NCBI RefSeq assembly: GCF_002742285.1
Contig: NZ_MDGM01000003.1
Span: forward strand, 186,001 to 250,000
Reading direction: 5' to 3'
Source of the DNA: Paramylibacter kogurei
GTDB taxonomy: Bacteria; Pseudomonadota; Alphaproteobacteria; Rhodobacterales; Rhodobacteraceae
Length of the DNA stretch: 64,000 nucleotides
The notes under the pieces were generated by a model. The model saw only the letters and a program-made list of their open reading frames with translations, was not told where the DNA came from and did no database searches. Below, in pieces: positions 1 through 64,000 of the stretch; the stretch's first letter is position 1, and every line of letters begins with the position of its first letter. Made by a program: the position numbers and the translations under genes.

Positions 1-2218
1 CATGCAAGTGTTCCAAGGTAGCCCATGCAATTGATAACCCGTCATAGGTGGCTGTACCGCGGCCGATTTCGTCCAAAATAACCAGCGCACCTTCGTTCGC
101 TTGGTTTAAGATCGCGGCGGTTTCGACCATTTCAACCATGAATGTTGAACGCCCGCGTGCCAGATCATCGGATGCGCCGACGCGGCTGAACAACTGAGTG
201 ACGACTCCGATTTCAGCACTTTGGGCGGGTACAAAGCTGCCCATTTGGGCAAGGAGCGCGATCAATGCATTTTGGCGCAAAAATGTCGATTTACCCGCCA
301 TGTTTGGACCGGTTAATAGCCAAGCGGGTTTTGCATCCTCGCCATCTGCGCTGAGATCACAATCATTGGCCACGAACGCATGGTTACCATCACGCCGCAG
401 CGCGGATTCAACAACGGGATGGCGGCCAGCAATGATATTGAATGTGCGATCATTAGAAAGCTTTGGGCGCACCCAATCGTCACCATTTGCAAGGTCGGCA
501 AGTGCTGAAGAAAGGTCAATTTCCGCAAGTGCCTTGGCCGCGACAGATATGGCATCTGATCGTTCTAAAATGAATGAACAAAGTTGCGTAAATATTTGTT
601 TTTCAATTTCTAATGCCCGGCTACCTGCATTTAAAATTTTGGTTTCAAGTTCCGATAATTCAACGGTGGTAAAGCGAACGGCGTTTGCTGTTGTTTGACG
701 ATGAATGAATTTATCAGAATATTCTTCGCTCAACATTTTTTGTGCATGGGTTGCGGGCGTTTCGATGAAATAGCCCAGCACATTATTGTGCTTTATTTTC
801 AGCGCATTGATGCCGGTTAATGTACTGTATTCCGCCTGAAATGCAGAAATAATCTTGCGCCCATCGTCACGAAGTTTGCGTGATTCATCAAGTTCATCAT
901 TATACCCGTCGGCAACAAACCCACCGTCACGTGATAACAGTGGGGGTTCAGCAATTAACGCGTCGCCAAGTGCATTGAACAATTCGTCGTGGCCTTGCAA
1001 ATCTTTGGACGCAGTGATCAACACTTGTGGTAATTCATCGGCATGTAAATCGGTGGCCAATTGTGCGCCTTGGGCTAATCCTTTTTGAATGGCTGATAGG
1101 TCACGCGGGCCAGCACGATCAAGCGATATGCGTGATAACGCACGATCCATATCGGGGGTTTGTTTTAACGCATCGCGAGCCTGATCTTTGGCGGATGAAT
1201 TTTGTGTGAAATATCCAACGGCATCAAGGCGTTCATTGATTGTGCTGATGTTGGTGGATGGTGCGGTTAATCGACGTTCAAGCAAACGCGCACCGCCACC
1301 CGTGACCGTGCGATCAATTGTGCGCAACAACGTTGAATCGCGACCACCGGACAAATTATGCGTAATTTCAAGATTGCGCCGTGTTGCGGCGTCAATTTGC
1401 ATCGCGGTGTTTGCGCTTTCTTTGATCGGGGGGCGCAACATCGGCAGTTTGCCTTTTTGTGTAATGGCAAGGTAGTCAACAATTGCACCAAGTGCGCCCA
1501 ATTCAACGCGGGCAAATTGGCCAAATCCGTCCAAGGATTTAACGCCAAATTGTTTTTGCAAACGATCCGTTCCCGCCGCGCTATCAAAGCTTGCAGGTGA
1601 AAGTTCGGTGATTGCGGCACCTGAATCCGATATAACTTCGCGTAACTCTTGGCCAAGAGATTCTGTAATCAACACTTCTTTTGGGGCAAGACGCGCAAGC
1701 AATGGACCAAGGGCAATCCGCGGACAGTTTTGCACCAAAAAGTCACCCGTTGAAACATCCGCCCAAGCCAGCGCAAATTCCCCACGCACCTCTGAACAGG
1801 CGCAAAGGTAATTATGATGGCGGGCATTCAAAAGGCTATCTTCGGTTAAGGTTCCAGGCGTGACAAGCCGCACAACCCCGCGTTTGACAACGGATTTATA
1901 ACCGCGTTTTTTCGCCTCTTCCGGTGATTCAAGTTGTTCGCAGACGGCAACGCGAAAACCCTTGCGGATCAGAGTTAAAAAATATCCTTCTGCGGCATGA
2001 TGTGGAACACCGCACATGGGAATATCATCGCCGTTGTGTTTGCCGCGTTTTGTAAGCGCAATATCCAATGCCTCTGCCGCGTGAACGGCATCATCGAAAA
2101 ACATTTCGTAAAAATCACCCATGCGATAAAATAATAACGCATCTGGATATTCAGATTTGATTTCCAAAAATTGCGCCATCATTGGTGTGACGGTTGATTT
2201 CGATGCAGACACAAACAT
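1..2218 (-). CDS. mutS: DNA mismatch repair ATPase MutS (3' end outside window)
   Basis: MutS recognises base mismatches and small loops and starts mismatch repair with MutL. I translated the minus strand by hand. The N-terminal mismatch-binding domain carries the FYRMGDFYEMF motif, whose Phe stacks on the mismatch. The ATPase domain has Walker A TGPNMAGKST at about residues 636-645 and Walker B LDEIGRGTAT near residue 716, both in frame with the start. About 739 codons are present, and the last hundred or so lie beyond base 1. The ATG at 2218 has GGGGA just upstream and gives MFVSASKS before the conserved TPMMAQF. It is divergent from the DUF1800 gene. Identification is secure; only the exact start is open. 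Confidence 0.96.
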   Translation of the reverse strand, partial: MFVSASKSTVTPMMAQFLEIKSEYPDALLFYRMGDFYEMFFDDAVHAAEALDIALTKRGKHNGDDIPMCGVPHHAAEGYFLTLIRKGFRVAVCEQLESPEEAKKRGYKSVVKRGVVRLVTPGTLTEDSLLNARHHNYLCACSEVRGEFALAWADVSTGDFLVQNCPRIALGPLLARLAPKEVLITESLGQELREVISDSGAAITELSPASFDSAAGTDRLQKQFGVKSLDGFGQFARVELGALGAIVDYLAITQKGKLPMLRPPIKESANTAMQIDAATRRNLEITHNLSGGRDSTLLRTIDRTVTGGGARLLERRLTAPSTNISTINERLDAVGYFTQNSSAKDQARDALKQTPDMDRALSRISLDRAGPRDLSAIQKGLAQGAQLATDLHADELPQVLITASKDLQGHDELFNALGDALIAEPPLLSRDGGFVADGYNDELDESRKLRDDGRKIISAFQAEYSTLTGINALKIKHNNVLGYFIETPATHAQKMLSEEYSDKFIHRQTTANAVRFTTVELSELETKILNAGSRALEIEKQIFTQLCSFILERSDAISVAAKALAEIDLSSALADLANGDDWVRPKLSNDRTFNIIAGRHPVVESALRRDGNHAFVANDCDLSADGEDAKPAWLLTGPNMAGKSTFLRQNALIALLAQMGSFVPAQSAEIGVVTQLFSRVGASDDLARGRSTFMVEMVETAAILNQANEGALVILDEIGRGTATYDGLSIAWATLEHLH

Positions 2219-2371
2219 TCCCCAACTGTGTTTCGCGTGACGATACCCAAACAGCCGCGCCACGAAAAGCGGTTTTTCGGGGGCGACAATGCATTCATGC
2301 TAAACGAAATTTTCGACGGACAAGTGGATATGTTTCGTATAATGCTTATGTATCGCGAAACATTGGGAGTG

Positions 2372-3736
2372 ATGGTTTTGCAAATTGATGAACTGGCTGC
2401 AATTCGTTTTGGATTTGGTTTGTCTCCAATTCAGGCAAACCCACAGGATGCAAACTCTGTTCTGGCACAGCTAGACGGGGCGGATAGATTTGCCACAAAA
2501 TTCCCATTATATTCTACCGATCAAGGATTGAGCGCGCTGTCCGATTTTGCAGCGGCGCGCAAAGTTGAAAAAACCGGAACGGCCGAAGGTGCCGCGATGG
2601 TTAAAACCCAGAAAAAGGTTTTCCGCCAACTTTCACAACAAGTACATCGCAATCTGTTTGCACGCGCTGTGGATAGCACGGATGGATTTCGCGAACGTCT
2701 TGCTTGGTTTTGGACAGACCATTTTTCAGTGTCGGCACGGGGTCGTAAGCTTGGCGTTATGATGCCAACGATGATTGATTCCGCAATTCGTCCAAATCTG
2801 GCGGGGAAGTTTAGCGATATGCTGATCGGGGTAAATTTACATCCCGCGATGTTGGAATATTTAGATCAAACAAGCTCGATCGGACCCAATAGCAATTTTG
2901 CCCTTAAACGTAAAAGTAAGGGGCTCAATGAAAATTTGGCACGGGAAATGTTAGAGCTTCACACCTTGGGTGTGGGTGGTGGCTATTCGCAAACGGATGT
3001 GCGCGAATTGGCGGAATTGCTGACAGGATTGCGGGTTAATGCCAAGGGCGTGCGATATAACCCTGTGTTTGCGGAACCTGGATCGGAATATATTCTGGGT
3101 AAATCATATGGCGGGAATGAAGAAGAACTTCGCCATATTAAACAGTTTATGCATGATATTTCGCTAAACCCAAATACAGCCAAGCATTTGGCGCAAAAAT
3201 TGGCTGTGCATTTTATTTCCGATACACCACCCAAAGATTTGATCGATCAAATGGCCGAACGTTATTTGGCAAGCGATGGGAGCCTTTATGAAATGTACAG
3301 CGCCATGTTATCCCATCATGCGGCGTGGGAATCCCCACGCGCCAAGGTGAAACAGCCGTTTGATTTTGTGGTATCGGTTCATCGTGCGATGGGCGCAACC
3401 GGCCAAGATATCTTGGCGCTGAAACGTGGACAGTTTAATTCCCGAACCCATGTGCCGATGAATCTTATGGGGCAACGTTTTTTGCAGCCAGACGGCCCAG
3501 ATGGATGGCCAGAAGATGGCGAACATTGGATTACCCCTGCGGGATTGGCAGGGCGTGTGCAGTTTGCGATGCAAATGGCCGATACAATTGATGATCGCGT
3601 CGATCCACGCGCGTTTGTGGTGCAGGCGGTTGGACATGATGCCAGCAATGATATCCATGTGGCCGCCGCGCGCGCGGAATCCAAAATCGAAGGACTGGCA
3701 CTAATTCTTGCCTCTCCTGATTTTAACAGGAGATAA
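2372..3736 (+). CDS. DUF1800 family protein
   Basis: The 454-residue product belongs to the DUF1800 family, which is usually encoded next to a DUF1501 protein, as here. Family hallmarks include WTDHFSV near residue 115 and LNENLAREMLELHTLG near residue 185. The biochemical role of the family is not established. I chose the ATG at 2372 because GGGAG lies just upstream and the protein then begins directly with the conserved region (MVLQIDELAAIRFGFG). An in-frame ATG at 2228 would add 48 residues that look non-conserved and would nearly abut the divergent mutS start. No signal peptide is obvious. The stop lies 3 bases before the DUF1501 ATG, so the pair is probably translated together. Confidence 0.9.
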   Translation: MVLQIDELAAIRFGFGLSPIQANPQDANSVLAQLDGADRFATKFPLYSTDQGLSALSDFAAARKVEKTGTAEGAAMVKTQKKVFRQLSQQVHRNLFARAVDSTDGFRERLAWFWTDHFSVSARGRKLGVMMPTMIDSAIRPNLAGKFSDMLIGVNLHPAMLEYLDQTSSIGPNSNFALKRKSKGLNENLAREMLELHTLGVGGGYSQTDVRELAELLTGLRVNAKGVRYNPVFAEPGSEYILGKSYGGNEEELRHIKQFMHDISLNPNTAKHLAQKLAVHFISDTPPKDLIDQMAERYLASDGSLYEMYSAMLSHHAAWESPRAKVKQPFDFVVSVHRAMGATGQDILALKRGQFNSRTHVPMNLMGQRFLQPDGPDGWPEDGEHWITPAGLAGRVQFAMQMADTIDDRVDPRAFVVQAVGHDASNDIHVAAARAESKIEGLALILASPDFNRR

Positions 3737-3739
3737 GCG

Positions 3740-4975
3740 ATGATTGATCAATCTCGCCGCAAGTTTTTGATAAATACTGCTGCGCTGGGCTGTTCTGCTG
3801 CGGCAAGCCCGTTGATAACACCTGTTACATTCGCATCCGCACCGTGGGACAACCGACTGGTTGTCATTGTGTTGCGTGGGGCGATGGATGGGTTGGATGT
3901 TGTGCGCCCCTATGGGGATAAAATGTTTGCGCAACATCGACCTGATTTGGCAAAAACAGATGCAATTGATTTGGATGGTTTTTATGGAATGCACAGCGGG
4001 CTAAGCGATCTTGCCCCGCTGTGGGATCAGGGACAGTTGGCCTTTGCGCATGCGGTATCAACACCTTATCGCAATAAGCGAAGTCATTTCGACGGGCAAG
4101 ATTTGCTAGAGGCCGGTTACGCCAGTTTGGATGAGCGTCGCCAATTGGGATCAAGTGGTTGGTTGAACCGTATGCTAACCTTGGTGCCCAATGTGGAAAC
4201 CGAAACGGCCTATGCGGTTGGTCAGGATGATTTGTTGTTATTGCAAGGCGATGCACCGCACGCGTCTTGGGCACCAGGGCGAAGCTTGTTGATGTCCGCC
4301 CAAGGTCAATTATTGTTAAACCGCATGTATGAATCCGATCCGTTGTTCCACGCCTCCGCAGAGGTGGCGATTGAATTGACCGAAGATTTGATGGCCATTG
4401 GTGACATGGATGGCATGATGGAAGAAATGGACAGCATGCAAGACCAGATGAAAGCCAATAATCAGGCGATTAAACTGGCAAAACGCGCAGGTGCATTGGC
4501 GGAATTTGCGGCCGATCGGTTGAACGAAGATAGCCGCATCGCTGCGTTTTCAATTGGTGGATGGGATACGCATCGCAACCAAAAAGTGGTTATTCAAAAA
4601 CCCCTGTCGCAACTGAGCACCGCGATTTTAACCCTACGCGAAAAACTGGGCGCGAATTGGGATAAAACGGCGGTGTTATGCATGACCGAATTTGGCCGCA
4701 CGGTGCGCCAAAACGGAACACAGGGAACCGATCACGGCACGGGTGGTGCGATGTTAATGGCGGGTGGGGCCATTCGCGGTGGTCAGGTTTATGGCAATTG
4801 GCCGGGGCTTGCGGATGAAAACCTGTTTAACAATCGTGATTTATTGCCCACAGCGGATGTGCGTAGCTATGGCGCGATTGCGATGCGCCATTTATTTGGC
4901 ATTTCACCAAATGATTTGGAGCGTGTGGTGTTTCCAGGTCTCGATATTGTGGATGATCCACGGTTTATTCTATAA
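3740..4975 (+). CDS. DUF1501 family protein with Tat signal
   Basis: The 411-residue DUF1501 protein starts with a twin-arginine signal (SRRKFL, Arg6-Arg7, then a hydrophobic alanine-rich stretch), so it is probably exported folded to the periplasm. The fold is related to sulfatase/alkaline-phosphatase-like proteins. CMTEFGRTVRQNGTQGTDHG and the GGWDTH motif are typical of the family. Residues about 217-240 form an acidic, methionine-rich stretch (MDGMMEEMDSMQDQM) that stands out. It forms a two-gene unit with the DUF1800 gene 3 bases upstream. Function is unknown; association with surface or redox processes is only inferred from export. Confidence 0.9.
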   Translation: MIDQSRRKFLINTAALGCSAAASPLITPVTFASAPWDNRLVVIVLRGAMDGLDVVRPYGDKMFAQHRPDLAKTDAIDLDGFYGMHSGLSDLAPLWDQGQLAFAHAVSTPYRNKRSHFDGQDLLEAGYASLDERRQLGSSGWLNRMLTLVPNVETETAYAVGQDDLLLLQGDAPHASWAPGRSLLMSAQGQLLLNRMYESDPLFHASAEVAIELTEDLMAIGDMDGMMEEMDSMQDQMKANNQAIKLAKRAGALAEFAADRLNEDSRIAAFSIGGWDTHRNQKVVIQKPLSQLSTAILTLREKLGANWDKTAVLCMTEFGRTVRQNGTQGTDHGTGGAMLMAGGAIRGGQVYGNWPGLADENLFNNRDLLPTADVRSYGAIAMRHLFGISPNDLERVVFPGLDIVDDPRFIL

Positions 4976-5065
4976 CCTTTTGCAAAGGCCGCTGCGTAAT
5001 TGTTTCTTTTTAAATCGCGCTGACGGATAAATGTGCAAATTTGAATGACCCCAAAGGAATAAACC

Positions 5066-6844
5066 ATGTACGATCCATCCGAAAATGATCTTCGATTTGC
5101 TATTCAGCACACTATTGGGCTGGATCAAATCAGCCATCTTGATGCCTTTGCTGATGTTTCCCCCGATTTGGTGGATGCGGTGTTGAGCGAAGCTGCAAAA
5201 ATCGCACGCGAAGAATTGGCACCCTGCAACAACACAGGCGATACTCAAGGATCAAAATGGAATTCTGATTTTACCGTGACTACACCAGATGGGTTTAAGA
5301 AAGCGCATGATGCGCTATCCGCAGGGGGGTGGTATGGCATCGAAATTGCAGAAGAATTCGGTGGCCAAGCCTTGCCGCATTTGATCTCTGCCGCTGTTGG
5401 CGAAATGTTCCATTCGGCGAATATGGGGTTTTCGCTGTGTCATTTGTTAACGCAGGGATTGACCCATGCGTTGACAGTATCCGCAAGCCAAGAACAAAAA
5501 GAAAAATTCCTTCCGCCAATGGCAGAGGGTCGATGGACAGGCACCATGAACCTGACTGAACCACAGGCAGGTACGGATTTGGCCGCGATTAAATCCACCG
5601 CAGTAAAAGAAGGCGATCATTATCGCATCAAGGGTCAGAAAATTTTCATCACTTATGGTGAACATGACATGGCCGAAAACATTGTGCATTTGGTATTGGC
5701 ACGTGCGGAGGGTGCGCCCGAAGGCGTTAACGGCATTTCCGTATTCATCGTTCCCAAGTTTTTGGTCAATGATGACGGGAGCCTTGGCGAACGCAATGAT
5801 GTGAAATGTGTTTCCATCGAACATAAACTGGGCATCAATGGATCCCCAACCGCAGTGTTGCAATTTGGCGAAGAAAAAGGCGCAATCGGGTATTTGGTTG
5901 GCGAAGAAAACCAAGGTTTGAAAATCATGTTTGGCATGATGAATCACGCCCGTTTTGGCGTGGGTATCCAAGGGTTGTCCATTTCCAACCGTGCATTTTA
6001 TCAGGCGAAAGAATACGCAAGCGAACGTGTGCAGGGCCGCCCGTTGGATCGCAATGAAAAAGACACGATTGATCACCATCCAGATGTGATGCGTTTGTTG
6101 GCAACAATGCGCGCCGAAATCGAAGGCCAACGCGGCATGTCACTATACGGTGCGGCGGCATTGGATCGTGCGCATTATGAATCTGGCGATGACAAGGCAT
6201 TCTGGACAGAACGCTCATCATTGATGGTGCCAATTATCAAAGGCTGGTTAACCGAACGTTCGTTGAATCTGACGTCTGATGCGGTACAGGTGCATGGCGG
6301 CATGGGCTTTATCGAAGAAACGGGTGCGGCACAGCATTATCGTGATGCGCGTATTTTGCCAATTTACGAAGGTACGACCGCGATTCAGGCCAATGATTTG
6401 ATGTTCCGCAAAACGCTGCGCGACGGTGGTAAGGCGGTCAACGCATTGCTGGCAGAAATCAAAACCGATGCGGAAACCGCGAGCAAATCTGATGATGCGA
6501 ATATCGCCAATGCGGCGGCGGATGTATTGCGCGGCACAGAAACAGCCATACGCGCGGTTGAATTTATCCTGTCAAATACTCTGTCTCAACGCGAAGCGGC
6601 GGCAATTTCTGTGCCATATCTGATGATGATGGGAACATTAACGGGTGGCTGGATGAGCGTGAAATCCGCATTGGCCGCCAAGGGTGCAATGAATGAAGGT
6701 ACGTGGGATCAAACATTCCTAGACGCCAAAATTTCGCTGGCACAGGTATTTGCAAAACATACCCTGCCAGAGGTTGAGAAATACGCCAAAATCGTATTGG
6801 ACGGCGGCGCGTCAATCGAAGCAATGGCACCTGAAATTCTATAA
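5066..6844 (+). CDS. Acyl-CoA dehydrogenase, long DmdC/FadE-like type
   Basis: This FAD-dependent acyl-CoA dehydrogenase of 592 residues is longer than the classic 380-400, because it carries the extra C-terminal domain seen in the DmdC-type group. TEPQAGTDL near residue 165 is the flavin-binding motif. The probable catalytic base is Glu435 in PIYEGTTAIQ. Family members oxidise acyl-CoAs, including 3-methylmercaptopropionyl-CoA from DMSP breakdown in marine Rhodobacterales. Sequence alone does not decide the substrate here, and no other dmd gene is nearby. It is a single-gene unit with a strong terminator downstream. Confidence 0.88.
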   Translation: MYDPSENDLRFAIQHTIGLDQISHLDAFADVSPDLVDAVLSEAAKIAREELAPCNNTGDTQGSKWNSDFTVTTPDGFKKAHDALSAGGWYGIEIAEEFGGQALPHLISAAVGEMFHSANMGFSLCHLLTQGLTHALTVSASQEQKEKFLPPMAEGRWTGTMNLTEPQAGTDLAAIKSTAVKEGDHYRIKGQKIFITYGEHDMAENIVHLVLARAEGAPEGVNGISVFIVPKFLVNDDGSLGERNDVKCVSIEHKLGINGSPTAVLQFGEEKGAIGYLVGEENQGLKIMFGMMNHARFGVGIQGLSISNRAFYQAKEYASERVQGRPLDRNEKDTIDHHPDVMRLLATMRAEIEGQRGMSLYGAAALDRAHYESGDDKAFWTERSSLMVPIIKGWLTERSLNLTSDAVQVHGGMGFIEETGAAQHYRDARILPIYEGTTAIQANDLMFRKTLRDGGKAVNALLAEIKTDAETASKSDDANIANAAADVLRGTETAIRAVEFILSNTLSQREAAAISVPYLMMMGTLTGGWMSVKSALAAKGAMNEGTWDQTFLDAKISLAQVFAKHTLPEVEKYAKIVLDGGASIEAMAPEIL

Positions 6845-6863
6845 TAATTTTTTATAACCACTA

Positions 6864-6895
6864 AAATGGCGCGATGTTTTCGCGCCATTTTTTTT
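6864..6895 (+). terminator. Rho-independent terminator of the acyl-CoA dehydrogenase gene
   Basis: A perfect 11-bp stem (AAATGGCGCGA paired with TCGCGCCATTT) with a 5-base loop at 6875-6879 is followed by a run of eight T. It lies 20 bases after the stop codon and separates this gene from the metalloprotease. Confidence 0.93.
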
Positions 6896-6991
6896 GGCCT
6901 AATCACGCCATAATTGTATGGAATGCTTGCCCCAAGCAAAGTTATTAACAATAGTAACCCACGTGAATGCCAACAAACGGGAAAATTGAAT

Positions 6992-8593
6992 ATGATTACT
7001 GAATGGACGCCGATCGAAGTTGCAGAGTTTATTATTGATGAAGGTTGGGACAGTGCGGCAACGCCTGTTCGATGGAACGTCAGTGCTGGCGATTCCATTA
7101 GCGTTCATATTTCTGGAATGAGCAATGAATCACAACAAGTGGCAATGTTGGCATTGGGGGCTTGGACAAGTGTGACGGGGATTGAATTTACGTTTGTAAA
7201 TTCTGCTAGCGCGGCGCAACTGGATTTTTCGGATACTTCGGGCGGGCCAGTTGGCGGATGGTCATCATCGGGCGGTTATATCATATCGGGATTTGTGCAT
7301 GTTGATCAATCTTGGATCAATACATATGGCAGCGGTATCGGTGATTATGGGTTTCAAACGTATATCCATGAAATTGGACATGCATTGGGTATTGCGCATC
7401 CAGGGCATTATGAAAGTGGTGGTACCACATATGAAACACATGCAGAGTTTTTGAACGACAGTTGGCAGATGACGGTCATGTCGTATTTTTCGCAGACCCA
7501 AAATACATATATCGACGCCACGCGCGCATTTGTTGTAACGCCGATGATCGCGGATATTCACGCAGCACAATTGTTATACGGCGACAGCAACACAATCCGT
7601 ACTGGTAACACCACATATGGTGAAAATGGGAATGCTGGAAATTATTATGACGACATCATTGATGCCAGCGGCCCAGTTACATTTACCATTATTGATGACG
7701 GTGGCATTGATACATTGCGTTTGATCAATACGGCGGCAGATCAATATATTGATATGCGTGGTGGTGGTATCTCGGATGTTTATGGTTTGGTTGGCAATAT
7801 GGTGATTTACACCGATACGGTGATTGAAAATCTCTATCTTGGGCGCGGCAATGATACGGTCACTGGCAACGAGGCCGATAATTATATTCGGGCCAATACA
7901 GGCTATGACACGATTTATAGCCTTGAAGGAAATGATACCATCTACGCACAAGATGGCCATGACGCTGTATACGCAGGGGATGGTGATGACATCATTTTTG
8001 GCGGTTCAGGAGCTGACATCGCCGATGGCGGTGATGGCGATGATATTATCGAAACAGCGGCGGGTGGCGATGAAATTTATGGTGGTGCCGGGAACGATTA
8101 TTTAAACGGTAATTCACGAAGTGATAGCATTTATGGTGGAACCGGAAACGACACCTTGTGGGGTGAAGGTGGGCGTGATGATATTCGTGGCGGCCATGAT
8201 GATGATACCATTTATGGTGGGAACGGTGCAGATATCCTAGATGGTGAATTGGGAAACAACACCATTTACGGCGGTTCTGGGCGTGATGTTTTATACGGCG
8301 GATCTGGTGATGACATAATATATGGTGGGGCTGGTGGGCGTGACCAATATTTTGGCGGATCTGGCGCTGACGAATTTATTTATCAAGTCGGTGATAATAA
8401 TGATCAGATTTATGATTTCCAAAATGATATCGATTTGCTTGATCTTAGCGATTTTTCGGTCGGCAATGTATGGGATTACGCCACTGAAATTGACGGGGAT
8501 GTGGTTTTTAATTTTGGAAACAGAGACATCTTAACGGTAGAATTTATCACCATTGCGGAACTATCCGACGATGTGTTGATCGCCAGTCCGTAA
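6992..8593 (+). CDS. Secreted M10 (serralysin-like) metalloprotease with RTX repeats
   Basis: The 533-residue product has a metzincin zinc site HEIGHALGIAH at residues 126-136 and the Met-turn MSYF at about 163, as in serralysin-type M10 peptidases. Glycine/aspartate-rich RTX nonapeptides (pattern GGxGxD) follow from about residue 284 to 460 and should bind calcium. There is no N-terminal signal peptide, which fits type I secretion through a C-terminal signal. The ATG at 6992 begins MITEWTPIEV; an upstream in-frame ATG at 6914 would add 26 residues of unlikely composition. No type I exporter or inhibitor gene is in the window. Protease identity is well supported, the substrate unknown. Confidence 0.9.
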   Translation: MITEWTPIEVAEFIIDEGWDSAATPVRWNVSAGDSISVHISGMSNESQQVAMLALGAWTSVTGIEFTFVNSASAAQLDFSDTSGGPVGGWSSSGGYIISGFVHVDQSWINTYGSGIGDYGFQTYIHEIGHALGIAHPGHYESGGTTYETHAEFLNDSWQMTVMSYFSQTQNTYIDATRAFVVTPMIADIHAAQLLYGDSNTIRTGNTTYGENGNAGNYYDDIIDASGPVTFTIIDDGGIDTLRLINTAADQYIDMRGGGISDVYGLVGNMVIYTDTVIENLYLGRGNDTVTGNEADNYIRANTGYDTIYSLEGNDTIYAQDGHDAVYAGDGDDIIFGGSGADIADGGDGDDIIETAAGGDEIYGGAGNDYLNGNSRSDSIYGGTGNDTLWGEGGRDDIRGGHDDDTIYGGNGADILDGELGNNTIYGGSGRDVLYGGSGDDIIYGGAGGRDQYFGGSGADEFIYQVGDNNDQIYDFQNDIDLLDLSDFSVGNVWDYATEIDGDVVFNFGNRDILTVEFITIAELSDDVLIASP

Positions 8594-8660
8594 GGTTAGT
8601 TGTGTGAATAACCCAAAGTAGAAGGAATGGTGCTTTTCTTTTTGGTACGAGATCGTTTAA

Positions 8661-8698
8661 ATCTGGATTTAAGTAATTAACTAAGTCAGCATCCAGAT
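8661..8698 (+). promoter_or_regulatory. Inverted repeat directly before the GSCFA gene ribosome binding site
   Basis: ATCTGGAT (8661-8668) and ATCCAGAT (8691-8698) form a perfect 8-bp inverted repeat with a 22-base spacer. The second arm abuts the AGGAAG ribosome binding site of the gene at 8709. It may be an operator or a 5' leader hairpin; no regulator is known for it. Confidence 0.5.
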
Positions 8699-8708
8699 AG
8701 GAAGCATT

Positions 8709-9776
8709 ATGAACCCGTATCAAAACCTAGATCAAAGGGCGTTTTGGGCGCCTGCAGTTGGCAAACGTGACATGCTCGAAATATCCGAGCTTTGGTCTCC
8801 AAAATTCCCGATTAAGCCAAGCAGCAAAGTTGCAACATTTGGCTCGTGCTTTGCGCAACACTTTAGCAAAGCGCTCACTAAAAATGGGTTTCGCTGGAAC
8901 AATACAGAACCGACACCTGACGGTTTGTCCGATGAAAATGCGCTATTGTATAATTATGGTGTTTTTACCTGTCGTACAGGCAATATTTATACGACTTCGC
9001 TTTTGCTACAGTGGACAAAATGGGCGCTGGGCAAGGAAAAACCACCAGCGGAATATTGGGAAAAAGACGGGCGCATTTATGACCCGTTCCGCCCACGTGT
9101 AGAGCCAAACGGTTTTGCCAGCGTTGAAGAGATGATTGCGTCGCGTGACATGTGCATCGAGGCATTCAAAGCCGCGATTGTTGATTCAAAAATATTTGTG
9201 TTCACATTGGGCTTAACCGAAAGCTGGATCAACAAATCAGGTGGATATGAATATCCAATGTGCCCAGGTACGGTTGCTGGCGATTTTGATGAAAAGGAAC
9301 ATATTTTTGTGAATCAGGATTACAAGTTGATCCACAAAAATTTGACGGATGCGCTGAAACTGATGAAAGAAGCAAATCGTGCGTTGCGGTTCTTGTTGAC
9401 AGTGTCACCTGTTCCGTTGACCGCAACCATGTCTGGAAATCATGTTCTGGTCGCAACGATGCAATCAAAATCAATACTACGCGCGGTTGCGGGTGACATT
9501 GCCACCAACCGTCGCAACGTTGATTATTTCCCGTCTTATGAAATTATCAGTAGCTTTCCGTTTCGCGGCGAATTTTTTGCGCAAAACCTTCGCAGCGTAG
9601 AACAACGTGGCGTTGATCATGTGATGGCAAATTTCTTTGCTGGGCTTGGTATTGATGTTGAAAAAATCAAAGCAGACAAAGCCGAACGTACTCAGCGCGC
9701 CGCAAAACGCAAAGAAGAAGCAAACGAATTGGTTTGCGAAGAAGAACTACTGGCCGCTTTCGGAGACAAAAAATGA
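8709..9776 (+). CDS. GSCFA family protein (SGNH-like hydrolase/transferase)
   Basis: The 355-residue protein contains the family signature literally: FGSCFAQHF, with GSCFA at residues 45-49. GSCFA proteins belong to the SGNH superfamily, whose block-I serine acts as nucleophile in esterases and acyl transferases. A late Asp303-His304 could complete the active site. The start at 8709 has an AGGAAG site. The stop overlaps the next start by four bases (ATGA), so it is translationally coupled to a second SGNH-like gene. Its place at the edge of a glycan locus suggests removal or transfer of acyl groups on a polysaccharide, which is inference. The C-terminal 40 residues are charged and probably helical. 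Confidence 0.85.
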   Translation: MNPYQNLDQRAFWAPAVGKRDMLEISELWSPKFPIKPSSKVATFGSCFAQHFSKALTKNGFRWNNTEPTPDGLSDENALLYNYGVFTCRTGNIYTTSLLLQWTKWALGKEKPPAEYWEKDGRIYDPFRPRVEPNGFASVEEMIASRDMCIEAFKAAIVDSKIFVFTLGLTESWINKSGGYEYPMCPGTVAGDFDEKEHIFVNQDYKLIHKNLTDALKLMKEANRALRFLLTVSPVPLTATMSGNHVLVATMQSKSILRAVAGDIATNRRNVDYFPSYEIISSFPFRGEFFAQNLRSVEQRGVDHVMANFFAGLGIDVEKIKADKAERTQRAAKRKEEANELVCEEELLAAFGDKK

Positions 9777-10546
9777 AGATCGCCGCAATTGGTAATAGCC
9801 ATATTGGTGCATTGAAATTGGGTTGGGATTCAATTTCAAAAAAACACAAAAACGTTGAAATTACATTTTTTGCTGCGGCACGCGAAGCGTTGCGGGACAT
9901 GGAATTGAAAGATGGAAAATTGGTTCCAACCAATGACGTGTTGGCGCGTCGATTGGAACAATTTTCAAACGGCGTATCGGAAATTGACCCTGAACAATAT
10001 GATGCATTTTTCATCGTTGGGGGCTGGAAAATTTTTCCGGTGGATAAGCGTACATCATCTGCCGTGCAATCAACCATCGCTTCGGATAGTTTTGAAAACA
10101 CTGTTGGCGGAAACTTGGCAAAGCTGTTGCGCTCCGCAACCGATAAACCAATTTATTTGGGCCACAATCCATTGCGCGCACAGACCAAAGCATTCGTCAA
10201 AGAATTTAAATCAATGTCGCTTAGTTATGCCCAACGTATTGAGGCCGTTCAAAAGATTGCGCAGGAACATTCGGTAACTGTGGTCGCACAGCCCGATAAA
10301 ACGCGAAGCTCTGAATTTTCGACAGTTGAAAAATATGCGAAATCTTCGGCGCGATTGCGTTCAACGCAACTCAATGATGCAATTGAGGAAAAGAAAAAGC
10401 GCAATGAAAAGCGAATTGCGATGGGTAAAAAACCACTCAAAATCGCGAGCCCAAAAAACCTAAGCCATGGTAAAAATGAGAAAAGCCATATGAACGGTGA
10501 TTATGGTGCATTATATATGTCCGCTTTGTTAAGCACGATGAAATAA
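9773..10546 (+). CDS. SGNH-like protein, tandem paralogue 1
   Basis: I recognise no named family. The 257-residue product begins MKIAAIGNSHIGALK, so Gly7-Asn8-Ser9-His10 sits right after a short beta strand, as the nucleophile block does in SGNH hydrolases (GDSH/GNSH). A late HMNGDYG (His239) could supply the catalytic histidine. DAFFIVGGWKIF in the middle resembles the corresponding part of the next gene. The start overlaps the GSCFA stop by four bases. An upstream in-frame ATG at 9734 lies inside the GSCFA gene and is less likely. Likely role is modification of a surface glycan or its precursor; this is inferred from the fold and neighbours. Confidence 0.72.
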   Translation: MKIAAIGNSHIGALKLGWDSISKKHKNVEITFFAAAREALRDMELKDGKLVPTNDVLARRLEQFSNGVSEIDPEQYDAFFIVGGWKIFPVDKRTSSAVQSTIASDSFENTVGGNLAKLLRSATDKPIYLGHNPLRAQTKAFVKEFKSMSLSYAQRIEAVQKIAQEHSVTVVAQPDKTRSSEFSTVEKYAKSSARLRSTQLNDAIEEKKKRNEKRIAMGKKPLKIASPKNLSHGKNEKSHMNGDYGALYMSALLSTMK

Positions 10547-10578
10547 CGATCCGTGATGGTGTTTAGCTGGAGAATATC

Positions 10579-11271
10579 GTGAAAAAAATTGCGTTGATCG
10601 GGAATAGCCACGCTGGCGCGCTCAAACAAGGTTGGGACGTTATCCGCGGAGAGTTTCCAGATGTGTCGGTTACGTTTTTCAGCTCTGCACGCAGAACACT
10701 TGGCCAGCTAGAGGTCAGCGGAGACAAGTTAATTGCAAATAATGATGAGCTAAAATCAAAACTTGCGTTGTCTTCGAACGGATTGGATAGCATTGATTCC
10801 AATGCGTATGATGCATTTTTTGTAATCGGTGGCCAAAAAATCTTTGCAGAAGATAATCGCCTGTCAGGTGCTGTTAAAAAACTGCTTATGGAAGATGGTT
10901 TTAAAACAAGCGTGGGTGCGGTTGTTGTGTTGCGGTTGCGTCAAATAACACAAAAACCGATTTGGTTTTCACCCAATCCGTTAAAAGCGCATTTTGAAGA
11001 TTACATTCAACACTGGCACAACAAAGCCATCGCATTTGACGATCGCATTAATCTGTTATCAGAAGTGTTGTCCGAAATAGACGTATCGGTATTTGCCCAA
11101 CCAAAAGAAACGCGTAATTCCGAATTTTCCACATCAGAAGATTTTGCGCGTCAGCAACCCTCGTCCACACAGGGTAAACGAAATGGTGGCGATCGGGCAC
11201 ATATGAACGAAGCTTACGGCGTGATTTATATGCGTGCATTGGCCCAACATTTGTCGGCGCAATTATCCTAG
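10579..11271 (+). CDS. SGNH-like protein, tandem paralogue 2
   Basis: The 230-residue product is a diverged duplicate of the preceding gene. Both begin with the same block (here IGNSHAGALKQGWD, Ser10-His11), share DAFFVIGGQKIF in the middle, the NSEFST stretch and a late HMNEAYGVIYM (His208). The GTG start has a TGGAGA site 9 bases upstream, and the gene follows its paralogue after 32 bases in the same operon. The family is unnamed to me; a serine-hydrolase-like fold is the best guess. It is convergent with a sulfotransferase, whose stop lies one base further on. Confidence 0.72.
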   Translation: MKKIALIGNSHAGALKQGWDVIRGEFPDVSVTFFSSARRTLGQLEVSGDKLIANNDELKSKLALSSNGLDSIDSNAYDAFFVIGGQKIFAEDNRLSGAVKKLLMEDGFKTSVGAVVVLRLRQITQKPIWFSPNPLKAHFEDYIQHWHNKAIAFDDRINLLSEVLSEIDVSVFAQPKETRNSEFSTSEDFARQQPSSTQGKRNGGDRAHMNEAYGVIYMRALAQHLSAQLS

Positions 11272-11272
11272 G

Positions 11273-12091
11273 CTACTTTAGAATTGATTTGATCATCTCA
11301 AAGTTTTCAGCACCAAATCCTTGATTAAGAGCAAAATCAAAAAAGTTTTGCTTTATTTGCGCTGAACGCTCTTTCTTGATCAACTTTTTCAATTTTCTTT
11401 CGGCAAGGTTTTTATGTGGTTCAAACCCAGATTTGCGGGCATGTTCGACAATGCGAAGATTGGAATCCGTTTGGTTTTTGGTCAACTCACGAAAATCGAT
11501 TTTCAAGACTTTGTCTTGGTTCGCGTTCAAAATGGACTGTAAATTTCGCATATGATTAATCACAATTGGCACCTCGCGCCAGATCGCAAAATTTAACAGA
11601 TCATCGTCTATTTCAGTTTGAGCATATGGATCGGATGCCCCATCACCTTGTGGCAAATGATACATGCCAGTCGTTTTTGCCATCGCGCGCGATATTGATT
11701 GATCCAAAATAGATGGGCGCACAACGGAAACCAAATTAACGGCGTCGTATGTGCGATAAGCCCAATCAATTACATTTTGCGCCGCTTGCACGGGGTGGGT
11801 TTCTTTTTCACCACCCAACATCCAATTTACGTGATCTGCGTATGAAACCATGAGTTTTAACCCATAGACGTCAGGCGAATTATCGTCCCCGCCCTTTTTC
11901 GCGATCAAATCGATGACATCCTGTTCGCTGACCGTTAAATCACCGCCTTGTTTGAATGCTTTCTTATCTTTGCGGATCAGTGGCATCAGATGCTCACCAG
12001 GTACACCCATTCCACCCATATCTTGGATGTCTGATCTTAAGAGCGTGCTTCCAGATCTTTGGGTTGCGATTAACAGGGTAAGTTTGGCCAT
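11273..12091 (-). CDS. Stf0-type sulfotransferase (copy A)
   Basis: The 272-residue product starts MAKLTLLIATQRSGSTLL; TQRSGST is the 5'-phosphosulfate loop of PAPS-dependent sulfotransferases. A second PAPS element is seen in VRPSILDQSISRAMAKTTG. The Stf0 group sulfates sugars such as trehalose. The closest relatives in the window are the genes at 20350 and 21219, so this is one of three paralogues. The ATG at 12091 matches the start of the paralogues; the reading frame extends 24 codons further upstream without homology. It is divergent from the two-domain glycosyltransferase at 12208. The acceptor is probably a glycan made by the neighbouring enzymes. Confidence 0.85.
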   Translation of the reverse strand: MAKLTLLIATQRSGSTLLRSDIQDMGGMGVPGEHLMPLIRKDKKAFKQGGDLTVSEQDVIDLIAKKGGDDNSPDVYGLKLMVSYADHVNWMLGGEKETHPVQAAQNVIDWAYRTYDAVNLVSVVRPSILDQSISRAMAKTTGMYHLPQGDGASDPYAQTEIDDDLLNFAIWREVPIVINHMRNLQSILNANQDKVLKIDFRELTKNQTDSNLRIVEHARKSGFEPHKNLAERKLKKLIKKERSAQIKQNFFDFALNQGFGAENFEMIKSILK

Positions 12092-12207
12092 TATAAATTC
12101 TCTGTATTGGGAGCTTTGCTTAAGAATTATGAGCAAATTATTTATATTGTTACTACTTTGCAATGGCGACGCTTACCAGTAAAACGGACTAAATTTGAGG
12201 GATTATT

Positions 12208-14166
12208 ATGACGAACCATCCGTTGTCTGGGATTGCAATAACGTTAACCCATGCTGGTGTTATGGATCAGTTGGTAAACGTCGTAAATTGGCACTTAAAT
12301 CAAGGGGTTGAACACGTTTTCATCTATCTTGATCGTCCCTTAAACGATTATTCAGAATTGTTTTCGTCTGATCCGCGGGTTTCCATTACGCATTGCACAA
12401 TGGATTATTGGAAAACACGGATCAAAGGGCGCGTCATAAGTGTCGAGGCAAAACAAATGTTTGCTTTGAAAACCAGCCTTGATTTGGCCAAAGAAATGGG
12501 CATTCGATATGTTGCATCGATTGATAGTGACGAGCTTGTCTATGCGCCCCAACCGCTTGCTGACTTGTTGGATCAACAGCACGAAAATTTTGGGTCATTC
12601 ATGTTAAGCGTGGTCGAGGCGCGCCATTCCCCAACCAGCGATGTGACGAACCCCTTTGGGGCAGATATCTTTTTGAAACGCAATATTGCCACCACTTGGT
12701 TTGGTGCACGAAAGGGCAAGTATTCATCGCTGCAACGCAAAGGCTTTTTTGGATACACGACTGGGAAAACGATTTACAAAATCCCTGCGAACTATGAATC
12801 AATTGGCGTGCATCGCCCCAGCCCCAAGAACGATGAATTAAAAGTGTCTAAACTTGAACCCTCGTTTGGTCATATTCTTCATTTTGATTGCGGAAATATT
12901 GAAACCTGGCGGGCAAAGTGGACGCAGCGCTTAATCGGTACAACGCTTGCGCGGGGAATGCGTGAAAAGCGTCGTCAACAATTGACGCTGTTTGCCGATG
13001 CATACACTGAAGGTTTGATCGCGCTGGAACGATTGTATCGCGCGTTGTTTGTCTTGCCTCAGAGCCAAATTCAGCAACTTGAAAGTAAGGGAAATTTGTT
13101 TTCGCCAAACTTGGCGGACACTGATTTTGATCAGCCGTATTCAGCAACAAAAGTCAAAGGGTTTAGCAGTTTTGATATTTGCCCTGAATATCCCGTCTTG
13201 CCCAGAAACCCGGTCAAATATCAATTTGCAATGGCTTGTGATCGCAACTTTGTAAAACCTGCGTATGCCTGTATTTTGTCGGTGATGGATAAAATGGACC
13301 CAAACCAACCGGTACGGGTATTTTTGCTGGTCGATAGTTTGCTCCCTGAAGATTTTGCACATTTGAATTCGCTCTCAAATGTGTTCAAAAACCTACAGCT
13401 ACATATTTGTGACGAAACACTTAAGCTGGATCGCGATGTCGGTATCAAAGACAAAAAACGCGCAACATTTTCGCGACTATATTTGCCAGAACACATTCAA
13501 TCCGGGCGGGTGATCTATATCGATAGTGATATGTTGGTCATGAAAGATATTTCGTATCTGTTCGATATGGATATGGAAAATAACATCGTCGCAGGCGTAA
13601 GCGATAGTGCGGCGTTACGGATCAAATATGCCCCCAATCGCATTTCAGCCGAGAAAACGGAACGATTGTCCGACATTGTTGGAGGGCAGGAAAATGTTCT
13701 GGATTACCTTAACGCCGGATTGTTGGTTTTGGACATGGATCATCCAGAATACCTAGAGCGCGCATTAAGGGGTTTGGATTTGTTGAAAACAGATGCACGC
13801 GCGTTGACCCAGCGTGATCAGGATGCGGTCAATATCGTGTTCAAAGACAAAAAATTGCGATTAACCAGCAAGGTTAATTATATGATTCAGTTTTTCGAAG
13901 CGCGATATCGCGATGCTCCTGAAATTTTAGAAATGAAAGAAGAACATAAAGACGCTGAAATTTTTCATTATTCTGGAAGCAAGAAACCCTGGCACACGCA
14001 TAAATCTCCGTCTAACAAATATATCCAATTGTATCGTGGGACGATTAAAGCCTTGGAACAGAAATGGAATGCGGATTGCGAATTTACGTATACGACAAAG
14101 CCTAAAATCAATAAGCCAAATTTGGCACATCGTGCCTATCGTAAGATTTTTCGTTTACCGAATTGA
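12208..14166 (+). CDS. Two-domain glycosyltransferase (GT92/GT2-like + GT8)
   Basis: The 652-residue protein joins two transferases. The first, about residues 1-300, resembles the GT92/Glyco_tranf_2_4 group (LTHAGVMDQLVNVVNWHLNQ, with metal-binding Asp106-Ser-Asp108). The second, about 330-630, is a GT8 domain like LPS galactosyl/glucosyltransferases, with YIDSDML (Asp439/Asp441), LNAGLLVLDMD and a late HYSGSKKPWH. Each half carries its own DxD, so both may be active and could add two consecutive sugars. GAGGGA lies just before the start. It is flanked by sulfotransferases on the opposite strand on both sides. Donor and acceptor cannot be read from sequence. Confidence 0.85.
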   Translation: MTNHPLSGIAITLTHAGVMDQLVNVVNWHLNQGVEHVFIYLDRPLNDYSELFSSDPRVSITHCTMDYWKTRIKGRVISVEAKQMFALKTSLDLAKEMGIRYVASIDSDELVYAPQPLADLLDQQHENFGSFMLSVVEARHSPTSDVTNPFGADIFLKRNIATTWFGARKGKYSSLQRKGFFGYTTGKTIYKIPANYESIGVHRPSPKNDELKVSKLEPSFGHILHFDCGNIETWRAKWTQRLIGTTLARGMREKRRQQLTLFADAYTEGLIALERLYRALFVLPQSQIQQLESKGNLFSPNLADTDFDQPYSATKVKGFSSFDICPEYPVLPRNPVKYQFAMACDRNFVKPAYACILSVMDKMDPNQPVRVFLLVDSLLPEDFAHLNSLSNVFKNLQLHICDETLKLDRDVGIKDKKRATFSRLYLPEHIQSGRVIYIDSDMLVMKDISYLFDMDMENNIVAGVSDSAALRIKYAPNRISAEKTERLSDIVGGQENVLDYLNAGLLVLDMDHPEYLERALRGLDLLKTDARALTQRDQDAVNIVFKDKKLRLTSKVNYMIQFFEARYRDAPEILEMKEEHKDAEIFHYSGSKKPWHTHKSPSNKYIQLYRGTIKALEQKWNADCEFTYTTKPKINKPNLAHRAYRKIFRLPN

Positions 14167-14168
14167 TA

Positions 14169-15398
14169 TCAACCGTTTAAACGGCGCCACACTGAAACCA
14201 TAACCTTTTTGAATTTACGAGTAATGTCGGCGACAAGATAACGTTTTGAACTGTTTGAAAGCCGTGCTTGCAAAATTTTACGTGCACGGCGCAAATCGTC
14301 ATTAACACCCATTAATCGCTGAGAAATATTTTTATCTGATCCGTTCGTGGTGATGATTTTGTCCAGATTTCTGAATGCAAGTGCGCGTGCACTTGGCCCG
14401 CAATGGCGTTCGATTGAATCTGCTAGTACATTCAATTTAACAACAAGATTTGCGTCTTGGGCATTTGGAACAGGCGTGTCGGTATAATGGAGAGTTTTCC
14501 ATTCTGAAAATTCGGATGCATCAGATTGCATCCAATTTTTGGCAATCCATTCATTTGATGCTTGGTATCTCATGCGTAATTTTTCGGCGGTCTTTTTTGG
14601 TAACAAATCAAAATTGTTGTCTTCGCCAGCGTCGTATAATTCGCGTACGATTTTGGTGCGCGTTTCTTTGTTGGTGATGACCAAGCTGTTTAAAATACGT
14701 AACGCAAAGCTATTTAACCCGCTTGTGCTTGGGTATTTTGCTGCGTTTTGATTGGACAAGAATGTTTGGGTTTCTGGTGTTAATCCAAGCTCTGCACATA
14801 ACCAATTCATTAATCCTAAATTGGCAACGATTTCATCATATGATCCAACCCGAAAATTTTTGGAACCAACGATTTCGCGCCACGGTTGGAACCGCGCCTT
14901 GTAATCGAAAAGTTGTTCGTCGAGGTCGTTGCAAAATTGTTCAATGCTTCTGATTTCGAAATCAATAAAACCATCCAGCAATTGTTTGTAATAACTTTCA
15001 ATCCAGCGATCTTGGCGGCGCAATACAAGTATCACGACAATTTTTTCAAAATATTGAAACCGCGCCAAATATTGTTTTGCGGTTACACGGCGGCGCCAAA
15101 TGGTAAAATTTTCAGACGAAATCAAAACGGATTTTGGCTTTAACCGTTCACAATCCTCGATTAATCGCTGGTGAATGCTTTTTTGTTCGCGGCGATGCGT
15201 AAACGCGCCGTGACCAGAATTGGCGCCCGAACGCGTTGTGAGTTGCCCATTTTGCACACCTGCATAATCTGGAAAAAACAAACCCTCGTTTTCCAAAAGA
15301 TATTCTTGATTTTCGCGCAGAATATTTTGCAGATAAGTTGTCCCTGTTTTGTGCATTCCGATGTGCAGATACAATGTTGGCTTGTTGGTTTTTTCCAT
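14169..15398 (-). CDS. PAPS-dependent sulfotransferase family protein
   Basis: The 409-residue protein begins with LYLHIGMHKTGTTYLQNIL, the 5'-phosphosulfate loop of the large sulfotransferase family found in rhodobacterial glycan clusters. IVVILVLRRQDRWIESYYKQ is the expected 3'-phosphate-binding region. The C-terminal 60 residues are basic and predicted helical. It is the last gene of a tight minus-strand unit (epimerase, GT2, this gene) with gaps of only 3-4 bases, so it probably modifies the sugar that the GT2 transfers. It is convergent with the GT92-GT8 gene, with 2 bases between the stops and a 12-bp palindrome CCGTTTAAACGG at 14173-14184 in its last codons. Confidence 0.83.
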   Translation of the reverse strand: MEKTNKPTLYLHIGMHKTGTTYLQNILRENQEYLLENEGLFFPDYAGVQNGQLTTRSGANSGHGAFTHRREQKSIHQRLIEDCERLKPKSVLISSENFTIWRRRVTAKQYLARFQYFEKIVVILVLRRQDRWIESYYKQLLDGFIDFEIRSIEQFCNDLDEQLFDYKARFQPWREIVGSKNFRVGSYDEIVANLGLMNWLCAELGLTPETQTFLSNQNAAKYPSTSGLNSFALRILNSLVITNKETRTKIVRELYDAGEDNNFDLLPKKTAEKLRMRYQASNEWIAKNWMQSDASEFSEWKTLHYTDTPVPNAQDANLVVKLNVLADSIERHCGPSARALAFRNLDKIITTNGSDKNISQRLMGVNDDLRRARKILQARLSNSSKRYLVADITRKFKKVMVSVWRRLNG

Positions 15399-15401
15399 CT
15401 G

Positions 15402-16238
15402 TTAATTCACCTTTTTGCGCAAAACGGTGCGATAGAAAAATGCAAGTATTGGGCGTGTCAGTGGAATCCGCAATGGCGCACGAATAAGAAATGATGCAAT
15501 CGCTGGAAAGACACCAAGCCCCATGAAACGCGGTGCATTGAGAACGAACAAACGGAATTCTGCACGAAAGTAATCTATCCCGCTTCTGCGATGCGCGATG
15601 CGATCTGCGTTTGCGTGCAATAGCACCTCGTCTACATTAAAAAGCGTATTTCCTTTGCGCAACATGGTGACCCAAAGTTTGAAATCTTCCATGCGCCCAC
15701 CGCGATACCCGCCAGCGGCAAGCACGGCGGACTTTGAATAACAACAGTTGTTGTGATTGATAGGGCTGCGAAAAAAGGATGAAAAATTTCGTTTGGTGAC
15801 ATGGCCACGCGGCAGGTTTCGAATTTGTTTGGCCCCATTTGATTGGAACTCTTGTATCGGGCCAGAACATACGGATGCATGGTTTTGATCAAATGCGGTT
15901 ACCAGCGTTTCAAACCGTTTTGGCAGATTTTGATCATCCGTATCGCACCGCATCACAAGATCAAATTTGCAATGTTGCAACCCTGTGTTCAAGCTTTCGC
16001 CAAGCGATGATTTTTCTGTTGCGATTTGGCGCAGAGGTAGCCCGTTTGACAATTTTGCAAGCAATTGATCACGCGCTGCACTGATTGGCCCGTCGATCAC
16101 CAAAACAATTTCAGTCGCGTGCAATGTTTGCGCGCGAAGTGAATCAAAAAATCGTTTTAGATTTTCATCCGTTTCACCCGCGAAAGTCACCGCAAGCACG
16201 CTAAACGGCGGAGCAATATTATGCTGTTGCTCCGCCAT
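15402..16238 (-). CDS. Family 2 glycosyltransferase
   Basis: The 278-residue product has a GT2 GT-A domain: FSVLAVTFAGETDENLKRFF, then IVLVIDGP and MRCDTDDQNLPKRF with the metal-binding Asp-Thr-Asp. It should transfer a sugar from a nucleotide donor to a growing glycan at the cytoplasmic membrane face. It sits between an epimerase (4 bases upstream) and a sulfotransferase (3 bases downstream), in what must be one transcript. The donor sugar is unknown, although an adjacent epimerase often makes it. Confidence 0.85.
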   Translation of the reverse strand: MAEQQHNIAPPFSVLAVTFAGETDENLKRFFDSLRAQTLHATEIVLVIDGPISAARDQLLAKLSNGLPLRQIATEKSSLGESLNTGLQHCKFDLVMRCDTDDQNLPKRFETLVTAFDQNHASVCSGPIQEFQSNGAKQIRNLPRGHVTKRNFSSFFRSPINHNNCCYSKSAVLAAGGYRGGRMEDFKLWVTMLRKGNTLFNVDEVLLHANADRIAHRRSGIDYFRAEFRLFVLNAPRFMGLGVFPAIASFLIRAPLRIPLTRPILAFFYRTVLRKKVN

Positions 16239-16242
16239 TGCG

Positions 16243-17202
16243 TTATTTCAACAGATTTTTGTAATAGTTGAAGGTCTGTTCCAAACCACTGGAAAGGCTT
16301 GTGATGTTTTGCCCAAGCAAAACTTCAACATCAGATTTACGTGCGCTGACTTCGCGCGGTTCTGTTGCCAACAATTCTTTGGCCTCGTCGCGTTGATATT
16401 TTAGTGGCTTGTTTGCCGCGGCTTCTAATGCGGCGACCACATCATTAAGCGATACGGTTTCGCCACTTCCGATCATGTTCACTTTGTCGAACGGTTCGCC
16501 ATTGGTCATACGTTTTGCAAGCGTCGCAACACCGTTACCTACATCGCCAGAAAATACAAAATCGCGACGCTGTTCACCGTCGCCATTTATGGTCACAGTT
16601 GTGTCTTGTAATAATGCGCGGGTAAACGCGTGGATCGCGCTTTTCTTTAATTCTGAATGCGTGCCGTACACATTGGTAAAGCGAACAATCGAAAATTCTG
16701 CGCCGCGTAGACCAACCAGTTTTTCAAGAACCATTTCTTCGGCCGCTTTGGATGCGCCATAGAAATTTTTCGGGCAATAAACGCTATCGGTATTGATTTC
16801 AAATGTACCATCAAACAACGCGCCCGCAGTGGAAATCAGAATAAACCGATCACCCTCGCGTACAGATTCCATCACAAACTGTGCCGGGTCTTTGATATTG
16901 GCGTCGATGAAATCAAGCGGGCGATCCTTGGATTCCGCCACACGTGTTTCACCCGCCAGAAAAATAAACGTGCGCGGTGCATCCGCATGTTTGTCCAAAA
17001 ATGATTTTACGGATTCATCGTTATAATGTGCGATGCATTGTTGTAATCCCAGCTGCTCGTACCCAGAACATGCATTGCTCAGGTTATCAATAACGAGCGG
17101 TTTGAATTGAGAAAATTCGGGATTTTGCGCAACCGCGTCCAAAATATTACGCCCCACAAACCCATAACCGCCAACCAAAATCAAAGGATTATCTTGCACC
17201 AT
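16243..17202 (-). CDS. NAD-dependent sugar epimerase/dehydratase
   Basis: The 319-residue protein is an extended short-chain dehydrogenase acting on nucleotide sugars. It has the Rossmann motif VGGYGFVG near the start, LISTAGALF for the catalytic serine/threonine region and YGASK for the Tyr-x-x-x-Lys pair. GDGEQRRDFVFSGDV is typical of the UDP-glucose-4-epimerase/dTDP-glucose-dehydratase group. The specific sugar is not evident. It is first in the three-gene unit with the GT2 and the sulfotransferase, and divergent from the small gene at 17416. Confidence 0.82.
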   Translation of the reverse strand: MVQDNPLILVGGYGFVGRNILDAVAQNPEFSQFKPLVIDNLSNACSGYEQLGLQQCIAHYNDESVKSFLDKHADAPRTFIFLAGETRVAESKDRPLDFIDANIKDPAQFVMESVREGDRFILISTAGALFDGTFEINTDSVYCPKNFYGASKAAEEMVLEKLVGLRGAEFSIVRFTNVYGTHSELKKSAIHAFTRALLQDTTVTINGDGEQRRDFVFSGDVGNGVATLAKRMTNGEPFDKVNMIGSGETVSLNDVVAALEAAANKPLKYQRDEAKELLATEPREVSARKSDVEVLLGQNITSLSSGLEQTFNYYKNLLK

Positions 17203-17415
17203 TTATACACCAATATTTTTGCGCATACCGCGCAGTTACGTTTAGCGCCTTTTCGCACAGCCCCGAAAAGGTTTCAACATTCAAGTGTTGTTGGGTTTTT
17301 TTGAAAAAAACACGCATAAGATGTTGTGTAAATCTTTAAATTCGATGGGTTACCTACTATATCGGCGACAACGATGAATCGTGATGTATTTTTAATTTTA
17401 GGGGCGATATCAGTA

Positions 17416-17598
17416 ATGACAAAAACTGTACAAGACAAAAAAGCTGCGCAGAAAAAGCTTGTGGAAGATTTGCACAACAAAGTAGAGATTAACGAGCTTC
17501 GAAATCGCGATGCTGTGGCGCGTATGGGCATGATGGAGGCGGAGCTTCGCATTTTGCAAATTCGCAAAGAGATTGCGCAATTGGAAGCAACAAAATAA
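17416..17598 (+). CDS. Small coiled-coil protein, unknown
   Basis: This 60-residue product is almost entirely charged and helical with heptad-like spacing (KKLVEDLHNKVEINELRNR and later MMEAELRILQIRKEIAQLE). There is no membrane segment and no cysteine. I do not recognise a family. The ATG at 17416 has GGGGC about 11 bases upstream; an in-frame ATG at 17374 would add 14 hydrophobic residues. It precedes the 895-residue glycosyltransferase, which itself has coiled-coil segments at its C-terminus, by 32 bases. A role as partner of that enzyme is conceivable but unproven. The 213 bases before it, shared with the divergent epimerase gene, show an A/T-rich stretch but no convincing promoter. Confidence 0.55.
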   Translation: MTKTVQDKKAAQKKLVEDLHNKVEINELRNRDAVARMGMMEAELRILQIRKEIAQLEATK

Positions 17599-17630
17599 GC
17601 TGCTCTGAAAACGAAGATATAGGTTGAGAC

Positions 17631-20318
17631 TTGTCTGATACATCTAAAATTTCTACGGAAATAAAACTTGGGTCTCGATTGCTAGAAGAAGCAATTTCAG
17701 ACGTGAATATGAAACCCGATCTTCGTGATCTTGTTGGTCCCGCGACGGATTCGTGGGAATTACAGTTCAACGATTTAACATCGTTGAAATTGTTAAAATC
17801 CAAAACAGATAAACCCAAAATCTGTATCGCCACCGAAGATATCGTTGGGCCTGTGCGAAATGGCGGTATCGGAACAACCTATTCATTTCTGGCGCGCACC
17901 TTGGCCGAACAAGGATTCGATGTCACGATCTTGTTCTTGCGAGGCGTTTATTGCGAAACAGGAACGATTGATGAATGGATACAATACTATGCTGAATTTG
18001 GCGTAAAATTTGTACCGATCAAAGATTACTATACCGAAGAAAAATGCAAAGGTGCATCCGATCGCTGGACCGCACCGATGTTCAATATGTTTCGATATTT
18101 ACAAGAGCATCATTTTGACATGGTGCATGTATCGGAATGGCGCGGGTCTGGTTATTTGGCCATGTTGGCGAAATCACAAGGCTTGGCATTTCAAGACACG
18201 CATTTCGCAGTAAAATGTTCATCACCATGGTTGTGGAACCGATTGTATGGTTCGCATTCATTGCGCACGTTGGATGATCTGGACAAGATTTTCATCGAAC
18301 AAAAATCAGTAGAGCTTGGCGATCATATTATCGGTGGCTCTGCGCATTTGTTGCGCTGGATGGCAAGCCAAGGTTACGCATTGAAGCGCGATGCAACATT
18401 TGTGCAGCCAAACATCATTTCGATTGAGCATCTGAAAAAAATTATTGGTGATCGAAATGTTTCGCCTGGCACACGCGTGCCAGTTGATGAAATCGTTTTC
18501 TTTGGTCGCCTAGAGGCGCGCAAAGGTTTGGCCGTTTTCTGCGAAGCGATCAGCAATTTGGTGCAACAAGGTGTCAAGCTTCCGCCTAAAATTTCCTTTA
18601 TGGGAAAACCGGGTGCGCGTATTCAAAGCCGCCCAGATATCGATGTATTGGATTTCATCAAAGAGGTTTCACAAGACTGGCCTTGTGAAATTGAATTGCT
18701 GACAGAATTTCAACAAGAACCCGCGCTGCGTTATCTGCTCGCAGGAAATCGGTTGGCGGTTATGCCGAGCATTATCGAAAATTCGTCCCTTGCGGTTTAC
18801 GAAGCAGCCATTTGCCAAATCCCGTTTGTCGCATCAAATTCAGGCGGCAGCCCAGAATTGGTAAAAGAAGAATATCACGACGATGTTTTGTGTGATCCTC
18901 ACCCCGTTCCATTGGCACGCCAAATTGCGCGCTCGCTGGAAAACGGTGGTGTCGTTGCAGAATGTTCGTTTGATAATGACAAGAATATTGAAACATGGAT
19001 TCAATATCATCATTCGCTTTCAAAATTTAAAACCAAACCAGTTGCGTTAGAAAATCCAACGCCCAAGGTTTCGGTTATTGTTACGCATTGCGATGATATC
19101 GCCGGGTTAAAACACAGCCTGAAAGCGTTGGAAAAGCAAGACTACAGCAATTTTGATGTCTATTTGGTTGACGATGGAAGTATCGCCAAAAAGGCCAAAG
19201 CAGATCTTAAAAAAATCACCAGCCGTTTTGCTGCGCTGAATTGGAAATATATTGAATCACCGGGGCTGGATTATGGTGTGTGTGCGAATGATGCGATTGC
19301 ACGATCAGATGCGGAATTGATCTATCTTACCCGTTCAGGAAACGTGCTGTTTGATGGCGCGTTGAGCAAATTGGTAAAGGTTGCCCAAACACGAAACCTC
19401 GGTGTTGTGACGGGTTTTTGTTATGACTTTAAGTCCAAGGTTCCAACACAGCCATCCAACGCAGAATTCATGCGTATGCCAATTTTGGGGAATCTGAACT
19501 ACACATTCTTTGATGCAGATTCTGAACCATTGGATATGATGGTGCGTCGTACTGACTTTGATCGCGTTGGTGGATTCACCGGCGATTTCAGAATTTTGGG
19601 TGATGAAAAAGAACTGTATCATGCCATCGCATTGAATGGCGGTGTTTGTGAATCCATTCCACAACCGCTGTATTGGCGCCGCAAGTTGAACGATAAACTT
19701 TTGGCGTTGCGATTGTATAATCGCCAAGCCGAAAATATCCGCCAAGTGCGCCCGTTTTATCGTTATGGGCCAACAGTGTTTCGTAACCTGTTATTGTTTT
19801 CCTATGGCATGTACGAAGAACATGCGCGGTTGACGGCACAGGTGGATAAGCTTCGTAAAGATCGCGATTCACAGCGTGATATGAAATTTGCGCGCGCCCA
19901 AGAACGCGACGAATTGCGAATGCAATTTAACGCCATGAAATCACAAATGCTGGCCGCGAATAAAGGTGCAAAGATTCCAGTTGCGATCCCAAAAACGCCG
20001 CTGGATCGATACGAAGATAACCCGATCTATGCGGAGTATGACAAATCATTTGCGATAAACAAAAAGGGATTTGTGACCGGTGGAATGCCTGACACGTCCA
20101 AATACAATGATTTGCCAGAGAATGAGCTGGCTACACGGTTGGATTTAAAAACAAGAGAATTGGAAGCGCTTCGGTCACAGCTTCACCGTGTCAAAGATCG
20201 GCATGAACGGTTGCGCAATCAGGTTGAATGGGTATTGTGCGGGGGTGGATTATTGCCCAAACGCGCAGCACAAGCGTTAAGACGGTTGGCTAAAAAAATC
20301 GTCAATAATAAAGTTTAA
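17631..20318 (+). CDS. Large glycosyltransferase: GT4 + GT2 domains + coiled coil
   Basis: The 895-residue protein has a GT4 (GT-B) domain at about 61-440, with GPVRNGGIGTTYSFLARTL near its start, FFGRLEARKGL, and the nucleotide-sugar motif near MPSIIENSSLAVYEA. A GT2 (GT-A) domain begins near residue 478 (PKVSVIVTHCDD, VYLVDDGS). Two coiled-coil stretches follow at about 730-780 and 833-868. It may therefore add two different sugars and self-associate. The start is TTG at 17631 with an AGGTTGAG site; an in-frame ATG at 17709 is an alternative that leaves both domains intact. Two Stf0 sulfotransferases follow in the same direction. Confidence 0.87.
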   Translation: MSDTSKISTEIKLGSRLLEEAISDVNMKPDLRDLVGPATDSWELQFNDLTSLKLLKSKTDKPKICIATEDIVGPVRNGGIGTTYSFLARTLAEQGFDVTILFLRGVYCETGTIDEWIQYYAEFGVKFVPIKDYYTEEKCKGASDRWTAPMFNMFRYLQEHHFDMVHVSEWRGSGYLAMLAKSQGLAFQDTHFAVKCSSPWLWNRLYGSHSLRTLDDLDKIFIEQKSVELGDHIIGGSAHLLRWMASQGYALKRDATFVQPNIISIEHLKKIIGDRNVSPGTRVPVDEIVFFGRLEARKGLAVFCEAISNLVQQGVKLPPKISFMGKPGARIQSRPDIDVLDFIKEVSQDWPCEIELLTEFQQEPALRYLLAGNRLAVMPSIIENSSLAVYEAAICQIPFVASNSGGSPELVKEEYHDDVLCDPHPVPLARQIARSLENGGVVAECSFDNDKNIETWIQYHHSLSKFKTKPVALENPTPKVSVIVTHCDDIAGLKHSLKALEKQDYSNFDVYLVDDGSIAKKAKADLKKITSRFAALNWKYIESPGLDYGVCANDAIARSDAELIYLTRSGNVLFDGALSKLVKVAQTRNLGVVTGFCYDFKSKVPTQPSNAEFMRMPILGNLNYTFFDADSEPLDMMVRRTDFDRVGGFTGDFRILGDEKELYHAIALNGGVCESIPQPLYWRRKLNDKLLALRLYNRQAENIRQVRPFYRYGPTVFRNLLLFSYGMYEEHARLTAQVDKLRKDRDSQRDMKFARAQERDELRMQFNAMKSQMLAANKGAKIPVAIPKTPLDRYEDNPIYAEYDKSFAINKKGFVTGGMPDTSKYNDLPENELATRLDLKTRELEALRSQLHRVKDRHERLRNQVEWVLCGGGLLPKRAAQALRRLAKKIVNNKV

Positions 20319-20349
20319 CGCAACCGCTTGTGGGTTTGGTAGGGACATT

Positions 20350-21192
20350 TTGAAAAAACTTATTCTTATTTTGGCGACTCAACGCTCTGGTTCGACACTC
20401 TTGTGTCGAGACATCGAAGGATTGGGTGGTGTTGGCGTTCCGCGAGAGCATCTCTTGCCGATGGTGCGTGCGGATCGCCCTGCATTCAATGCTGGGCGCA
20501 AGATGAAGGCAAATAATGAAACCGTCATGGAAAGTTTGCAGTTGGGCTTGGGAAGTGAAAACCAAACCGATGTAGGATCGGTGAAGTTAATGGTTTCCTA
20601 TGCCCCGCAGGTTTATCAAAATATCAGCGGGAAATTGATCGAAGATCGCGCAGAAGCAATGCAAGAAATTATCAATTGGACGCGGAATCAATTTGAACAC
20701 GTTGCATTGGTTTCCATTGTGCGTAAATCCATAATGGACCAAGCGATTTCGCGATCAATGGCGCGTGTGACAGATGTGTTTCACCATCGTTCACCCAAGG
20801 GTAAACAGGAAACGGATCCATATGCCAAAACCAAGATTGACCGCGCTTTGTTGAACCGGAACATCCTTGATAATTTGACGCTTGTGCGCGAATTACAATC
20901 CGATCTGTTATCGGTGATTAAGAACAACAAATCCGATATCTTGAATATCAATTATGATACTCTGTCTCGCAACGCAGATTACTGTCAAAAAAAGCTGTAT
21001 GACCATCTGGTCAGCAATAACATCACACCCGAAAACAAACGCGCAAAACGATATTTGCGAAAACTTATCGACACCGATCGATCAGAAAAAATCAAATCGG
21101 ACTTTTTCGAATATCTTTTGGGTGAAATGCTAAATAAAGAAGATTATGCCGTGTTACGCGATGTTTTGGATAATCCAAAATACGCCGATTGA
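20350..21192 (+). CDS. Stf0-type sulfotransferase (copy B)
   Basis: The 280-residue protein starts MKKLILILATQRSGSTLLC, with the PAPS-binding TQRSGST loop, and has the second PAPS element VRKSIMDQAISRSMARVTD. It is a paralogue of the genes at 11273 and 21219. The start is TTG with AGGGA just upstream, 31 bases after the GT4-GT2 gene. It is expected to transfer sulfate from PAPS to a sugar hydroxyl, most simply on the product of the preceding glycosyltransferase; that acceptor is inferred. Confidence 0.85.
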   Translation: MKKLILILATQRSGSTLLCRDIEGLGGVGVPREHLLPMVRADRPAFNAGRKMKANNETVMESLQLGLGSENQTDVGSVKLMVSYAPQVYQNISGKLIEDRAEAMQEIINWTRNQFEHVALVSIVRKSIMDQAISRSMARVTDVFHHRSPKGKQETDPYAKTKIDRALLNRNILDNLTLVRELQSDLLSVIKNNKSDILNINYDTLSRNADYCQKKLYDHLVSNNITPENKRAKRYLRKLIDTDRSEKIKSDFFEYLLGEMLNKEDYAVLRDVLDNPKYAD

Positions 21193-21218
21193 AACACGTT
21201 TTTGAAAAAGGTTTCGAA

Positions 21219-22040
21219 ATGAACAAATTAACTTTGGTTCTGGCAACACAACGTTCTGGTTCAACATTGTTGTGCAAGGATATGATTGGATTGGGTGGCT
21301 TGGGATTACCCAAAGAGCATTTTAAACGCCTGTTCGGTGAACACAAAAAAGCCGAAGCAAAGGGTAATCCGCTACCGCGAAGTGAAAAGGACATCGTTGA
21401 TTTCCTGCGTGAAAATGGTTGTTCGGATGACAATCCAGATGTTGCAGGTGTGAAACTGATGGTTGGTCAATCGCCCATGTTGTGTAATTTTTTGGGACTA
21501 CCGACCAGCAAAGACAAAAGCGTAACGATGCAATCCGTTATTGATTGGGCTTATGCAAATTTTGATGCGGTTAATTTGGTTGTCATCATCCGTGAATCCG
21601 TTTTGGATCAATGCATTTCACGCGCTGTGGCGCGCAGCACCTCCGTTTATCATCACCGTGACACAAAACGGATGAAAGACGTTGATCCATACGAAGGGAA
21701 AGAGCTGGACCTAGACGCGCTTAATCAAATGATCATTGATCTTATTCCGCGCGTGGCAAAGGATAATGAAGTGCTTCATCAGATTGCTAAAAACAATGCT
21801 GGGCGGGCGTTGCTTGTTGATTATGACTATCTTGCTCAACATCCCAATGAGGCACAGCAAAAACTGTTTGATCATGCGGTCGCCAACGGGTTCACACCGA
21901 AAAAAAACCAGTTCGACCGCATCTTGCGAAAACTGATTGATAAATCAAAATCGCAAGAGATTAGAGCGTCATTTGAAAAATTCGCAAGCGAAGGCAATCA
22001 CAATCGCAAAGTGAAAAAGCTGCTTGAAACAATCAAATAA
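21219..22040 (+). CDS. Stf0-type sulfotransferase (copy C)
   Basis: The 273-residue product begins MNKLTLVLATQRSGSTLLC and shares the layout of copies A and B, including IRESVLDQCISRAVARSTS. The ATG at 21219 has AAAAGG upstream and aligns with the paralogues; an in-frame ATG at 21189 would overlap the previous stop. It lies 26 bases after copy B, so the two look like a tandem duplication that has diverged, mostly in the middle and C-terminal thirds where the acceptor should bind. It ends the operon, followed at once by a strong terminator. Confidence 0.85.
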   Translation: MNKLTLVLATQRSGSTLLCKDMIGLGGLGLPKEHFKRLFGEHKKAEAKGNPLPRSEKDIVDFLRENGCSDDNPDVAGVKLMVGQSPMLCNFLGLPTSKDKSVTMQSVIDWAYANFDAVNLVVIIRESVLDQCISRAVARSTSVYHHRDTKRMKDVDPYEGKELDLDALNQMIIDLIPRVAKDNEVLHQIAKNNAGRALLVDYDYLAQHPNEAQQKLFDHAVANGFTPKKNQFDRILRKLIDKSKSQEIRASFEKFASEGNHNRKVKKLLETIK

Positions 22041-22064
22041 AAAAGGGGCCACGCGGCCCCTTTT
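22041..22064. terminator. Bidirectional terminator between the Stf0 gene and sqdB
   Basis: A 10-bp stem (AAAAGGGGCC/GGCCCCTTTT) with a 4-base loop is followed by T-rich sequence on both strands. It lies directly after the stop at 22040 and 20 bases from the end of the convergent sqdB-like gene. Confidence 0.9.
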
Positions 22065-22084
22065 GTTTGAACAATTGTCGATGC

Positions 22085-23230
22085 TTACCATTTGGGTGAG
22101 CTCAGAACATTTGCCTTATCAAAATTGTGCTTTGTTTCGTTGCCGATGAATTTCACATCTTCGATCAGATCGGTATTCAACAACACTGGTTCAAAACCAA
22201 GCGAACGTAGACCGTCGTTTGCAACTTCCAATTCATTTTCCGCCAACTCTTTGCGTGGGTTGTCAACGAATTGAACTTCTGCACCTGTTTGATCAGCCAA
22301 TATTTGTGCCAAACCTTTGACGCTTTGCACTTCTGATACTTGGTTGAAAATACGAACGCGCTCACCGTCAGCAGGTGGATTTTCCACAGCCAGTTGCAAG
22401 CAACGCGCAGAATCAGAAATGTGGATAAACGCACGTTCCTGGCCGCCGATACCATATACGGTCAGTGGCACATCATTCGCTGCTTGGCTAATGAAACGGT
22501 TCAACACGGTGCCATAAACGCCATCATAATCGAAACGGTTTACCAATGCTGGGTCCAATTTGGTTTCAGCAGTTTCAACACCCCAAACGATACCTTGGTG
22601 AAGGTCGGTAACCTTTAGGCCCCAGTTTTTGTGGTAGAATTGGAAAATCAACTGATCCAAGCATTTGGTCATGTGATAAACACTACCAGGGTTTGCAGGG
22701 TACAGGATTTGTGTGTCCTGAGCAGTGGATTTAATTTCGATGTCCAAATAGCCTTCGGGGATTTTACCGAATTCTTTGGAATAACCGTAAACACCCATTG
22801 TGCCCAAGTGGATCAGGTGGATTGATGGGTCAACTTCGACGATTGCAGAACAAACGTTATGCGTGCCAACAATGTTGTTATCCACGGTGTAACGACGCTC
22901 ACTATCACCGATCATTGAATATGGTGCTGCGCGTTGTTCCGCAAATTGAATGATTGAATCAGGTTTCACATCAGCGATCAAATTGCGCAAACCTGCGAAA
23001 TCTTTTGCGATGTCGATGTTATGGAAATCAATCTTGCCAATCTTTTCATTCGCAACTTTGATACGATCACGGATTGATGCGATATTGGTCAAGCTGCCAG
23101 AAGACAGTTCCAGATCAATTGCGCGGCGCGACAGGTTATCAACGATTGTTACTTCATGGCCTTCTTTTGCCAATTTCAAGCTGGTTGGCCAACCGCAAAA
23201 ACCATCGCCACCAAGTACTATTACCTTCAT
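22085..23230 (-). CDS. sqdB: UDP-sulfoquinovose synthase (SqdB-like)
   Basis: SqdB converts UDP-glucose and sulfite to UDP-sulfoquinovose, the donor of the sulfonated sugar in sulfolipid and in some archaeal glycans. The 381-residue protein shows the specific signature GGDGFCGWPTSLKLAKEG at the N-terminus, NRFDYDGVYGTVLNRF in the middle and GIGGQERAFIHI later. The Thr/Tyr-Lys active site is in HLGTMGVYGY and VYHMTK. The family is narrow, so the call is firm. No sqdA, sqdC or sqdD neighbour is seen, and the gene sits at the end of the first glycan block. It may therefore serve a surface polysaccharide, sulfolipid, or both. UDP-glucose could come from the galU gene at 33592. Confidence 0.9.
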   Translation of the reverse strand: MKVIVLGGDGFCGWPTSLKLAKEGHEVTIVDNLSRRAIDLELSSGSLTNIASIRDRIKVANEKIGKIDFHNIDIAKDFAGLRNLIADVKPDSIIQFAEQRAAPYSMIGDSERRYTVDNNIVGTHNVCSAIVEVDPSIHLIHLGTMGVYGYSKEFGKIPEGYLDIEIKSTAQDTQILYPANPGSVYHMTKCLDQLIFQFYHKNWGLKVTDLHQGIVWGVETAETKLDPALVNRFDYDGVYGTVLNRFISQAANDVPLTVYGIGGQERAFIHISDSARCLQLAVENPPADGERVRIFNQVSEVQSVKGLAQILADQTGAEVQFVDNPRKELAENELEVANDGLRSLGFEPVLLNTDLIEDVKFIGNETKHNFDKANVLSSPKW

Positions 23231-23443
23231 ATTTGTCCCCTAGAATCCATAGGCTGTTTATGTCTGGCTACAAGTAGTCAAACCAAGTGAAATATACAAG
23301 TCTAGCGGTCATTTCTTTGGGTTTTCGTCGGTTATATGCCTAATATTGTGGGTCATACTGGATATTAGACTGCAAACAACTGTGATTGGGCATGATGGAT
23401 CATGTTGCGCCGCACAAGGTTGTTAATTTTGCACAAAGGAAGT

Positions 23444-23470
23444 ATGAATAACAAATCGGCATTAGTTTAA
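23444..23470 (+). other. Possible 8-codon leader ORF before maeB
   Basis: An AAAGGA ribosome binding motif is followed by ATG and a reading frame encoding MNNKSALV, then TAA. Its stop codon lies in the left arm of the palindrome at 23463-23480. It may be a leader peptide that couples translation to expression of maeB, or chance. Confidence 0.3.
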
Positions 23471-23480
23471 TATTAAACTA
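23463..23480. promoter_or_regulatory. Perfect 18-bp palindrome upstream of maeB
   Basis: TAGTTTAATATTAAACTA is perfectly symmetric and lies 20 bases before the preferred maeB start. Its AT-rich 9+9 form resembles an operator for a dimeric regulator. Elsewhere, the 270-base gap between sqdB and maeB shows no gene and no clear promoter. Confidence 0.5.
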
Positions 23481-23500
23481 TCATTTAGATGGAAAAGCAA

Positions 23501-25762
23501 ATGAGCGGAAAATCACGTGTAACTGACGAAGAAGCGTTGCAATATCACCTTGAACCAACACCTGGTAAAATCGAAGTAATTGCATCAACCCCAATGAGCA
23601 CACAGCGCGATCTGTCGCTTGCCTATTCACCTGGTGTTGCCGTTCCCGTCGAAGCAATTGGTAAAAATCCAGAGCTTGCTTATGATTACACATCCAAGGG
23701 AAATATGGTTGCGGTCATTTCAAATGGTACCGCAATTTTGGGACTTGGAAATTTGGGTGCGCTGGCATCCAAACCCGTGATGGAAGGCAAGGCGGTTTTG
23801 TTCAAACGTTTTGCCGATGTAAATTCGATTGATATCGAATTGGACACCGAAGATGCAGATGAATTCATTAACGCGGTGAAATTGATGGGGCCAAGTTTTG
23901 GTGGCATCAATTTAGAGGACATCAAAGCGCCTGAATGTTTCATCATCGAACAACAGCTCAAAGAGCTGATGGATATTCCCGTTTTCCATGATGATCAACA
24001 CGGAACAGCGGTGATTTGTGCCGCTGGTTTGTTAAACGCGTTGCACATCAGCGGTAAAAAAATCGAAGACGTGAAGGTCGTTTTGAACGGGGCTGGTGCC
24101 GCTGGAATTGCCTGTTTGGAATTGATCAAACGTATGGGTGCAAAGAATGAAAATTGCATCATTTGCGATACCAAAGGCGTCATTTACCAAGGCCGCACCG
24201 AGGGTATGAACCAATGGAAATCTGCCCATGCGATCAAAACAGAAATGCGCACATTGGAAGAGGCGATGAAAGATGCCGATGTTTTCCTTGGTGTATCTGC
24301 CAAAGGTGCGGTGACGCAGGATATGGTGAAATCTATGGCCAAGAGCCCTGTGATTTTTGCGATGGCAAACCCTGATCCAGAAATCACACCAGAGGATGCA
24401 CACGCTGTGCGCCCTGATGCGATTGTGGCCACTGGGCGTTCGGATTACCCAAATCAGGTGAACAACGTTTTGTGTTTCCCATATTTGTTCCGTGGCGCGT
24501 TGGATGTGCATGCGCGTTCAATCAATGACGAAATGAAAATCGCCTGTGCACAAGCCTTGGCCGCACTTGCACGTGAAGACGTGCCAGATGAGGTCGGCCT
24601 TGCTTATGGCAAAAAACTTCAATTTGGGCCGGAATATATTATCCCAACACCATTTGATCCGCGCCTTATTCACATCATCCCACCAGCGGTTGCAAAGGCG
24701 GGAATGGACACAGGCGTGGCACGCCGTCCGATCATTGATATGGATCGATATACGCTTGATCTGAAATCACGTTTGGATCCATCTGCACAATTCTTGCAAG
24801 CGATGTTCCAACGTGCGCGTAACACGCAGGCAACAATGGTTTTTGCCGAAGGCGACGATCCACGGGTATTGCGTGCGGCGGTTGCTTATGTGCGCTCAGG
24901 GCTTGGTCGTGCGATTGTTGTTGGCCGTGATGCGGATGTGAAAGAAAAACTTGAACAAGCAGGCATGGGAGAAGCGTTTGAAGATATCGAAGTTTTAAAC
25001 GCTGCTACCACCGATCACCTGCGAACATACAAAGATTTCTTGTATAATCGTTTGCAGCGCGATGGTTACGATTTATCCGATATTCACAAACTTGCATCGC
25101 GTGACCGCCATGTGTTCGCAGCACTTGTTGTGGCGCATGGTCATGCGGATGGCATGGTCACGGGTGCAACGCGCAAATCAGCGCTATGTTTGAATCAGAT
25201 TAACCACGTGTTTGATGCTAAACCGGGTGATGGTGCAATCGGTGTGAATGCGATGTTGCACAAAGGGCGTATGGTTTTGATCGCTGACAGTTTGGTGCAC
25301 GAATGGCCAGAGGCCGAAGATTTGGCAGATATCGCCGAACGCGCATCCGAAGTGGCACGCAAAATGGGTATGGATCCGCGCGTCGCATTTGTCAGCTTTT
25401 CCAATTTTGGTTATCCAAAATCAGAACGCGCAGAAAAAATGTCAATGGCACCTGATGTGTTGGACAAACGCGGCGTGAACTTTGAATACGAAGGCGAAAT
25501 GACCGTTGATGTCGCGCTTAATGATGCATTGCGCAAAAAGTATTATCCGTTTGCACGTCTGTCGGCACCTGCAAATATTTTGGTGATGCCAGCACGCCAT
25601 TCAGCATCGATTTCAACCAAATTGATGCAGGAAATGGGTGGGGCGACCATGATCGGGCCGATCCTGACGGGTATTGATAAACCTGTTCAGCTTTGCTCTG
25701 TGAATGCGACAGTGAACGACATTTTGAATATGGCCGTGATGGCCGCATGTGACGTTGGATAA
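23501..25762 (+). CDS. maeB: NADP-dependent malic enzyme with phosphotransacetylase-like domain
   Basis: The enzyme decarboxylates malate to pyruvate while reducing NADP+, supplying pyruvate and NADPH during growth on C4 acids or acetate. The 753-residue hybrid has a malic enzyme part at about 1-430 (STQRDLSLAYSPGVAVPVEA, VFHDDQHGTAVI, GAGAAGIACLE) and a phosphate-acetyltransferase-like part at about 440-753 (FAEGDDPRVLRAAVAY), which in this family is regulatory and not a transacetylase. I prefer the ATG at 23501, preceded by GGAAAAG, over the in-frame ATG at 23489, which has no ribosome binding site. It is monocistronic and ends at a bidirectional terminator. Confidence 0.94.
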   Translation: MSGKSRVTDEEALQYHLEPTPGKIEVIASTPMSTQRDLSLAYSPGVAVPVEAIGKNPELAYDYTSKGNMVAVISNGTAILGLGNLGALASKPVMEGKAVLFKRFADVNSIDIELDTEDADEFINAVKLMGPSFGGINLEDIKAPECFIIEQQLKELMDIPVFHDDQHGTAVICAAGLLNALHISGKKIEDVKVVLNGAGAAGIACLELIKRMGAKNENCIICDTKGVIYQGRTEGMNQWKSAHAIKTEMRTLEEAMKDADVFLGVSAKGAVTQDMVKSMAKSPVIFAMANPDPEITPEDAHAVRPDAIVATGRSDYPNQVNNVLCFPYLFRGALDVHARSINDEMKIACAQALAALAREDVPDEVGLAYGKKLQFGPEYIIPTPFDPRLIHIIPPAVAKAGMDTGVARRPIIDMDRYTLDLKSRLDPSAQFLQAMFQRARNTQATMVFAEGDDPRVLRAAVAYVRSGLGRAIVVGRDADVKEKLEQAGMGEAFEDIEVLNAATTDHLRTYKDFLYNRLQRDGYDLSDIHKLASRDRHVFAALVVAHGHADGMVTGATRKSALCLNQINHVFDAKPGDGAIGVNAMLHKGRMVLIADSLVHEWPEAEDLADIAERASEVARKMGMDPRVAFVSFSNFGYPKSERAEKMSMAPDVLDKRGVNFEYEGEMTVDVALNDALRKKYYPFARLSAPANILVMPARHSASISTKLMQEMGGATMIGPILTGIDKPVQLCSVNATVNDILNMAVMAACDVG

Positions 25763-25796
25763 AAAAGAAGGGCCCAAAAGGCCCTTCGAATTTTTT
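25761..25796. terminator. Bidirectional terminator between maeB and dnaJ
   Basis: GAAGGGCC (25767-25774) pairs with GGCCCTTC (25780-25787) around a 5-base loop. It is preceded by six A and followed by six T shortly after, so it can work on both strands for the convergent maeB and dnaJ genes. Confidence 0.92.
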
Positions 25797-25813
25797 GAAT
25801 TGGCGATGAAGGT

Positions 25814-26950
25814 TTAACCCTTCATCCCATCCCAAAATGATTTAACCTTGCCAAAGAAATTCGAACTTTCTGGATTGTTATCCACAGAGAGTTCATCGAA
25901 TTCTTTCAACAGCTCTTTTTGTTTTGCGGTCAGGTTCACGGGTGTTTCAACCGCGATTTCCAGATACAAATCACCGCTGCCGTGGCCTCGCAACGCTGGC
26001 ATACCTTTGCCTTTCAGGCGCATTTGTTTGCCTGATTGGGCACCTGCGGGAACCTTGACGCGTGATTTCCCACCATCAATGTTTGGCACTTCTATTTCGC
26101 CACCCAATGCGGCGGTGCGCATGCTGACCGGGACACGACAGAACAAATTTGAACCTTCGCGTTCGAACAATTCATGATCGGCCACATTGATGAAAATATA
26201 CAAATCACCAGATGGCCCACCACGCGTGCCCGCCTCGCCTTCATTCGCTAGACGGATGCGCGTGCCTGTTTCTACACCGGCGGGGATATTCACGCTGAGT
26301 GAACGTTCACGCTGTGTTTGGCCTGTACCTGAACACGTTTTACATGGGTTGGTTACAATTTCGCCGCGCCCTGAACAGGTTGGACAAGTGCGTTCAACGG
26401 TAAAGAAACCTTGTTGTGCACGCACCTTACCCATGCCAGAACATGTCGGGCATCCAGATGGTTCCGAACCATTGGCGGCACCTGTTCCCGAACATGTGTC
26501 ACAGGATGCGGATGCGTTTACCGAAATGGTTTGCTGTTTGCCTGTAAATGCTTCTTCTAAAGATACATTCAGGTTATATCGCAAATCGGAGCCGCGCGTT
26601 GCACGCCGCCCGCCACCGCCACGGTTTCCACCCATGAAATCGCCGAACAGATCGTCGAATACATCGGAAAAGGCCGATCCAAAATCGCCCTGCCCGCGGA
26701 AACCGCCGCCGCCGCCCATGCCACCCTCGAACGCGGCATGACCATAGTTGTCATATGCTGCTTTTTTTTCGGGGTCCTTGAGAACGTCGTAAGCCTCATT
26801 GGCTTCTTTGAATTGTGCTTCTGCTTCTGGGTTGTCTTGGTTGCGATCGGGGTGAAGTTCCATCGCTTTTTTGCGATAGGCTTTTTTCAGCTCTGATTCA
26901 GATGCGCCTTTGGCCACACCCAGAATTTCGTAATAGTCACGTTTTGACAT
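25814..26950 (-). CDS. dnaJ: Chaperone protein DnaJ
   Basis: DnaJ delivers unfolded proteins to DnaK and stimulates its ATPase. The 378-residue protein has a J domain with the HPD motif (MELHPDRNQ), a Gly/Phe-rich linker (about 75-115), four CxxCxGxG zinc repeats ([32 protein letters not shown]) and the C-terminal substrate-binding domains. The ATG at 26950 has GGAGGCGAT directly upstream; the frame runs 10 codons further but without homology. It lies 71 bases after dnaK and is probably cotranscribed from the heat-shock promoter. Confidence 0.97.
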
Positions 26951-27021
26951 ATCGCCTCCACTATGGCGTTGGTCGGCCAAACGAATTGGCCAACCAACAT
27001 GTGGTTACGTTCACTGTGATC

Positions 27022-28917
27022 TTAGCGGTCTTCTTTGCCAAGGTCTTCGAAGTCGGCATCAACGATATCGTCGTCAACTGGCTTTGGCTCGTCTTCGTCG
27101 CCTTCACCTGCTTGCGCGTTATAGATCGCTTCGCCCAGTTTCATTGCTGCTTCTTGCAGGTCTTGAATCTGTGCTTTGATCTTGCCAGCGTCGTCTGTTT
27201 CAAGTGCATCTTTCAGATTTGCCATGGACATTTCGATCACTTCGACAGTGCTTGGATCAACTTTGTCTGAATGCTCTTCCAAAGATTTTTCAGTGGCGTG
27301 CAACAAACCTTCGCCGCTGTTTTTGGCTTCGATCAATTCGCGCTTTTCTTTATCCGCTTCGGCATTTTCCTCGGCGTCGCGAACCATTTGTTCGATATCG
27401 TCATCAGACAGACCACCAGATGCCTGGATGGTGATTTTCTGCTCTTTGTTCGTGCCTTTATCTTTGGCTGAAACAGAAACGATACCATTGGCGTCGATGT
27501 CAAAGGTCACTTCGATCTGTGGGATACCACGTGGTGCTGGCGGAATTTGTTCCAGATTGAACTGACCCAAAATTTTGTTATCCGCAGCCATTTCGCGTTC
27601 ACCTTGGAACACGCGGATGGTCACAGCATTTTGGTTGTCTTCCGCAGTAGAGAACACCTGTGATTTCTTGGTCGGGATCGTTGTGTTGCGATCTATCAGG
27701 CGTGTGAATACGCCGCCCAATGTTTCGATACCCAATGACAATGGGGTCACGTCCAACAATACAACGTCTTTCACGTCGCCTTGCAAAACACCCGCCTGAA
27801 TTGCAGCACCCATGGCCACAACTTCGTCAGGGTTCACACCTTTGTTTGGTTCTTTGCCAAAGAATTTTGTTACCTCTTCGATAACCTTTGGCATACGTGT
27901 CATACCACCGACCAAAACGATTTCGTCGATTTCACCTTTGGAAACACCAGCATCTTTCAATGCGGCCTGACAAGGTTTCATCGAACGCGCGATAAGATCA
28001 GCAACAAGGCTTTCCAATTTTGCACGTGTCAATTTCAATACCAAGTGCAACGGCTGACCGCCTTTTGGATCCATTGAAATGAACGGTTGGTTGATTTCTG
28101 TTTGTTGGCTGGAAGACAGCTCGATCTTTGCTTTTTCGGCGGCTTCTTTCAAACGTTGCAACGCCATTTTGTCCTTGGACAAATCAACGCCGTTTTCTTT
28201 TTTGAATTCGTCGGCCAAATATTCAACGATACGCATGTCGAAATCTTCACCACCAAGGGCAGTGTCACCATTGGTTGATTTCACTTCGAACAAACCATCA
28301 TCGATTTCCAAGATGGATACGTCGAATGTACCACCACCAAGGTCATATACCGCGATGGTTTTTCCACCTTCTTTGTCCAAACCATATGCAAGTGCCGCGG
28401 CTGTTGGCTCGTTGATGATACGCAAAACTTCCAAGCCAGCGATTTTACCAGCATCTTTGGTTGCTTGACGCTGAGCATCGTTGAAATACGCAGGAACAGT
28501 GATAACGGCTTGCGTTACTGTTTCACCAAGATAGCTTTCTGCGGTTTCTTTCATTTTACCAAGGATGAATGCGGATACTTGTGATGGTGAATATTTTTCA
28601 CCTTTCACTTCAACCCATGCATCACCATTGCCGCCATCAACAACATTGTATGGCAGGTGCTTGAGGTCTTTTTTAACGGAGGGATCATTCACGGAACGGC
28701 CAATCAGGCGTTTCACTGCGAATAATGTGTTTTCTGGGTTTGTTACCGCTTGGCGTTTCGCGGCCTGTCCAACCAGACGTTCATCATCGGTAAAACCAAC
28801 GATAGATGGGGTTGTGCGCGCGCCTTCGGCGTTTTCAACAACTTTTGGCTGTGATCCATCCATGATCGCAACACAGGAGTTTGTCGTTCCTAGGTCAATA
28901 CCAATAACTTTAGCCAT
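27022..28917 (-). CDS. dnaK: Chaperone protein DnaK (Hsp70)
   Basis: The 631-residue product is a canonical Hsp70. The ATPase domain starts [15 protein letters not shown] and contains [17 protein letters not shown] and [12 protein letters not shown]. The linker [18 protein letters not shown] is followed by the substrate-binding domain, and the acidic tail ends near [16 protein letters not shown]. The ATG at 28917 has GAAGGAAAC upstream; the reading frame extends 17 codons further but without homology. A sigma-32-type promoter lies about 95 bases upstream. dnaJ follows on the same strand. Confidence 0.98.
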
Positions 28918-29010
28918 GATCGTTTCCTTCTTTTGGCGATTTGTGGACGCTGAGCCCTGTTGCGGCACCCAGCCTCTATCCCTTTTCAGCCCCTAAATGG
29001 GCAAAATGTT

Positions 29011-29039
29011 ATATAGGCGACACAACCTATGTCTGCAAG
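29011..29039 (-). promoter_or_regulatory. Sigma-32 (heat-shock) promoter of dnaKJ
   Basis: On the minus strand, CTTG (29036-29039), an 18-base spacer and CCTATAT (29011-29017) match the alphaproteobacterial RpoH pattern (CTTG, 17-18 bases, CYTAT-T). The position, about 95 bases before the dnaK start, fits the known regulation of dnaK. The rest of the 254-base gap to alkB holds nothing else I can name. Confidence 0.75.
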
Positions 29040-29171
29040 CCGTGAAAGCCCACGTTTTTGTCAACTTGTGAATATTTTCACCTTTATTCGTCGTGCCGCG
29101 CGGAATGAAAGCTGATATTGGTTAAATTGTAATAAATTTGGGCAATATTTTACGAATTTGAGGATGCAACA

Positions 29172-29774
29172 ATGCCATTTTTGGATCTAGCAGGATTTCA
29201 GGTTTATAAATCTTACTTGTCCAGCGCGGATCAACAACAATTGGCAACAGATTTACGCCAAGTTGTCAGCGCCGCGCCGATGTTTTCGCCCAGTGTAAAA
29301 ACCGGTGCACAAATGTCTGTGCGTATGAGCGCTGCGGGAAAATATGGTTGGCATTCTGATGCAAGCGGATACCGTTACATTGACCACCATCCAAATGGAA
29401 CGGCATGGCCAGACATTCCAGATAGTGTGCTTTCGATTTGGCAAAACTTGGTATCAACATCACGCGAACCAGATTGTTGTTTGATTAATTTTTACGGCGA
29501 AGGTGCAAAAATGGGATTGCACCAAGATAATGACGAAGCGGATTATTCATATCCCGTGTTATCCATTTCACTGGGCGATAGCGCGCTGTTTCGTGTTGGT
29601 GGAACGCAACGAGGCGGCAAGACGCAATCGATCTGGTTGGATTCGGGTGACGTTGTTGTCATGGGGGGTGATGCGCGTTTGGCATATCACGGGGTCGATC
29701 GGATTAAATTTGCTAGCTCGCGTTTGTTCAATGCACATGGGCGATTAAACTTGACTTTGCGTGTGGTTGATTAA
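29172..29774 (+). CDS. alkB: AlkB-type 2-oxoglutarate/Fe(II) dioxygenase (DNA repair)
   Basis: AlkB oxidatively removes methyl groups from 1-methyladenine and 3-methylcytosine in DNA or RNA. The 200-residue protein carries the iron ligands in GLHQDNDE and the later His of LAYHGVDR, and the 2-oxoglutarate-binding arginines in RLNLTLR at the C-terminus. NFYGEGAKMGLHQD is the family signature. GAGG lies 9 bases before the start. The gene's last four bases overlap the end of the convergent ABC-2 permease gene. Confidence 0.93.
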   Translation: MPFLDLAGFQVYKSYLSSADQQQLATDLRQVVSAAPMFSPSVKTGAQMSVRMSAAGKYGWHSDASGYRYIDHHPNGTAWPDIPDSVLSIWQNLVSTSREPDCCLINFYGEGAKMGLHQDNDEADYSYPVLSISLGDSALFRVGGTQRGGKTQSIWLDSGDVVVMGGDARLAYHGVDRIKFASSRLFNAHGRLNLTLRVVD

Positions 29775-30601
29775 CGCCGTGCATTCCAGCTTTGTGATGC
29801 GTATTTTCGTGCCCAATGATCAATCATGAATCCAAGTACAAGCGCGATCAAAAGCACCACCCAAACATAGGTCAAATTGGTATTGCGCGGAACATAGTTG
29901 ATAAACGCATTCCCACGCGCCTGATCAATGATGTGAAACAGGGGATTCCATGTAAACCAAGGCAGAAGTGCGGGTCTTATGCTATTTGCGAGCATCATCT
30001 TACCGCTGAAAATCATGTTCATGCGCGTATATGCTGTGGTGATAATCGTCATTGGTTTGGGAAAGAATATCCCAATAGACGAAAACAGCACCCCCATCGC
30101 GATACCAAATAACCACGCAAGGAAAAAGCAAAGCACCACACCCTTTAGACTATAGAATGTCACGGGCTCCAACCACACATGCGTGGCAAATAATAGAACT
30201 GCCATCGAAAGTATTTGGATATAAAGCGCAGAAAAAGAAGCAGAAATCACATTAAGCAACATGGTGACAGGTGCGTGTTTCAACATTGTATCGGTTGGGC
30301 TGGCCGCCGTTCGCACCGCGCCCATCACCTTTACATGGCTCAGATACAAAAACACCCCAGTCATTACATAAAGGATAAAGTTCCCGCGCACGGCAACACT
30401 TCGCATGCCAAGAATGCTAATGAACAGGGCAAAGAACACAACCAACAACAGGTTTTGCAGCACGTCCATAATCAAACCTTGAACCGCATTTGAATGGCCC
30501 TTGCGTACATTGCGGACAATCGAATGATAGCACAGTTCGAAAAACGAAATCGTTTTCGACAGTTTCGATTTTTTTTGGTTTGTTGGTAACATCATGCTCA
30601 T
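29771..30601 (-). CDS. ABC-2 type polysaccharide export permease (KpsM/Wzm-like)
   Basis: The 276-residue membrane protein has about six hydrophobic segments (for example DVLQNLLLVVFFALFISILG and GVVLCFFLAWLFGIAMGVLF), the layout of ABC-2 permeases that export capsule or O-antigen chains. The size fits KpsM/Wzm-type subunits. The expected ATPase (KpsT/Wzt) is not next to it, because alkB follows downstream, and none is found in the window apart from lptB. It is divergent from the cysQ-kdsB operon. The nearby CMP-Kdo synthetase gene supports a capsule role. The start could also be one of two ATGs 6 and 9 bases downstream. Confidence 0.82.
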   Translation of the reverse strand: MSMMLPTNQKKSKLSKTISFFELCYHSIVRNVRKGHSNAVQGLIMDVLQNLLLVVFFALFISILGMRSVAVRGNFILYVMTGVFLYLSHVKVMGAVRTAASPTDTMLKHAPVTMLLNVISASFSALYIQILSMAVLLFATHVWLEPVTFYSLKGVVLCFFLAWLFGIAMGVLFSSIGIFFPKPMTIITTAYTRMNMIFSGKMMLANSIRPALLPWFTWNPLFHIIDQARGNAFINYVPRNTNLTYVWVVLLIALVLGFMIDHWARKYASQSWNARR

Positions 30602-30717
30602 TATCTAATGCAAGTTACTGAAATTTGCCAATGGCGACTTGCTGTTTAGGTGTCATGTGATCATATGTCATGGTAATTCAACTGCGGTTAACATTTGACG
30701 AAAGAAAGATATCTTTG

Positions 30718-31515
30718 ATGGACATGCAACAAACCACGCAAATAATCCGTAAACTCGCGATCGAGGCTGGGGCCTTGATCATGGATGTTTACAACAGCGA
30801 CGATTTTGAAGTGAAATCGAAATCAGACGAAAGCCCTGTCACAATCGCAGATGAAACAGCGGACAAACATATATTTGCAGGCCTGCGCAATGCATTCCCA
30901 GATGTCGCGATTGTAACCGAAGAGCAATCCAACACACATAACGAAACCGCAAACACTTTTTTTATTGTTGATCCACTGGATGGAACCAAGGAATTCATCC
31001 ACCGTCGCGGTGATTTCACGGTGAACATTGCCTATGTTGTGGATGGTAAACCTGTGGCTGGTGTGGTTTATGCACCTGCAAAACAACGGTTGTTTTATAC
31101 TGATGCAACCGGCCAATCCGTGGAAGAATTCGGCGATCACGATGCCAACAAAATCGGTGAAACGAAACCCATTTCTGTATCCACACCCGACAATGGAAAT
31201 TTGATCATTGTTGCCTCTAAATCGCACCGCGATCAAGCAACCGAGGATTACATCAATAAATATTCTGTTAAAGATAGTGCCGCTGCGGGCTCGTCTTTGA
31301 AATTCTGTTTGGTCGCAACTGGCGAGGCGGATTTGTACCCTCGAGTTGGGCGCACAATGGAATGGGATACGGCGGCGGGTCACGCGGTTTTGTTGGGCGC
31401 AGGTGGCGATGTTGTGCGATTTGATAATCACGAACCACTAACCTACGGCAAACCCATTTTTGAAAATCCGTTCTTCATTGCCTATGCGCCAGGTGTGGCG
31501 TTGCAAACGGCGTAA
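30718..31515 (+). CDS. cysQ: 3'(2'),5'-bisphosphate nucleotidase (PAP phosphatase)
   Basis: CysQ hydrolyses 3'-phosphoadenosine 5'-phosphate (PAP), the product left after sulfotransferases use PAPS, to AMP and phosphate. The 265-residue protein has the lithium-sensitive phosphatase motifs VDPLDGTKEFIHRRGDFTVN and WDTAAGHAVLLGAGG, with metal ligands in VTEEQ. The ATG at 30718 gives MDMQQTTQIIRK, close to the usual family start; an upstream ATG at 30670 is less likely. It heads an eight-gene operon ending in a sulfotransferase (38480), and the next ATG follows its stop after one base. This position argues for a role in glycan sulfation in addition to cysteine metabolism. Confidence 0.92.
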   Translation: MDMQQTTQIIRKLAIEAGALIMDVYNSDDFEVKSKSDESPVTIADETADKHIFAGLRNAFPDVAIVTEEQSNTHNETANTFFIVDPLDGTKEFIHRRGDFTVNIAYVVDGKPVAGVVYAPAKQRLFYTDATGQSVEEFGDHDANKIGETKPISVSTPDNGNLIIVASKSHRDQATEDYINKYSVKDSAAAGSSLKFCLVATGEADLYPRVGRTMEWDTAAGHAVLLGAGGDVVRFDNHEPLTYGKPIFENPFFIAYAPGVALQTA

Positions 31516-31516
31516 C

Positions 31517-32299
31517 ATGTCTGTTCTTGTCGTTGTTCCCGCGCGTTATGGTTCCAGTCGGTTTAATGGAAAACCGCTGGCCATGTTGCGCGGTGCAACT
31601 GGCATTGAAAAACCTCTGATTCAACGCAGTTGGGAAGCTGCGTTAAAGGTACCAAACGCACGTGTTGTGATTGCAACCGATGATGATCGCATCAAAGATG
31701 TGGCAACGGGATTTGGTGCAGATGTTGTTATGACATCAACATCTGCGAAAAACGGCTCTGAACGGTGCGCAGAGGCTTATGAAACATTGGGTGAAGAATT
31801 CGAAATTGTGGTGAATCTGCAAGGCGATTCACCCCTGACCCCGTCATGGTTTATTCCCGCATTGATTGATGGATTGCATGATGCGCCCTTGGCCGATGTT
31901 GCAACCCCGGTTTTGCGCTGTGATGCACAAATGGTGGCCGAGTTGAAAAATGATCGTATGAATGGGCTTGTGGGTGGTACAACTGCTGCGTTTGATAAAA
32001 CCAACCGTGCACTTTATTTTTCCAAAGAGGTCATTCCATATGCGGAAAACCCCGACGCAGAGGTATATCACCACTGTGGAATTTATGCCTATCGTCCACA
32101 AAGTTTACGCGCATATGCCAATTGGCCGGAATCCCAGTTAGAACGCCAAGAAGGTTTGGAACAAATGCGCTTCTTGGCCGAAGGTCGCCATATTCAATGT
32201 GTCGAAGTTGATGCAAAAGGTTGCGTATTTTGGGAGGTTAACAATCCAGAAGATGTGCCGCGTGTTGAATCAATTTTGTTGGCGCTGGGCATCGAATGA
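31517..32299 (+). CDS. kdsB: CMP-Kdo synthetase (3-deoxy-manno-octulosonate cytidylyltransferase)
   Basis: KdsB activates Kdo as CMP-Kdo for lipid A core or for the Kdo linker of ABC-exported capsules (KpsU). The 260-residue product has VVVPARYGSSRFNGKPLA at the N-terminus, NLQGDSPLTPSWFI in the middle, and HCGIYAYRPQSLRAY and GLEQMRFLAEG towards the end. The ATG follows the cysQ stop by one base, and its TGA overlaps the next ATG. Its presence in a glycan operon makes a capsule role as likely as a core LPS role. Confidence 0.92.
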   Translation: MSVLVVVPARYGSSRFNGKPLAMLRGATGIEKPLIQRSWEAALKVPNARVVIATDDDRIKDVATGFGADVVMTSTSAKNGSERCAEAYETLGEEFEIVVNLQGDSPLTPSWFIPALIDGLHDAPLADVATPVLRCDAQMVAELKNDRMNGLVGGTTAAFDKTNRALYFSKEVIPYAENPDAEVYHHCGIYAYRPQSLRAYANWPESQLERQEGLEQMRFLAEGRHIQCVEVDAKGCVFWEVNNPEDVPRVESILLALGIE

Positions 32300-33519
32300 A
32301 ATTCACCCCGCCCGCCAGCATCATAATTGTAAGCCATGGGCGCCCCGATGGATTGGCGCGGATTCTTTCCGCATTACGATTTCAATCATATGCAAATTTT
32401 GAAATTATCGTTGTCGCGGATCATGAGCCAACATCGAAGAATATCAAATTTGTGAAATTTGATGAGGCGAACATTTCAAAGGCACGGAATTTGGGCATCG
32501 CAGTTGCCGCAGGTGACATCATCGCGTTTTGTGATGACGATGCAATTCCAGAGCCGCGCTGGCTGGAACGTTTGATCGCACCTTTTGAAAACCCTGATAT
32601 TGGTGTTGCGGGTGGATATGTGCGCGGACGAAACGGGATTTCATTTCAATGGCGCGCACTTGAAACCGATATGAATGGAAATGATTATCCGTTGGAACGA
32701 GAAGAGTGCAGCGATATCAGTATCCATTCATGTGGTGAGCGATTTGCCAAAGTTCAGGGAACAAATTGTGCATTTCGAAAGACTGGTGTCGTCGATCTCG
32801 GTGGTTTTGATGAAAACTTTGCGTTTTATTTGGATGAAACAGAATTAACCTTGCGAATGGGGCGTGCTGGTTGGAAAACCGCGATTGTTCCCCTGGCAGA
32901 GGTGCAACATGGTTATGCCGCGAGCCTTATGCGCGGTGTAAACCGTGCCCCGAAAACCTTGTTTCAAATTGGGTTTAGCAAAGCATATTTTTTAAAAAAA
33001 TACGGTGATTTGGACACAATACAATTGTTTCGTGATGAACAAGAGCGCCGATTAACCACATTTGTTTCTGGCACGAAAATTACCAATGCAGAAAAGATTA
33101 AACTGCTTCAAACGTTGGATGATGGTATTTCACAAGGTACACAAATTGGTGATGCGAAATGCAATTTGTCTGTGCAAAACACGCCCGAATTTTTACCAGC
33201 AACAAATACAAACGAAACCAATGGCGTTGCAATTGTTGGATCGTTGCTACGTTGGAACAGCTTGGTAAAGCGGGCTAAAATTTTGGCGGAGCAAGGCATT
33301 CCCACAATGGTTTTTTGTTTTACCCATACAACGTTATTCCATCATCGGTATTTTGATGTGCGGGGGTTTTGGGTGCAAACCGGTGGCGTGTATGGTCGAT
33401 CTGATCGGAACGATCCGATTTTTTGCCCATATTCAATTGCATCGCGTGCGAAACGCGAACAAAAACTGCTGACTGATCAGCGCGATTTTTCGAAAATTTT
33501 AGACAGTTCGCACAGATAA
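32296..33519 (+). CDS. Family 2 glycosyltransferase with extra C-terminal part
   Basis: The 407-residue protein has a GT2 domain at about 1-230 (ASIIIVSHGRPDGLARIL, then IIAFCDDDAIPEPRWLERL with the metal-binding aspartates, then NCAFRKTGVVDLGGFDE). About 180 further residues (from MRGVNRAPKTLF, including GVAIVGSLLRWNSLVKRAK) do not match a domain I know and may begin a second GT-B-like fold. It overlaps kdsB by four bases, so the two are translationally coupled. Donor and acceptor are unknown. Confidence 0.84.
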   Translation: MKFTPPASIIIVSHGRPDGLARILSALRFQSYANFEIIVVADHEPTSKNIKFVKFDEANISKARNLGIAVAAGDIIAFCDDDAIPEPRWLERLIAPFENPDIGVAGGYVRGRNGISFQWRALETDMNGNDYPLEREECSDISIHSCGERFAKVQGTNCAFRKTGVVDLGGFDENFAFYLDETELTLRMGRAGWKTAIVPLAEVQHGYAASLMRGVNRAPKTLFQIGFSKAYFLKKYGDLDTIQLFRDEQERRLTTFVSGTKITNAEKIKLLQTLDDGISQGTQIGDAKCNLSVQNTPEFLPATNTNETNGVAIVGSLLRWNSLVKRAKILAEQGIPTMVFCFTHTTLFHHRYFDVRGFWVQTGGVYGRSDRNDPIFCPYSIASRAKREQKLLTDQRDFSKILDSSHR

Positions 33520-33591
33520 TATTTTGATCGAAAACCGATCCTTAAAAAAATGATTCTATTCCTTGGCGTAACTGTCAAAAGGATGATCACA

Positions 33592-34482
33592 ATGCCCAAA
33601 ATTACCAAAGCTGTTTTTCCCGTTGCTGGAATGGGAACACGTTTTTTGCCAGCGACCAAATCCATTCCAAAAGAAATATTAACGTTGGTTGATCGCCCCT
33701 TAATTCAATACGCAATTGATGAGGCACGCGATGCCGGCATCGAAGAATTTATTTTCGTGACATCACGCGGAAAATCCGCCCTAGAAGACTATTTTGATGC
33801 GGCCCCAGAATTGGAGAATTCTCTTAAATCCCGTGGAAAATGGGATTTATTGGAGGAATGTTATAAATCGTCGATGAATTGCGGCGAAATTTCATATGTG
33901 CGCCAAACACAGCCATTGGGACTGGGCCATGCGGTTTTATGTGCGCGGCGCATAATTGGAAATGAACCGTTTGCAGTGATCTTGCCAGATGATGTTATTG
34001 CATCTGAAAAACCATGCATTAAGGAAATGATGGACGCACATGAACAAACGGGCGGCAACATTATCGCCGCAATGGAAGTCCCGATGAACCGCACCAATGC
34101 ATATGGCATATTGGATGTGAAACACGACGATGGAAAACTGATATCTGTAAAAGGTTTGGTTGAAAAACCGGATGTGGATAAGGCACCATCGAATTTGGCG
34201 GTGATTGGCCGTTACATCCTCACGCCTCAAATTTTGGATCACTTGGCAATTACGCGTGAAGGTGCGGGAAATGAAATTCAGCTGACCGATGCAATCGCAT
34301 CCGAATTGCGTGAACGCGGAAACGTTTATGGTTTTCGATTTGACGGCGAACGGTTTGATTGTGGATCAAAGGCTGGATTTTTACAGGCAAGTATTTCATT
34401 TGGGCTATCCCGTGATGATTTGCGTGATGAATTAATGGACTATCTCGTGCAAATGGTTGAAACACCGCGCGCCGCACAATAG
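33592..34482 (+). CDS. galU: UTP-glucose-1-phosphate uridylyltransferase
   Basis: GalU makes UDP-glucose from UTP and glucose-1-phosphate, the precursor of many glycans and the substrate of SqdB. The 296-residue enzyme has AVFPVAGMGTRFLPATKS, the QPLGLGHAVLCAR motif and VEKPDVDKAPSNLAVIGRY. The ATG at 33592 has AAGGAT upstream and gives MPKITKAVFPVAG, the usual start; the open frame begins at 33550. It lies inside the cysQ operon. Confidence 0.95.
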   Translation: MPKITKAVFPVAGMGTRFLPATKSIPKEILTLVDRPLIQYAIDEARDAGIEEFIFVTSRGKSALEDYFDAAPELENSLKSRGKWDLLEECYKSSMNCGEISYVRQTQPLGLGHAVLCARRIIGNEPFAVILPDDVIASEKPCIKEMMDAHEQTGGNIIAAMEVPMNRTNAYGILDVKHDDGKLISVKGLVEKPDVDKAPSNLAVIGRYILTPQILDHLAITREGAGNEIQLTDAIASELRERGNVYGFRFDGERFDCGSKAGFLQASISFGLSRDDLRDELMDYLVQMVETPRAAQ

Positions 34483-34522
34483 ATTTACATAATTGTACGC
34501 TTGGCGATGAAATGGAGCGCTG

Positions 34523-35746
34523 TTGACAGTTTTATTGGACATTACGCGCACCGTTTCAAGGATGAGCCAAGGATTGGTTACTGGCGTTGATCGGGTAGAG
34601 CTGGCCTATATTGACGAAGTTGGTCAAAGGTTTCCCGATGCGTTGTTTATGACCGAGATGGGGCGAAATTTTGCGCTAATTACACCCACTGAATTTGCCG
34701 CGTTGAAAGACAAGGTATCGCAAAGGATGTTGCCCAATCCAAAAGGCATCGATCGCATACGATTTCGATTGGATCATGACCAACGAAAATTGCGAAGCGA
34801 AATTCGACATGTGGCCAAATCTTTTGGCACATGGCGCCAGCTTGCAAACGTTTTGCGAAATTCTTTTCCCAATGGATTTGAGTATTACAATACAGCGCAT
34901 TCGAACCTGTCCCAGCGTTGTTTTCAGCAAATTCAGGACGCAGGATGTACAGATATTCACGTATTTATTCACGACACGATCCCACTTGATTATCCCCAAT
35001 ATTGCCGTGCAGATACGCCGGCGTTATTCAAGACAAAGATGCAAGTCGCTCAAAAATTTGCCAACAGGATCATTGTCAATTCACATCACACCAAGGAAAC
35101 TGTGAACAATCATTTTTCCAAATGGGGCGCGGTTCCGCAAATTTGTGTCGCGAAACTTGGCATCAATAAAAACAATGATCAGGGTGCGGAAATCTTTGGA
35201 AATGACCGTCCGTATTTTGTGATTTTGGGTACAATTGAACCCCGCAAAAACCACAAGGTGTTATTCGATGTTTGGCAAAAGCTAAACACAGCGCTGGCGC
35301 CCGACAAAATGCCCGATCTATTCGTTATTGGTCGTCGCGGTTGGAATAACCACGACACTTTTGGTTTTTTGGATAACTCACCACAAATCGAGGTGAACAT
35401 TTTTGAAAAATCAGGGTTGCCCGATACAACAGCTATGGCGGCAATTAGTGGTGCGCATGCACTGTTATTTCCAAGCTTTGCCGAAGGATATGGATTACCC
35501 GCAATCGAAGCAATGGCGCAAAACACCCCTGTTATCTGTAGCGATCTTGGGGTGTTTCGTGAGTGCGTTGGCGAATATCCAACTTATGTATCTGCAACAG
35601 ATGTTGACCAATGGTGTGCGGCAATCAAAACACGCTTGGAAATTGGTAAAAAACAAGCAAAACTAACGGCCAATGAATTGAAATTAATTGATGAATCAAC
35701 TTGGCGGGCACATTTTAATACGGTGTTCGCCGCAGAAATTCCATAA
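34523..35746 (+). CDS. Family 4 (GT-B) glycosyltransferase
   Basis: The 407-residue protein has a GT4 Glycos_transf_1 domain in its second half: FVILGTIEPRKNHKVLFDVW and LFPSFAEGYGLPAIEAMAQ, the latter with the conserved EGYGLP(x)IEA donor-binding motif. The N-terminal part (LLDITRTVSRMSQGLVTGVD) resembles capsule-cluster members of the family. The start is TTG with GGAG 5 bases upstream. It follows galU after 40 bases in the same operon. The sugar is not determinable from sequence. Confidence 0.84.
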   Translation: MTVLLDITRTVSRMSQGLVTGVDRVELAYIDEVGQRFPDALFMTEMGRNFALITPTEFAALKDKVSQRMLPNPKGIDRIRFRLDHDQRKLRSEIRHVAKSFGTWRQLANVLRNSFPNGFEYYNTAHSNLSQRCFQQIQDAGCTDIHVFIHDTIPLDYPQYCRADTPALFKTKMQVAQKFANRIIVNSHHTKETVNNHFSKWGAVPQICVAKLGINKNNDQGAEIFGNDRPYFVILGTIEPRKNHKVLFDVWQKLNTALAPDKMPDLFVIGRRGWNNHDTFGFLDNSPQIEVNIFEKSGLPDTTAMAAISGAHALLFPSFAEGYGLPAIEAMAQNTPVICSDLGVFRECVGEYPTYVSATDVDQWCAAIKTRLEIGKKQAKLTANELKLIDESTWRAHFNTVFAAEIP

Positions 35747-35769
35747 TCAGTATCCAATTTAGGGTCATC

Positions 35770-36780
35770 ATGAAGTTTTGGGATCAATATAGATTGCGAT
35801 TAGAGCGCAAACGCCGACGGGCCAGATCACTGCGTAAACGCAGAGAGCTGACGCCTGCTGCGTTGAATGTTTCCAAGATTCGTGAAGACGATGTGATTTT
35901 GTTTTCCACTGTGCGAAACGAAAAAATCAGGCTCCCTTTCTTTTTTGAATATTATCGCAAACTTGGCGTGAACCACTTTTGTTTTGTCGATAATGGTTCC
36001 GACGATGGTACGCTTGAATATTTGATAAGCCAGCCAGACGTTTCCGTGTGGCACACCACGCGAAGCTATAAACGCGCTGGATTTGGAATGGATTGGTTGA
36101 ACGGTTTGTTGGGTGCCTATGCGGTGGGGCATTGGTGCTTGGTTGTCGATGTCGATGAATTTTTTGTATATCCTCATTGTGATACCCGACCCATTCAGGC
36201 GTTGACCCATTGGCTGGATCAATCCTCCACCCGTAGTTTTGGGACGCAATTGGTGGACACCTACCCCAAAGGAAAAATATCAGAGGCGCATTACCGCCCC
36301 GGTGATAATCCGATGACTGTTTCTGACCATTTCGATACGGGAAATTATTATTATGAACGCAACCGTAAATATGGAAACCTGTGGATCCAAGGGGGTGCGC
36401 GACAGCGTGGATTTTTTGCTGGACGTCCAGCATTTGCGCCTGCTTTAAATAAAATTCCATTGGTGAAATGGAAACGAGGAAATGTTTTTGTCAGTTCGAC
36501 ACATAACCTGTTACCGCGCAGCTTGAATTTGGTTTACGCCCATAACGGGGGACAGCGTGCGTCTGGTTGTTTGGTGCATACGAAATTTCTGGAAATGTTC
36601 AGCACTAAAACCAAAGAAGAATTGGCCAGAAAACAACATTATGCGGCCAGCCGTGAATACAATTCCTATTCAAAACACCGTGGGGGCAAAAACGATTTAT
36701 GGAATGGGCAATCTGTTAAATACAAGGATTGGCGCCAATTGGAATCCCTTGGTTTGATGTCCTCTGGAGATTGGGCGTAA
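35770..36780 (+). CDS. GT92/GT2-like glycosyltransferase
   Basis: The 336-residue protein belongs to the Glyco_tranf_2_4/GT92-like group: ILFSTVRNEKIRLPFFFEYY, then FCFVDNGSDDGTLEYL, then LVVDVDEFFVYP with the metal-binding Asp-Val-Asp. A basic N-terminus (RLERKRRRARSLRKRR) may bind membrane phospholipids. It resembles the first half of the fused enzyme at 12208. Its stop shares one base with the next start (TAATG), so translation is coupled to the GT14 gene. Confidence 0.82.
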   Translation: MKFWDQYRLRLERKRRRARSLRKRRELTPAALNVSKIREDDVILFSTVRNEKIRLPFFFEYYRKLGVNHFCFVDNGSDDGTLEYLISQPDVSVWHTTRSYKRAGFGMDWLNGLLGAYAVGHWCLVVDVDEFFVYPHCDTRPIQALTHWLDQSSTRSFGTQLVDTYPKGKISEAHYRPGDNPMTVSDHFDTGNYYYERNRKYGNLWIQGGARQRGFFAGRPAFAPALNKIPLVKWKRGNVFVSSTHNLLPRSLNLVYAHNGGQRASGCLVHTKFLEMFSTKTKEELARKQHYAASREYNSYSKHRGGKNDLWNGQSVKYKDWRQLESLGLMSSGDWA

Positions 36781-38480
36781 TGGAGCTTGGCTTTGTCATA
36801 CTCGCGCATGAAAATTTACACCGTGTTGGTGCGCTTGTGGAATATTTGGCAAAGCAAAACTGTGCAATCAGTTTACATATCGATGCACATACCCCCGCAA
36901 AAGAATCCAATGCGCTCCGCGATCAGTTCAAGACCAATAAACATGTCATGTTCACGGATTCAATTCATTGCGAATGGGGTCGTTTTTCGTTGGTTCAGGC
37001 AAGCCTGAGCGCCGCAGAATTGTTATTACAAAAGCATCCAAACATTGGGCATGTCGCGTTAATTTCTGGTTCTTGTTTGCCGATCAGGCCGATCAAACAA
37101 TTCAAACATTTCTTGTCACGTCACAAAGCGACGGATTTTATTCAATCGGTATCGGTTGAAAAGGACAAATGGGTTCAAGACGGTTTGAACGAAGAACGGT
37201 TCACATTGTATTTTCCAGTGTCATGGAAACGAAACCGGTTTACATTTGACAAATTGGTTCAGGCACAGCGGATTCTTGGTGTTAACCGGCAAATCCCAAC
37301 ACATATTGAACCCCATACCGGATCTCAGTGGTGGTGTTTAACTGGGAAAACGTTGCAATTGATTGTGAATGATCCAAATCGCGCCGTGAATGATTCATAT
37401 TTCAAACATTGCTGGATACCAGATGAATCCTATTTTCAAACACTGGTGCGCAACCATTCTGAACGCATTGAATCGCGCAGCCTGACATTTGCGAAATTCG
37501 ACGCACAGGGAAAACCATTTATTTTGTATGACGACCACCTTGATGCCATTTCAAAATCCGATGCATTTTTTGTGCGCAAAGTGTGGGTTGGCGCGGATAA
37601 AATGTATGCGCAATTGCTAGCGTCCGATCGTGACAAAGTACCAATGTCAAAGGTGGGCGCAAAATCAATCGATGAACATTTTGAAGCGGCCCTTGCACAA
37701 CGCACATCGGGGGGTGTTGGGTATTTTAACGCAGGACGGTTTCCAGGTGGTTACGCTGGTTCACGCGGGCAAACGGTGGCGCCATTTGCCGTGTATTATG
37801 GGTTGAACGATTTATATCCTGATATCGTGAATTGGCTTTGCAAATCATCCGATATGGTCTGCCACGGGCATTTATTTCACCGTCAAAGAGTTGAATTCGC
37901 AACTGGTGCGAAAAATTTCTTGGGCGGGTTGGATGGCAATGTGAAAATCCGAAATCGCAACCCCTATGGTTTTTTGCAAAATCTTTTGTGGAATGATCGC
38001 GAAAACAAACATTGTTTTCAATTTGATCTACGTGATCATCAAGCGGTGCGAACACGTCTTACACAGGATGAAAATGCGCATATCATTGTCATTCGCGAAG
38101 GTTGGATTTTGAAATACCTTGCCGCGAAAAAGGTGGGTAAAGATGTGCCATCTTATGCACGACAGCTTCAAGATATGGAACGTGCATTTCTGCTTGAACT
38201 GGAACAATCCAGCACAAGTGCAAGTGTAAGTACGTTTGATCTGCAGGATGTGTTGGAAAATCCGCAACAAATTTTGAATGCAGCGACTGAAATATTGGGC
38301 GATGCACCAAAACACGCTTTGCTTGATATGCCAAAAATGGTTGATTTGAATGGCGTGAACAAAGCGCTTCGTGATTTAAAAAATGCAGGACTTACGTTGG
38401 AAACTGTGCCATTGGCGAAACCAGCGGCGGAAAAACAAGCGGATAAACAACCACGCAGCACACCAAAGTTGGTTCAATAA
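36780..38480 (+). CDS. GT14-like beta-1,6-N-acetylglucosaminyltransferase
   Basis: The 566-residue product begins ELGFVILAHENLHRVGALVE, as in the core-2/I-branching GT14 group, followed by HIDAHTP, VALISGSCLPIRPIKQF and HTGSQWWCLTGKT. The C-terminal half (from about 260) is the bacterial extension common in Rhodobacterales (DUF5927/5928-like as I recall it). It is coupled by TAATG to both the previous and the next gene. In this order such genes sit with a sulfotransferase, so glycan branching followed by sulfation is a fair guess. Confidence 0.82.
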   Translation: MELGFVILAHENLHRVGALVEYLAKQNCAISLHIDAHTPAKESNALRDQFKTNKHVMFTDSIHCEWGRFSLVQASLSAAELLLQKHPNIGHVALISGSCLPIRPIKQFKHFLSRHKATDFIQSVSVEKDKWVQDGLNEERFTLYFPVSWKRNRFTFDKLVQAQRILGVNRQIPTHIEPHTGSQWWCLTGKTLQLIVNDPNRAVNDSYFKHCWIPDESYFQTLVRNHSERIESRSLTFAKFDAQGKPFILYDDHLDAISKSDAFFVRKVWVGADKMYAQLLASDRDKVPMSKVGAKSIDEHFEAALAQRTSGGVGYFNAGRFPGGYAGSRGQTVAPFAVYYGLNDLYPDIVNWLCKSSDMVCHGHLFHRQRVEFATGAKNFLGGLDGNVKIRNRNPYGFLQNLLWNDRENKHCFQFDLRDHQAVRTRLTQDENAHIIVIREGWILKYLAAKKVGKDVPSYARQLQDMERAFLLELEQSSTSASVSTFDLQDVLENPQQILNAATEILGDAPKHALLDMPKMVDLNGVNKALRDLKNAGLTLETVPLAKPAAEKQADKQPRSTPKLVQ

Positions 38481-39931
38481 TGTCAGATGGAAAATTCAAA
38501 TATTTTATTCTGTTGGCGGAAATGCGCACAGGATCAAATTTGTTTGAAAGCCATATCAACGGGTTTGATGAACTGTCGTGCCACGGCGAATTGTTCAATC
38601 CGGGTTTTGTGGGTTATCCGTTAAAAGAATCTGTTGTTGAAATGGATTTAAAAACCCGCGAACGCGATCCGTTTTTGCTGCTTCGAAACTTGGTTGAAAC
38701 CGTGAGTGACACATTGCCAGGGTTTCGATTGTTTTCTGAACATGATCAACGGGTTTTGGATTTTTGTTTGGAAGACGACGAATGTGCCAAAATTATTTTA
38801 ACCCGCAATCCGGTGGACAGTTTTGTGTCGCAAAAAATTGCAGAACAAACCGATCAATGGAAAATGGGGGATCTGCATAAACGCAAAAAAGCGGTGGTAG
38901 AATTTGATGCAGACGAATTTAAAAGCTTTGTCGCCAAACGCGATGCCAATACGGACCATATCGAAAAAACGCTGCAAACATCTGGGCAATCAGCGTTTCG
39001 TTTGAAATACGAAGATTTGAATGATTTGGATGTGATGAACGGTGTTGCGCGATTTATTGGTGCGCGCAAAATGCAAAAAACCCTTTCGCAAAAAATGGCG
39101 CGTCAAAATCCGGAACCGTTATCGCAAAAAGTATCTAATTTTGACGAGATGATGCAATCAATCGCGACAATGGATTTCGCCAGCTTGCGCGAAGCATCCC
39201 TGTCTGGTGCGAAATATCAATTGGATGTGAAACAATTTTATTGTGGTGACACATCGCCATTATTGTATTTTCCCATTGGGAATTGTCAACGCGATCAGGT
39301 TTTGAAATGGATGAAGATGCATGATGCATCCGTATCCAATAATCAAAACAAAGCAGTTTTGAACGAGTGGTTGAAATCGCGCAATATCCGATCAGTGTTT
39401 AGCGTTTTGGATCACCCTGTCGATCGCGCATATAAGGCATTTTACGATCACATTTTTTTAAACGGCGCGTCGGTGTTTCCCTGGATTCGCAAAAACCTTA
39501 TTCAATATTATGATGCGCCATTGCCATCGGATGAACAGATGGAAAATGCTTCACGCGAAACGCTTCTTGGGGATGGATATTCGGCTGATCAACACGCCAA
39601 AGCGTTCGCATGTTTTTTGAAATATCTTAAGGGTAATTTGAATGGACAAACCCGTGCGCGGATTGATCCTTGCTGGGCAAGCCAGTTTTCGGTGCTTGCG
39701 GGTCTGTCGGAATGGGTACAGCCAGATGTGATCGTCACACCAGATCAACTTGCAATTTCGATGGCGTTCATTGAATCCAAACTGGGATTGAAACCAATTG
39801 GATTGCCAGATCCAGATCAGCCAGATCAAATGTTTACGCTTGCTGAAATTTACGACGCGAAAATTGAAAAGCTAACGCGCGCTGCGTATCAAATTGATTA
39901 TAATCGATTTGGATTTAAGGATTGGGCCTAA
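38480..39931 (+). CDS. Sulfotransferase with two related halves (NodH/Stf0-like)
   Basis: The 483-residue protein starts with FKYFILLAEMRTGSNLFESH, a PAPS loop of the NodH/Stf0 type, and has ILTRNPVDSFVSQKIAEQT as the 3'-phosphate-binding element. From about residue 245, a second sulfotransferase-like segment follows (VLDHPVDRAYKAFYDHIF), but it lacks a clear PAPS loop (the matching place reads LLYFPIGNC). It may be one active plus one degenerate unit. It ends the cysQ operon, TAATG-coupled to the GT14 gene, and finishes in a hairpin shared with ptsN. Confidence 0.8.
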   Translation: MSDGKFKYFILLAEMRTGSNLFESHINGFDELSCHGELFNPGFVGYPLKESVVEMDLKTRERDPFLLLRNLVETVSDTLPGFRLFSEHDQRVLDFCLEDDECAKIILTRNPVDSFVSQKIAEQTDQWKMGDLHKRKKAVVEFDADEFKSFVAKRDANTDHIEKTLQTSGQSAFRLKYEDLNDLDVMNGVARFIGARKMQKTLSQKMARQNPEPLSQKVSNFDEMMQSIATMDFASLREASLSGAKYQLDVKQFYCGDTSPLLYFPIGNCQRDQVLKWMKMHDASVSNNQNKAVLNEWLKSRNIRSVFSVLDHPVDRAYKAFYDHIFLNGASVFPWIRKNLIQYYDAPLPSDEQMENASRETLLGDGYSADQHAKAFACFLKYLKGNLNGQTRARIDPCWASQFSVLAGLSEWVQPDVIVTPDQLAISMAFIESKLGLKPIGLPDPDQPDQMFTLAEIYDAKIEKLTRAAYQIDYNRFGFKDWA

Positions 39932-39945
39932 CCAAAGGTTAGGCC
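39925..39945. terminator. Hairpin spanning both stop codons of convergent genes
   Basis: GGCCTAACC AAA GGTTAGGCC is a perfect 9-bp hairpin that contains the TAA of the sulfotransferase and the TAA of ptsN. There is no T run, so termination strength is uncertain. Confidence 0.6.
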
Positions 39946-40403
39946 GCTTGATGAGTCATCACTTCTGTCAGAAGGCTATACAGGGTGTTCGCATCGCTAT
40001 TTGCGCGCAGTTTGGCACAAATGTTTTCCGAACGTAATGTGCGCGATACCAATGCCAACGCTTTCAGATGCTCTGCACCTTCTTTTTGGGGCGCTAAAAT
40101 GGTGAAGATAAGATCAACAGGCTGACTGTCCATTGAATCATAATCCACTGGTTTTTCTAAACGTGTGAAAAGACCAAAAACTCGGTCAATTTCATCAAAA
40201 CGCGCGTGTGGAATCGCCACGCCACGTCCAACGCCTGTTGAGCCAAGCTTTTCACGTTCCAGCAAAGCAGCCAAAACAACCTCGGCACTGATGCCATAGT
40301 TTGATTCCGCCTGCTCGCTGATATCCTGTAACAGTCGCTTTTTGCTGCTTGTCGATTGAACAAACCGCACTGCGTCTTTTTCCAGAATGTCTTTCAGTTC
40401 CAT
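39939..40403 (-). CDS. ptsN: Nitrogen-type PTS enzyme IIA (PtsN)
   Basis: The 154-residue IIA-Ntr protein carries the phosphorylatable histidine in IPHARFDEI (His66) and SSKKRLLQDISEQAE near the start. PtsN receives phosphate from EI-Ntr and NPr and regulates potassium and nitrogen metabolism by protein contact. It lies 27 bases after hpf and belongs to the hpf-ptsN tail of the lpt block. Confidence 0.94.
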   Translation of the reverse strand: MELKDILEKDAVRFVQSTSSKKRLLQDISEQAESNYGISAEVVLAALLEREKLGSTGVGRGVAIPHARFDEIDRVFGLFTRLEKPVDYDSMDSQPVDLIFTILAPQKEGAEHLKALALVSRTLRSENICAKLRANSDANTLYSLLTEVMTHQAA

Positions 40404-40430
40404 TTTATGCCTCTATTCGTTAGGCCGCCC

Positions 40431-41009
40431 CTATTTCATATTTTCGGGGTCAATCCAACCAATATTCCCATCTTTACGCCGAAACACCACATTCAAACCA
40501 TTGTGGCCTTCGTTTTTAAAAAACAATACCTGTTCGTCGGCTAGTTCCATTTGCATGACAGCCTCCCCAACGGACAGCGATTTAATCTTCGTTTCCATTT
40601 CCGCGACAATTATGGGTTGCAGTGATTCAGGTTCGCTCGCCTCTGCAATATCTCCCTCGCTGGCGAGGATATACGACGAAGCGCCCATAAACTCAACTGG
40701 TGTTGTGCGTGTATTGTGGTGATCCTTCAATCTGCGCTTGTATCTGCGAAGCTGTTTTTCCATTTTTTCGGCGCAAATATCAAAAGATTCATATATCTCA
40801 TTGGCGCGCGAATGTGCATTAACCGTAAGTCCCGTGGACAAATGAATGGTCGATTCACATAGAAATTCATGTCTGTCTTTGGAAAAAGTAATTACCGCGT
40901 CGGTAGGTCTTTCGGCATATTTTTCAATAACTTCGCCCAATTCTGATTTCACATGGGTTTGAAGTGATTCGCCAATGTCGAGTTTTTTTCCACTGATTTG
41001 ATATCGCAT
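40431..41009 (-). CDS. hpf: Ribosome hibernation promoting factor, long form
   Basis: Long HPF dimerises 70S ribosomes in stationary phase. The 192-residue protein has the S30AE domain (MRYQISGKKLDIGESLQTHV, then KSELGEVIEKYAERPTDAVI) and the C-terminal dimerisation domain from about 135 (IIVAEMETKIKSLSVGEAVM). The ATG at 41009 has CAGGAGAA just upstream; the open frame runs 57 codons further into non-conserved sequence. The 249 bases between hpf and lptB hold no other gene I can see. Confidence 0.95.
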   Translation of the reverse strand: MRYQISGKKLDIGESLQTHVKSELGEVIEKYAERPTDAVITFSKDRHEFLCESTIHLSTGLTVNAHSRANEIYESFDICAEKMEKQLRRYKRRLKDHHNTRTTPVEFMGASSYILASEGDIAEASEPESLQPIIVAEMETKIKSLSVGEAVMQMELADEQVLFFKNEGHNGLNVVFRRKDGNIGWIDPENMK

Positions 41010-41258
41010 GAATTCTCCTGTTTTTATGGTAGCGATGGGGTGTCTATCGTGATTTTTATCCTCCTTTTTTGTTGTTTCATCACGCACTCCCCCCAGATGA
41101 CATCGGTCAAATGAACGGGTAATCGTGTGTTTTTTGGATAGACATGTCACTAATCTAGGACTCAAACAGTTACCAAACAATATTGATTTTCAAAATTTTA
41201 TGGCAGATAGTTGCGTTGCAAAATGTAGAAATTGACACTGATTCCAAGTTAACGAAAT

Positions 41259-42014
41259 CTAAATTTTGAAATCTTCACCCAGATAGACACGCCGCACATC
41301 CTTGTTTGCGACCACTTCTTTTGGGGTACCGCTCATTAAAACGACGCCATCGTGCAAAATATACGCGCGATCCACGATTTCGAGTGTTTCGCGCACATTG
41401 TGATCGGTGATCAATACACCAATGTCGCGTTGTTTAAGCTGTGAAACAAGTGCGCGAATATCGCCCACGGCAATTGGATCTACACCCGCAAATGGTTCAT
41501 CAAGCAGGACATAATTCGGGTTGCTGGCCAAACACCGCGCAATTTCCACGCGCCGCCGCTCACCGCCAGATAATGCGACCGCGGGTGATTTTCGGATGTG
41601 GTTGATGGAAAATTCATCCAGTAATTGTTCCAATCGTGCACGACGTTTACGGCGATTTGGTTCCCAAAGTTCGATGACAGAACTAATATTTTTTTCGACC
41701 GACAAGCCGCGAAAAATGCTGGCCTCTTGCGGAAGATAGCCAAGCCCAAGGTTTGCACGACGATACATTGGTAAATGCGTGGCATCCTTGCCATCAACAA
41801 TGACGGTACCCAAATCTGGTGCGACCAATCCAGCGATGGCATAAAAACAGGTTGTTTTACCTGCACCATTTGGACCCAGCAAAGCAACAACTTCGCCACG
41901 GTTTAATGACAGGTTAACATCACGTAGCACAATTTTTTCTTTGTACGACTTACCCAAACTGGCAACTGTTAAGCCACCTGAAAGACTATCGTGATGTTGC
42001 GCGTCATTTTCCAT
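41259..42014 (-). CDS. lptB: LPS export ATPase LptB
   Basis: LptB is the cytoplasmic ATPase that powers lipopolysaccharide extraction through LptFG. The 251-residue protein has Walker A GPNGAGKTT, the Q-loop LPQEASIF, signature LSGGERRRVEIAR, Walker B YVLLDEPFAGVD and the H-loop in LITDHNVRE. Its start follows the lptA stop by one base. Orientation and order (lptC-lptA-lptB) are the usual ones. Confidence 0.97.
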   Translation of the reverse strand: MENDAQHHDSLSGGLTVASLGKSYKEKIVLRDVNLSLNRGEVVALLGPNGAGKTTCFYAIAGLVAPDLGTVIVDGKDATHLPMYRRANLGLGYLPQEASIFRGLSVEKNISSVIELWEPNRRKRRARLEQLLDEFSINHIRKSPAVALSGGERRRVEIARCLASNPNYVLLDEPFAGVDPIAVGDIRALVSQLKQRDIGVLITDHNVRETLEIVDRAYILHDGVVLMSGTPKEVVANKDVRRVYLGEDFKI

Positions 42015-42015
42015 T

Positions 42016-42495
42016 TCAGTTGGGCGAAATTACGGTTTTTACATTTCCAGAAACCGTCGCCTGGTTGGTTGTTAGGTTCAAGCGTAACGTATCGCCAGAA
42101 ATTGCGTTGGACCCTTGCAACAACAATACATTCCCTGTCAAAATGACCATATTAGAATTCACATTGAAATTGGCGTTCTGTGCTTCTGCTGATTCAGCGC
42201 CATTAGTAAAAACCACCGCACCATTTGCAACAATATCGGACACTGTTTTACCAGTTGCATCATAATGCACGGTAATTTTGTCAGCGCCAAATCGCACAAC
42301 GCCCTGTGCGACCTTGGCGTTTCCTTCGAAAATCGCAGAATTACTGGCCTGTTGGACGGTTAAATTATCGGCAGTAACCTGAACGGGTTGCTGAGTGTCG
42401 TGGGTTGGTCCAGATAATGAAACGCCAGTTTGCGCCGCGATGGGCGATGAAAAAAGGACAAGCGATGTCATTGATGCGATCAATATGTGTTTCAT
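42016..42495 (-). CDS. lptA: Periplasmic LPS transport protein LptA
   Basis: LptA bridges inner and outer membrane for LPS. The 159-residue product has a Sec signal peptide (MKHILIASMTSLVLFSSPIAAQ, cleavage after Ala-Gln region) and an OstA jelly-roll domain (VQQASNSAIFEGNAKVAQG). It lies between lptC (3-base gap) and lptB. Confidence 0.93.
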   Translation of the reverse strand: MKHILIASMTSLVLFSSPIAAQTGVSLSGPTHDTQQPVQVTADNLTVQQASNSAIFEGNAKVAQGVVRFGADKITVHYDATGKTVSDIVANGAVVFTNGAESAEAQNANFNVNSNMVILTGNVLLLQGSNAISGDTLRLNLTTNQATVSGNVKTVISPN

Positions 42496-42498
42496 TAT

Positions 42499-43128
42499 CT
42501 ACTCGGCACTGTTGGTTTCTGTGGGCGTATATATCAGCTTTACCCCCCCTTTGAACAGCAGAACTGCTTGTCCGCCTTGCGGCGCAATATCAAGGTTTTG
42601 AATTGCCTCGAGTGAGCCTGCTTCGATTGATCCGATTGGGCCTTGTGCAATCACCTTATTCGGGCTTTGTGCATTGCCGGTTTTGAAATCAAATACCAAA
42701 TGTTGCGTGCGTGCGGAATATCCGTTTGATGTATCCATGCTGACGTCACCGCTTAAGGTCGCGGATTTATTTTTGATGTTGATCACACCGTCCGTTGCCT
42801 TGGAAATAATGTTTAACCCTTTTTTGGTATTGATTTCGGCATTGGGGAAAATCAAATCAATGCGCTCGGGGCTGGGCGCATCTGGTAACGCTTCTTTGGC
42901 GGACACGGTAAATGCTTCGCCCGACTGGGTGACGCCTGCAAAATGGGGTTTGGTGATTTTTTGTCCCGTTGCCAATTCTGCCATTTCAGCATTGGTAAAA
43001 ATCAATCCTTCGCGGATTGCATCAGATTTTGTGAACAAAAAGATACTGCCAAATAATCCAACGGCGACAACCGGCAAAACGAATTTCGCCATCGCGACAA
43101 ATTTGGAATATGTATCTTTCTGTGCCAC
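42499..43128 (-). CDS. lptC: LPS export inner-membrane protein LptC
   Basis: LptC is anchored by one N-terminal membrane segment (FVLPVVAVGLFGSIFLF) and passes LPS to LptA. I prefer the GTG at 43128, two bases after the rnd stop, giving a 209-residue protein starting MAQKDTYSKFVAMAKF, as in related LptC proteins. An ATG at 43164 would add 12 residues and overlap rnd. The periplasmic part shows the jelly-roll repeats of the family (DGVINIKNKSATLSGD). Confidence 0.9.
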   Translation of the reverse strand: MAQKDTYSKFVAMAKFVLPVVAVGLFGSIFLFTKSDAIREGLIFTNAEMAELATGQKITKPHFAGVTQSGEAFTVSAKEALPDAPSPERIDLIFPNAEINTKKGLNIISKATDGVINIKNKSATLSGDVSMDTSNGYSARTQHLVFDFKTGNAQSPNKVIAQGPIGSIEAGSLEAIQNLDIAPQGGQAVLLFKGGVKLIYTPTETNSAE

Positions 43129-43130
43129 GA

Positions 43131-43745
43131 TTACATATGTGCGAAAATATCGGTTTCCGGCCAACCAGCCAGATCCAATGTTGCCCGTGTCGGCAGAAAA
43201 TCAAAACAAGCCTGTGCGATTTCGCTGCGATGTTCGCGTTTCAGGCGAATGTTTAGCTCATCCATTAAACCATGCAGATACAACACATCACTTGCGGCGT
43301 ATTCAATTTGCGCCTCGGTTAAATCATCCGCTCCCCAATCAGAGCTTTGTTGTTGTTTGGATACATCCACCTTTAGCAATTCTTGCAACAGGTTTTTAAG
43401 ACCATGTCGATCCGTATATGTCCGCACCAGTTTTGATGCGATCTTTGTGCAATAGACGGGCGCGGTACGCACACCGAAATGGTTTTCAATTGCCGCGATA
43501 TCAAAACGGGCAAAATGGAACAGTTTGATCTGATCTGGATTGGCAAACAATTTGCACAGGTTTGGTGCCTCTGTTTGACCTTGGGCGATTTGGACCACAT
43601 GCGCGTCGCCATTTCCTGCGGATAATTGCACCACGCACAATCGATCGCGATGTGGGTTCAACCCCATGGTTTCAGTATCGATCGCCACCACTGGGCCAAG
43701 ATCCAAATCATCAGGCAAATCGCCCTTGTGCAAATAGTTCGTCAT
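43131..43745 (-). CDS. rnd: Ribonuclease D-like 3'-5' exonuclease
   Basis: The 204-residue DEDD-type exonuclease has AIDTETMGL (Exo I), FHFARFDIAAIE (Exo II) and YAASDVLYLHGLM (Exo III). It is short because it lacks the HRDC domain, which is usual for rhodobacterial copies next to lptC. It probably trims structured RNAs. First gene of the rnd-lptCAB-hpf-ptsN block. Confidence 0.92.
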   Translation of the reverse strand: MTNYLHKGDLPDDLDLGPVVAIDTETMGLNPHRDRLCVVQLSAGNGDAHVVQIAQGQTEAPNLCKLFANPDQIKLFHFARFDIAAIENHFGVRTAPVYCTKIASKLVRTYTDRHGLKNLLQELLKVDVSKQQQSSDWGADDLTEAQIEYAASDVLYLHGLMDELNIRLKREHRSEIAQACFDFLPTRATLDLAGWPETDIFAHM

Positions 43746-43914
43746 TTTCGCTCTTTTAATGTCGCCGCGTTAAATTAATCGCAAGGCTCTATATTTACGG
43801 TGTTTTTCGGTATAATCAACTCGCCATTGTCGTGTTGTTTAGGTTTCATGTGCGTTATGAGGATTTTTTCGATGGCTAGACGCTGAAATTTATCAATCTA
43901 TACCTAACTAATAA

Positions 43915-44856
43915 ATGACAACCAAAGGCAAATTCAACGTGAGCACACCTGACCAGATCGAAGTAAGCTTTTTTCTCGGCGCACATCGGGTGGCGTTGCA
44001 TTATCTTAATCGTTGTATGTTGCAAAATGCTGAACTTTTGGCGGGCGAAAACATCGTTGTGCCAACGGCCAAGGCCGGTGCATCCGCAGTGTCGCAAATG
44101 ATTGTAAACACCAACAAAGGCCAACCATTATCAGAGGCACGCGAAGAGTTTATTCAAAAGCTTGCCGGTGATGTCGAAAACCCAAAACGATTGGTTGTGA
44201 TGACCAATAGCATTGCAGGGTCCATTCGCGCCCCAATTGTTAATGCACAGGCATATGCGCCGTTAACATCACGATGCATTCGCCTGCGCGAGATTTTCGA
44301 AAACGATTCACTGCGGATATTTTTTGGAATTCGCAATCCTGCCAAATTTGTCATTTCCGCCTATAGCGAAATCGCAAGGTTTGAAAAATCTATGCCGTTT
44401 CAAAAATACATCGAGCGCATGGATATTGATCGATTTCGCTGGTCATCAACATTTGAAAAATTGTTTACTGCCGTGCCTGATGTCAATTTTACCGTGTGGA
44501 AATACGAAGAGCTTCACGATATTTCACGCCGGTTGATTGGTGAAATGACCGGGTTTTCAGAGCCCGAAAAGCTTAGCATCGAAACACGCCCGATAAACAC
44601 TGGCTTGTCACTGGAAGGTGGCGAATTGTTGCACGAATATCTGGCAAATTCACCCGATATCGCAGACGATGATATGAACAAGATCATGCATGAATATACC
44701 GAAAACTACCCAAGCAGTGAAATGCCACGCCACCACGATGTGATGACGCCAGAACGCATTCAACAATTAACCTATGGGTATGACGATGATTGGTATTATA
44801 TTCAGCGCATGGAAGGTTTAAACACAATTACAACGCCAGATAATCTGGCTGACTAG
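43915..44856 (+). CDS. Sulfotransferase-like protein with degenerate PAPS loop
   Basis: I recognise this 313-residue product only as sulfotransferase-like. SFFLGAHRVALHYLNRCML takes the place of the usual HIGMHKTGTT loop but lacks the Lys/Arg-x-Gly-Thr residues. LRIFFGIRNPAKFVISAYSE matches the 3'-phosphate-binding part. It may have a changed donor site or be inactive. The ATG at 43915 has no ribosome binding site; an in-frame GTG at 43939, ten bases after AAAGG, would give MSTPDQIEVSFF and is a fair alternative. It heads the deoxysugar operon, nine bases before the next gene. Confidence 0.65.
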   Translation: MTTKGKFNVSTPDQIEVSFFLGAHRVALHYLNRCMLQNAELLAGENIVVPTAKAGASAVSQMIVNTNKGQPLSEAREEFIQKLAGDVENPKRLVVMTNSIAGSIRAPIVNAQAYAPLTSRCIRLREIFENDSLRIFFGIRNPAKFVISAYSEIARFEKSMPFQKYIERMDIDRFRWSSTFEKLFTAVPDVNFTVWKYEELHDISRRLIGEMTGFSEPEKLSIETRPINTGLSLEGGELLHEYLANSPDIADDDMNKIMHEYTENYPSSEMPRHHDVMTPERIQQLTYGYDDDWYYIQRMEGLNTITTPDNLAD

Positions 44857-44865
44857 GGGATATTC

Positions 44866-45795
44866 GTGCGCATTTTATTAACTGGCGGAAGCGGCATGTT
44901 GGGGCAAAGTTTGCGTGCCATTGCTGTTCGCGAATTTCCTCAACACGAAATCATTGCGCCAACCCGTTCTCAATTGATGTTAACCAATCGCGATGCTGTT
45001 GCAGAGTTTATGCAAAATGGCGAATTCGATGCGGTTATTCACGGCGCGGCGCGCGTTGGTGGTATTCAGGCGAATATCGCCCATCCGGTGGCGTTTTTGG
45101 CAGAAAATCTGCAAATTAATGATGCTGTGATCATGGGCGCCTACAAAGCAAAAATAGAACGTCTGTTTTTTCTGGGCTCGTCTTGCATGTATCCCAAGGA
45201 TTACAAACAACCGTTGAAAGAAGAGTATATTCTTCAAGCGCCGCTTGAACCCACAAACGAGGGGTATGCCCTGTCAAAAATCACGGGTGCGCGTTTATGT
45301 GAATATATTTCCACGCAAAGTGGTTATGCCTACAAAACACTGATCCCGTGTAATTTATTTGGCGAGAATGACCATTTTGGGTCAGATGCCAGCCATTTGA
45401 TTGCCGCAATTGTAACCAAGATATCTGAAGCGGTGAATGATAATAAGGATACGGTTGAAATATGGGGATCTGGAAACGCGCGGCGCGAATTTTTACTGGT
45501 TGATGATTTGGCGCGTTTTATCTTGCAAAATATCGACAAGGGCCATGAATTGCCCGCATATTTGAATACTGGATACGGTCAAGATCATTCAGTTTTCGAA
45601 TATTATCAAATGATTGCAGAGCTTTTTTCATTTAAAGGTACATTTACCTTTGATACCAGCAAACCAGAAGGCATGATGGCCAAACAAATGGATAGTAGCA
45701 TCGCCGCAAAACACGGATGGGGACCCGTCACACCTATTAACCAAGCTTTAGAACGCATTGTTCAAAAATTTCAAATGCAGACACAGGACCAATAA
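44866..45795 (+). CDS. GDP-L-fucose/GDP-L-colitose synthase (Fcl/ColC-like)
   Basis: The 309-residue short-chain dehydrogenase has a Rossmann motif TGGSGMLGQS, the GSSCMYP motif with the catalytic Ser and Cys, YALSK and GENDHF, all as in Fcl. Fcl epimerises C3 and C5 and reduces C4 of GDP-4-keto-6-deoxymannose. The related ColC does the 5-epimerisation and 4-reduction of the 3-deoxy intermediate. The next gene is ColD-like, so colitose is the better guess. The start is GTG with AGGGGA upstream, and the stop is directly adjacent to the next ATG. Confidence 0.87.
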   Translation: MRILLTGGSGMLGQSLRAIAVREFPQHEIIAPTRSQLMLTNRDAVAEFMQNGEFDAVIHGAARVGGIQANIAHPVAFLAENLQINDAVIMGAYKAKIERLFFLGSSCMYPKDYKQPLKEEYILQAPLEPTNEGYALSKITGARLCEYISTQSGYAYKTLIPCNLFGENDHFGSDASHLIAAIVTKISEAVNDNKDTVEIWGSGNARREFLLVDDLARFILQNIDKGHELPAYLNTGYGQDHSVFEYYQMIAELFSFKGTFTFDTSKPEGMMAKQMDSSIAAKHGWGPVTPINQALERIVQKFQMQTQDQ

Positions 45796-46968
45796 ATGTT
45801 TTACCCGCTCGCGAATACCACATGGGATGACGCCGAACATTCCGCGCTACAAGATGTGATTGCATCTGATCGGTTTACCATGGGCGCGAAAGTGCGCGAA
45901 TTCGAAGAAAAGTTCGCGGACAAATTTGGTAAAAAATACGCGATAATGACATCAAGCGGTTCAACCGCCAACCTGCTAGCGATTTCATCGGCGTTTCATC
46001 ATCCAGATTTAGGCTTGCGCCCAGGGGATGAGGTGTTGGTGCCTGCGGTCAGCTGGTCAACAACCTACTTCCCAATTACGCAATCGAGCTTGATGCTGCG
46101 TTTTGTCGATATTGATCCAGAAACGCTGAATATTGATCTGAACAAAATTGAACAGGCGATCACCCCACGCACCAAGGCTGTGTTTGCGGTGAACCTGCTG
46201 GGGAACCCAGTAGAGGCGGATAAATTACGCGCATTATGTAAATCACATAACTTGTTGTTAATGGAAGATAATTGTGAATCAATGGGTGCGAAATATGATG
46301 GCGAACAGGCGGGCGCATTTGGATTTTGCGGCACGTTTTCGACGTTCTTTTCACATCACATTTGCACCATGGAAGGTGGCGTGGTTATCACCGATGATCG
46401 CAAAATGTATGATACGATGTTGTCTATGCGTGCGCATGGTTGGGTGCGGGATTTGCCATCTGATACACATTTACCGCTCGACCCTGATCCATTCGTGCGT
46501 CAGTTTCGATTTGTGCTGCCTGGATACAATCTGCGACCCATCGAAATGGAGGGTGCGCTGGGCATTCCGCAATTGGCGAAATTGGATGGTTTTGTGAGCG
46601 AGCGGCGCAAAAACGGTAAACAATTTCAGGACATGTTCAACGACCTTGATTTTCTTGATATCCAACAAGAGCGCGGCGAGAGTAGCTGGTTTGGCTTTGC
46701 CATGATCCTAAAAGGAAAAATGAAAGGGAAGCGTTCATTGTTGGTTGATGCTTTCAAAGCTGCCGAAATTGAATGCCGCCCGATTGTGACCGGTAATTTT
46801 TTAAATAACCCCGTGATTGAAAAGCTGCCCCATTCGGTCGGGAGCACCATCACCGCGGCACAGGATGTGGATGTTGATGGTCTGTTCGTGGGTAATCACC
46901 ATCACCCCATTCCCGAACAATTGGCGCGCCTGCGCCAAGTTGTGCAAGATGTCGCGGATAAACAGTAG
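45796..46968 (+). CDS. colD: GDP-4-keto-6-deoxymannose 3-dehydratase (ColD-like)
   Basis: The 390-residue PLP enzyme has the DegT/DnrJ fold (TSSGSTANLLAISSAF near residue 50 and MEDNCESMGAKY). The position of the usual PLP-binding lysine reads FFSHHICTMEGG, with His187-His188, which is the hallmark of 3-dehydratases such as ColD (His188) and RfbH. Aminotransferases such as PerA have a lysine here, so an amino sugar is unlikely. With gmd and manC immediately downstream and an Fcl/ColC-like gene before it, the product should be GDP-4-keto-3,6-dideoxymannose on the route to GDP-L-colitose. Its ATG abuts the previous stop. Confidence 0.85.
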   Translation: MFYPLANTTWDDAEHSALQDVIASDRFTMGAKVREFEEKFADKFGKKYAIMTSSGSTANLLAISSAFHHPDLGLRPGDEVLVPAVSWSTTYFPITQSSLMLRFVDIDPETLNIDLNKIEQAITPRTKAVFAVNLLGNPVEADKLRALCKSHNLLLMEDNCESMGAKYDGEQAGAFGFCGTFSTFFSHHICTMEGGVVITDDRKMYDTMLSMRAHGWVRDLPSDTHLPLDPDPFVRQFRFVLPGYNLRPIEMEGALGIPQLAKLDGFVSERRKNGKQFQDMFNDLDFLDIQQERGESSWFGFAMILKGKMKGKRSLLVDAFKAAEIECRPIVTGNFLNNPVIEKLPHSVGSTITAAQDVDVDGLFVGNHHHPIPEQLARLRQVVQDVADKQ

Positions 46969-46976
46969 GATATTTC

Positions 46977-48401
46977 ATGGCACATAAACTCTATCCTGTA
47001 ATTTTATGCGGCGGTTCTGGCACACGCTTGTGGCCGATGTCGCGCAAATCTTATCCAAAACAATTCGTGTCAATGTTTGGCAAGGAAAGCTTGCTGCAAT
47101 CAACGGTGCGTCGTTTTGCGGGCGCTGGGTTTGAACCCCCCTTGATGTTATCAAACAACGCGTTTCGTTTTTTGGTCGGGGATCAATTGGCGCAGCTGGA
47201 TGCGGGCCCTTCCAAAATTGTTATTGAACCATCAATGCGCAACACCGCACCCGCAATCGCGGCAGCGGCAGTGATTCTGGCAAAACAAGACCCAGATGCA
47301 TTGATCCTTGTCGCACCATCAGATCACGTGATCGAAGATGAAGCCGCATTTCAAACAGCGGTGAACGTTGCCGCCGATGCCGCCGCCAAAGGTGCGTTTG
47401 TGACCTTTGGCATACGTCCAACGCGACCCGAAACAGGGTTTGGATATATAGAGTTGGACGCGGCACCTGATGGAAATGTGCCAACTGCATTACCATTTGA
47501 AAAATTCGTTGAAAAACCAGATGAAAAAGCGGCGGAAAAAATGGTCGCCTCTGGTCGCTATCTTTGGAATTCAGGCATGTTTATGTTTTCTGCTAATGCG
47601 GTGTTGGCCGCATTCGAAAAACATGCCCCCGCAGTGTTAAGTGCCGTGAAAAAAGGTGTTGAAAACGGCGCAGAGGATCTCGATTTTTTCAGAATGTCAT
47701 CGGATTATGACAAGGCTGATAACATTAGTTTCGATTATGCCATCATGGAAAATGTTTCGGGTGTAACCGTTCCGCTGGATTCAGGTTGGAACGATTTAGG
47801 AAGCTGGAAGACCGTATGGCAAGAGGCTGACAAAGACGACGACGGTGTTGCCTTGGGCGATACGGCCACAGCGATTGATTGTGAAAATACATTGCTGCAA
47901 TCACGCGGTGATCAGGTTCAAATTGTGGGCATTGGTTTGAAAAACATCGTGGCCATCGCCATGCGAGATGCAGTGTTGGTGGCGGACATGGATCAGGTGC
48001 AATCGGTGAAACAAGCCGTGGAACATTTGAAATCCATTAATGCGCCACAGGCCGAAGAATTCCCAAAATGCCACCGCCCGTGGGGATGGTATGAAACGCT
48101 CGCGCTTGGTGATCGGTTTCAGGTGAAAAACATCATGGTAAAACCAGGTGCACAGCTAAGCTTGCAATCACATGTGCATCGTTCGGAACATTGGGTTGTT
48201 GTCGCAGGAACGGCGAATGTTACGGTGGATGATCGCGTGGAATTGCTGACAGAAAATCAATCGGTATACATCCCCCTTGGTGCGGTGCATCGGCTTGAAA
48301 ACCCTGGCAAAGTTGATTTGCACCTGATCGAAGTGCAAACCGGAAGCTATCTTGGCGAAGATGATATCATCCGTTACGAAGACATTTATGCGCGGGTCTG
48401 A
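46977..48401 (+). CDS. manC: Mannose-1-phosphate guanylyltransferase/mannose-6-phosphate isomerase
   Basis: The 474-residue type II enzyme makes GDP-mannose. The N-terminal transferase shows GGSGTRLWPMSRKSYPKQF, FVEKPDEKAAEKM and NSGMFMFSA. The C-terminal cupin-like isomerase domain (QSHVHRSEHWVVVAGTANV) starts near residue 390. It supplies substrate to gmd, 18 bases downstream, and follows the ColD-like gene by eight bases. Confidence 0.95.
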   Translation: MAHKLYPVILCGGSGTRLWPMSRKSYPKQFVSMFGKESLLQSTVRRFAGAGFEPPLMLSNNAFRFLVGDQLAQLDAGPSKIVIEPSMRNTAPAIAAAAVILAKQDPDALILVAPSDHVIEDEAAFQTAVNVAADAAAKGAFVTFGIRPTRPETGFGYIELDAAPDGNVPTALPFEKFVEKPDEKAAEKMVASGRYLWNSGMFMFSANAVLAAFEKHAPAVLSAVKKGVENGAEDLDFFRMSSDYDKADNISFDYAIMENVSGVTVPLDSGWNDLGSWKTVWQEADKDDDGVALGDTATAIDCENTLLQSRGDQVQIVGIGLKNIVAIAMRDAVLVADMDQVQSVKQAVEHLKSINAPQAEEFPKCHRPWGWYETLALGDRFQVKNIMVKPGAQLSLQSHVHRSEHWVVVAGTANVTVDDRVELLTENQSVYIPLGAVHRLENPGKVDLHLIEVQTGSYLGEDDIIRYEDIYARV

Positions 48402-48419
48402 CCGCACAAAGGAGAAACA

Positions 48420-49490
48420 ATGACTAAAACCGCCCTAATCACAGGTGTAACAGGCCAAGATGGCGCGTATCTGTCTGAACTTTTGCTGGAAAAAGGTTAT
48501 GAAGTTCATGGCGTTAAACGCCGTTCTTCGTCTTTTAATACGGGTCGTATCGACCACTTGCAAATCGACAGCCACAAGAATTCAAACTTTAACCTGCACT
48601 ATTCCGATATGGTTGATAGCGCGTCTTTGATTTCATTGGTTCAGGATATTCAACCAGATGAAATTTATAACCTTGCCGCGCAAAGCCACGTAAAGGTTTC
48701 GTTTGAAATGCCGGAATATACCGCGAATGCGGATGGTATTGGCACGCTACGTTTGTTAGAGGCAATTCGTTTGCTAAAGCTGACGGAAAAAACCAAATTT
48801 TATCAAGCGTCTACGTCAGAGCTTTATGGTAAAGTGCAAGAAATCCCGCAAAGCGAAACAACGCCGTTTTATCCACGATCACCTTATGCAGCGGCGAAAC
48901 TATATGCCTATTGGATCACAGTGAATTACCGCGAAGGGTATAATATGTTTGCTACTAACGGGATTTTGTTTAACCACGAAAGCCCCATTCGCGGGGAGAC
49001 GTTTGTAACGCGTAAAATCACCCGTGCGGTTGCTGCGATCGAATTGGGTTTGCAAGAAAAATTGATGTTGGGCAATTTATCAGCGCAACGCGATTGGGGC
49101 CATGCACGTGACTATGTCGAGGGTATGTGGCGCATTTTGCAACATGACACGCCTGATGATTTCGTTTTGGCAACGGGCGAAATGCATTCCGTGCGCGAAT
49201 TTTGTGAAATCGCATTTTCCCATGTTGGCATTGAAATTCGCTGGGAAGGCGAAGGTGAAAATGAAAAAGGCTTTGATGCGAAAACCAACAAATGCTTGAT
49301 CGAAGTTGACCCACGTTATTTCCGCCCTACAGAAGTGGAACAATTATTGGGTGATCCAACAAAAGCCCGCGAAAAACTTGGATGGAGCCACACAACGCCA
49401 TTTCAAAAACTGGTCGAGGAAATGGTTACCGAAGATCGCCAATTGTTGAAAACGGAACGTCTGGCGCGGCGTACATATGGTGCGACCTAG
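48420..49490 (+). CDS. gmd: GDP-mannose 4,6-dehydratase
   Basis: Gmd converts GDP-mannose to GDP-4-keto-6-deoxymannose, the shared intermediate for fucose, colitose, rhamnose and perosamine. The 356-residue enzyme has [32 protein letters not shown] (catalytic Thr/Ser and Glu) and [15 protein letters not shown] with Tyr-x-x-x-Lys. AAAGGAGAAAC lies before the start. It ends the operon, one base from the convergent stop of the glycosyltransferase-TPR gene. Confidence 0.96.
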
Positions 49491-51626
49491 TTAAGCGGAT
49501 TTACGATTAAAATCGGCGGTTAGCTTGTCATGAATTTTTCGAAAGGCCGGGCGCAACGTTCCCACATCTTGTAAAACGGTCAGGATTGCCAAGAGCTCAT
49601 TTTTTGAACCACAGCGTTTTAAAATTGTGGCATAGGCATTCAATACTCGCGCGGAACCTTGGCTGTTTTCCAATGCGATCAATCCCAGTTTTCGGGCTTG
49701 TTCGCGGTGCTTTTTCTTACGCGATAATGCAAGTGCGGCCTTCAACACCACTTCTGGATAGTTTTGCGCTTGCGCAACAATAGAACGATAGCTTTCAATT
49801 CCTGCATCCACTTGTTTGTTTTGAATTTGTGCTTCGGCCAGATGGGCCGTGTATAAAATTTGTTCAGGCTCAATTTTCGCCGCAAGTGTTAATGCGGTTA
49901 TTCCGTTGCCGATTTGACCATCTGCGATCAGCGCATCACCAAATCGTTTTTGATAAAGCGCATTGTTAGGGACAGCATCAGTCGCTGCGCGATGTTGTTT
50001 TAATGCGCGTTTCACATCACCCATTTCAAGTGCATATAATCCTGTCATGCTGCTATGCGCATGTTCGGGTGAACAGCGTTCGCACACGGCTGTGATCCGT
50101 GAATACAGCATTTCAATCCGATCTTTGTGATGAAATAAACGATGGCGACGTTTTCCCAAAAACAAAGACCAATCGCGGCTGATCATGTCGATAGATACGA
50201 ATGGTATTTCAATTGGCTTTTTCCCGATAAATCCACCAACCCGATTTCCACCCGCAGCCGGTGAACCAGGCAGCGCAAACCGCGTAAGCATTTTATCAAA
50301 AGGGAAAAAATTGTCTGGTGTCAGAAGCTTGTTCAAAACCATTTGCAGCATGGTTTTTTCCGCACCTTGAATATTTGGAAATGACCAAAGCGAGAGGCAG
50401 AGCGATTGAATCGCACCCTCTTTATCATTTTGCGCAAGATGCGCACGCACGCACATCAAATTCAACGTGGCCATCGCAATATCAAATTGCAATTCTTGTT
50501 TTTGTGCTAACGCACGAATATCCAATGCCGCCTGTGCATCATCATGCCCAAGGTATAATTCGCACAAAATAACATAGATATATGCCCGGTTCAGACCCAT
50601 ATCCAAATATTTTCGCGTGATCGCAGCACCTTGTTTCGACTTGTTATTCTTTAACCAATATTCGGTTGCAAATGGTAACGTTTGCCCAACATCGGCAAGC
50701 CCAAGGAAATGTTCCGGACCGCTATCTAGGTGCGAGACAAGCAATGCCAATGCTTGATCGTGATCTTCTGGTGACAGGGTTTCCTGAACATCGGTGACGG
50801 TGGCATTGCCAAACAATGCTGCAGTTTCTGAAAAACCACTGCCCGGCGGGCCGATAATTTCGTGGCATCGCGACATGGCATATAAGCTTAGGAAATCATA
50901 TTGCGCATCGTTAAGCGCAGCGGTGTCAATCATATCATCAAGCGCAAGCACATTTGATGACATGGTTTTTAGGCGTTCAACCTCTCGTGGTTCATCCGAA
51001 AATACCAATATTTTACCGTTGGAATTTTCACTGTGGCGTTGCAGATGGATATGATAAAATTCTCGGGGGGTGTATTTTTTCGGCCATACCTTTTTAGCGG
51101 CATTGCTTTCTGGATCGATAATATCGCCACGGCGGATGTGATATGCGATGGGTGGTGCATCGTCTAAGGCTGTGTTGATCTTGTCGATCATTGTTGCGAC
51201 GACTGGATTGAATTCCAATCGATCAAATGCGGCCGCAACGCTTGCGCGAACCACGGCTTCGTCTTCGTGAGGAAATGTTGCGACACTTGCAAATGCGTGT
51301 GACAGCAAAAGATTTTTTCCCTTGGCAATTTCGGATGCCAACCTGTCCGCATCCCATCCAGGGTTACGATATGCGACCTCGAACATGTCAGGTTGAAGAG
51401 ATTCAAAGCTGTCTTTGGTTACGAAATATTTGTCGATAAAATTTTGCGAAAAAATTTGGCTTGGGTCTCTGATTTCATCGCTCATTGTATCGGTGATTAA
51501 CCAATACATTTTGAAATCAATGTCGTAATCGGTGGCCACACGCAATGCGTTTAGCATCGCGATTAAACGCGACCCCATGCGATCAACGCGAAAGGCATAT
51601 GCAGCAGATTTTGTTTTCGACATCAT
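49491..51626 (-). CDS. Fucosyltransferase-like protein (NodZ/FUT8 type) with TPR region
   Basis: The 711-residue product has an N-terminal part with the GDP-fucose-binding HIRRGD (residues 163-168), then KILVFSDEP and CHEIIGPPGSGFSETAALFG, as in alpha-1,6-fucosyltransferases of the NodZ/FUT8 fold. From about 330 onward it has helical repeats that look like TPRs (for example ALEMGDVKRALKQHRAATDAV and PEQILYTAHLAEAQI). It could transfer the sugar made by the facing gmd operon (fucose or colitose). The start is uncertain among ATGs at 51626, 51623 and 51659. It is convergent with gmd. Confidence 0.75.
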   Translation of the reverse strand: MMSKTKSAAYAFRVDRMGSRLIAMLNALRVATDYDIDFKMYWLITDTMSDEIRDPSQIFSQNFIDKYFVTKDSFESLQPDMFEVAYRNPGWDADRLASEIAKGKNLLLSHAFASVATFPHEDEAVVRASVAAAFDRLEFNPVVATMIDKINTALDDAPPIAYHIRRGDIIDPESNAAKKVWPKKYTPREFYHIHLQRHSENSNGKILVFSDEPREVERLKTMSSNVLALDDMIDTAALNDAQYDFLSLYAMSRCHEIIGPPGSGFSETAALFGNATVTDVQETLSPEDHDQALALLVSHLDSGPEHFLGLADVGQTLPFATEYWLKNNKSKQGAAITRKYLDMGLNRAYIYVILCELYLGHDDAQAALDIRALAQKQELQFDIAMATLNLMCVRAHLAQNDKEGAIQSLCLSLWSFPNIQGAEKTMLQMVLNKLLTPDNFFPFDKMLTRFALPGSPAAGGNRVGGFIGKKPIEIPFVSIDMISRDWSLFLGKRRHRLFHHKDRIEMLYSRITAVCERCSPEHAHSSMTGLYALEMGDVKRALKQHRAATDAVPNNALYQKRFGDALIADGQIGNGITALTLAAKIEPEQILYTAHLAEAQIQNKQVDAGIESYRSIVAQAQNYPEVVLKAALALSRKKKHREQARKLGLIALENSQGSARVLNAYATILKRCGSKNELLAILTVLQDVGTLRPAFRKIHDKLTADFNRKSA

Positions 51627-51769
51627 TTCATCTTTGTTCTGAATACCTTGTGTAATCATTGATTGTGGCAATTACTAGAATGCGGGTAACGTTTCGTTAA
51701 AAACTGTTCTGTTCATTCCAATTGAAATAGTTCAATATTTTGAAAAATCGAAAAAAATGGGAAATTATT

Positions 51770-52984
51770 ATGGCACAAAACACCCCCGAATTGGCCCGCG
51801 CGAAACCGCCTGCGATGATCTGGGAAGATGCGTTTTTGATCGAAGATCAATTGACCGAAGAAGAGCGCATGATCCGCGATGCCGCACGCGCATATTGCCA
51901 AGATAAATTGCAACCCCGCGTGACCGAGGCGAACCGAAACGAAGTGTTCCACCGCGAAATCATGACGGAAATGGGTGCGCTTGGTTTGCTTGGGTCCACC
52001 ATCCCAGAAGAACTAGGCGGTGTTGGTGCGAATTACGTTTCCTATGGATTGGTCGCACGCGAAGTTGAACGTGTTGATAGCGGTTATCGTTCTGCCATGT
52101 CTGTGCAAAGCTCATTGGTGATGCACCCGATTTTTGCATATGGCACGGACGAACAACGCCAAAAATATTTGCCAAAATTGGCAAGTGGCGAATGGGTTGG
52201 ATGCTTTGGTTTAACAGAACCCGACCACGGTTCAGATCCTGGTGGGATGTTAACCCGTGCAAAACAAGTTGATGGCGGATATTCAATTTCAGGTGCTAAA
52301 AACTGGATCACCAATTCACCGATTGCGGATGTTTTTGTTGTCTGGGCAAAATCTGATGCGCATGACGGTGCGATCAAAGGGTTCGTTTTGGAAAAAGGCA
52401 TAAAAGGTTTGAATGCCCCCAAGATCGAGGGCAAATTTTCCCTGCGCGCATCGACAACAGGTATGATTCAAATGGACGAGGTTTTTGTACCAGAGGAAAA
52501 CTTGTTGCCAAATGTTTCGGGGCTTGCGGGGCCGTTTGGATGTTTGAATCGTGCGCGATATGGTATCGCATGGGGTGCGATGGGTGCGGCTGAATTTTGT
52601 TGGCATGCGGCGCGGGATTACACGCTGGAACGCAAACAATTTGGCAAACCTTTGGCGCAAACGCAGCTTATTCAGAAAAAACTTGCAGATATGCAGACCG
52701 AAATTTCGCTTGGGCTTCAGGGTTGTTTGCGACTTGGGCGATTGTTTGATGAACATCGTGCGCCTGCCGAATTGATCAGCCTGATGAAACGTAACAATTG
52801 TGGCAAAGCATTGGATATCGCGCGTGTGTCGCGTGATATGCATGGGGGCAATGGCGTATCCGATGAATATGGTGTGATCCGCCATGTTATGAATCTAGAG
52901 GCGGTTAATACTTACGAAGGTACGCATGATGTTCATGCCCTGATCCTTGGCCGTGCACAAACAGGTTTGCAGGCCTTTATGTAG
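51770..52984 (+). CDS. gcdH: Glutaryl-CoA dehydrogenase
   Basis: GcdH oxidises and decarboxylates glutaryl-CoA to crotonyl-CoA in lysine, tryptophan and aromatic breakdown. The 404-residue enzyme has [50 protein letters not shown] and the catalytic Glu383 in [22 protein letters not shown] is more typical of GcdH than of other acyl-CoA dehydrogenases. The ATG at 51770 has GGGAAA upstream; an in-frame ATG at 51740 is poor. A short inverted repeat (ATTGAA-ATAG-TTCAAT, 51721-51736) precedes it. Confidence 0.92.
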
Positions 52985-52985
52985 G

Positions 52986-54611
52986 CTAACTTGCACTGCG
53001 CAAAATCATTTGCGCACCTTTTTCCGCGATCATAATGGTTGGCGAATTGGTGTTGCCCGAAATAATTTTGGGCATCACCGATGCATCAATTACCCGCAGC
53101 CCATCAATTCCACGCACACGCAATTCAGGATCGACAACCGATTGATCATCCATTCCCATGCGTGCGGTGCCTACTGGGTGAAAAATGGTGGATCCAACCA
53201 TGCCCGCGGCCGTATGCAAATCTGTTTCAGAAATTTTATCCGCACCTGGTAAAAATTCATCAGGTTCAAATTGGGCCAATTTGCTTTGCGCCATGATGTT
53301 TCGCGCTTGGCGAATGGCATTTGCGGCAACACGTAAATCGGCAGGTTCTGACAGATAGTTTGGCGCAATTTTTGGATGTGTACGTGCATCAGGCGACGTT
53401 ATCGTCACCTGTCCACGAGATTGCGGGCGCAAATTACATACGCTGATCGTGACCGCGTCAAAATTATGTAGATCTTCACCAAATGCACCCAGTGAAAGTG
53501 GCTGAATGTGATATTCTAAATCAGGGGTATCCATTTCAGGTGATGATTTGGTGAATGCGCCCAACTGGCTTGGTGCCATCGACATTGGGCCACTGCGTTT
53601 TAATGCATATTCTAAGCCAATCCGCGCCTTGCCCATCAATGTGTTGGCAATTGTGTTGAGGGTTTTTGTGTTTTTAACCTTCCACACGCAACGCAATTGC
53701 AAATGGTCTTGGAGGTTTCTACCAACATCGGGTGCATGGTGAACAACATCGATTCCAAGGGATTGCAATGCATCGCCGTCACCGATGCCAGATAGTTGCA
53801 AAATTTGCGGCGAACCGATTGCGCCCGCGCTTAAAATAATTTCGCCTTTGGTGAAAAATTTTGAACCATCCAACAGGTTCACGCTAGTGGCACGTTTGTT
53901 TTCAAAGATGATATTTTGCACTTGGCTGTTGGTGCGCACGGTTAAGTTCGGGCGGTTTTTTGCGGGGCGTAAAAACCCCTTGGACGTATTCCAACGCCAG
54001 CCAGACTTTTGGTTTACTTTGAAATAGCCGACACCAAAATTATCGCCAGTGTTAAAATCATCGCTGATTGGAACACCTGTCTGGACAAAGGCATCTTGGA
54101 TTGAATCAAGCACATCCCAGCGAAGCCGCTGTTCTTCGACACGCCATTCACCGCCTGCACCGTGAAATTGGGATTTGCCCGCGAATGAATCCTCTGATTT
54201 TTGGAAAAGGGGTAAAACGTCATCCCAACCCCAACCCGTGCAACCCATTTGTGCCCAGCCGTCGTAATCTGCGGACTGTCCGCGGATATACAACATGCCG
54301 TTGATCGAGGATGAACCACCCAAGACCCGCCCACGAGGGTAAAGCAAGCTGCGGTCATTTAATCCTTTTTCGGGTTCGGTTTTAAATTGCCAATCGGTAC
54401 GCGGATTGCCGATGCAATAGAGATACCCAACAGGGATGTGAATCCAATGGTAATTGTCTTTGCCACCGGCCTCTAACAAAAGGACACGATTTTTGGGATT
54501 TTCGGACAGACGGTTGGCCAAAACACAGCCAGCAGAGCCAGCGCCAACGATAATATAATCGTATTGATTTTCGTTGTTAATTGCCTGCACCAATCTATCC
54601 ACCCCATTCAA
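52986..54611 (-). CDS. GMC-family FAD oxidoreductase (choline/alcohol dehydrogenase-like)
   Basis: The 541-residue GMC oxidoreductase has [19 protein letters not shown] near residue 20, [19 protein letters not shown] near residue 95, [16 protein letters not shown] for signature 2 and HPVGTARMG near the catalytic His. Family members oxidise choline, long-chain alcohols or polyols. The sequence resembles choline dehydrogenase/AlkJ-type enzymes, but no betB or bet regulator is nearby, so the substrate is open. It is convergent with gcdH, one base apart. Confidence 0.86.
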
Positions 54612-54656
54612 TTACATGGGATAGCTTTCCACGATTTGACCATTCAAACAACCTTT

Positions 54657-55562
54657 TTAACGCGCCATCTCAACTGCGATTTTGCTGGCCAGTTTTGCGT
54701 TGTTCAACACCAATGCAATATTAGCAGTAAGCGATTTACCATCAGTCAGTTCAAATATACGTTGCAACAAAAATGGGGTTACGGATTTGGCAGCAATGTT
54801 TTGCTCTTCGGCCTCGGCCAAGGCTTTTTCGATAACAGGCGCCAAATCACTGGCAGCAATTTCATCCTCTGCTGGAATTGGATTGGCGATGAGCTGACCA
54901 CCAGGCAATCCCATTTTTTCACGCATTATATGTGCATTGGCGATATCACGTGCTGTATCCATTTGCAGTGGTGCTGCAATGCCCGAAGATCGCGACCAGA
55001 ACGCAGGGATTTCGGATTGACCATAGGCAATAACCGGCACACCAAGTGTTTCCAAAACCTCTAGCGTTTTTGGGATGTCCAAAATGGCCTTTGGTCCCGC
55101 CGCAACAACGGATACGGATGTCTGCGCCAATTCTTGTAAATCGGCGGAAATATCAAAGGTCAATTCCGCACCGCGATGAACGCCACCAATACCACCCGTT
55201 GCAAATACTTTGATATCTGCCAGCGCTGCGCCAATCATCGTGGCGGCGACTGTTGTGGCACCCGTGCCACCCATGGCGATACAGGCTGCCAGATCAGCGC
55301 GTGAAAGTTTGGCAACGTCTTTCGCTTGTGCCAATGCAGCCAATTGCGTTTCTTCTAGCCCAACACATAATTTGCCATCAATTACAGCGATTGTTGCCGG
55401 TACGGCACCGTTGTCGCGCACGACTTGTTCAACACGCTGTGCGGTTTCCATGTTCTGCGGATAAGGCATACCATGCGTAATGATGGTCGATTCCAACGCA
55501 ACAATCGGTGCGCCGTTTTCGCGCGCAGCAGAAACGGCACTGGAATAGGTGATAGGGATCAT
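54657..55562 (-). CDS. psuG: Pseudouridine-5'-phosphate glycosidase
   Basis: PsuG splits pseudouridine 5'-phosphate into uracil and ribose 5-phosphate. The 301-residue protein has VALESTIITHGMPYPQN, FATGGIGGVHRGAELTFDIS and TPFLLQRIFELTDGKSL. It overlaps psuK by four bases. One oddity: the place where I expect the Schiff-base lysine of the E. coli enzyme reads CIAMGGTGATTV, without lysine; my memory of that alignment is not certain. The call is otherwise firm because of the paired kinase. Confidence 0.9.
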   Translation of the reverse strand: MIPITYSSAVSAARENGAPIVALESTIITHGMPYPQNMETAQRVEQVVRDNGAVPATIAVIDGKLCVGLEETQLAALAQAKDVAKLSRADLAACIAMGGTGATTVAATMIGAALADIKVFATGGIGGVHRGAELTFDISADLQELAQTSVSVVAAGPKAILDIPKTLEVLETLGVPVIAYGQSEIPAFWSRSSGIAAPLQMDTARDIANAHIMREKMGLPGGQLIANPIPAEDEIAASDLAPVIEKALAEAEEQNIAAKSVTPFLLQRIFELTDGKSLTANIALVLNNAKLASKIAVEMAR

Positions 55563-56452
55563 AGGTTGGTGTCTCCTGAAACGTAGTCTGCCGCAGCCTT
55601 GAGCGCGGAATTTAAAGCTTGGGCACGCGATTCATTGCGTGTTTCAGCGGCGATATGCGCCGCCATGAACGTGTCACCCGCACCCGTGACGCGGGTTACC
55701 AACACAGGCGGCGGTGTGGCGGAATATAGTCCATCTGCGCACCCTTCGGTGGCCATGTTACCACCATCGGTTACCAGCACACGATGCGCACCATTTGATA
55801 TCAAACCATTGGCTGCTTCTTCTGAATTTTTAAATTCCTTGTGGCAGAGCAATGAAGCCTCTTCCAGATTTACATAAAGCGTTGCGCCCTGATGGCCGAG
55901 CACGGGTAATAGCCGTTCTGCCTTGCCTGGGCTTGCGGGTGCGATCCGAAGGTCGGCCGATTTGAACAATGGGCTTTTGGCGATATCGGACAACAATGCC
56001 TGTGTAAGATTTCCATCAAGCGCGATAATCCCAGCATAGGGATTTTCAACACTCCCCAAGCTGCCGTCTGATAAAGGGGTCAAGATTTTATCGCCCGCGG
56101 CCTCTAGCGAATGTGCATCGGCGATTGCTGCGATCAATCCGTTTGCACCCTCTACCGCCATATAGCGGTCGGTGGGCAAATCAATGGATGCATAGACGTG
56201 ATCTGTGATCATACCCATACGCATACATGCGGTCAGCAATTCGCGGCCTTCGTCGTCTTGTCCAATCGCGGTGAGCAACGCTGGCGTTAACCCAAAGCGG
56301 CGCAATGTCATTGCGATATTCATCGCCACACCACCTGGAATACGCGTAATGCGCCCAGGCACATCCGACCCAACCCGAAGATGGCTACTTGATCGACCGA
56401 TAATGTCCCACAGAACAGAACCGACACATAAAATTTTTGGTGTTGTTGTCAT
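55559..56452 (-). CDS. psuK: Pseudouridine kinase (PfkB family)
   Basis: The 297-residue PfkB kinase phosphorylates pseudouridine from RNA turnover. It has CVGSVLWDIIG at the start, RIPGGVAMNIAMTLRRFG and the C-terminal anion-hole motif VTRVTGAGDTFMAAH with the catalytic Asp. The kinase identity rests on the partner psuG, with which it overlaps by four bases. A perfect inverted repeat lies directly before its ribosome binding site (AAGG). Confidence 0.9.
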   Translation of the reverse strand: MTTTPKILCVGSVLWDIIGRSSSHLRVGSDVPGRITRIPGGVAMNIAMTLRRFGLTPALLTAIGQDDEGRELLTACMRMGMITDHVYASIDLPTDRYMAVEGANGLIAAIADAHSLEAAGDKILTPLSDGSLGSVENPYAGIIALDGNLTQALLSDIAKSPLFKSADLRIAPASPGKAERLLPVLGHQGATLYVNLEEASLLCHKEFKNSEEAANGLISNGAHRVLVTDGGNMATEGCADGLYSATPPPVLVTRVTGAGDTFMAAHIAAETRNESRAQALNSALKAAADYVSGDTNL

Positions 56453-56462
56453 AAGCGCACCT

Positions 56463-56481
56463 TGTGAACATTCTGTTCACA
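56463..56481 (-). promoter_or_regulatory. Perfect inverted repeat before psuK
   Basis: TGTGAACATTCTGTTCACA (8-bp arms, 3-base spacer) ends about 11 bases before the psuK start. It looks like an operator for a dimeric repressor; no repressor gene is adjacent. It could also be a weak terminator hairpin for the small gene upstream, but there is no T run. Confidence 0.55.
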
Positions 56482-56494
56482 GTTGGCAAGCCGC

Positions 56495-56731
56495 TTATTG
56501 TTTGTTGAACTCAACCGATTTGAATACGCCTGTTGCGTTACGTGTTGTTATGGCTGCTTTGCCCAAGAATTGACGCGATCCATCATTTGGATTCACAAAC
56601 CACAGCCCAAGATGGTTTGATTCAATCGCAACCACACCGCCTGTTTGGTAATTTGTAAAATAGGTCATAAGATTTTCCGCCATATCAGCGGTAAATTTTA
56701 TCACGGTGTTTTCGTTTGTTACCGTTTGCAT
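56495..56731 (-). CDS. Small hypothetical protein
   Basis: I recognise no family for this 78-residue product. It has no signal peptide, cysteine or membrane segment. The sequence alternates hydrophobic and polar residues (GGVVAIESNHLGLWFVNPND), suggesting a small beta-rich domain. The ATG at 56731 has GGGGAAAA upstream, which supports that start; the frame extends eight codons further. It lies 42 bases before psuK on the same strand and 90 bases from the divergent luxR gene. Confidence 0.6.
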   Translation of the reverse strand: MQTVTNENTVIKFTADMAENLMTYFTNYQTGGVVAIESNHLGLWFVNPNDGSRQFLGKAAITTRNATGVFKSVEFNKQ

Positions 56732-56821
56732 ATTTTCCCCACAATCTCTGTGCAACTGAATGCGACACGTTTGATCCAGAACGCAGCTTAACGTAAAAAC
56801 AGCCGCATTTCAAACCACCCG

Positions 56822-57535
56822 ATGTTCACATTTCACAACAGTGAAGCATATCGGGTATTTTATAACAATTTCGTTACTGATAAAAGTATTTCATTCGTTG
56901 AAAGTTTTATTGTTATGCTAGCTAGTATCATACCTGAATTTGAAAAAAAAGTCACAGCCATTGAGAAGCTGGGAAAATCTGGATTTGTCTTGGCCATCAA
57001 TCTGACAGTTCGTGGCCCAAATTTTTGGTACACAACCTATCCCAAAAAATGGCAAACAAAGTATCAGCGCAGCAATTATTTCGCGCTGGATCCGATATTT
57101 ATGTGGAGCGTGACCAACGAAGGAATGAAGCGTTGGTCCGAAATTCAGTTGCCCGATATGCGCGGTATTTTAAAGGAAGCAAACCAAGATTTCGGCATGA
57201 AATATGGTGCCGTTATTTCACGAAAAATTCAGTACAAACGATCATTTTTGGCCGCCGCACGCTCTGATCGTGATTTTACGGATGGGGAGCTTGCGCAACT
57301 AAATCAAACGTTTGAAGAGATACTGAATGGGGTAAATGACAACCCCAATTTATCCGCCGGCGAAATACAGGTTTTGCGATGCTTGCGCGATGGAATGGGA
57401 CAGCGCGAAATCGCCGAAACCATTGGAATTTCAGAATCAGCGGTAAAGCAAAGATGCAGCAAAGCGTTACACAAATTGGGTGCTAAAACACGAACCCAAG
57501 CCGTCGCCATTTCGGTCGGCAGACAGCTGATTTAG
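56822..57535 (+). CDS. LuxR-family quorum-sensing regulator (solo)
   Basis: The 237-residue protein has an N-terminal acyl-homoserine-lactone-binding domain and a C-terminal LuxR HTH (LSAGEIQVLRCLRDGMGQRE to KALHKLGAKTRTQA). Trp77, Tyr81, Asp90, Pro91 and Trp105 occur with exactly the spacing of Trp57, Tyr61, Asp70, Pro71 and Trp85 of TraR, so the ligand pocket seems intact. No luxI synthase is in the window, so it may be a solo that senses its own or foreign signals. No lux-box-like repeat is evident upstream, and the start has a poor ribosome binding site. Confidence 0.87.
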   Translation: MFTFHNSEAYRVFYNNFVTDKSISFVESFIVMLASIIPEFEKKVTAIEKLGKSGFVLAINLTVRGPNFWYTTYPKKWQTKYQRSNYFALDPIFMWSVTNEGMKRWSEIQLPDMRGILKEANQDFGMKYGAVISRKIQYKRSFLAAARSDRDFTDGELAQLNQTFEEILNGVNDNPNLSAGEIQVLRCLRDGMGQREIAETIGISESAVKQRCSKALHKLGAKTRTQAVAISVGRQLI

Positions 57536-57657
57536 TGCCAAAACTGTCCGAAAAGACAGCAAAAAGCAGGCTTTATTTGAAATAATTTGTACTCTTGTTA
57601 AAGTTTAACATGATAACAATTACTCACTTTTAAATACTTTTAAATAATGGTCCAAGA

Positions 57658-57846
57658 ATGCTGGATAAATACAAACAACAAGAAAAAATTGCGACAAACG
57701 CAAATTCAAATGTGCACTGCTGTGAATGTAACAAAGTTTTAGCAGCGAAAGATCAAGCAGGTGTTGAAAACGAATACTGCGAGGATTGTCAGCGAAAATA
57801 CCAACAAATTTTAGACACAGATATCCAACGTAAGGCGGCATCATAG
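57658..57846 (+). CDS. Small zinc-ribbon-like protein
   Basis: This 62-residue product has two Cys pairs, CCEC and CEDC, separated by about 19 residues (HCCECNKVLAAKDQAG, then NEYCEDCQRKYQQ). The spacing fits a small zinc ribbon. I recognise no specific family. There is a weak AAGA motif before the ATG. The 122-base gap after luxR has a CTGTC/GACAG hairpin and the inverted repeat GTTAAA-G-TTTAAC (57597-57609). Its stop is 2 bases from the convergent tdh stop. Confidence 0.6.
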   Translation: MLDKYKQQEKIATNANSNVHCCECNKVLAAKDQAGVENEYCEDCQRKYQQILDTDIQRKAAS

Positions 57847-57848
57847 GA

Positions 57849-58895
57849 TCAGATTGATTTGGTCCAATCCAAAACCACCTTGCCGCTGGTACCACTTTTC
57901 ATTGCTGCGAAACCTTGTTCAAAATCATTGAAGTCAAAATGATGTGTGATCACTTTGCTCACGTCCAATCCGTTTTGTAACATGGCGATCATTTTGTACC
58001 ATGTTTCAAAAATTTCACGACCATAAACACCTTTTATTGTGATGGCCTTGAAAACGATGCGCGACCAATCAACCGGTGATTTGCCCGGTGGAATACCCAG
58101 CATTGCGATACGCCCACCCATCACCATTGCTTCGATCATTTGATCAAGTGCGACCTGATTGCCTGACATTTCCATACCAACATCAAACCCCTGTTTCATT
58201 TTCAGGCGTGGGATCACATCGGCCAGTTCTTCGTTTGCAACATTTACGGGCACCAGATCAGTTACCTGTTCGGCCAATGCCAAACGCGCAGGGTTTATAT
58301 CTGTGATCACCACGTTTCGTGCACCGGCATGGCGTGCCACGGCGGCGGCCATTATTCCAATCGGCCCCGCACCCGTGATCAAAACATCCTCGCCGATTAA
58401 ATCAAATGACAATGCGGTGTGAACGGCATTGCCCAATGGATCCAAAATTGCGCCAATATCGTCTGAAATTTCATCGGGCAGCGGCACCACGTTAAACGCA
58501 GGAAGGCGCAGGTATTGCGCAAATGCACCCTGTTCATTCACACCAATTCCGCGCGTATCTGGATCCAGATGAAAATGCCCGGCGCGTGATTGGCGGCTGT
58601 TTTTTCCAATAAGATGCCCTTCACCAGAACAGCGTTGACCAAGGGTCAGATCGGTTACGTTTTTACCAAGCTCAACAATTTCGCCTGCGAATTCATGTCC
58701 TGTAATCATTGGCACAGGCACTGTTTTTTGCGCCCAATCATCCCAATTCCAAATATGAATATCTGTTCCGCAAATGCCCGTTTTATTGATGCGAATCAAC
58801 ACATCGTCTGGTCCGATTTCAGGCACTGGGCTTTGTTGCATCCACAGACCCTGTTCGGGTTTCGCCTTGACCAGAGATTTCATTTCATTGCTCAT
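57849..58895 (-). CDS. tdh: L-threonine 3-dehydrogenase
   Basis: Tdh oxidises L-threonine to 2-amino-3-ketobutyrate. The 348-residue zinc alcohol-dehydrogenase family member has [19 protein letters not shown] (catalytic Zn-binding Cys), [30 protein letters not shown] and SCG-free structural zinc residues near the middle that I did not verify. Its ATG overlaps the kbl stop by four bases, and both act in succession to yield glycine and acetyl-CoA. Confidence 0.95.
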
Positions 58896-60094
58896 GACAA
58901 TACCCCTGTTTTGCGCCCTGCTTTGGCAAATGCATCAAGTGCAAAATCAAGATCGTCGCGAGTGAGGGCTGCGTTCATTTGCGTGCGAATGCGTGCCTGT
59001 CCTTTGGGGACGACGGGGAAAAAGAAACCGGCAACATAGACACCGCGATTATATAAATCCGCCGCCATATCTTGGGCCAATCGCGCATCGCCAAGCATGA
59101 CAGGAATAATTGGATGTTCGCCCTCTAATAAATCAAACCCCAGTGCGGTTAACCCTTTGCGCCAATAGCTTGCATTTGCAAATAATTGTTCGCGCAAATC
59201 ATCGCCTTGCTCGATCAAATCCAGCGCGGCCATTCCCGCCATAACAATCGCGGGCGGTAGAGAATTTGAAAACAAATATGGTCGTGCGCGTTGGCGCAGC
59301 AGGTCAATCACCGCTTGTGGTCCTGCGATGTAACCCCCGATTGCGCCGCCCAATGCTTTGCCTAATGTGCCGGTCAATATGTCAACATCCACGCCAAAAT
59401 GTGCGGGTGTTCCCTTGCCCTTTGGCCCCATGAAACCGGTTGAATGACAGTCGTCCACCATTACCAATGCATTATATTTTTCGGCCAAGGCGTTGATCGC
59501 GGGCAAGTTTGCCAAATATCCATCCATGGAAAAAACACCATCGGTTGCGATCATGATAAACCGTGCACCGTTTTCACGCGCTGTGATTAATTGTGTTTCC
59601 AAATCCGCCATATCCGAATTGGCATAACGATAACGTTTTGCTTTGCACAGGCGGATGCCATCGATGATGGATGCGTGGTTCAAGCTATCGGAGATAATGG
59701 CATCTTCGGGTCCAAGCAAGGGTTCGAACAAACCGCCATTTGCATCAAAGCAAGCAGCAAACAGGATTGCATCATCTTTGTTTAAAAACGTGGCCAAGCG
59801 TTGTTCCAGCTGGCGGTGAATATCTTGGGTTCCACAAATAAATCGCACCGATGCCATGCCAAAACCGTGTTCATTCAACGCATTCTTGGCAGCCGCGATA
59901 AGTGCAGGATGATCAGCAAGACCCAGATAATTATTCGCACAAAGGTTCACCATTTCCGCGCGTCCGTTGATTGGGTGGTCAACCGTAATTCGCCCCGATT
60001 GCGGCGAAACAATCATGCGTTCGCGTTTGTACAATCCATCGGCATCAATGTTGCGAAGTGTATTTTCAATATGATCTAAGAAATCTGTCGGCAT
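58892..60094 (-). CDS. kbl: Glycine C-acetyltransferase (2-amino-3-ketobutyrate CoA ligase)
   Basis: Kbl cleaves 2-amino-3-ketobutyrate with CoA to glycine and acetyl-CoA. The 400-residue PLP enzyme has [34 protein letters not shown] and the PLP lysine in [16 protein letters not shown]. The ATG at 60094 has GGAGGCC upstream. It leads the kbl-tdh operon and is preceded by two inverted repeats that may bind the XRE-cupin regulator upstream. Confidence 0.95.
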
Positions 60095-60123
60095 GGATTG
60101 GCCTCCTTTATAACGGAGGATTA

Positions 60124-60165
60124 GCCAATAAATTGGCATGCGTCAAGATAAAGGATGACATGCCA
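60124..60165 (-). promoter_or_regulatory. Inverted repeats in the kbl-tdh promoter region
   Basis: TGGCATG(c)GTCA (60134-60145) and TGACATGCCA (60156-60165) are inverted repeats with one unpaired base and a 10-base spacer. GCCAAT-AA-ATTGGC (60124-60137) overlaps. On the minus strand, TTGACG within the first repeat sits 17 bases before a TAATCC element, a possible weak promoter. The arrangement fits an operator. Confidence 0.5.
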
Positions 60166-60184
60166 TTATATTGGATATTGTCCG

Positions 60185-60751
60185 TTATGCATTTTTTACA
60201 ATGAGCAATGCGCGGGCGGGTTTATCCGCCTGAATCGCGTGGTTTTTATCTGCTTCGTATCGGGCAGTGTCACCCGTCGCTAATTGCACGCTATGACCAT
60301 CGCTTGTGATCTTTAGTGTCCCTTCCAATACAGTGATTGATTCAACACAACCCCGTTTATGCGGTGCGCTATCCATCATAGCGTTTGAATCAAAAGTAAT
60401 ATCGTAAACTTCGGTTTCGCCAACGTCACTTGGGGCGCTTAATATCCGAATAGTACAACCCGTGTCTTTTTGTGAAATGACCGGCGTTTCATCGGCGCTT
60501 ACATATTCTTTGATCGGGCTGCTATCGTTTTGATCATCATCTAGCAAACCCGCGAAATCGACATTCAATGCCTGTGTCAAATTCCAAAGACTGGCCACAG
60601 TCGGGCTGGAACCGCCGCGTTCAATTTGTGACAGCATGGATCGCGATACACCAGACAATTTCGCCAGCGCATCAAGGCTTAGCCCTTTGGCATTGCGCGC
60701 CTCTTTCAGGCGGTTCGCTAATCTTATGGTGATTTCGGGTTTTGGCGACAC
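60185..60751 (-). CDS. XRE-family regulator with cupin domain
   Basis: The 188-residue protein has an N-terminal HTH_3 domain (LKEARNAKGLSLDALAKLSG, then VSRSMLSQIERGGSSPT) and a C-terminal cupin domain at about 105-185 (VLEGTLKITSDGHSVQLATG). Such regulators sense small molecules and often repress amino-acid catabolism genes. Its location 90 bases upstream of kbl on the same strand, next to an inverted repeat, suggests control of threonine degradation. That link is inferred. Confidence 0.87.
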   Translation of the reverse strand: MSPKPEITIRLANRLKEARNAKGLSLDALAKLSGVSRSMLSQIERGGSSPTVASLWNLTQALNVDFAGLLDDDQNDSSPIKEYVSADETPVISQKDTGCTIRILSAPSDVGETEVYDITFDSNAMMDSAPHKRGCVESITVLEGTLKITSDGHSVQLATGDTARYEADKNHAIQADKPARALLIVKNA

Positions 60752-60791
60752 GCGAAAGGTTCCTTTTAATCATCTGCATATTTGCGAAAAT

Positions 60792-62168
60792 TTAGGTGGT
60801 GAGGTGCAGCCCCAAATTGCCAAAATAAGAATGGCGCAAATCGCTGCGTTTCATTGTAATGACCAAGTCTCTATTTTCGGCCCAAACCCAGCCCATCATC
60901 GCGCTGCTTGGAAGTTCAAGCAATACAACATCATCGCTATCTTGGCCAATGAACAAATCAATGTTGCCCCGTGGAATATTACCAAGCGCTCCGATTTCAC
61001 GCCGCGCATCATATGCCCAAAGCGATTCATAATAGGGTCGATGTGTATCTGGCAGGCTGTTGGGTGCTTGGGTGTATAAATGTTTGCAATATTCATACAT
61101 CGCACGAAGATAATCGTGCTGGTTATCTTGGAAAAATGACTCCCCAAAAAAGAAACTGATCAATCCAAAACTTGCTTCTAGCTCGGTATCGGTAAAGGGT
61201 TTGGATTGTGCCTGATTATGCGCAGTGTCCAACAACATTTGGAATTTAGATAATTGGCTGTCCATCTGCGTAACGGTTTGATTGTATTGCGCCAGCTGTT
61301 CTGGATTCATCGTATTTGATTTCAACTTCATCGCATTGCGATCAACGAACGCGGTGCGTTGAGCCTGTTTTTGCGTTTTGATGAATTTCAAAATGTGCAG
61401 GGTTGATGCCCAATCAAATGGGCGAAAATGCGGTTGCGAAATATCAAACGGTATCGCTGTGCGTGGGTCAGGGCGTGCAAGGCCGGTGATGGCATTGTCC
61501 TGTTGCCAATCAAATGGATCATCCATACCCATCGTGTGGACACCAAATTGAACGGGCCAGCGTGGTGAAACGGGCTGATAAACCAATCCTGTTTCCATCT
61601 TGGGTTCAAACCATTGTTGCAATTTGTCCGATGGGGTTGGCGCAGAACGCGGTTTTCCCAAAGTTTGCGTATAAATTATCAGAGGTTTTGGCGGCCAGGA
61701 TTCACTTAAAAACACCACAAGCCAACCTTTGCGCGGGCCCGCGCCACCCCAGACATGCGGGTGAATGTCAGCACAATTAATTTGTGCCAAGAAATGCATA
61801 TGATCGTTGGGTGCAACGGGCCAGTTGGCCTCTTCTGGTAAATAGGGATGTCCGCCAAACCAGCTATTGTATGCAACGTCCGTTCGGATCGGAACCTGAG
61901 GAATAATCCGAAGCGAGGTTGGCGGGTTTTCACGCTCCTTTGCTTCGCGCTGTTCCAAATCGTTGCTACCTGATCCCGCCTTCATCATATCGGCGATCAA
62001 TCCACCTTCGGTACCATATTCATGGGTTTCTACATCGCTCACGTTGGTCGACTTGCGCTGGTTGAGAAGCCACACAACCCCATAATGGATGGTTAACAAC
62101 GCCAGCGTAATGGCGGCGATGATCGGTGCCGCTTGAATATGTTGTGAAATGGTTTCAATCGGGTCCAT
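60792..62168 (-). CDS. Membrane-anchored DUF1963 protein
   Basis: The 458-residue protein has one N-terminal membrane segment (AAPIIAAITLALLTIHYGVVWLL) followed by a DUF1963 (YwqG-like) domain: SWFGGHPYLPEEANWPV, HFLAQINCADIH and later VYQPVSPRWPVQFGV. The family has no firm function. A charged linker (about 35-80) joins them, and the bulk lies most likely in the cytoplasm or periplasm depending on topology. It precedes the XRE-cupin gene by 40 bases. The 150 bases upstream to selO show no gene. Confidence 0.8.
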   Translation of the reverse strand: MDPIETISQHIQAAPIIAAITLALLTIHYGVVWLLNQRKSTNVSDVETHEYGTEGGLIADMMKAGSGSNDLEQREAKERENPPTSLRIIPQVPIRTDVAYNSWFGGHPYLPEEANWPVAPNDHMHFLAQINCADIHPHVWGGAGPRKGWLVVFLSESWPPKPLIIYTQTLGKPRSAPTPSDKLQQWFEPKMETGLVYQPVSPRWPVQFGVHTMGMDDPFDWQQDNAITGLARPDPRTAIPFDISQPHFRPFDWASTLHILKFIKTQKQAQRTAFVDRNAMKLKSNTMNPEQLAQYNQTVTQMDSQLSKFQMLLDTAHNQAQSKPFTDTELEASFGLISFFFGESFFQDNQHDYLRAMYEYCKHLYTQAPNSLPDTHRPYYESLWAYDARREIGALGNIPRGNIDLFIGQDSDDVVLLELPSSAMMGWVWAENRDLVITMKRSDLRHSYFGNLGLHLTT

Positions 62169-62318
62169 GTATAAAGCTCTGCAATGTTACCTTAAAATTA
62201 CGATTCTGGGTGGGTGTAGGCACAATAATGCACCTATAATCATATCGTTAGCAATGTATTGCGTCGAATTTTGGGCAATATTTTCACAGGTGTGTTGCCG
62301 TATGCGCTGAACAAAAAC

Positions 62319-63791
62319 CTATGTTCCGCAAAATGTTTTATATGGTCCAAAATCAGCGGGTGCAGGTTGGGCGTATTTTTCTGCGTTTGAACGAGGTGTG
62401 AATGGTTGTTTTAACACTGCCAGTAAATCGTCAAACGGGGTCATATCACCTTCGTTCACCGTAGCGTTTAGTGCTGCTTCCACCAAATGGTTGCGTGGAA
62501 TATACAACGGATTCATCGCATTCATTGCGGCAATGCGATCAGATGGATTGATGGATTCCTGTGCAAGGCGGGTTTGCCAACGGGCAATCCATAATTTGAA
62601 ATCATCAGAATGCGAAACCAAATCAAAAACTTCACTGGGTTCATCCGTTGCAGCACCTGCCAGAGCACGAAACAGTTGCGTAAAATCGACCTGTTGATTT
62701 TCAATTGATGTGAAAAGCTGATGTATTAAATCGACATCGTCGTCTTGCACAGTGGACAATCCGATTTTTTTGCGCATCCCATCGACCCAATGATGGGTGT
62801 AGATATCATCGAATTTATTTATTTCCACAGTTGCAATTTCAATTGCGCGATCTGTGTCTTGATCAATAAGCGGTAACAAAGATTCCGCCAAACGCGCCAA
62901 ATTCCATTTGGCCATTTTGGGTTGATTGCCATATGCATATCGCCCGTTTGCATCGATCGAACTGTATACCGTATTACTTGCGTAATAATCCATAAACGCA
63001 CAGGGACCGTAATCGATGGTTTCCCCGCTGATGGTCATATTGTCTGTGTTCATAACCCCGTGGATGAATCCAACCAACATCCATTTTGCAATCAGTTGAG
63101 CCTGTGCCCCACAAACAGATTGCAGCAACGCGACATAGGGGTTTTCGGCATTTTGCAAGTTTGGATAGTGGCGATGAATTGCGTAATCTGCCAATTGGCG
63201 TAGCTTTTCATTTTCTTGACGCGCCGCAAAAAATTGAAAGGTTCCCACACGAAGATGGCTTTCGGCGATGCGCGCCAAAACAGCACCGGGTTGGTACCCA
63301 TCGCGCAAGATTTCTTCGCCAGTTGTAACCGCGGCCAAGGCACGCGTGGTGGGTATGGCTAACGCATGCATTGCCTCGCCCATCAAGTATTCGCGTAAAA
63401 CTGGGCCAAGCACGGCCTTACCATCGCCGCCACGTGAAAATGGGGTGCGGCCCGATCCCTTTAAATGCAAGTCGTGATGTTGGCCTTTTGCATCAACGAT
63501 TTCACCCAATAAAATGGCACGCCCATCGCCAAGTTGTGGGGAAAACCCCCCGAATTGATGCCCTGCATATGCTTGTGCCAAAGGGTTTGAACCCGTTGGC
63601 GCAACGCTTCCAGCAAAGATCGCTGCGCCTTGTTTTGAGTTTAATGCATCCGCATCAAGCCCAAGTACATTCGCAAGTTCATGATTGAATTTAATGATCT
63701 TTGCATCTGGCGCAGTATCGCCCTGCCATTGAACATAGAAACCATCCAGTTCGCGTGCATAGGTGTTATCAAAATGAAAATCGATGGGCAT
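62319..63791 (-). CDS. selO: Protein adenylyltransferase SelO
   Basis: SelO is a pseudokinase-fold enzyme that AMPylates proteins during redox stress. The 490-residue product has FGGFSPQLGDGRAILLGE, HLKGSGRTPFSRGGDGKA and FIHGVMNTDNMTISGETIDYG, the active-site elements. The C-terminus ends PYKTFCGT, with Cys in place of the selenocysteine of some eukaryotic forms. It follows msrA by 16 bases in the same direction. Confidence 0.95.
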   Translation of the reverse strand: MPIDFHFDNTYARELDGFYVQWQGDTAPDAKIIKFNHELANVLGLDADALNSKQGAAIFAGSVAPTGSNPLAQAYAGHQFGGFSPQLGDGRAILLGEIVDAKGQHHDLHLKGSGRTPFSRGGDGKAVLGPVLREYLMGEAMHALAIPTTRALAAVTTGEEILRDGYQPGAVLARIAESHLRVGTFQFFAARQENEKLRQLADYAIHRHYPNLQNAENPYVALLQSVCGAQAQLIAKWMLVGFIHGVMNTDNMTISGETIDYGPCAFMDYYASNTVYSSIDANGRYAYGNQPKMAKWNLARLAESLLPLIDQDTDRAIEIATVEINKFDDIYTHHWVDGMRKKIGLSTVQDDDVDLIHQLFTSIENQQVDFTQLFRALAGAATDEPSEVFDLVSHSDDFKLWIARWQTRLAQESINPSDRIAAMNAMNPLYIPRNHLVEAALNATVNEGDMTPFDDLLAVLKQPFTPRSNAEKYAQPAPADFGPYKTFCGT

Positions 63792-63807
63792 CTGCGGCTT
63801 TCATTTG

Positions 63808-64000
63808 TTATTCGGCGGCGTCACTGCGCGGTAAAACCCAATCGGGGCGGATAAAATGACAGGTATATCCATTTGGAATGCGTTCCAAATAATCCTGATG
63901 TTCAGGTTCCGCTTCCCAAAACGCACTGACAGGTTCAACCTCTGTCACTACGGGTGCTGGCCAAATACCAGATGCGTTTACATCGGCAATTGTGCGCAAT
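63808..64000 (-). CDS. msrA: Peptide methionine sulfoxide reductase MsrA (5' part outside window)
   Basis: Only the last about 64 residues are present. [20 protein letters not shown] and [13 protein letters not shown] are typical of the MsrA C-terminal part (the FYxAExYHQxYLxKNPxGY motif in diverged form). MsrA repairs methionine-S-sulfoxide. The catalytic Cys would lie further upstream, beyond base 64000. The gene precedes selO, another redox-stress enzyme, by 16 bases. Confidence 0.85.

Follow-up and report, generated by a model that had tools for sequence, protein, structure and literature searches.

The window, a 64,000-nucleotide stretch of the Paramylibacter kogurei genome, carries three blocks of genes with housekeeping genes standing between them (Table 1). 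An earlier note had listed kdsB, galU, manC, gmd, an SqdB-like gene, an ABC-2 permease and cysQ here, all of which are present, with the ORFs at the positions it gave, and cysQ does head the plus-strand gene run that ends with ST5 at 38480. Its count of at least eight glycosyltransferases holds by domains, nine of which lie on seven ORFs in the window, and six sulfotransferase-like genes all fall inside 34 kb. Among the five sulfotransferases it had called clear, ST1, ST3 and ST4 (the last starting at 21189, where the note had 21219) pass the Pfam Stf0 model; ST2 and ST5 pass no Pfam cut-off, though PAPS motifs are present in both.

Table 1. Features of the three blocks, with their positions in the window
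Block	Feature	Position	Strand	Evidence
1	GSCFA-family protein	8709-9776	+	Pfam GSCFA E=6e-44; 99% identity with Amylibacter ulvae
1	Two SGNH-like proteins (9773-10546, 10579-11271)	9773-11271	+	weak SGNH matches, below cut-off
1	ST1, Stf0-type sulfotransferase	11273-12163	-	Pfam Stf0 E=2e-11; PAPS loop TQRSGSTLL
1	Two-domain glycosyltransferase (GT2/GT92-like + GT8)	12208-14166	+	domain match
1	ST2, probable non-Stf0 sulfotransferase	14169-15398	-	GMHKTGTTYL; RRQDRWIES; Sulfotransfer_3 E=0.002, below cut-off
1	GT2 glycosyltransferase	15402-16238	-	domain match
1	NDP-sugar epimerase/dehydratase	16243-17202	-	profile match
1	GT4-GT2 fused glycosyltransferase	17631-20318	+	domain match
1	ST3, Stf0-type, tandem with ST4	20350-21192	+	Pfam Stf0 E=2e-13; motif
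1	ST4, Stf0-type, tandem with ST3	21189-22040	+	Pfam Stf0 E=7e-16; motif
1	UDP-sulfoquinovose synthase-like (SqdB/SQD1)	22085-23230	-	289 bits to Arabidopsis SQD1
2	KpsM, capsule ABC-2 permease	29771-30601	-	PDB 8tsh E=0.0018; NCBIfam KpsM 38.7 bits, below cut-off
2	cysQ, PAP phosphatase	30670-31515	+	TIGR01331 263.6 bits, over cut-off
2	kdsB, CMP-Kdo synthetase	31517-32299	+	NCBIfam 309 bits, over cut-off
2	GT2B glycosyltransferase	32296-33519	+	domain match, synteny
2	galU	33550-34482	+	TIGR01099 340 bits, over cut-off
2	GT4B glycosyltransferase	34523-35746	+	domain match, synteny
2	GT2_4 glycosyltransferase	35770-36780	+	domain match; 53-65% identity between genera
2	GT14 (Core-2/I-branching) fused to DUF5927	36780-38480	+	Pfam; model matches XylT1 and C2GnT
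2	ST5, predicted PAPS-dependent sulfotransferase + C-terminal domain	38480-39931	+	motifs, fold
3	ST6, degenerate sulfotransferase-like protein	43915-44856	+	no Pfam match; 5'-PAPS loop lost
3	ColC/Fcl-like epimerase-reductase	44866-45795	+	Fcl model 287 bits, below 500 cut-off
3	ColD, GDP-4-keto-6-deoxymannose 3-dehydratase	45796-46968	+	ColD structures 441 bits, E=3.5e-131
3	manC	46977-48401	+	TIGR01479 586 bits, over cut-off
3	gmd	48420-49490	+	TIGR01472 585 bits, over cut-off
3	726-aa protein	49491-51671	-	HIRRGD-like stretch; weak C-terminal TPR-like repeats

Contents of blocks 1 and 3

ST1, ST3 and ST4 are the sole three Stf0 proteins of the 2.98-Mb genome searched, scoring 44-59 bits against PF09037 (curated cut-off 22), and ST1 shares 37-41% identity with ST3 and ST4. 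With the Stf0 trehalose 2-sulfotransferase (1tex) they have the family match and the PAPS loop in common, but they fall far below the corresponding equivalog cut-off (NF047724; 27-44 bits versus 400), and by that measure do not count as trehalose sulfotransferases. The SqdB-like protein matches Arabidopsis SQD1 over its full length, with TMG and YHxxK conserved, and stays below the NF041015 equivalog cut-off (348 versus 575 bits). Its product groups with plasmid homologues adjoining an APS-reductase-type CysH. Plain sulfolipid synthesis seems a less likely role for this gene, because the product falls apart from sqdBDC-type genes and neither sqdD nor sqdC lies beside it. Judging from its sequence, the enzyme probably makes UDP-sulfoquinovose.

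In block 3, ST6 has lost its P-loop, as the description of it as degenerate implied: it reads GAHRVALHY where ST2, which it weakly resembles, has GMHKTGTTY, and the loop is lost in A. ulvae too. A match to SIR2-like proteins was dismissed (E=0.08). The 45796 product matches ColD best, with an active-site His replacing the PLP lysine (SHHICTMEGG), and manC and gmd are predicted to form the GDP-mannose branch feeding GDP-colitose. Block 3 is thus assigned a GDP-colitose pathway by sequence, an assignment that replaced GDP-fucose after the ColD match. It resembles the known pathway (ColD 2gms/3gr9) in manC, gmd, ColD with its active-site His and an Fcl-like partner, but additionally holds ST6, the degenerate sulfotransferase, and the 726-aa protein, which is uncharacterised. 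The latter gave no family match and no PDB match; that it might be a fucosyl- or colitosyltransferase is speculative.

Block 2 and its conservation across the family

Block 2 (29771-39931) comprises kpsM, cysQ, kdsB, four glycosyltransferases, galU and ST5, flanked by dnaJ/dnaK/alkB on one side and ptsN-hpf-lptBAC-rnd on the other. The same flanks occur in six more distant congeners, and the placement is also kept in 18 other Rhodobacteraceae genera, with small gene losses in some; since block 2 is syntenic across genera, a chance arrangement is excluded. Amylibacter ulvae has the whole three-block arrangement, block 2 synteny included, and is the sole genome found to carry blocks 1 and 3 among those compared, with neither at the same place in the remaining congeners. 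Three units with separate histories therefore make up what the earlier note had taken for a single three-block locus. Comparison with relatives identifies block 2 as ancestral, and blocks 1 and 3 as lineage-specific units common to the P. kogurei window and A. ulvae. Block 2 also has natural variants: ST5 is missing from one genome (G024), kpsM is reduced to a remnant in another (G027), and some relatives have an empty site.

ST5 has only a weak Sulfotransfer_1 match (E=0.006). In the alignment of 23 orthologues, however, R16-T17-G18, N20, G36-E37, R109-N110-P111 and S117 are invariant, so that both the 5' (R16-T17-G18, N20) and the 3' (R109..S117) PAPS-binding motifs are conserved. The best Foldseek PDB matches of the ST5 model are all sulfotransferases, Stf0 among them, with E about 3e-4 and low TM-scores. 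By motifs and modelled fold, ST5 is assigned as a PAPS-dependent sulfotransferase. Its homologue lies directly 3' of the DUF5927-GT14 gene in 55/55 genomes, and 80/80 named ST5 loci contain DUF5927 as well as ST5. The earlier note had called dense sulfation of a bacterial surface polysaccharide uncommon, but ST5 occurs family-wide, in 36 genera of the sample, and its relatives in GTDB number hundreds.

DUF5927 scores 36-40 against the ST5-N profile (60 shuffles reached at most 21) and only 16-17 against Stf0; it may resemble a sulfotransferase domain that lacks the PAPS loop. Foldseek matches of the GT14-DUF5927 model are dominated by the GT14 half, not DUF5927. One possible role for DUF5927 is that of an inactive sulfotransferase-like domain linking GT14 to ST5. 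Considered as a possible second sulfotransferase, the C-terminal half of ST5 gives a weak profile signal (score 24-31, without a shuffle control).

The searches for kpsT and kpsSCDE that the earlier note had suggested found kpsT-kpsE-kdsA-pmm at C7 and kpsS-kpsD-kpsC at C12, and the export set KpsM, KpsT, KpsE and KpsD is present in the genome, split between the window, C7 and C12. The Capsule_synth matches at C12 are 430-aa and 720-aa proteins (KpsS/KpsC Kdo transferases; KpsS model 206 bits, below the 600 cut-off). KpsM, KpsT and KpsE all match chains of the solved KpsMT-KpsE complex 8tsh, although KpsM and KpsE are below the NCBIfam equivalog cut-offs; for the window KpsM, the permease of this complex is the single PDB match, weak by sequence. 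No kpsM lies in the C7 kpsTE operon, nor was one seen around kpsT-kpsE in 8 other genomes. Among family genomes at least 90% complete, the block 2 cluster co-occurs with KpsS/C (49/1/2/7, p=8e-7) and with KpsE (50/0/1/8, p=4e-9) in a test that ignores phylogeny, the exceptions being G023 and G049 and, for KpsE, G012. G027, alone among these genomes in having the cluster and not KpsS/C, retains kpsM only as a 44-residue remnant. From this co-occurrence we infer that the window KpsM pairs with KpsTE.

In four capsule-less genomes (G002, G021, G026, G030) the site is empty, without kpsM and GT2B..ST5, and cysQ-kdsB remain; both genes stay in place in relatives without the capsule glycan and export genes. 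As the window cysQ encodes the only CysQ of the whole genome and is kept where kpsM and GT2B..ST5 are absent, it is best classed by sequence comparison as ordinary housekeeping. A capsule-dedicated PAP recycler, which the earlier note had seen as built in, is rejected on the paralogue count and the empty sites. No PAPS-synthesis gene was matched inside the window, as had been stated, and the genome check found a fused ATP sulfurylase-APS kinase, over cut-off, at C13. APS kinase also occurs in relatives without the cluster; therefore PAPS has further uses, and APS kinase was dropped as a discriminating marker.

A predicted sulfated capsule and competing readings

The products of block 2 very probably make and export a sugar coat that carries sulfate, because capsule-gene co-occurrence, PAPS-sulfotransferase motifs and PAPS synthesis point the same way; for this block the sulfated surface-glycan function proposed earlier is well supported. 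More specifically, block 2 is likely the polymer-building part of a dispersed, ABC-dependent, Kdo-linked capsule that is sulfated in the cytosol by ST5. Rhodobacteraceae would keep this capsule system in three dispersed places (C12, C7 and the region of this window). KpsS/KpsC would prime the lipid with Kdo, the four block 2 glycosyltransferases would extend it in the cytosol, and ST5 would sulfate the polymer with PAPS from the fused ATP sulfurylase-APS kinase. CysQ would remove the resulting PAP, and the sulfated polymer would leave through KpsM(window)-KpsT-KpsE-KpsD.

It is unlikely that ST5 and the block 1 sulfotransferases act instead on small molecules or lipids, leaving the glycan itself unsulfated. 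Mycobacterial Stf0 sulfates trehalose; no characterised family is nearer to ST1, ST3 and ST4 than Stf0, which also appears among the fold matches of ST5. Yet ST5 always follows a glycosyltransferase gene, and the capsule module that holds them is missing from genomes without the Kps genes. Sulfotransferases also have a precedent in the sulfated-CPS clusters of Cobetia and Vibrio (PMC11766843, PMC11641403). Somewhat less probable still is that block 2 builds and sulfates an LPS core or O-antigen, with the ABC-2 permease as Wzm. This would suit kdsB within the operon and the adjoining lptBAC, but both persist in genomes without kpsM, GT2B..ST5, KpsS/C and KpsE, and the permease has the KpsMT-KpsE permease as its sole PDB match. 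A single three-block locus that serves a densely sulfated glycan and recycles its own PAP would suit the clustering of six sulfotransferase-like genes and the whole arrangement in A. ulvae, but is the least probable, given that blocks 1 and 3 are absent here from the other congeners compared, that cysQ is housekeeping, and that block 3 is a predicted GDP-colitose unit whose one sulfotransferase is degenerate.

Alongside the dispersed capsule proposed for block 2, blocks 1 and 3 would make other decorated glycans, the former with several sulfotransferases and probably UDP-sulfoquinovose, the latter with GDP-colitose. A second kpsT-kpsE/kpsM set lies 2.6 kb upstream of the window, and perhaps exports these glycans.

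Relation to known capsules and significance

Sulfated Kdo capsules are already known from Cobetia marina KMM 1449 (PMC11766843) and Vibrio sp. KMM 8419 (PMC11641403). Their clusters share with the present system ABC-transporter capsule export, sulfotransferases and PAPS-synthesis genes, and the Cobetia cluster has a kpsETMD operon with kpsSC and also contains cysQ. By contrast, the export, priming and PAPS genes lie in one cluster there and are spread over four contigs here, and no DUF5927-GT14/ST5 pair, fixed site beside dnaK or family-wide spread was found in the text consulted. KpsM, KpsT, KpsE, Poly_export (KpsD), KpsS, KpsC, kdsA and kdsB recall the group 2/3 ABC-dependent capsules (8tsh; PMC11041684), but here kpsM sits away from kpsTE, beside the glycosyltransferases, with a sulfotransferase as a constant member. 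The capsule that serves as RcGTA receptor in Rhodobacter capsulatus, of the same order, is encoded by rcc01081-01086 and wza/wzb/wzc (PMC10218006); this gene cluster differs, and block 2 is ruled out as that receptor locus.

Searches on the locus, on DUF5927 and on roseobacter sulfotransferases found nothing on point, and a family-wide fixed locus with the DUF5927/ST5 pair appears undescribed in the literature searched. A fuller picture can be offered tentatively: an undescribed family-wide sulfated capsule would depend, for lengthening and sulfating its polymer, on a fixed pair, a xylosyltransferase/Core-2-like GT14 joined to DUF5927 (dead, docking) and active ST5, and in this lineage a second glycan would add a sulfonate (sulfoquinovose) to several sulfate esters.

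DUF5927 gains a genomic context, and natural variants are available in the empty-site relatives, G024 and G027. Rhodobacteraceae are abundant marine bacteria. If a single conserved capsule bearing sulfate is common to many of them, it would supply seawater with bacterial sulfated polysaccharide, form a candidate phage-receptor layer and offer a defined site for studying how bacteria sulfate their glycans.

Three blocks of different history

All genes named by the earlier note were found in the window, which covers C3:186001-250000 of the 2.98 Mb source genome (G000), in three blocks separated by the housekeeping genes maeB, dnaJ, dnaK and alkB and by ptsN, hpf, lptBAC and rnd. As that note had it, five sulfotransferases look functional from their sequences and one is degenerate: the PAPS loop is missing from ST6, with the same loss in Amylibacter ulvae KCTC 32465, the closest relative in the sample (85% match for ST5). 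ST1, ST3 and ST4 score above the Stf0 cut-off, as no other protein of the genome does; ST2 and ST5 fall under the Pfam cut-offs, yet contain PAPS motifs. In the genus sample, Stf0 genes number three in the source genome, three in A. ulvae, one each in two others and none elsewhere.

The blocks had been read as one locus, but their histories differ. All three are common to A. ulvae, whereas block 2 (kpsM, cysQ, kdsB, GT2B, galU, GT4B, GT2_4, GT14-DUF5927, ST5) is the sole common block in four more distant congeners compared over ~60 kb; the proposed synteny comparison supports a conserved position for block 2, with blocks 1 and 3 shared, among the congeners compared, with A. ulvae alone. Block 2 occupies the same site in another two congeners and in 18 more genera, mostly between dnaJ/dnaK/alkB and ptsN-hpf-lptBAC-rnd, with recognisable kdsB, GT2B, galU or GT4B homologues absent from the site in some genomes. 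Of 121 searched genomes, 57 carry ST5, all from one family, and a GTDB search yields at least 567 genome stretches that contain it. ST5 of the Rhodobacteraceae type (40-41% identity) also occurs on contigs labelled Cytophagaceae bacterium SAT51 (L107) and Nocardioides marinus DP1N28-1 (L129), probably through misbinning or contamination.

Coordinates of the features discussed
Feature	Location
Block 1	window 8709-23230
Block 2	window 29771-39931
Block 3	window 43915-51671
ColD-like gene	window 45796-46968
726-aa protein	window 49491-51671
Accessory kpsT-kpsE/kpsM set	C3:180535-183414 (L042 14535-17414)
EpsH locus	G000:C2 (L082 4471-13520)
Plasmid SqdB-like/reductase pairs	L188 10001-13764; L189 10001-11907
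Block 2 without ST5	G024:C19 (L186 4209-6500)
kpsM remnant	G027:C71 (L187 8236-8367)
Reduced block 2	G023:C88 (L184 8937-13324)

Predicted sugars of blocks 1 and 3

The SqdB-like protein of block 1 (22085) is similar to Arabidopsis SQD1 along its length, with the TMG and YHxxK residues conserved, but scores under the NCBIfam equivalog cut-off. In an eight-sequence tree, it clusters with two plasmid homologues adjoining a phosphoadenylyl-sulfate reductase gene, apart from homologues followed, as in sulfolipid operons, by a glycosyltransferase and mostly also a reductase. On these two Rhodobacterales plasmids, one of which has a sulfotransferase between the two genes, both reductases contain the paired-cysteine motifs of APS reductases, and the gene pair is possibly a sulfoquinovose-glycan module. 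Because a sulfite source adjoins an SQD1-like enzyme among glycosyltransferases, sulfoquinovose in surface glycans is suggested, for the window by inference only.

In block 3, an aminotransferase-family gene matches ColD (441 bits) with the diagnostic active-site histidine; since it is joined by manC, gmd and an Fcl-like partner, the predicted pathway is that of GDP-colitose rather than GDP-fucose. The 726-aa protein contains an HIRRGD-like stretch and matches TPR models weakly at its C-terminal end; its N-terminal part has no family or PDB match, and the protein may be a deoxysugar transferase of the block.

Block 2 and the capsule genes of the genome

The proposed search for kpsT and kpsSCDE succeeded outside the window: KpsS, a Poly_export protein and KpsC lie side by side on C12, and kpsT-kpsE-kdsA-pmm, with kpsM absent, on C7. 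The kpsT-kpsE stretch also lacks kpsM in eight other genomes, where kdsA or pmm was not seen in all. For the window permease, C7 KpsT and C7 KpsE, the best or only PDB match is in each case the solved KpsMT-KpsE complex. An accessory kpsT-kpsE/kpsM set lies next to hrcA-grpE, 2.6 kb upstream of the window; its type of KpsE occurs in about half of the relatives, and the C7 type is the sole KpsE in many block-2 genomes. On C2, an exosortase (EpsH) lies with Poly_export, a TPR protein and another GSCFA protein in a further envelope-polymer locus.

When the 59 family genomes of at least 90% completeness are compared, the presence of block 2 agrees with that of KpsS/C in 56 (49 both, 7 neither; p=8e-7) and with that of KpsE in 58 (p=4e-9), statistics that ignore shared ancestry. 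G002, G021, G026 and G030, which have neither KpsS/C nor KpsE, show the order alkB-cysQ-kdsB-ptsN: kpsM and GT2B to ST5 are gone, and cysQ and kdsB are retained. G027, the sole near-complete genome with block 2 but without KpsS/C, has the glycosyltransferases, ST5 and a 44-residue C-terminal kpsM remnant, an apparent decay of the capsule system. Therefore, kpsM and GT2B to ST5 behave as a capsule module, and cysQ and kdsB behave like resident genes that serve other purposes. In G023, which keeps Capsule_synth hits, kpsM, cysQ and GT4B are followed by ptsN, a candidate intermediate or alternative polymer set.

PAPS synthesis, sought genome-wide at the earlier note's suggestion, can proceed through a fused ATP sulfurylase-APS kinase on C13 (570 aa, 1023 bits, over cut-off). 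Within the genome, only the window cysQ product (~263.5 bits) exceeds the CysQ cut-off, the next among the matches listed scoring 121. Both genes are also present in relatives without the block-2 cluster, so that PAP recycling built into the locus is not supported: if PAP is to be removed, this CysQ must serve ST5, without being a capsule-specific addition.

The GT14-DUF5927/ST5 pair and known capsules

GT14-DUF5927, found in one copy each in 56 genomes, lies directly 5' of ST5 in 55 of 55 genomes with both (gap 2-233 nt). The exception, G024, has ptsN in place of ST5 and is a natural sulfotransferase-minus variant. In the N-terminal half of ST5, R16-T17-G18, N20, G36-E37, R109-N110-P111 and S117 are invariant across 23 orthologues. 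Matches of the ST5 model (pLDDT 82) are the curacin, tyrosylprotein, Alicyclobacillus and Stf0 sulfotransferases, although the E-values are modest and the TM-scores low. The GT14 half resembles human xylosyltransferase 1 and Core-2 GlcNAc transferase. The DUF5927 profile scores 36-40 against the ST5 N-terminal half (60 column shuffles, at most 21), and CHGELFNP in ST5 corresponds to CHGHLFHR in DUF5927, from which the PAPS loop is absent. A reading of DUF5927 as a diverged, inactive sulfotransferase-like domain is only suggestive, because it has no similarity to Stf0.

Beyond the observed gene presence, synteny and shared absence, we infer the substrates, the order in which the steps proceed and the sulfation: KpsS/KpsC would prime with Kdo, GT2B, GT4B, GT2_4 and GT14 would extend the chain in the cytosol, ST5 would sulfate it with PAPS, CysQ would clear PAP, and KpsM-KpsT-KpsE-KpsD would export the product.

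Such a glycan had been thought possibly undescribed, but the kind is already known, since two reports describe gene clusters for sulfated ABC-exported capsules in Cobetia marina KMM 1449 (kpsETMD, kpsSC, cysN/C, cysD, cysQ and sulfotransferases; PMC11766843) and Vibrio sp. KMM 8419 (PMC11641403). None of the papers searched mentions DUF5927, and the literature searched, covering few subscription papers, contains no roseobacter capsule sulfotransferases. Compared with those clusters, as far as these sources describe them, three features are new: the genes are dispersed, DUF5927-GT14 and ST5 form a fixed pair, and the arrangement has spread through the family at a conserved position.
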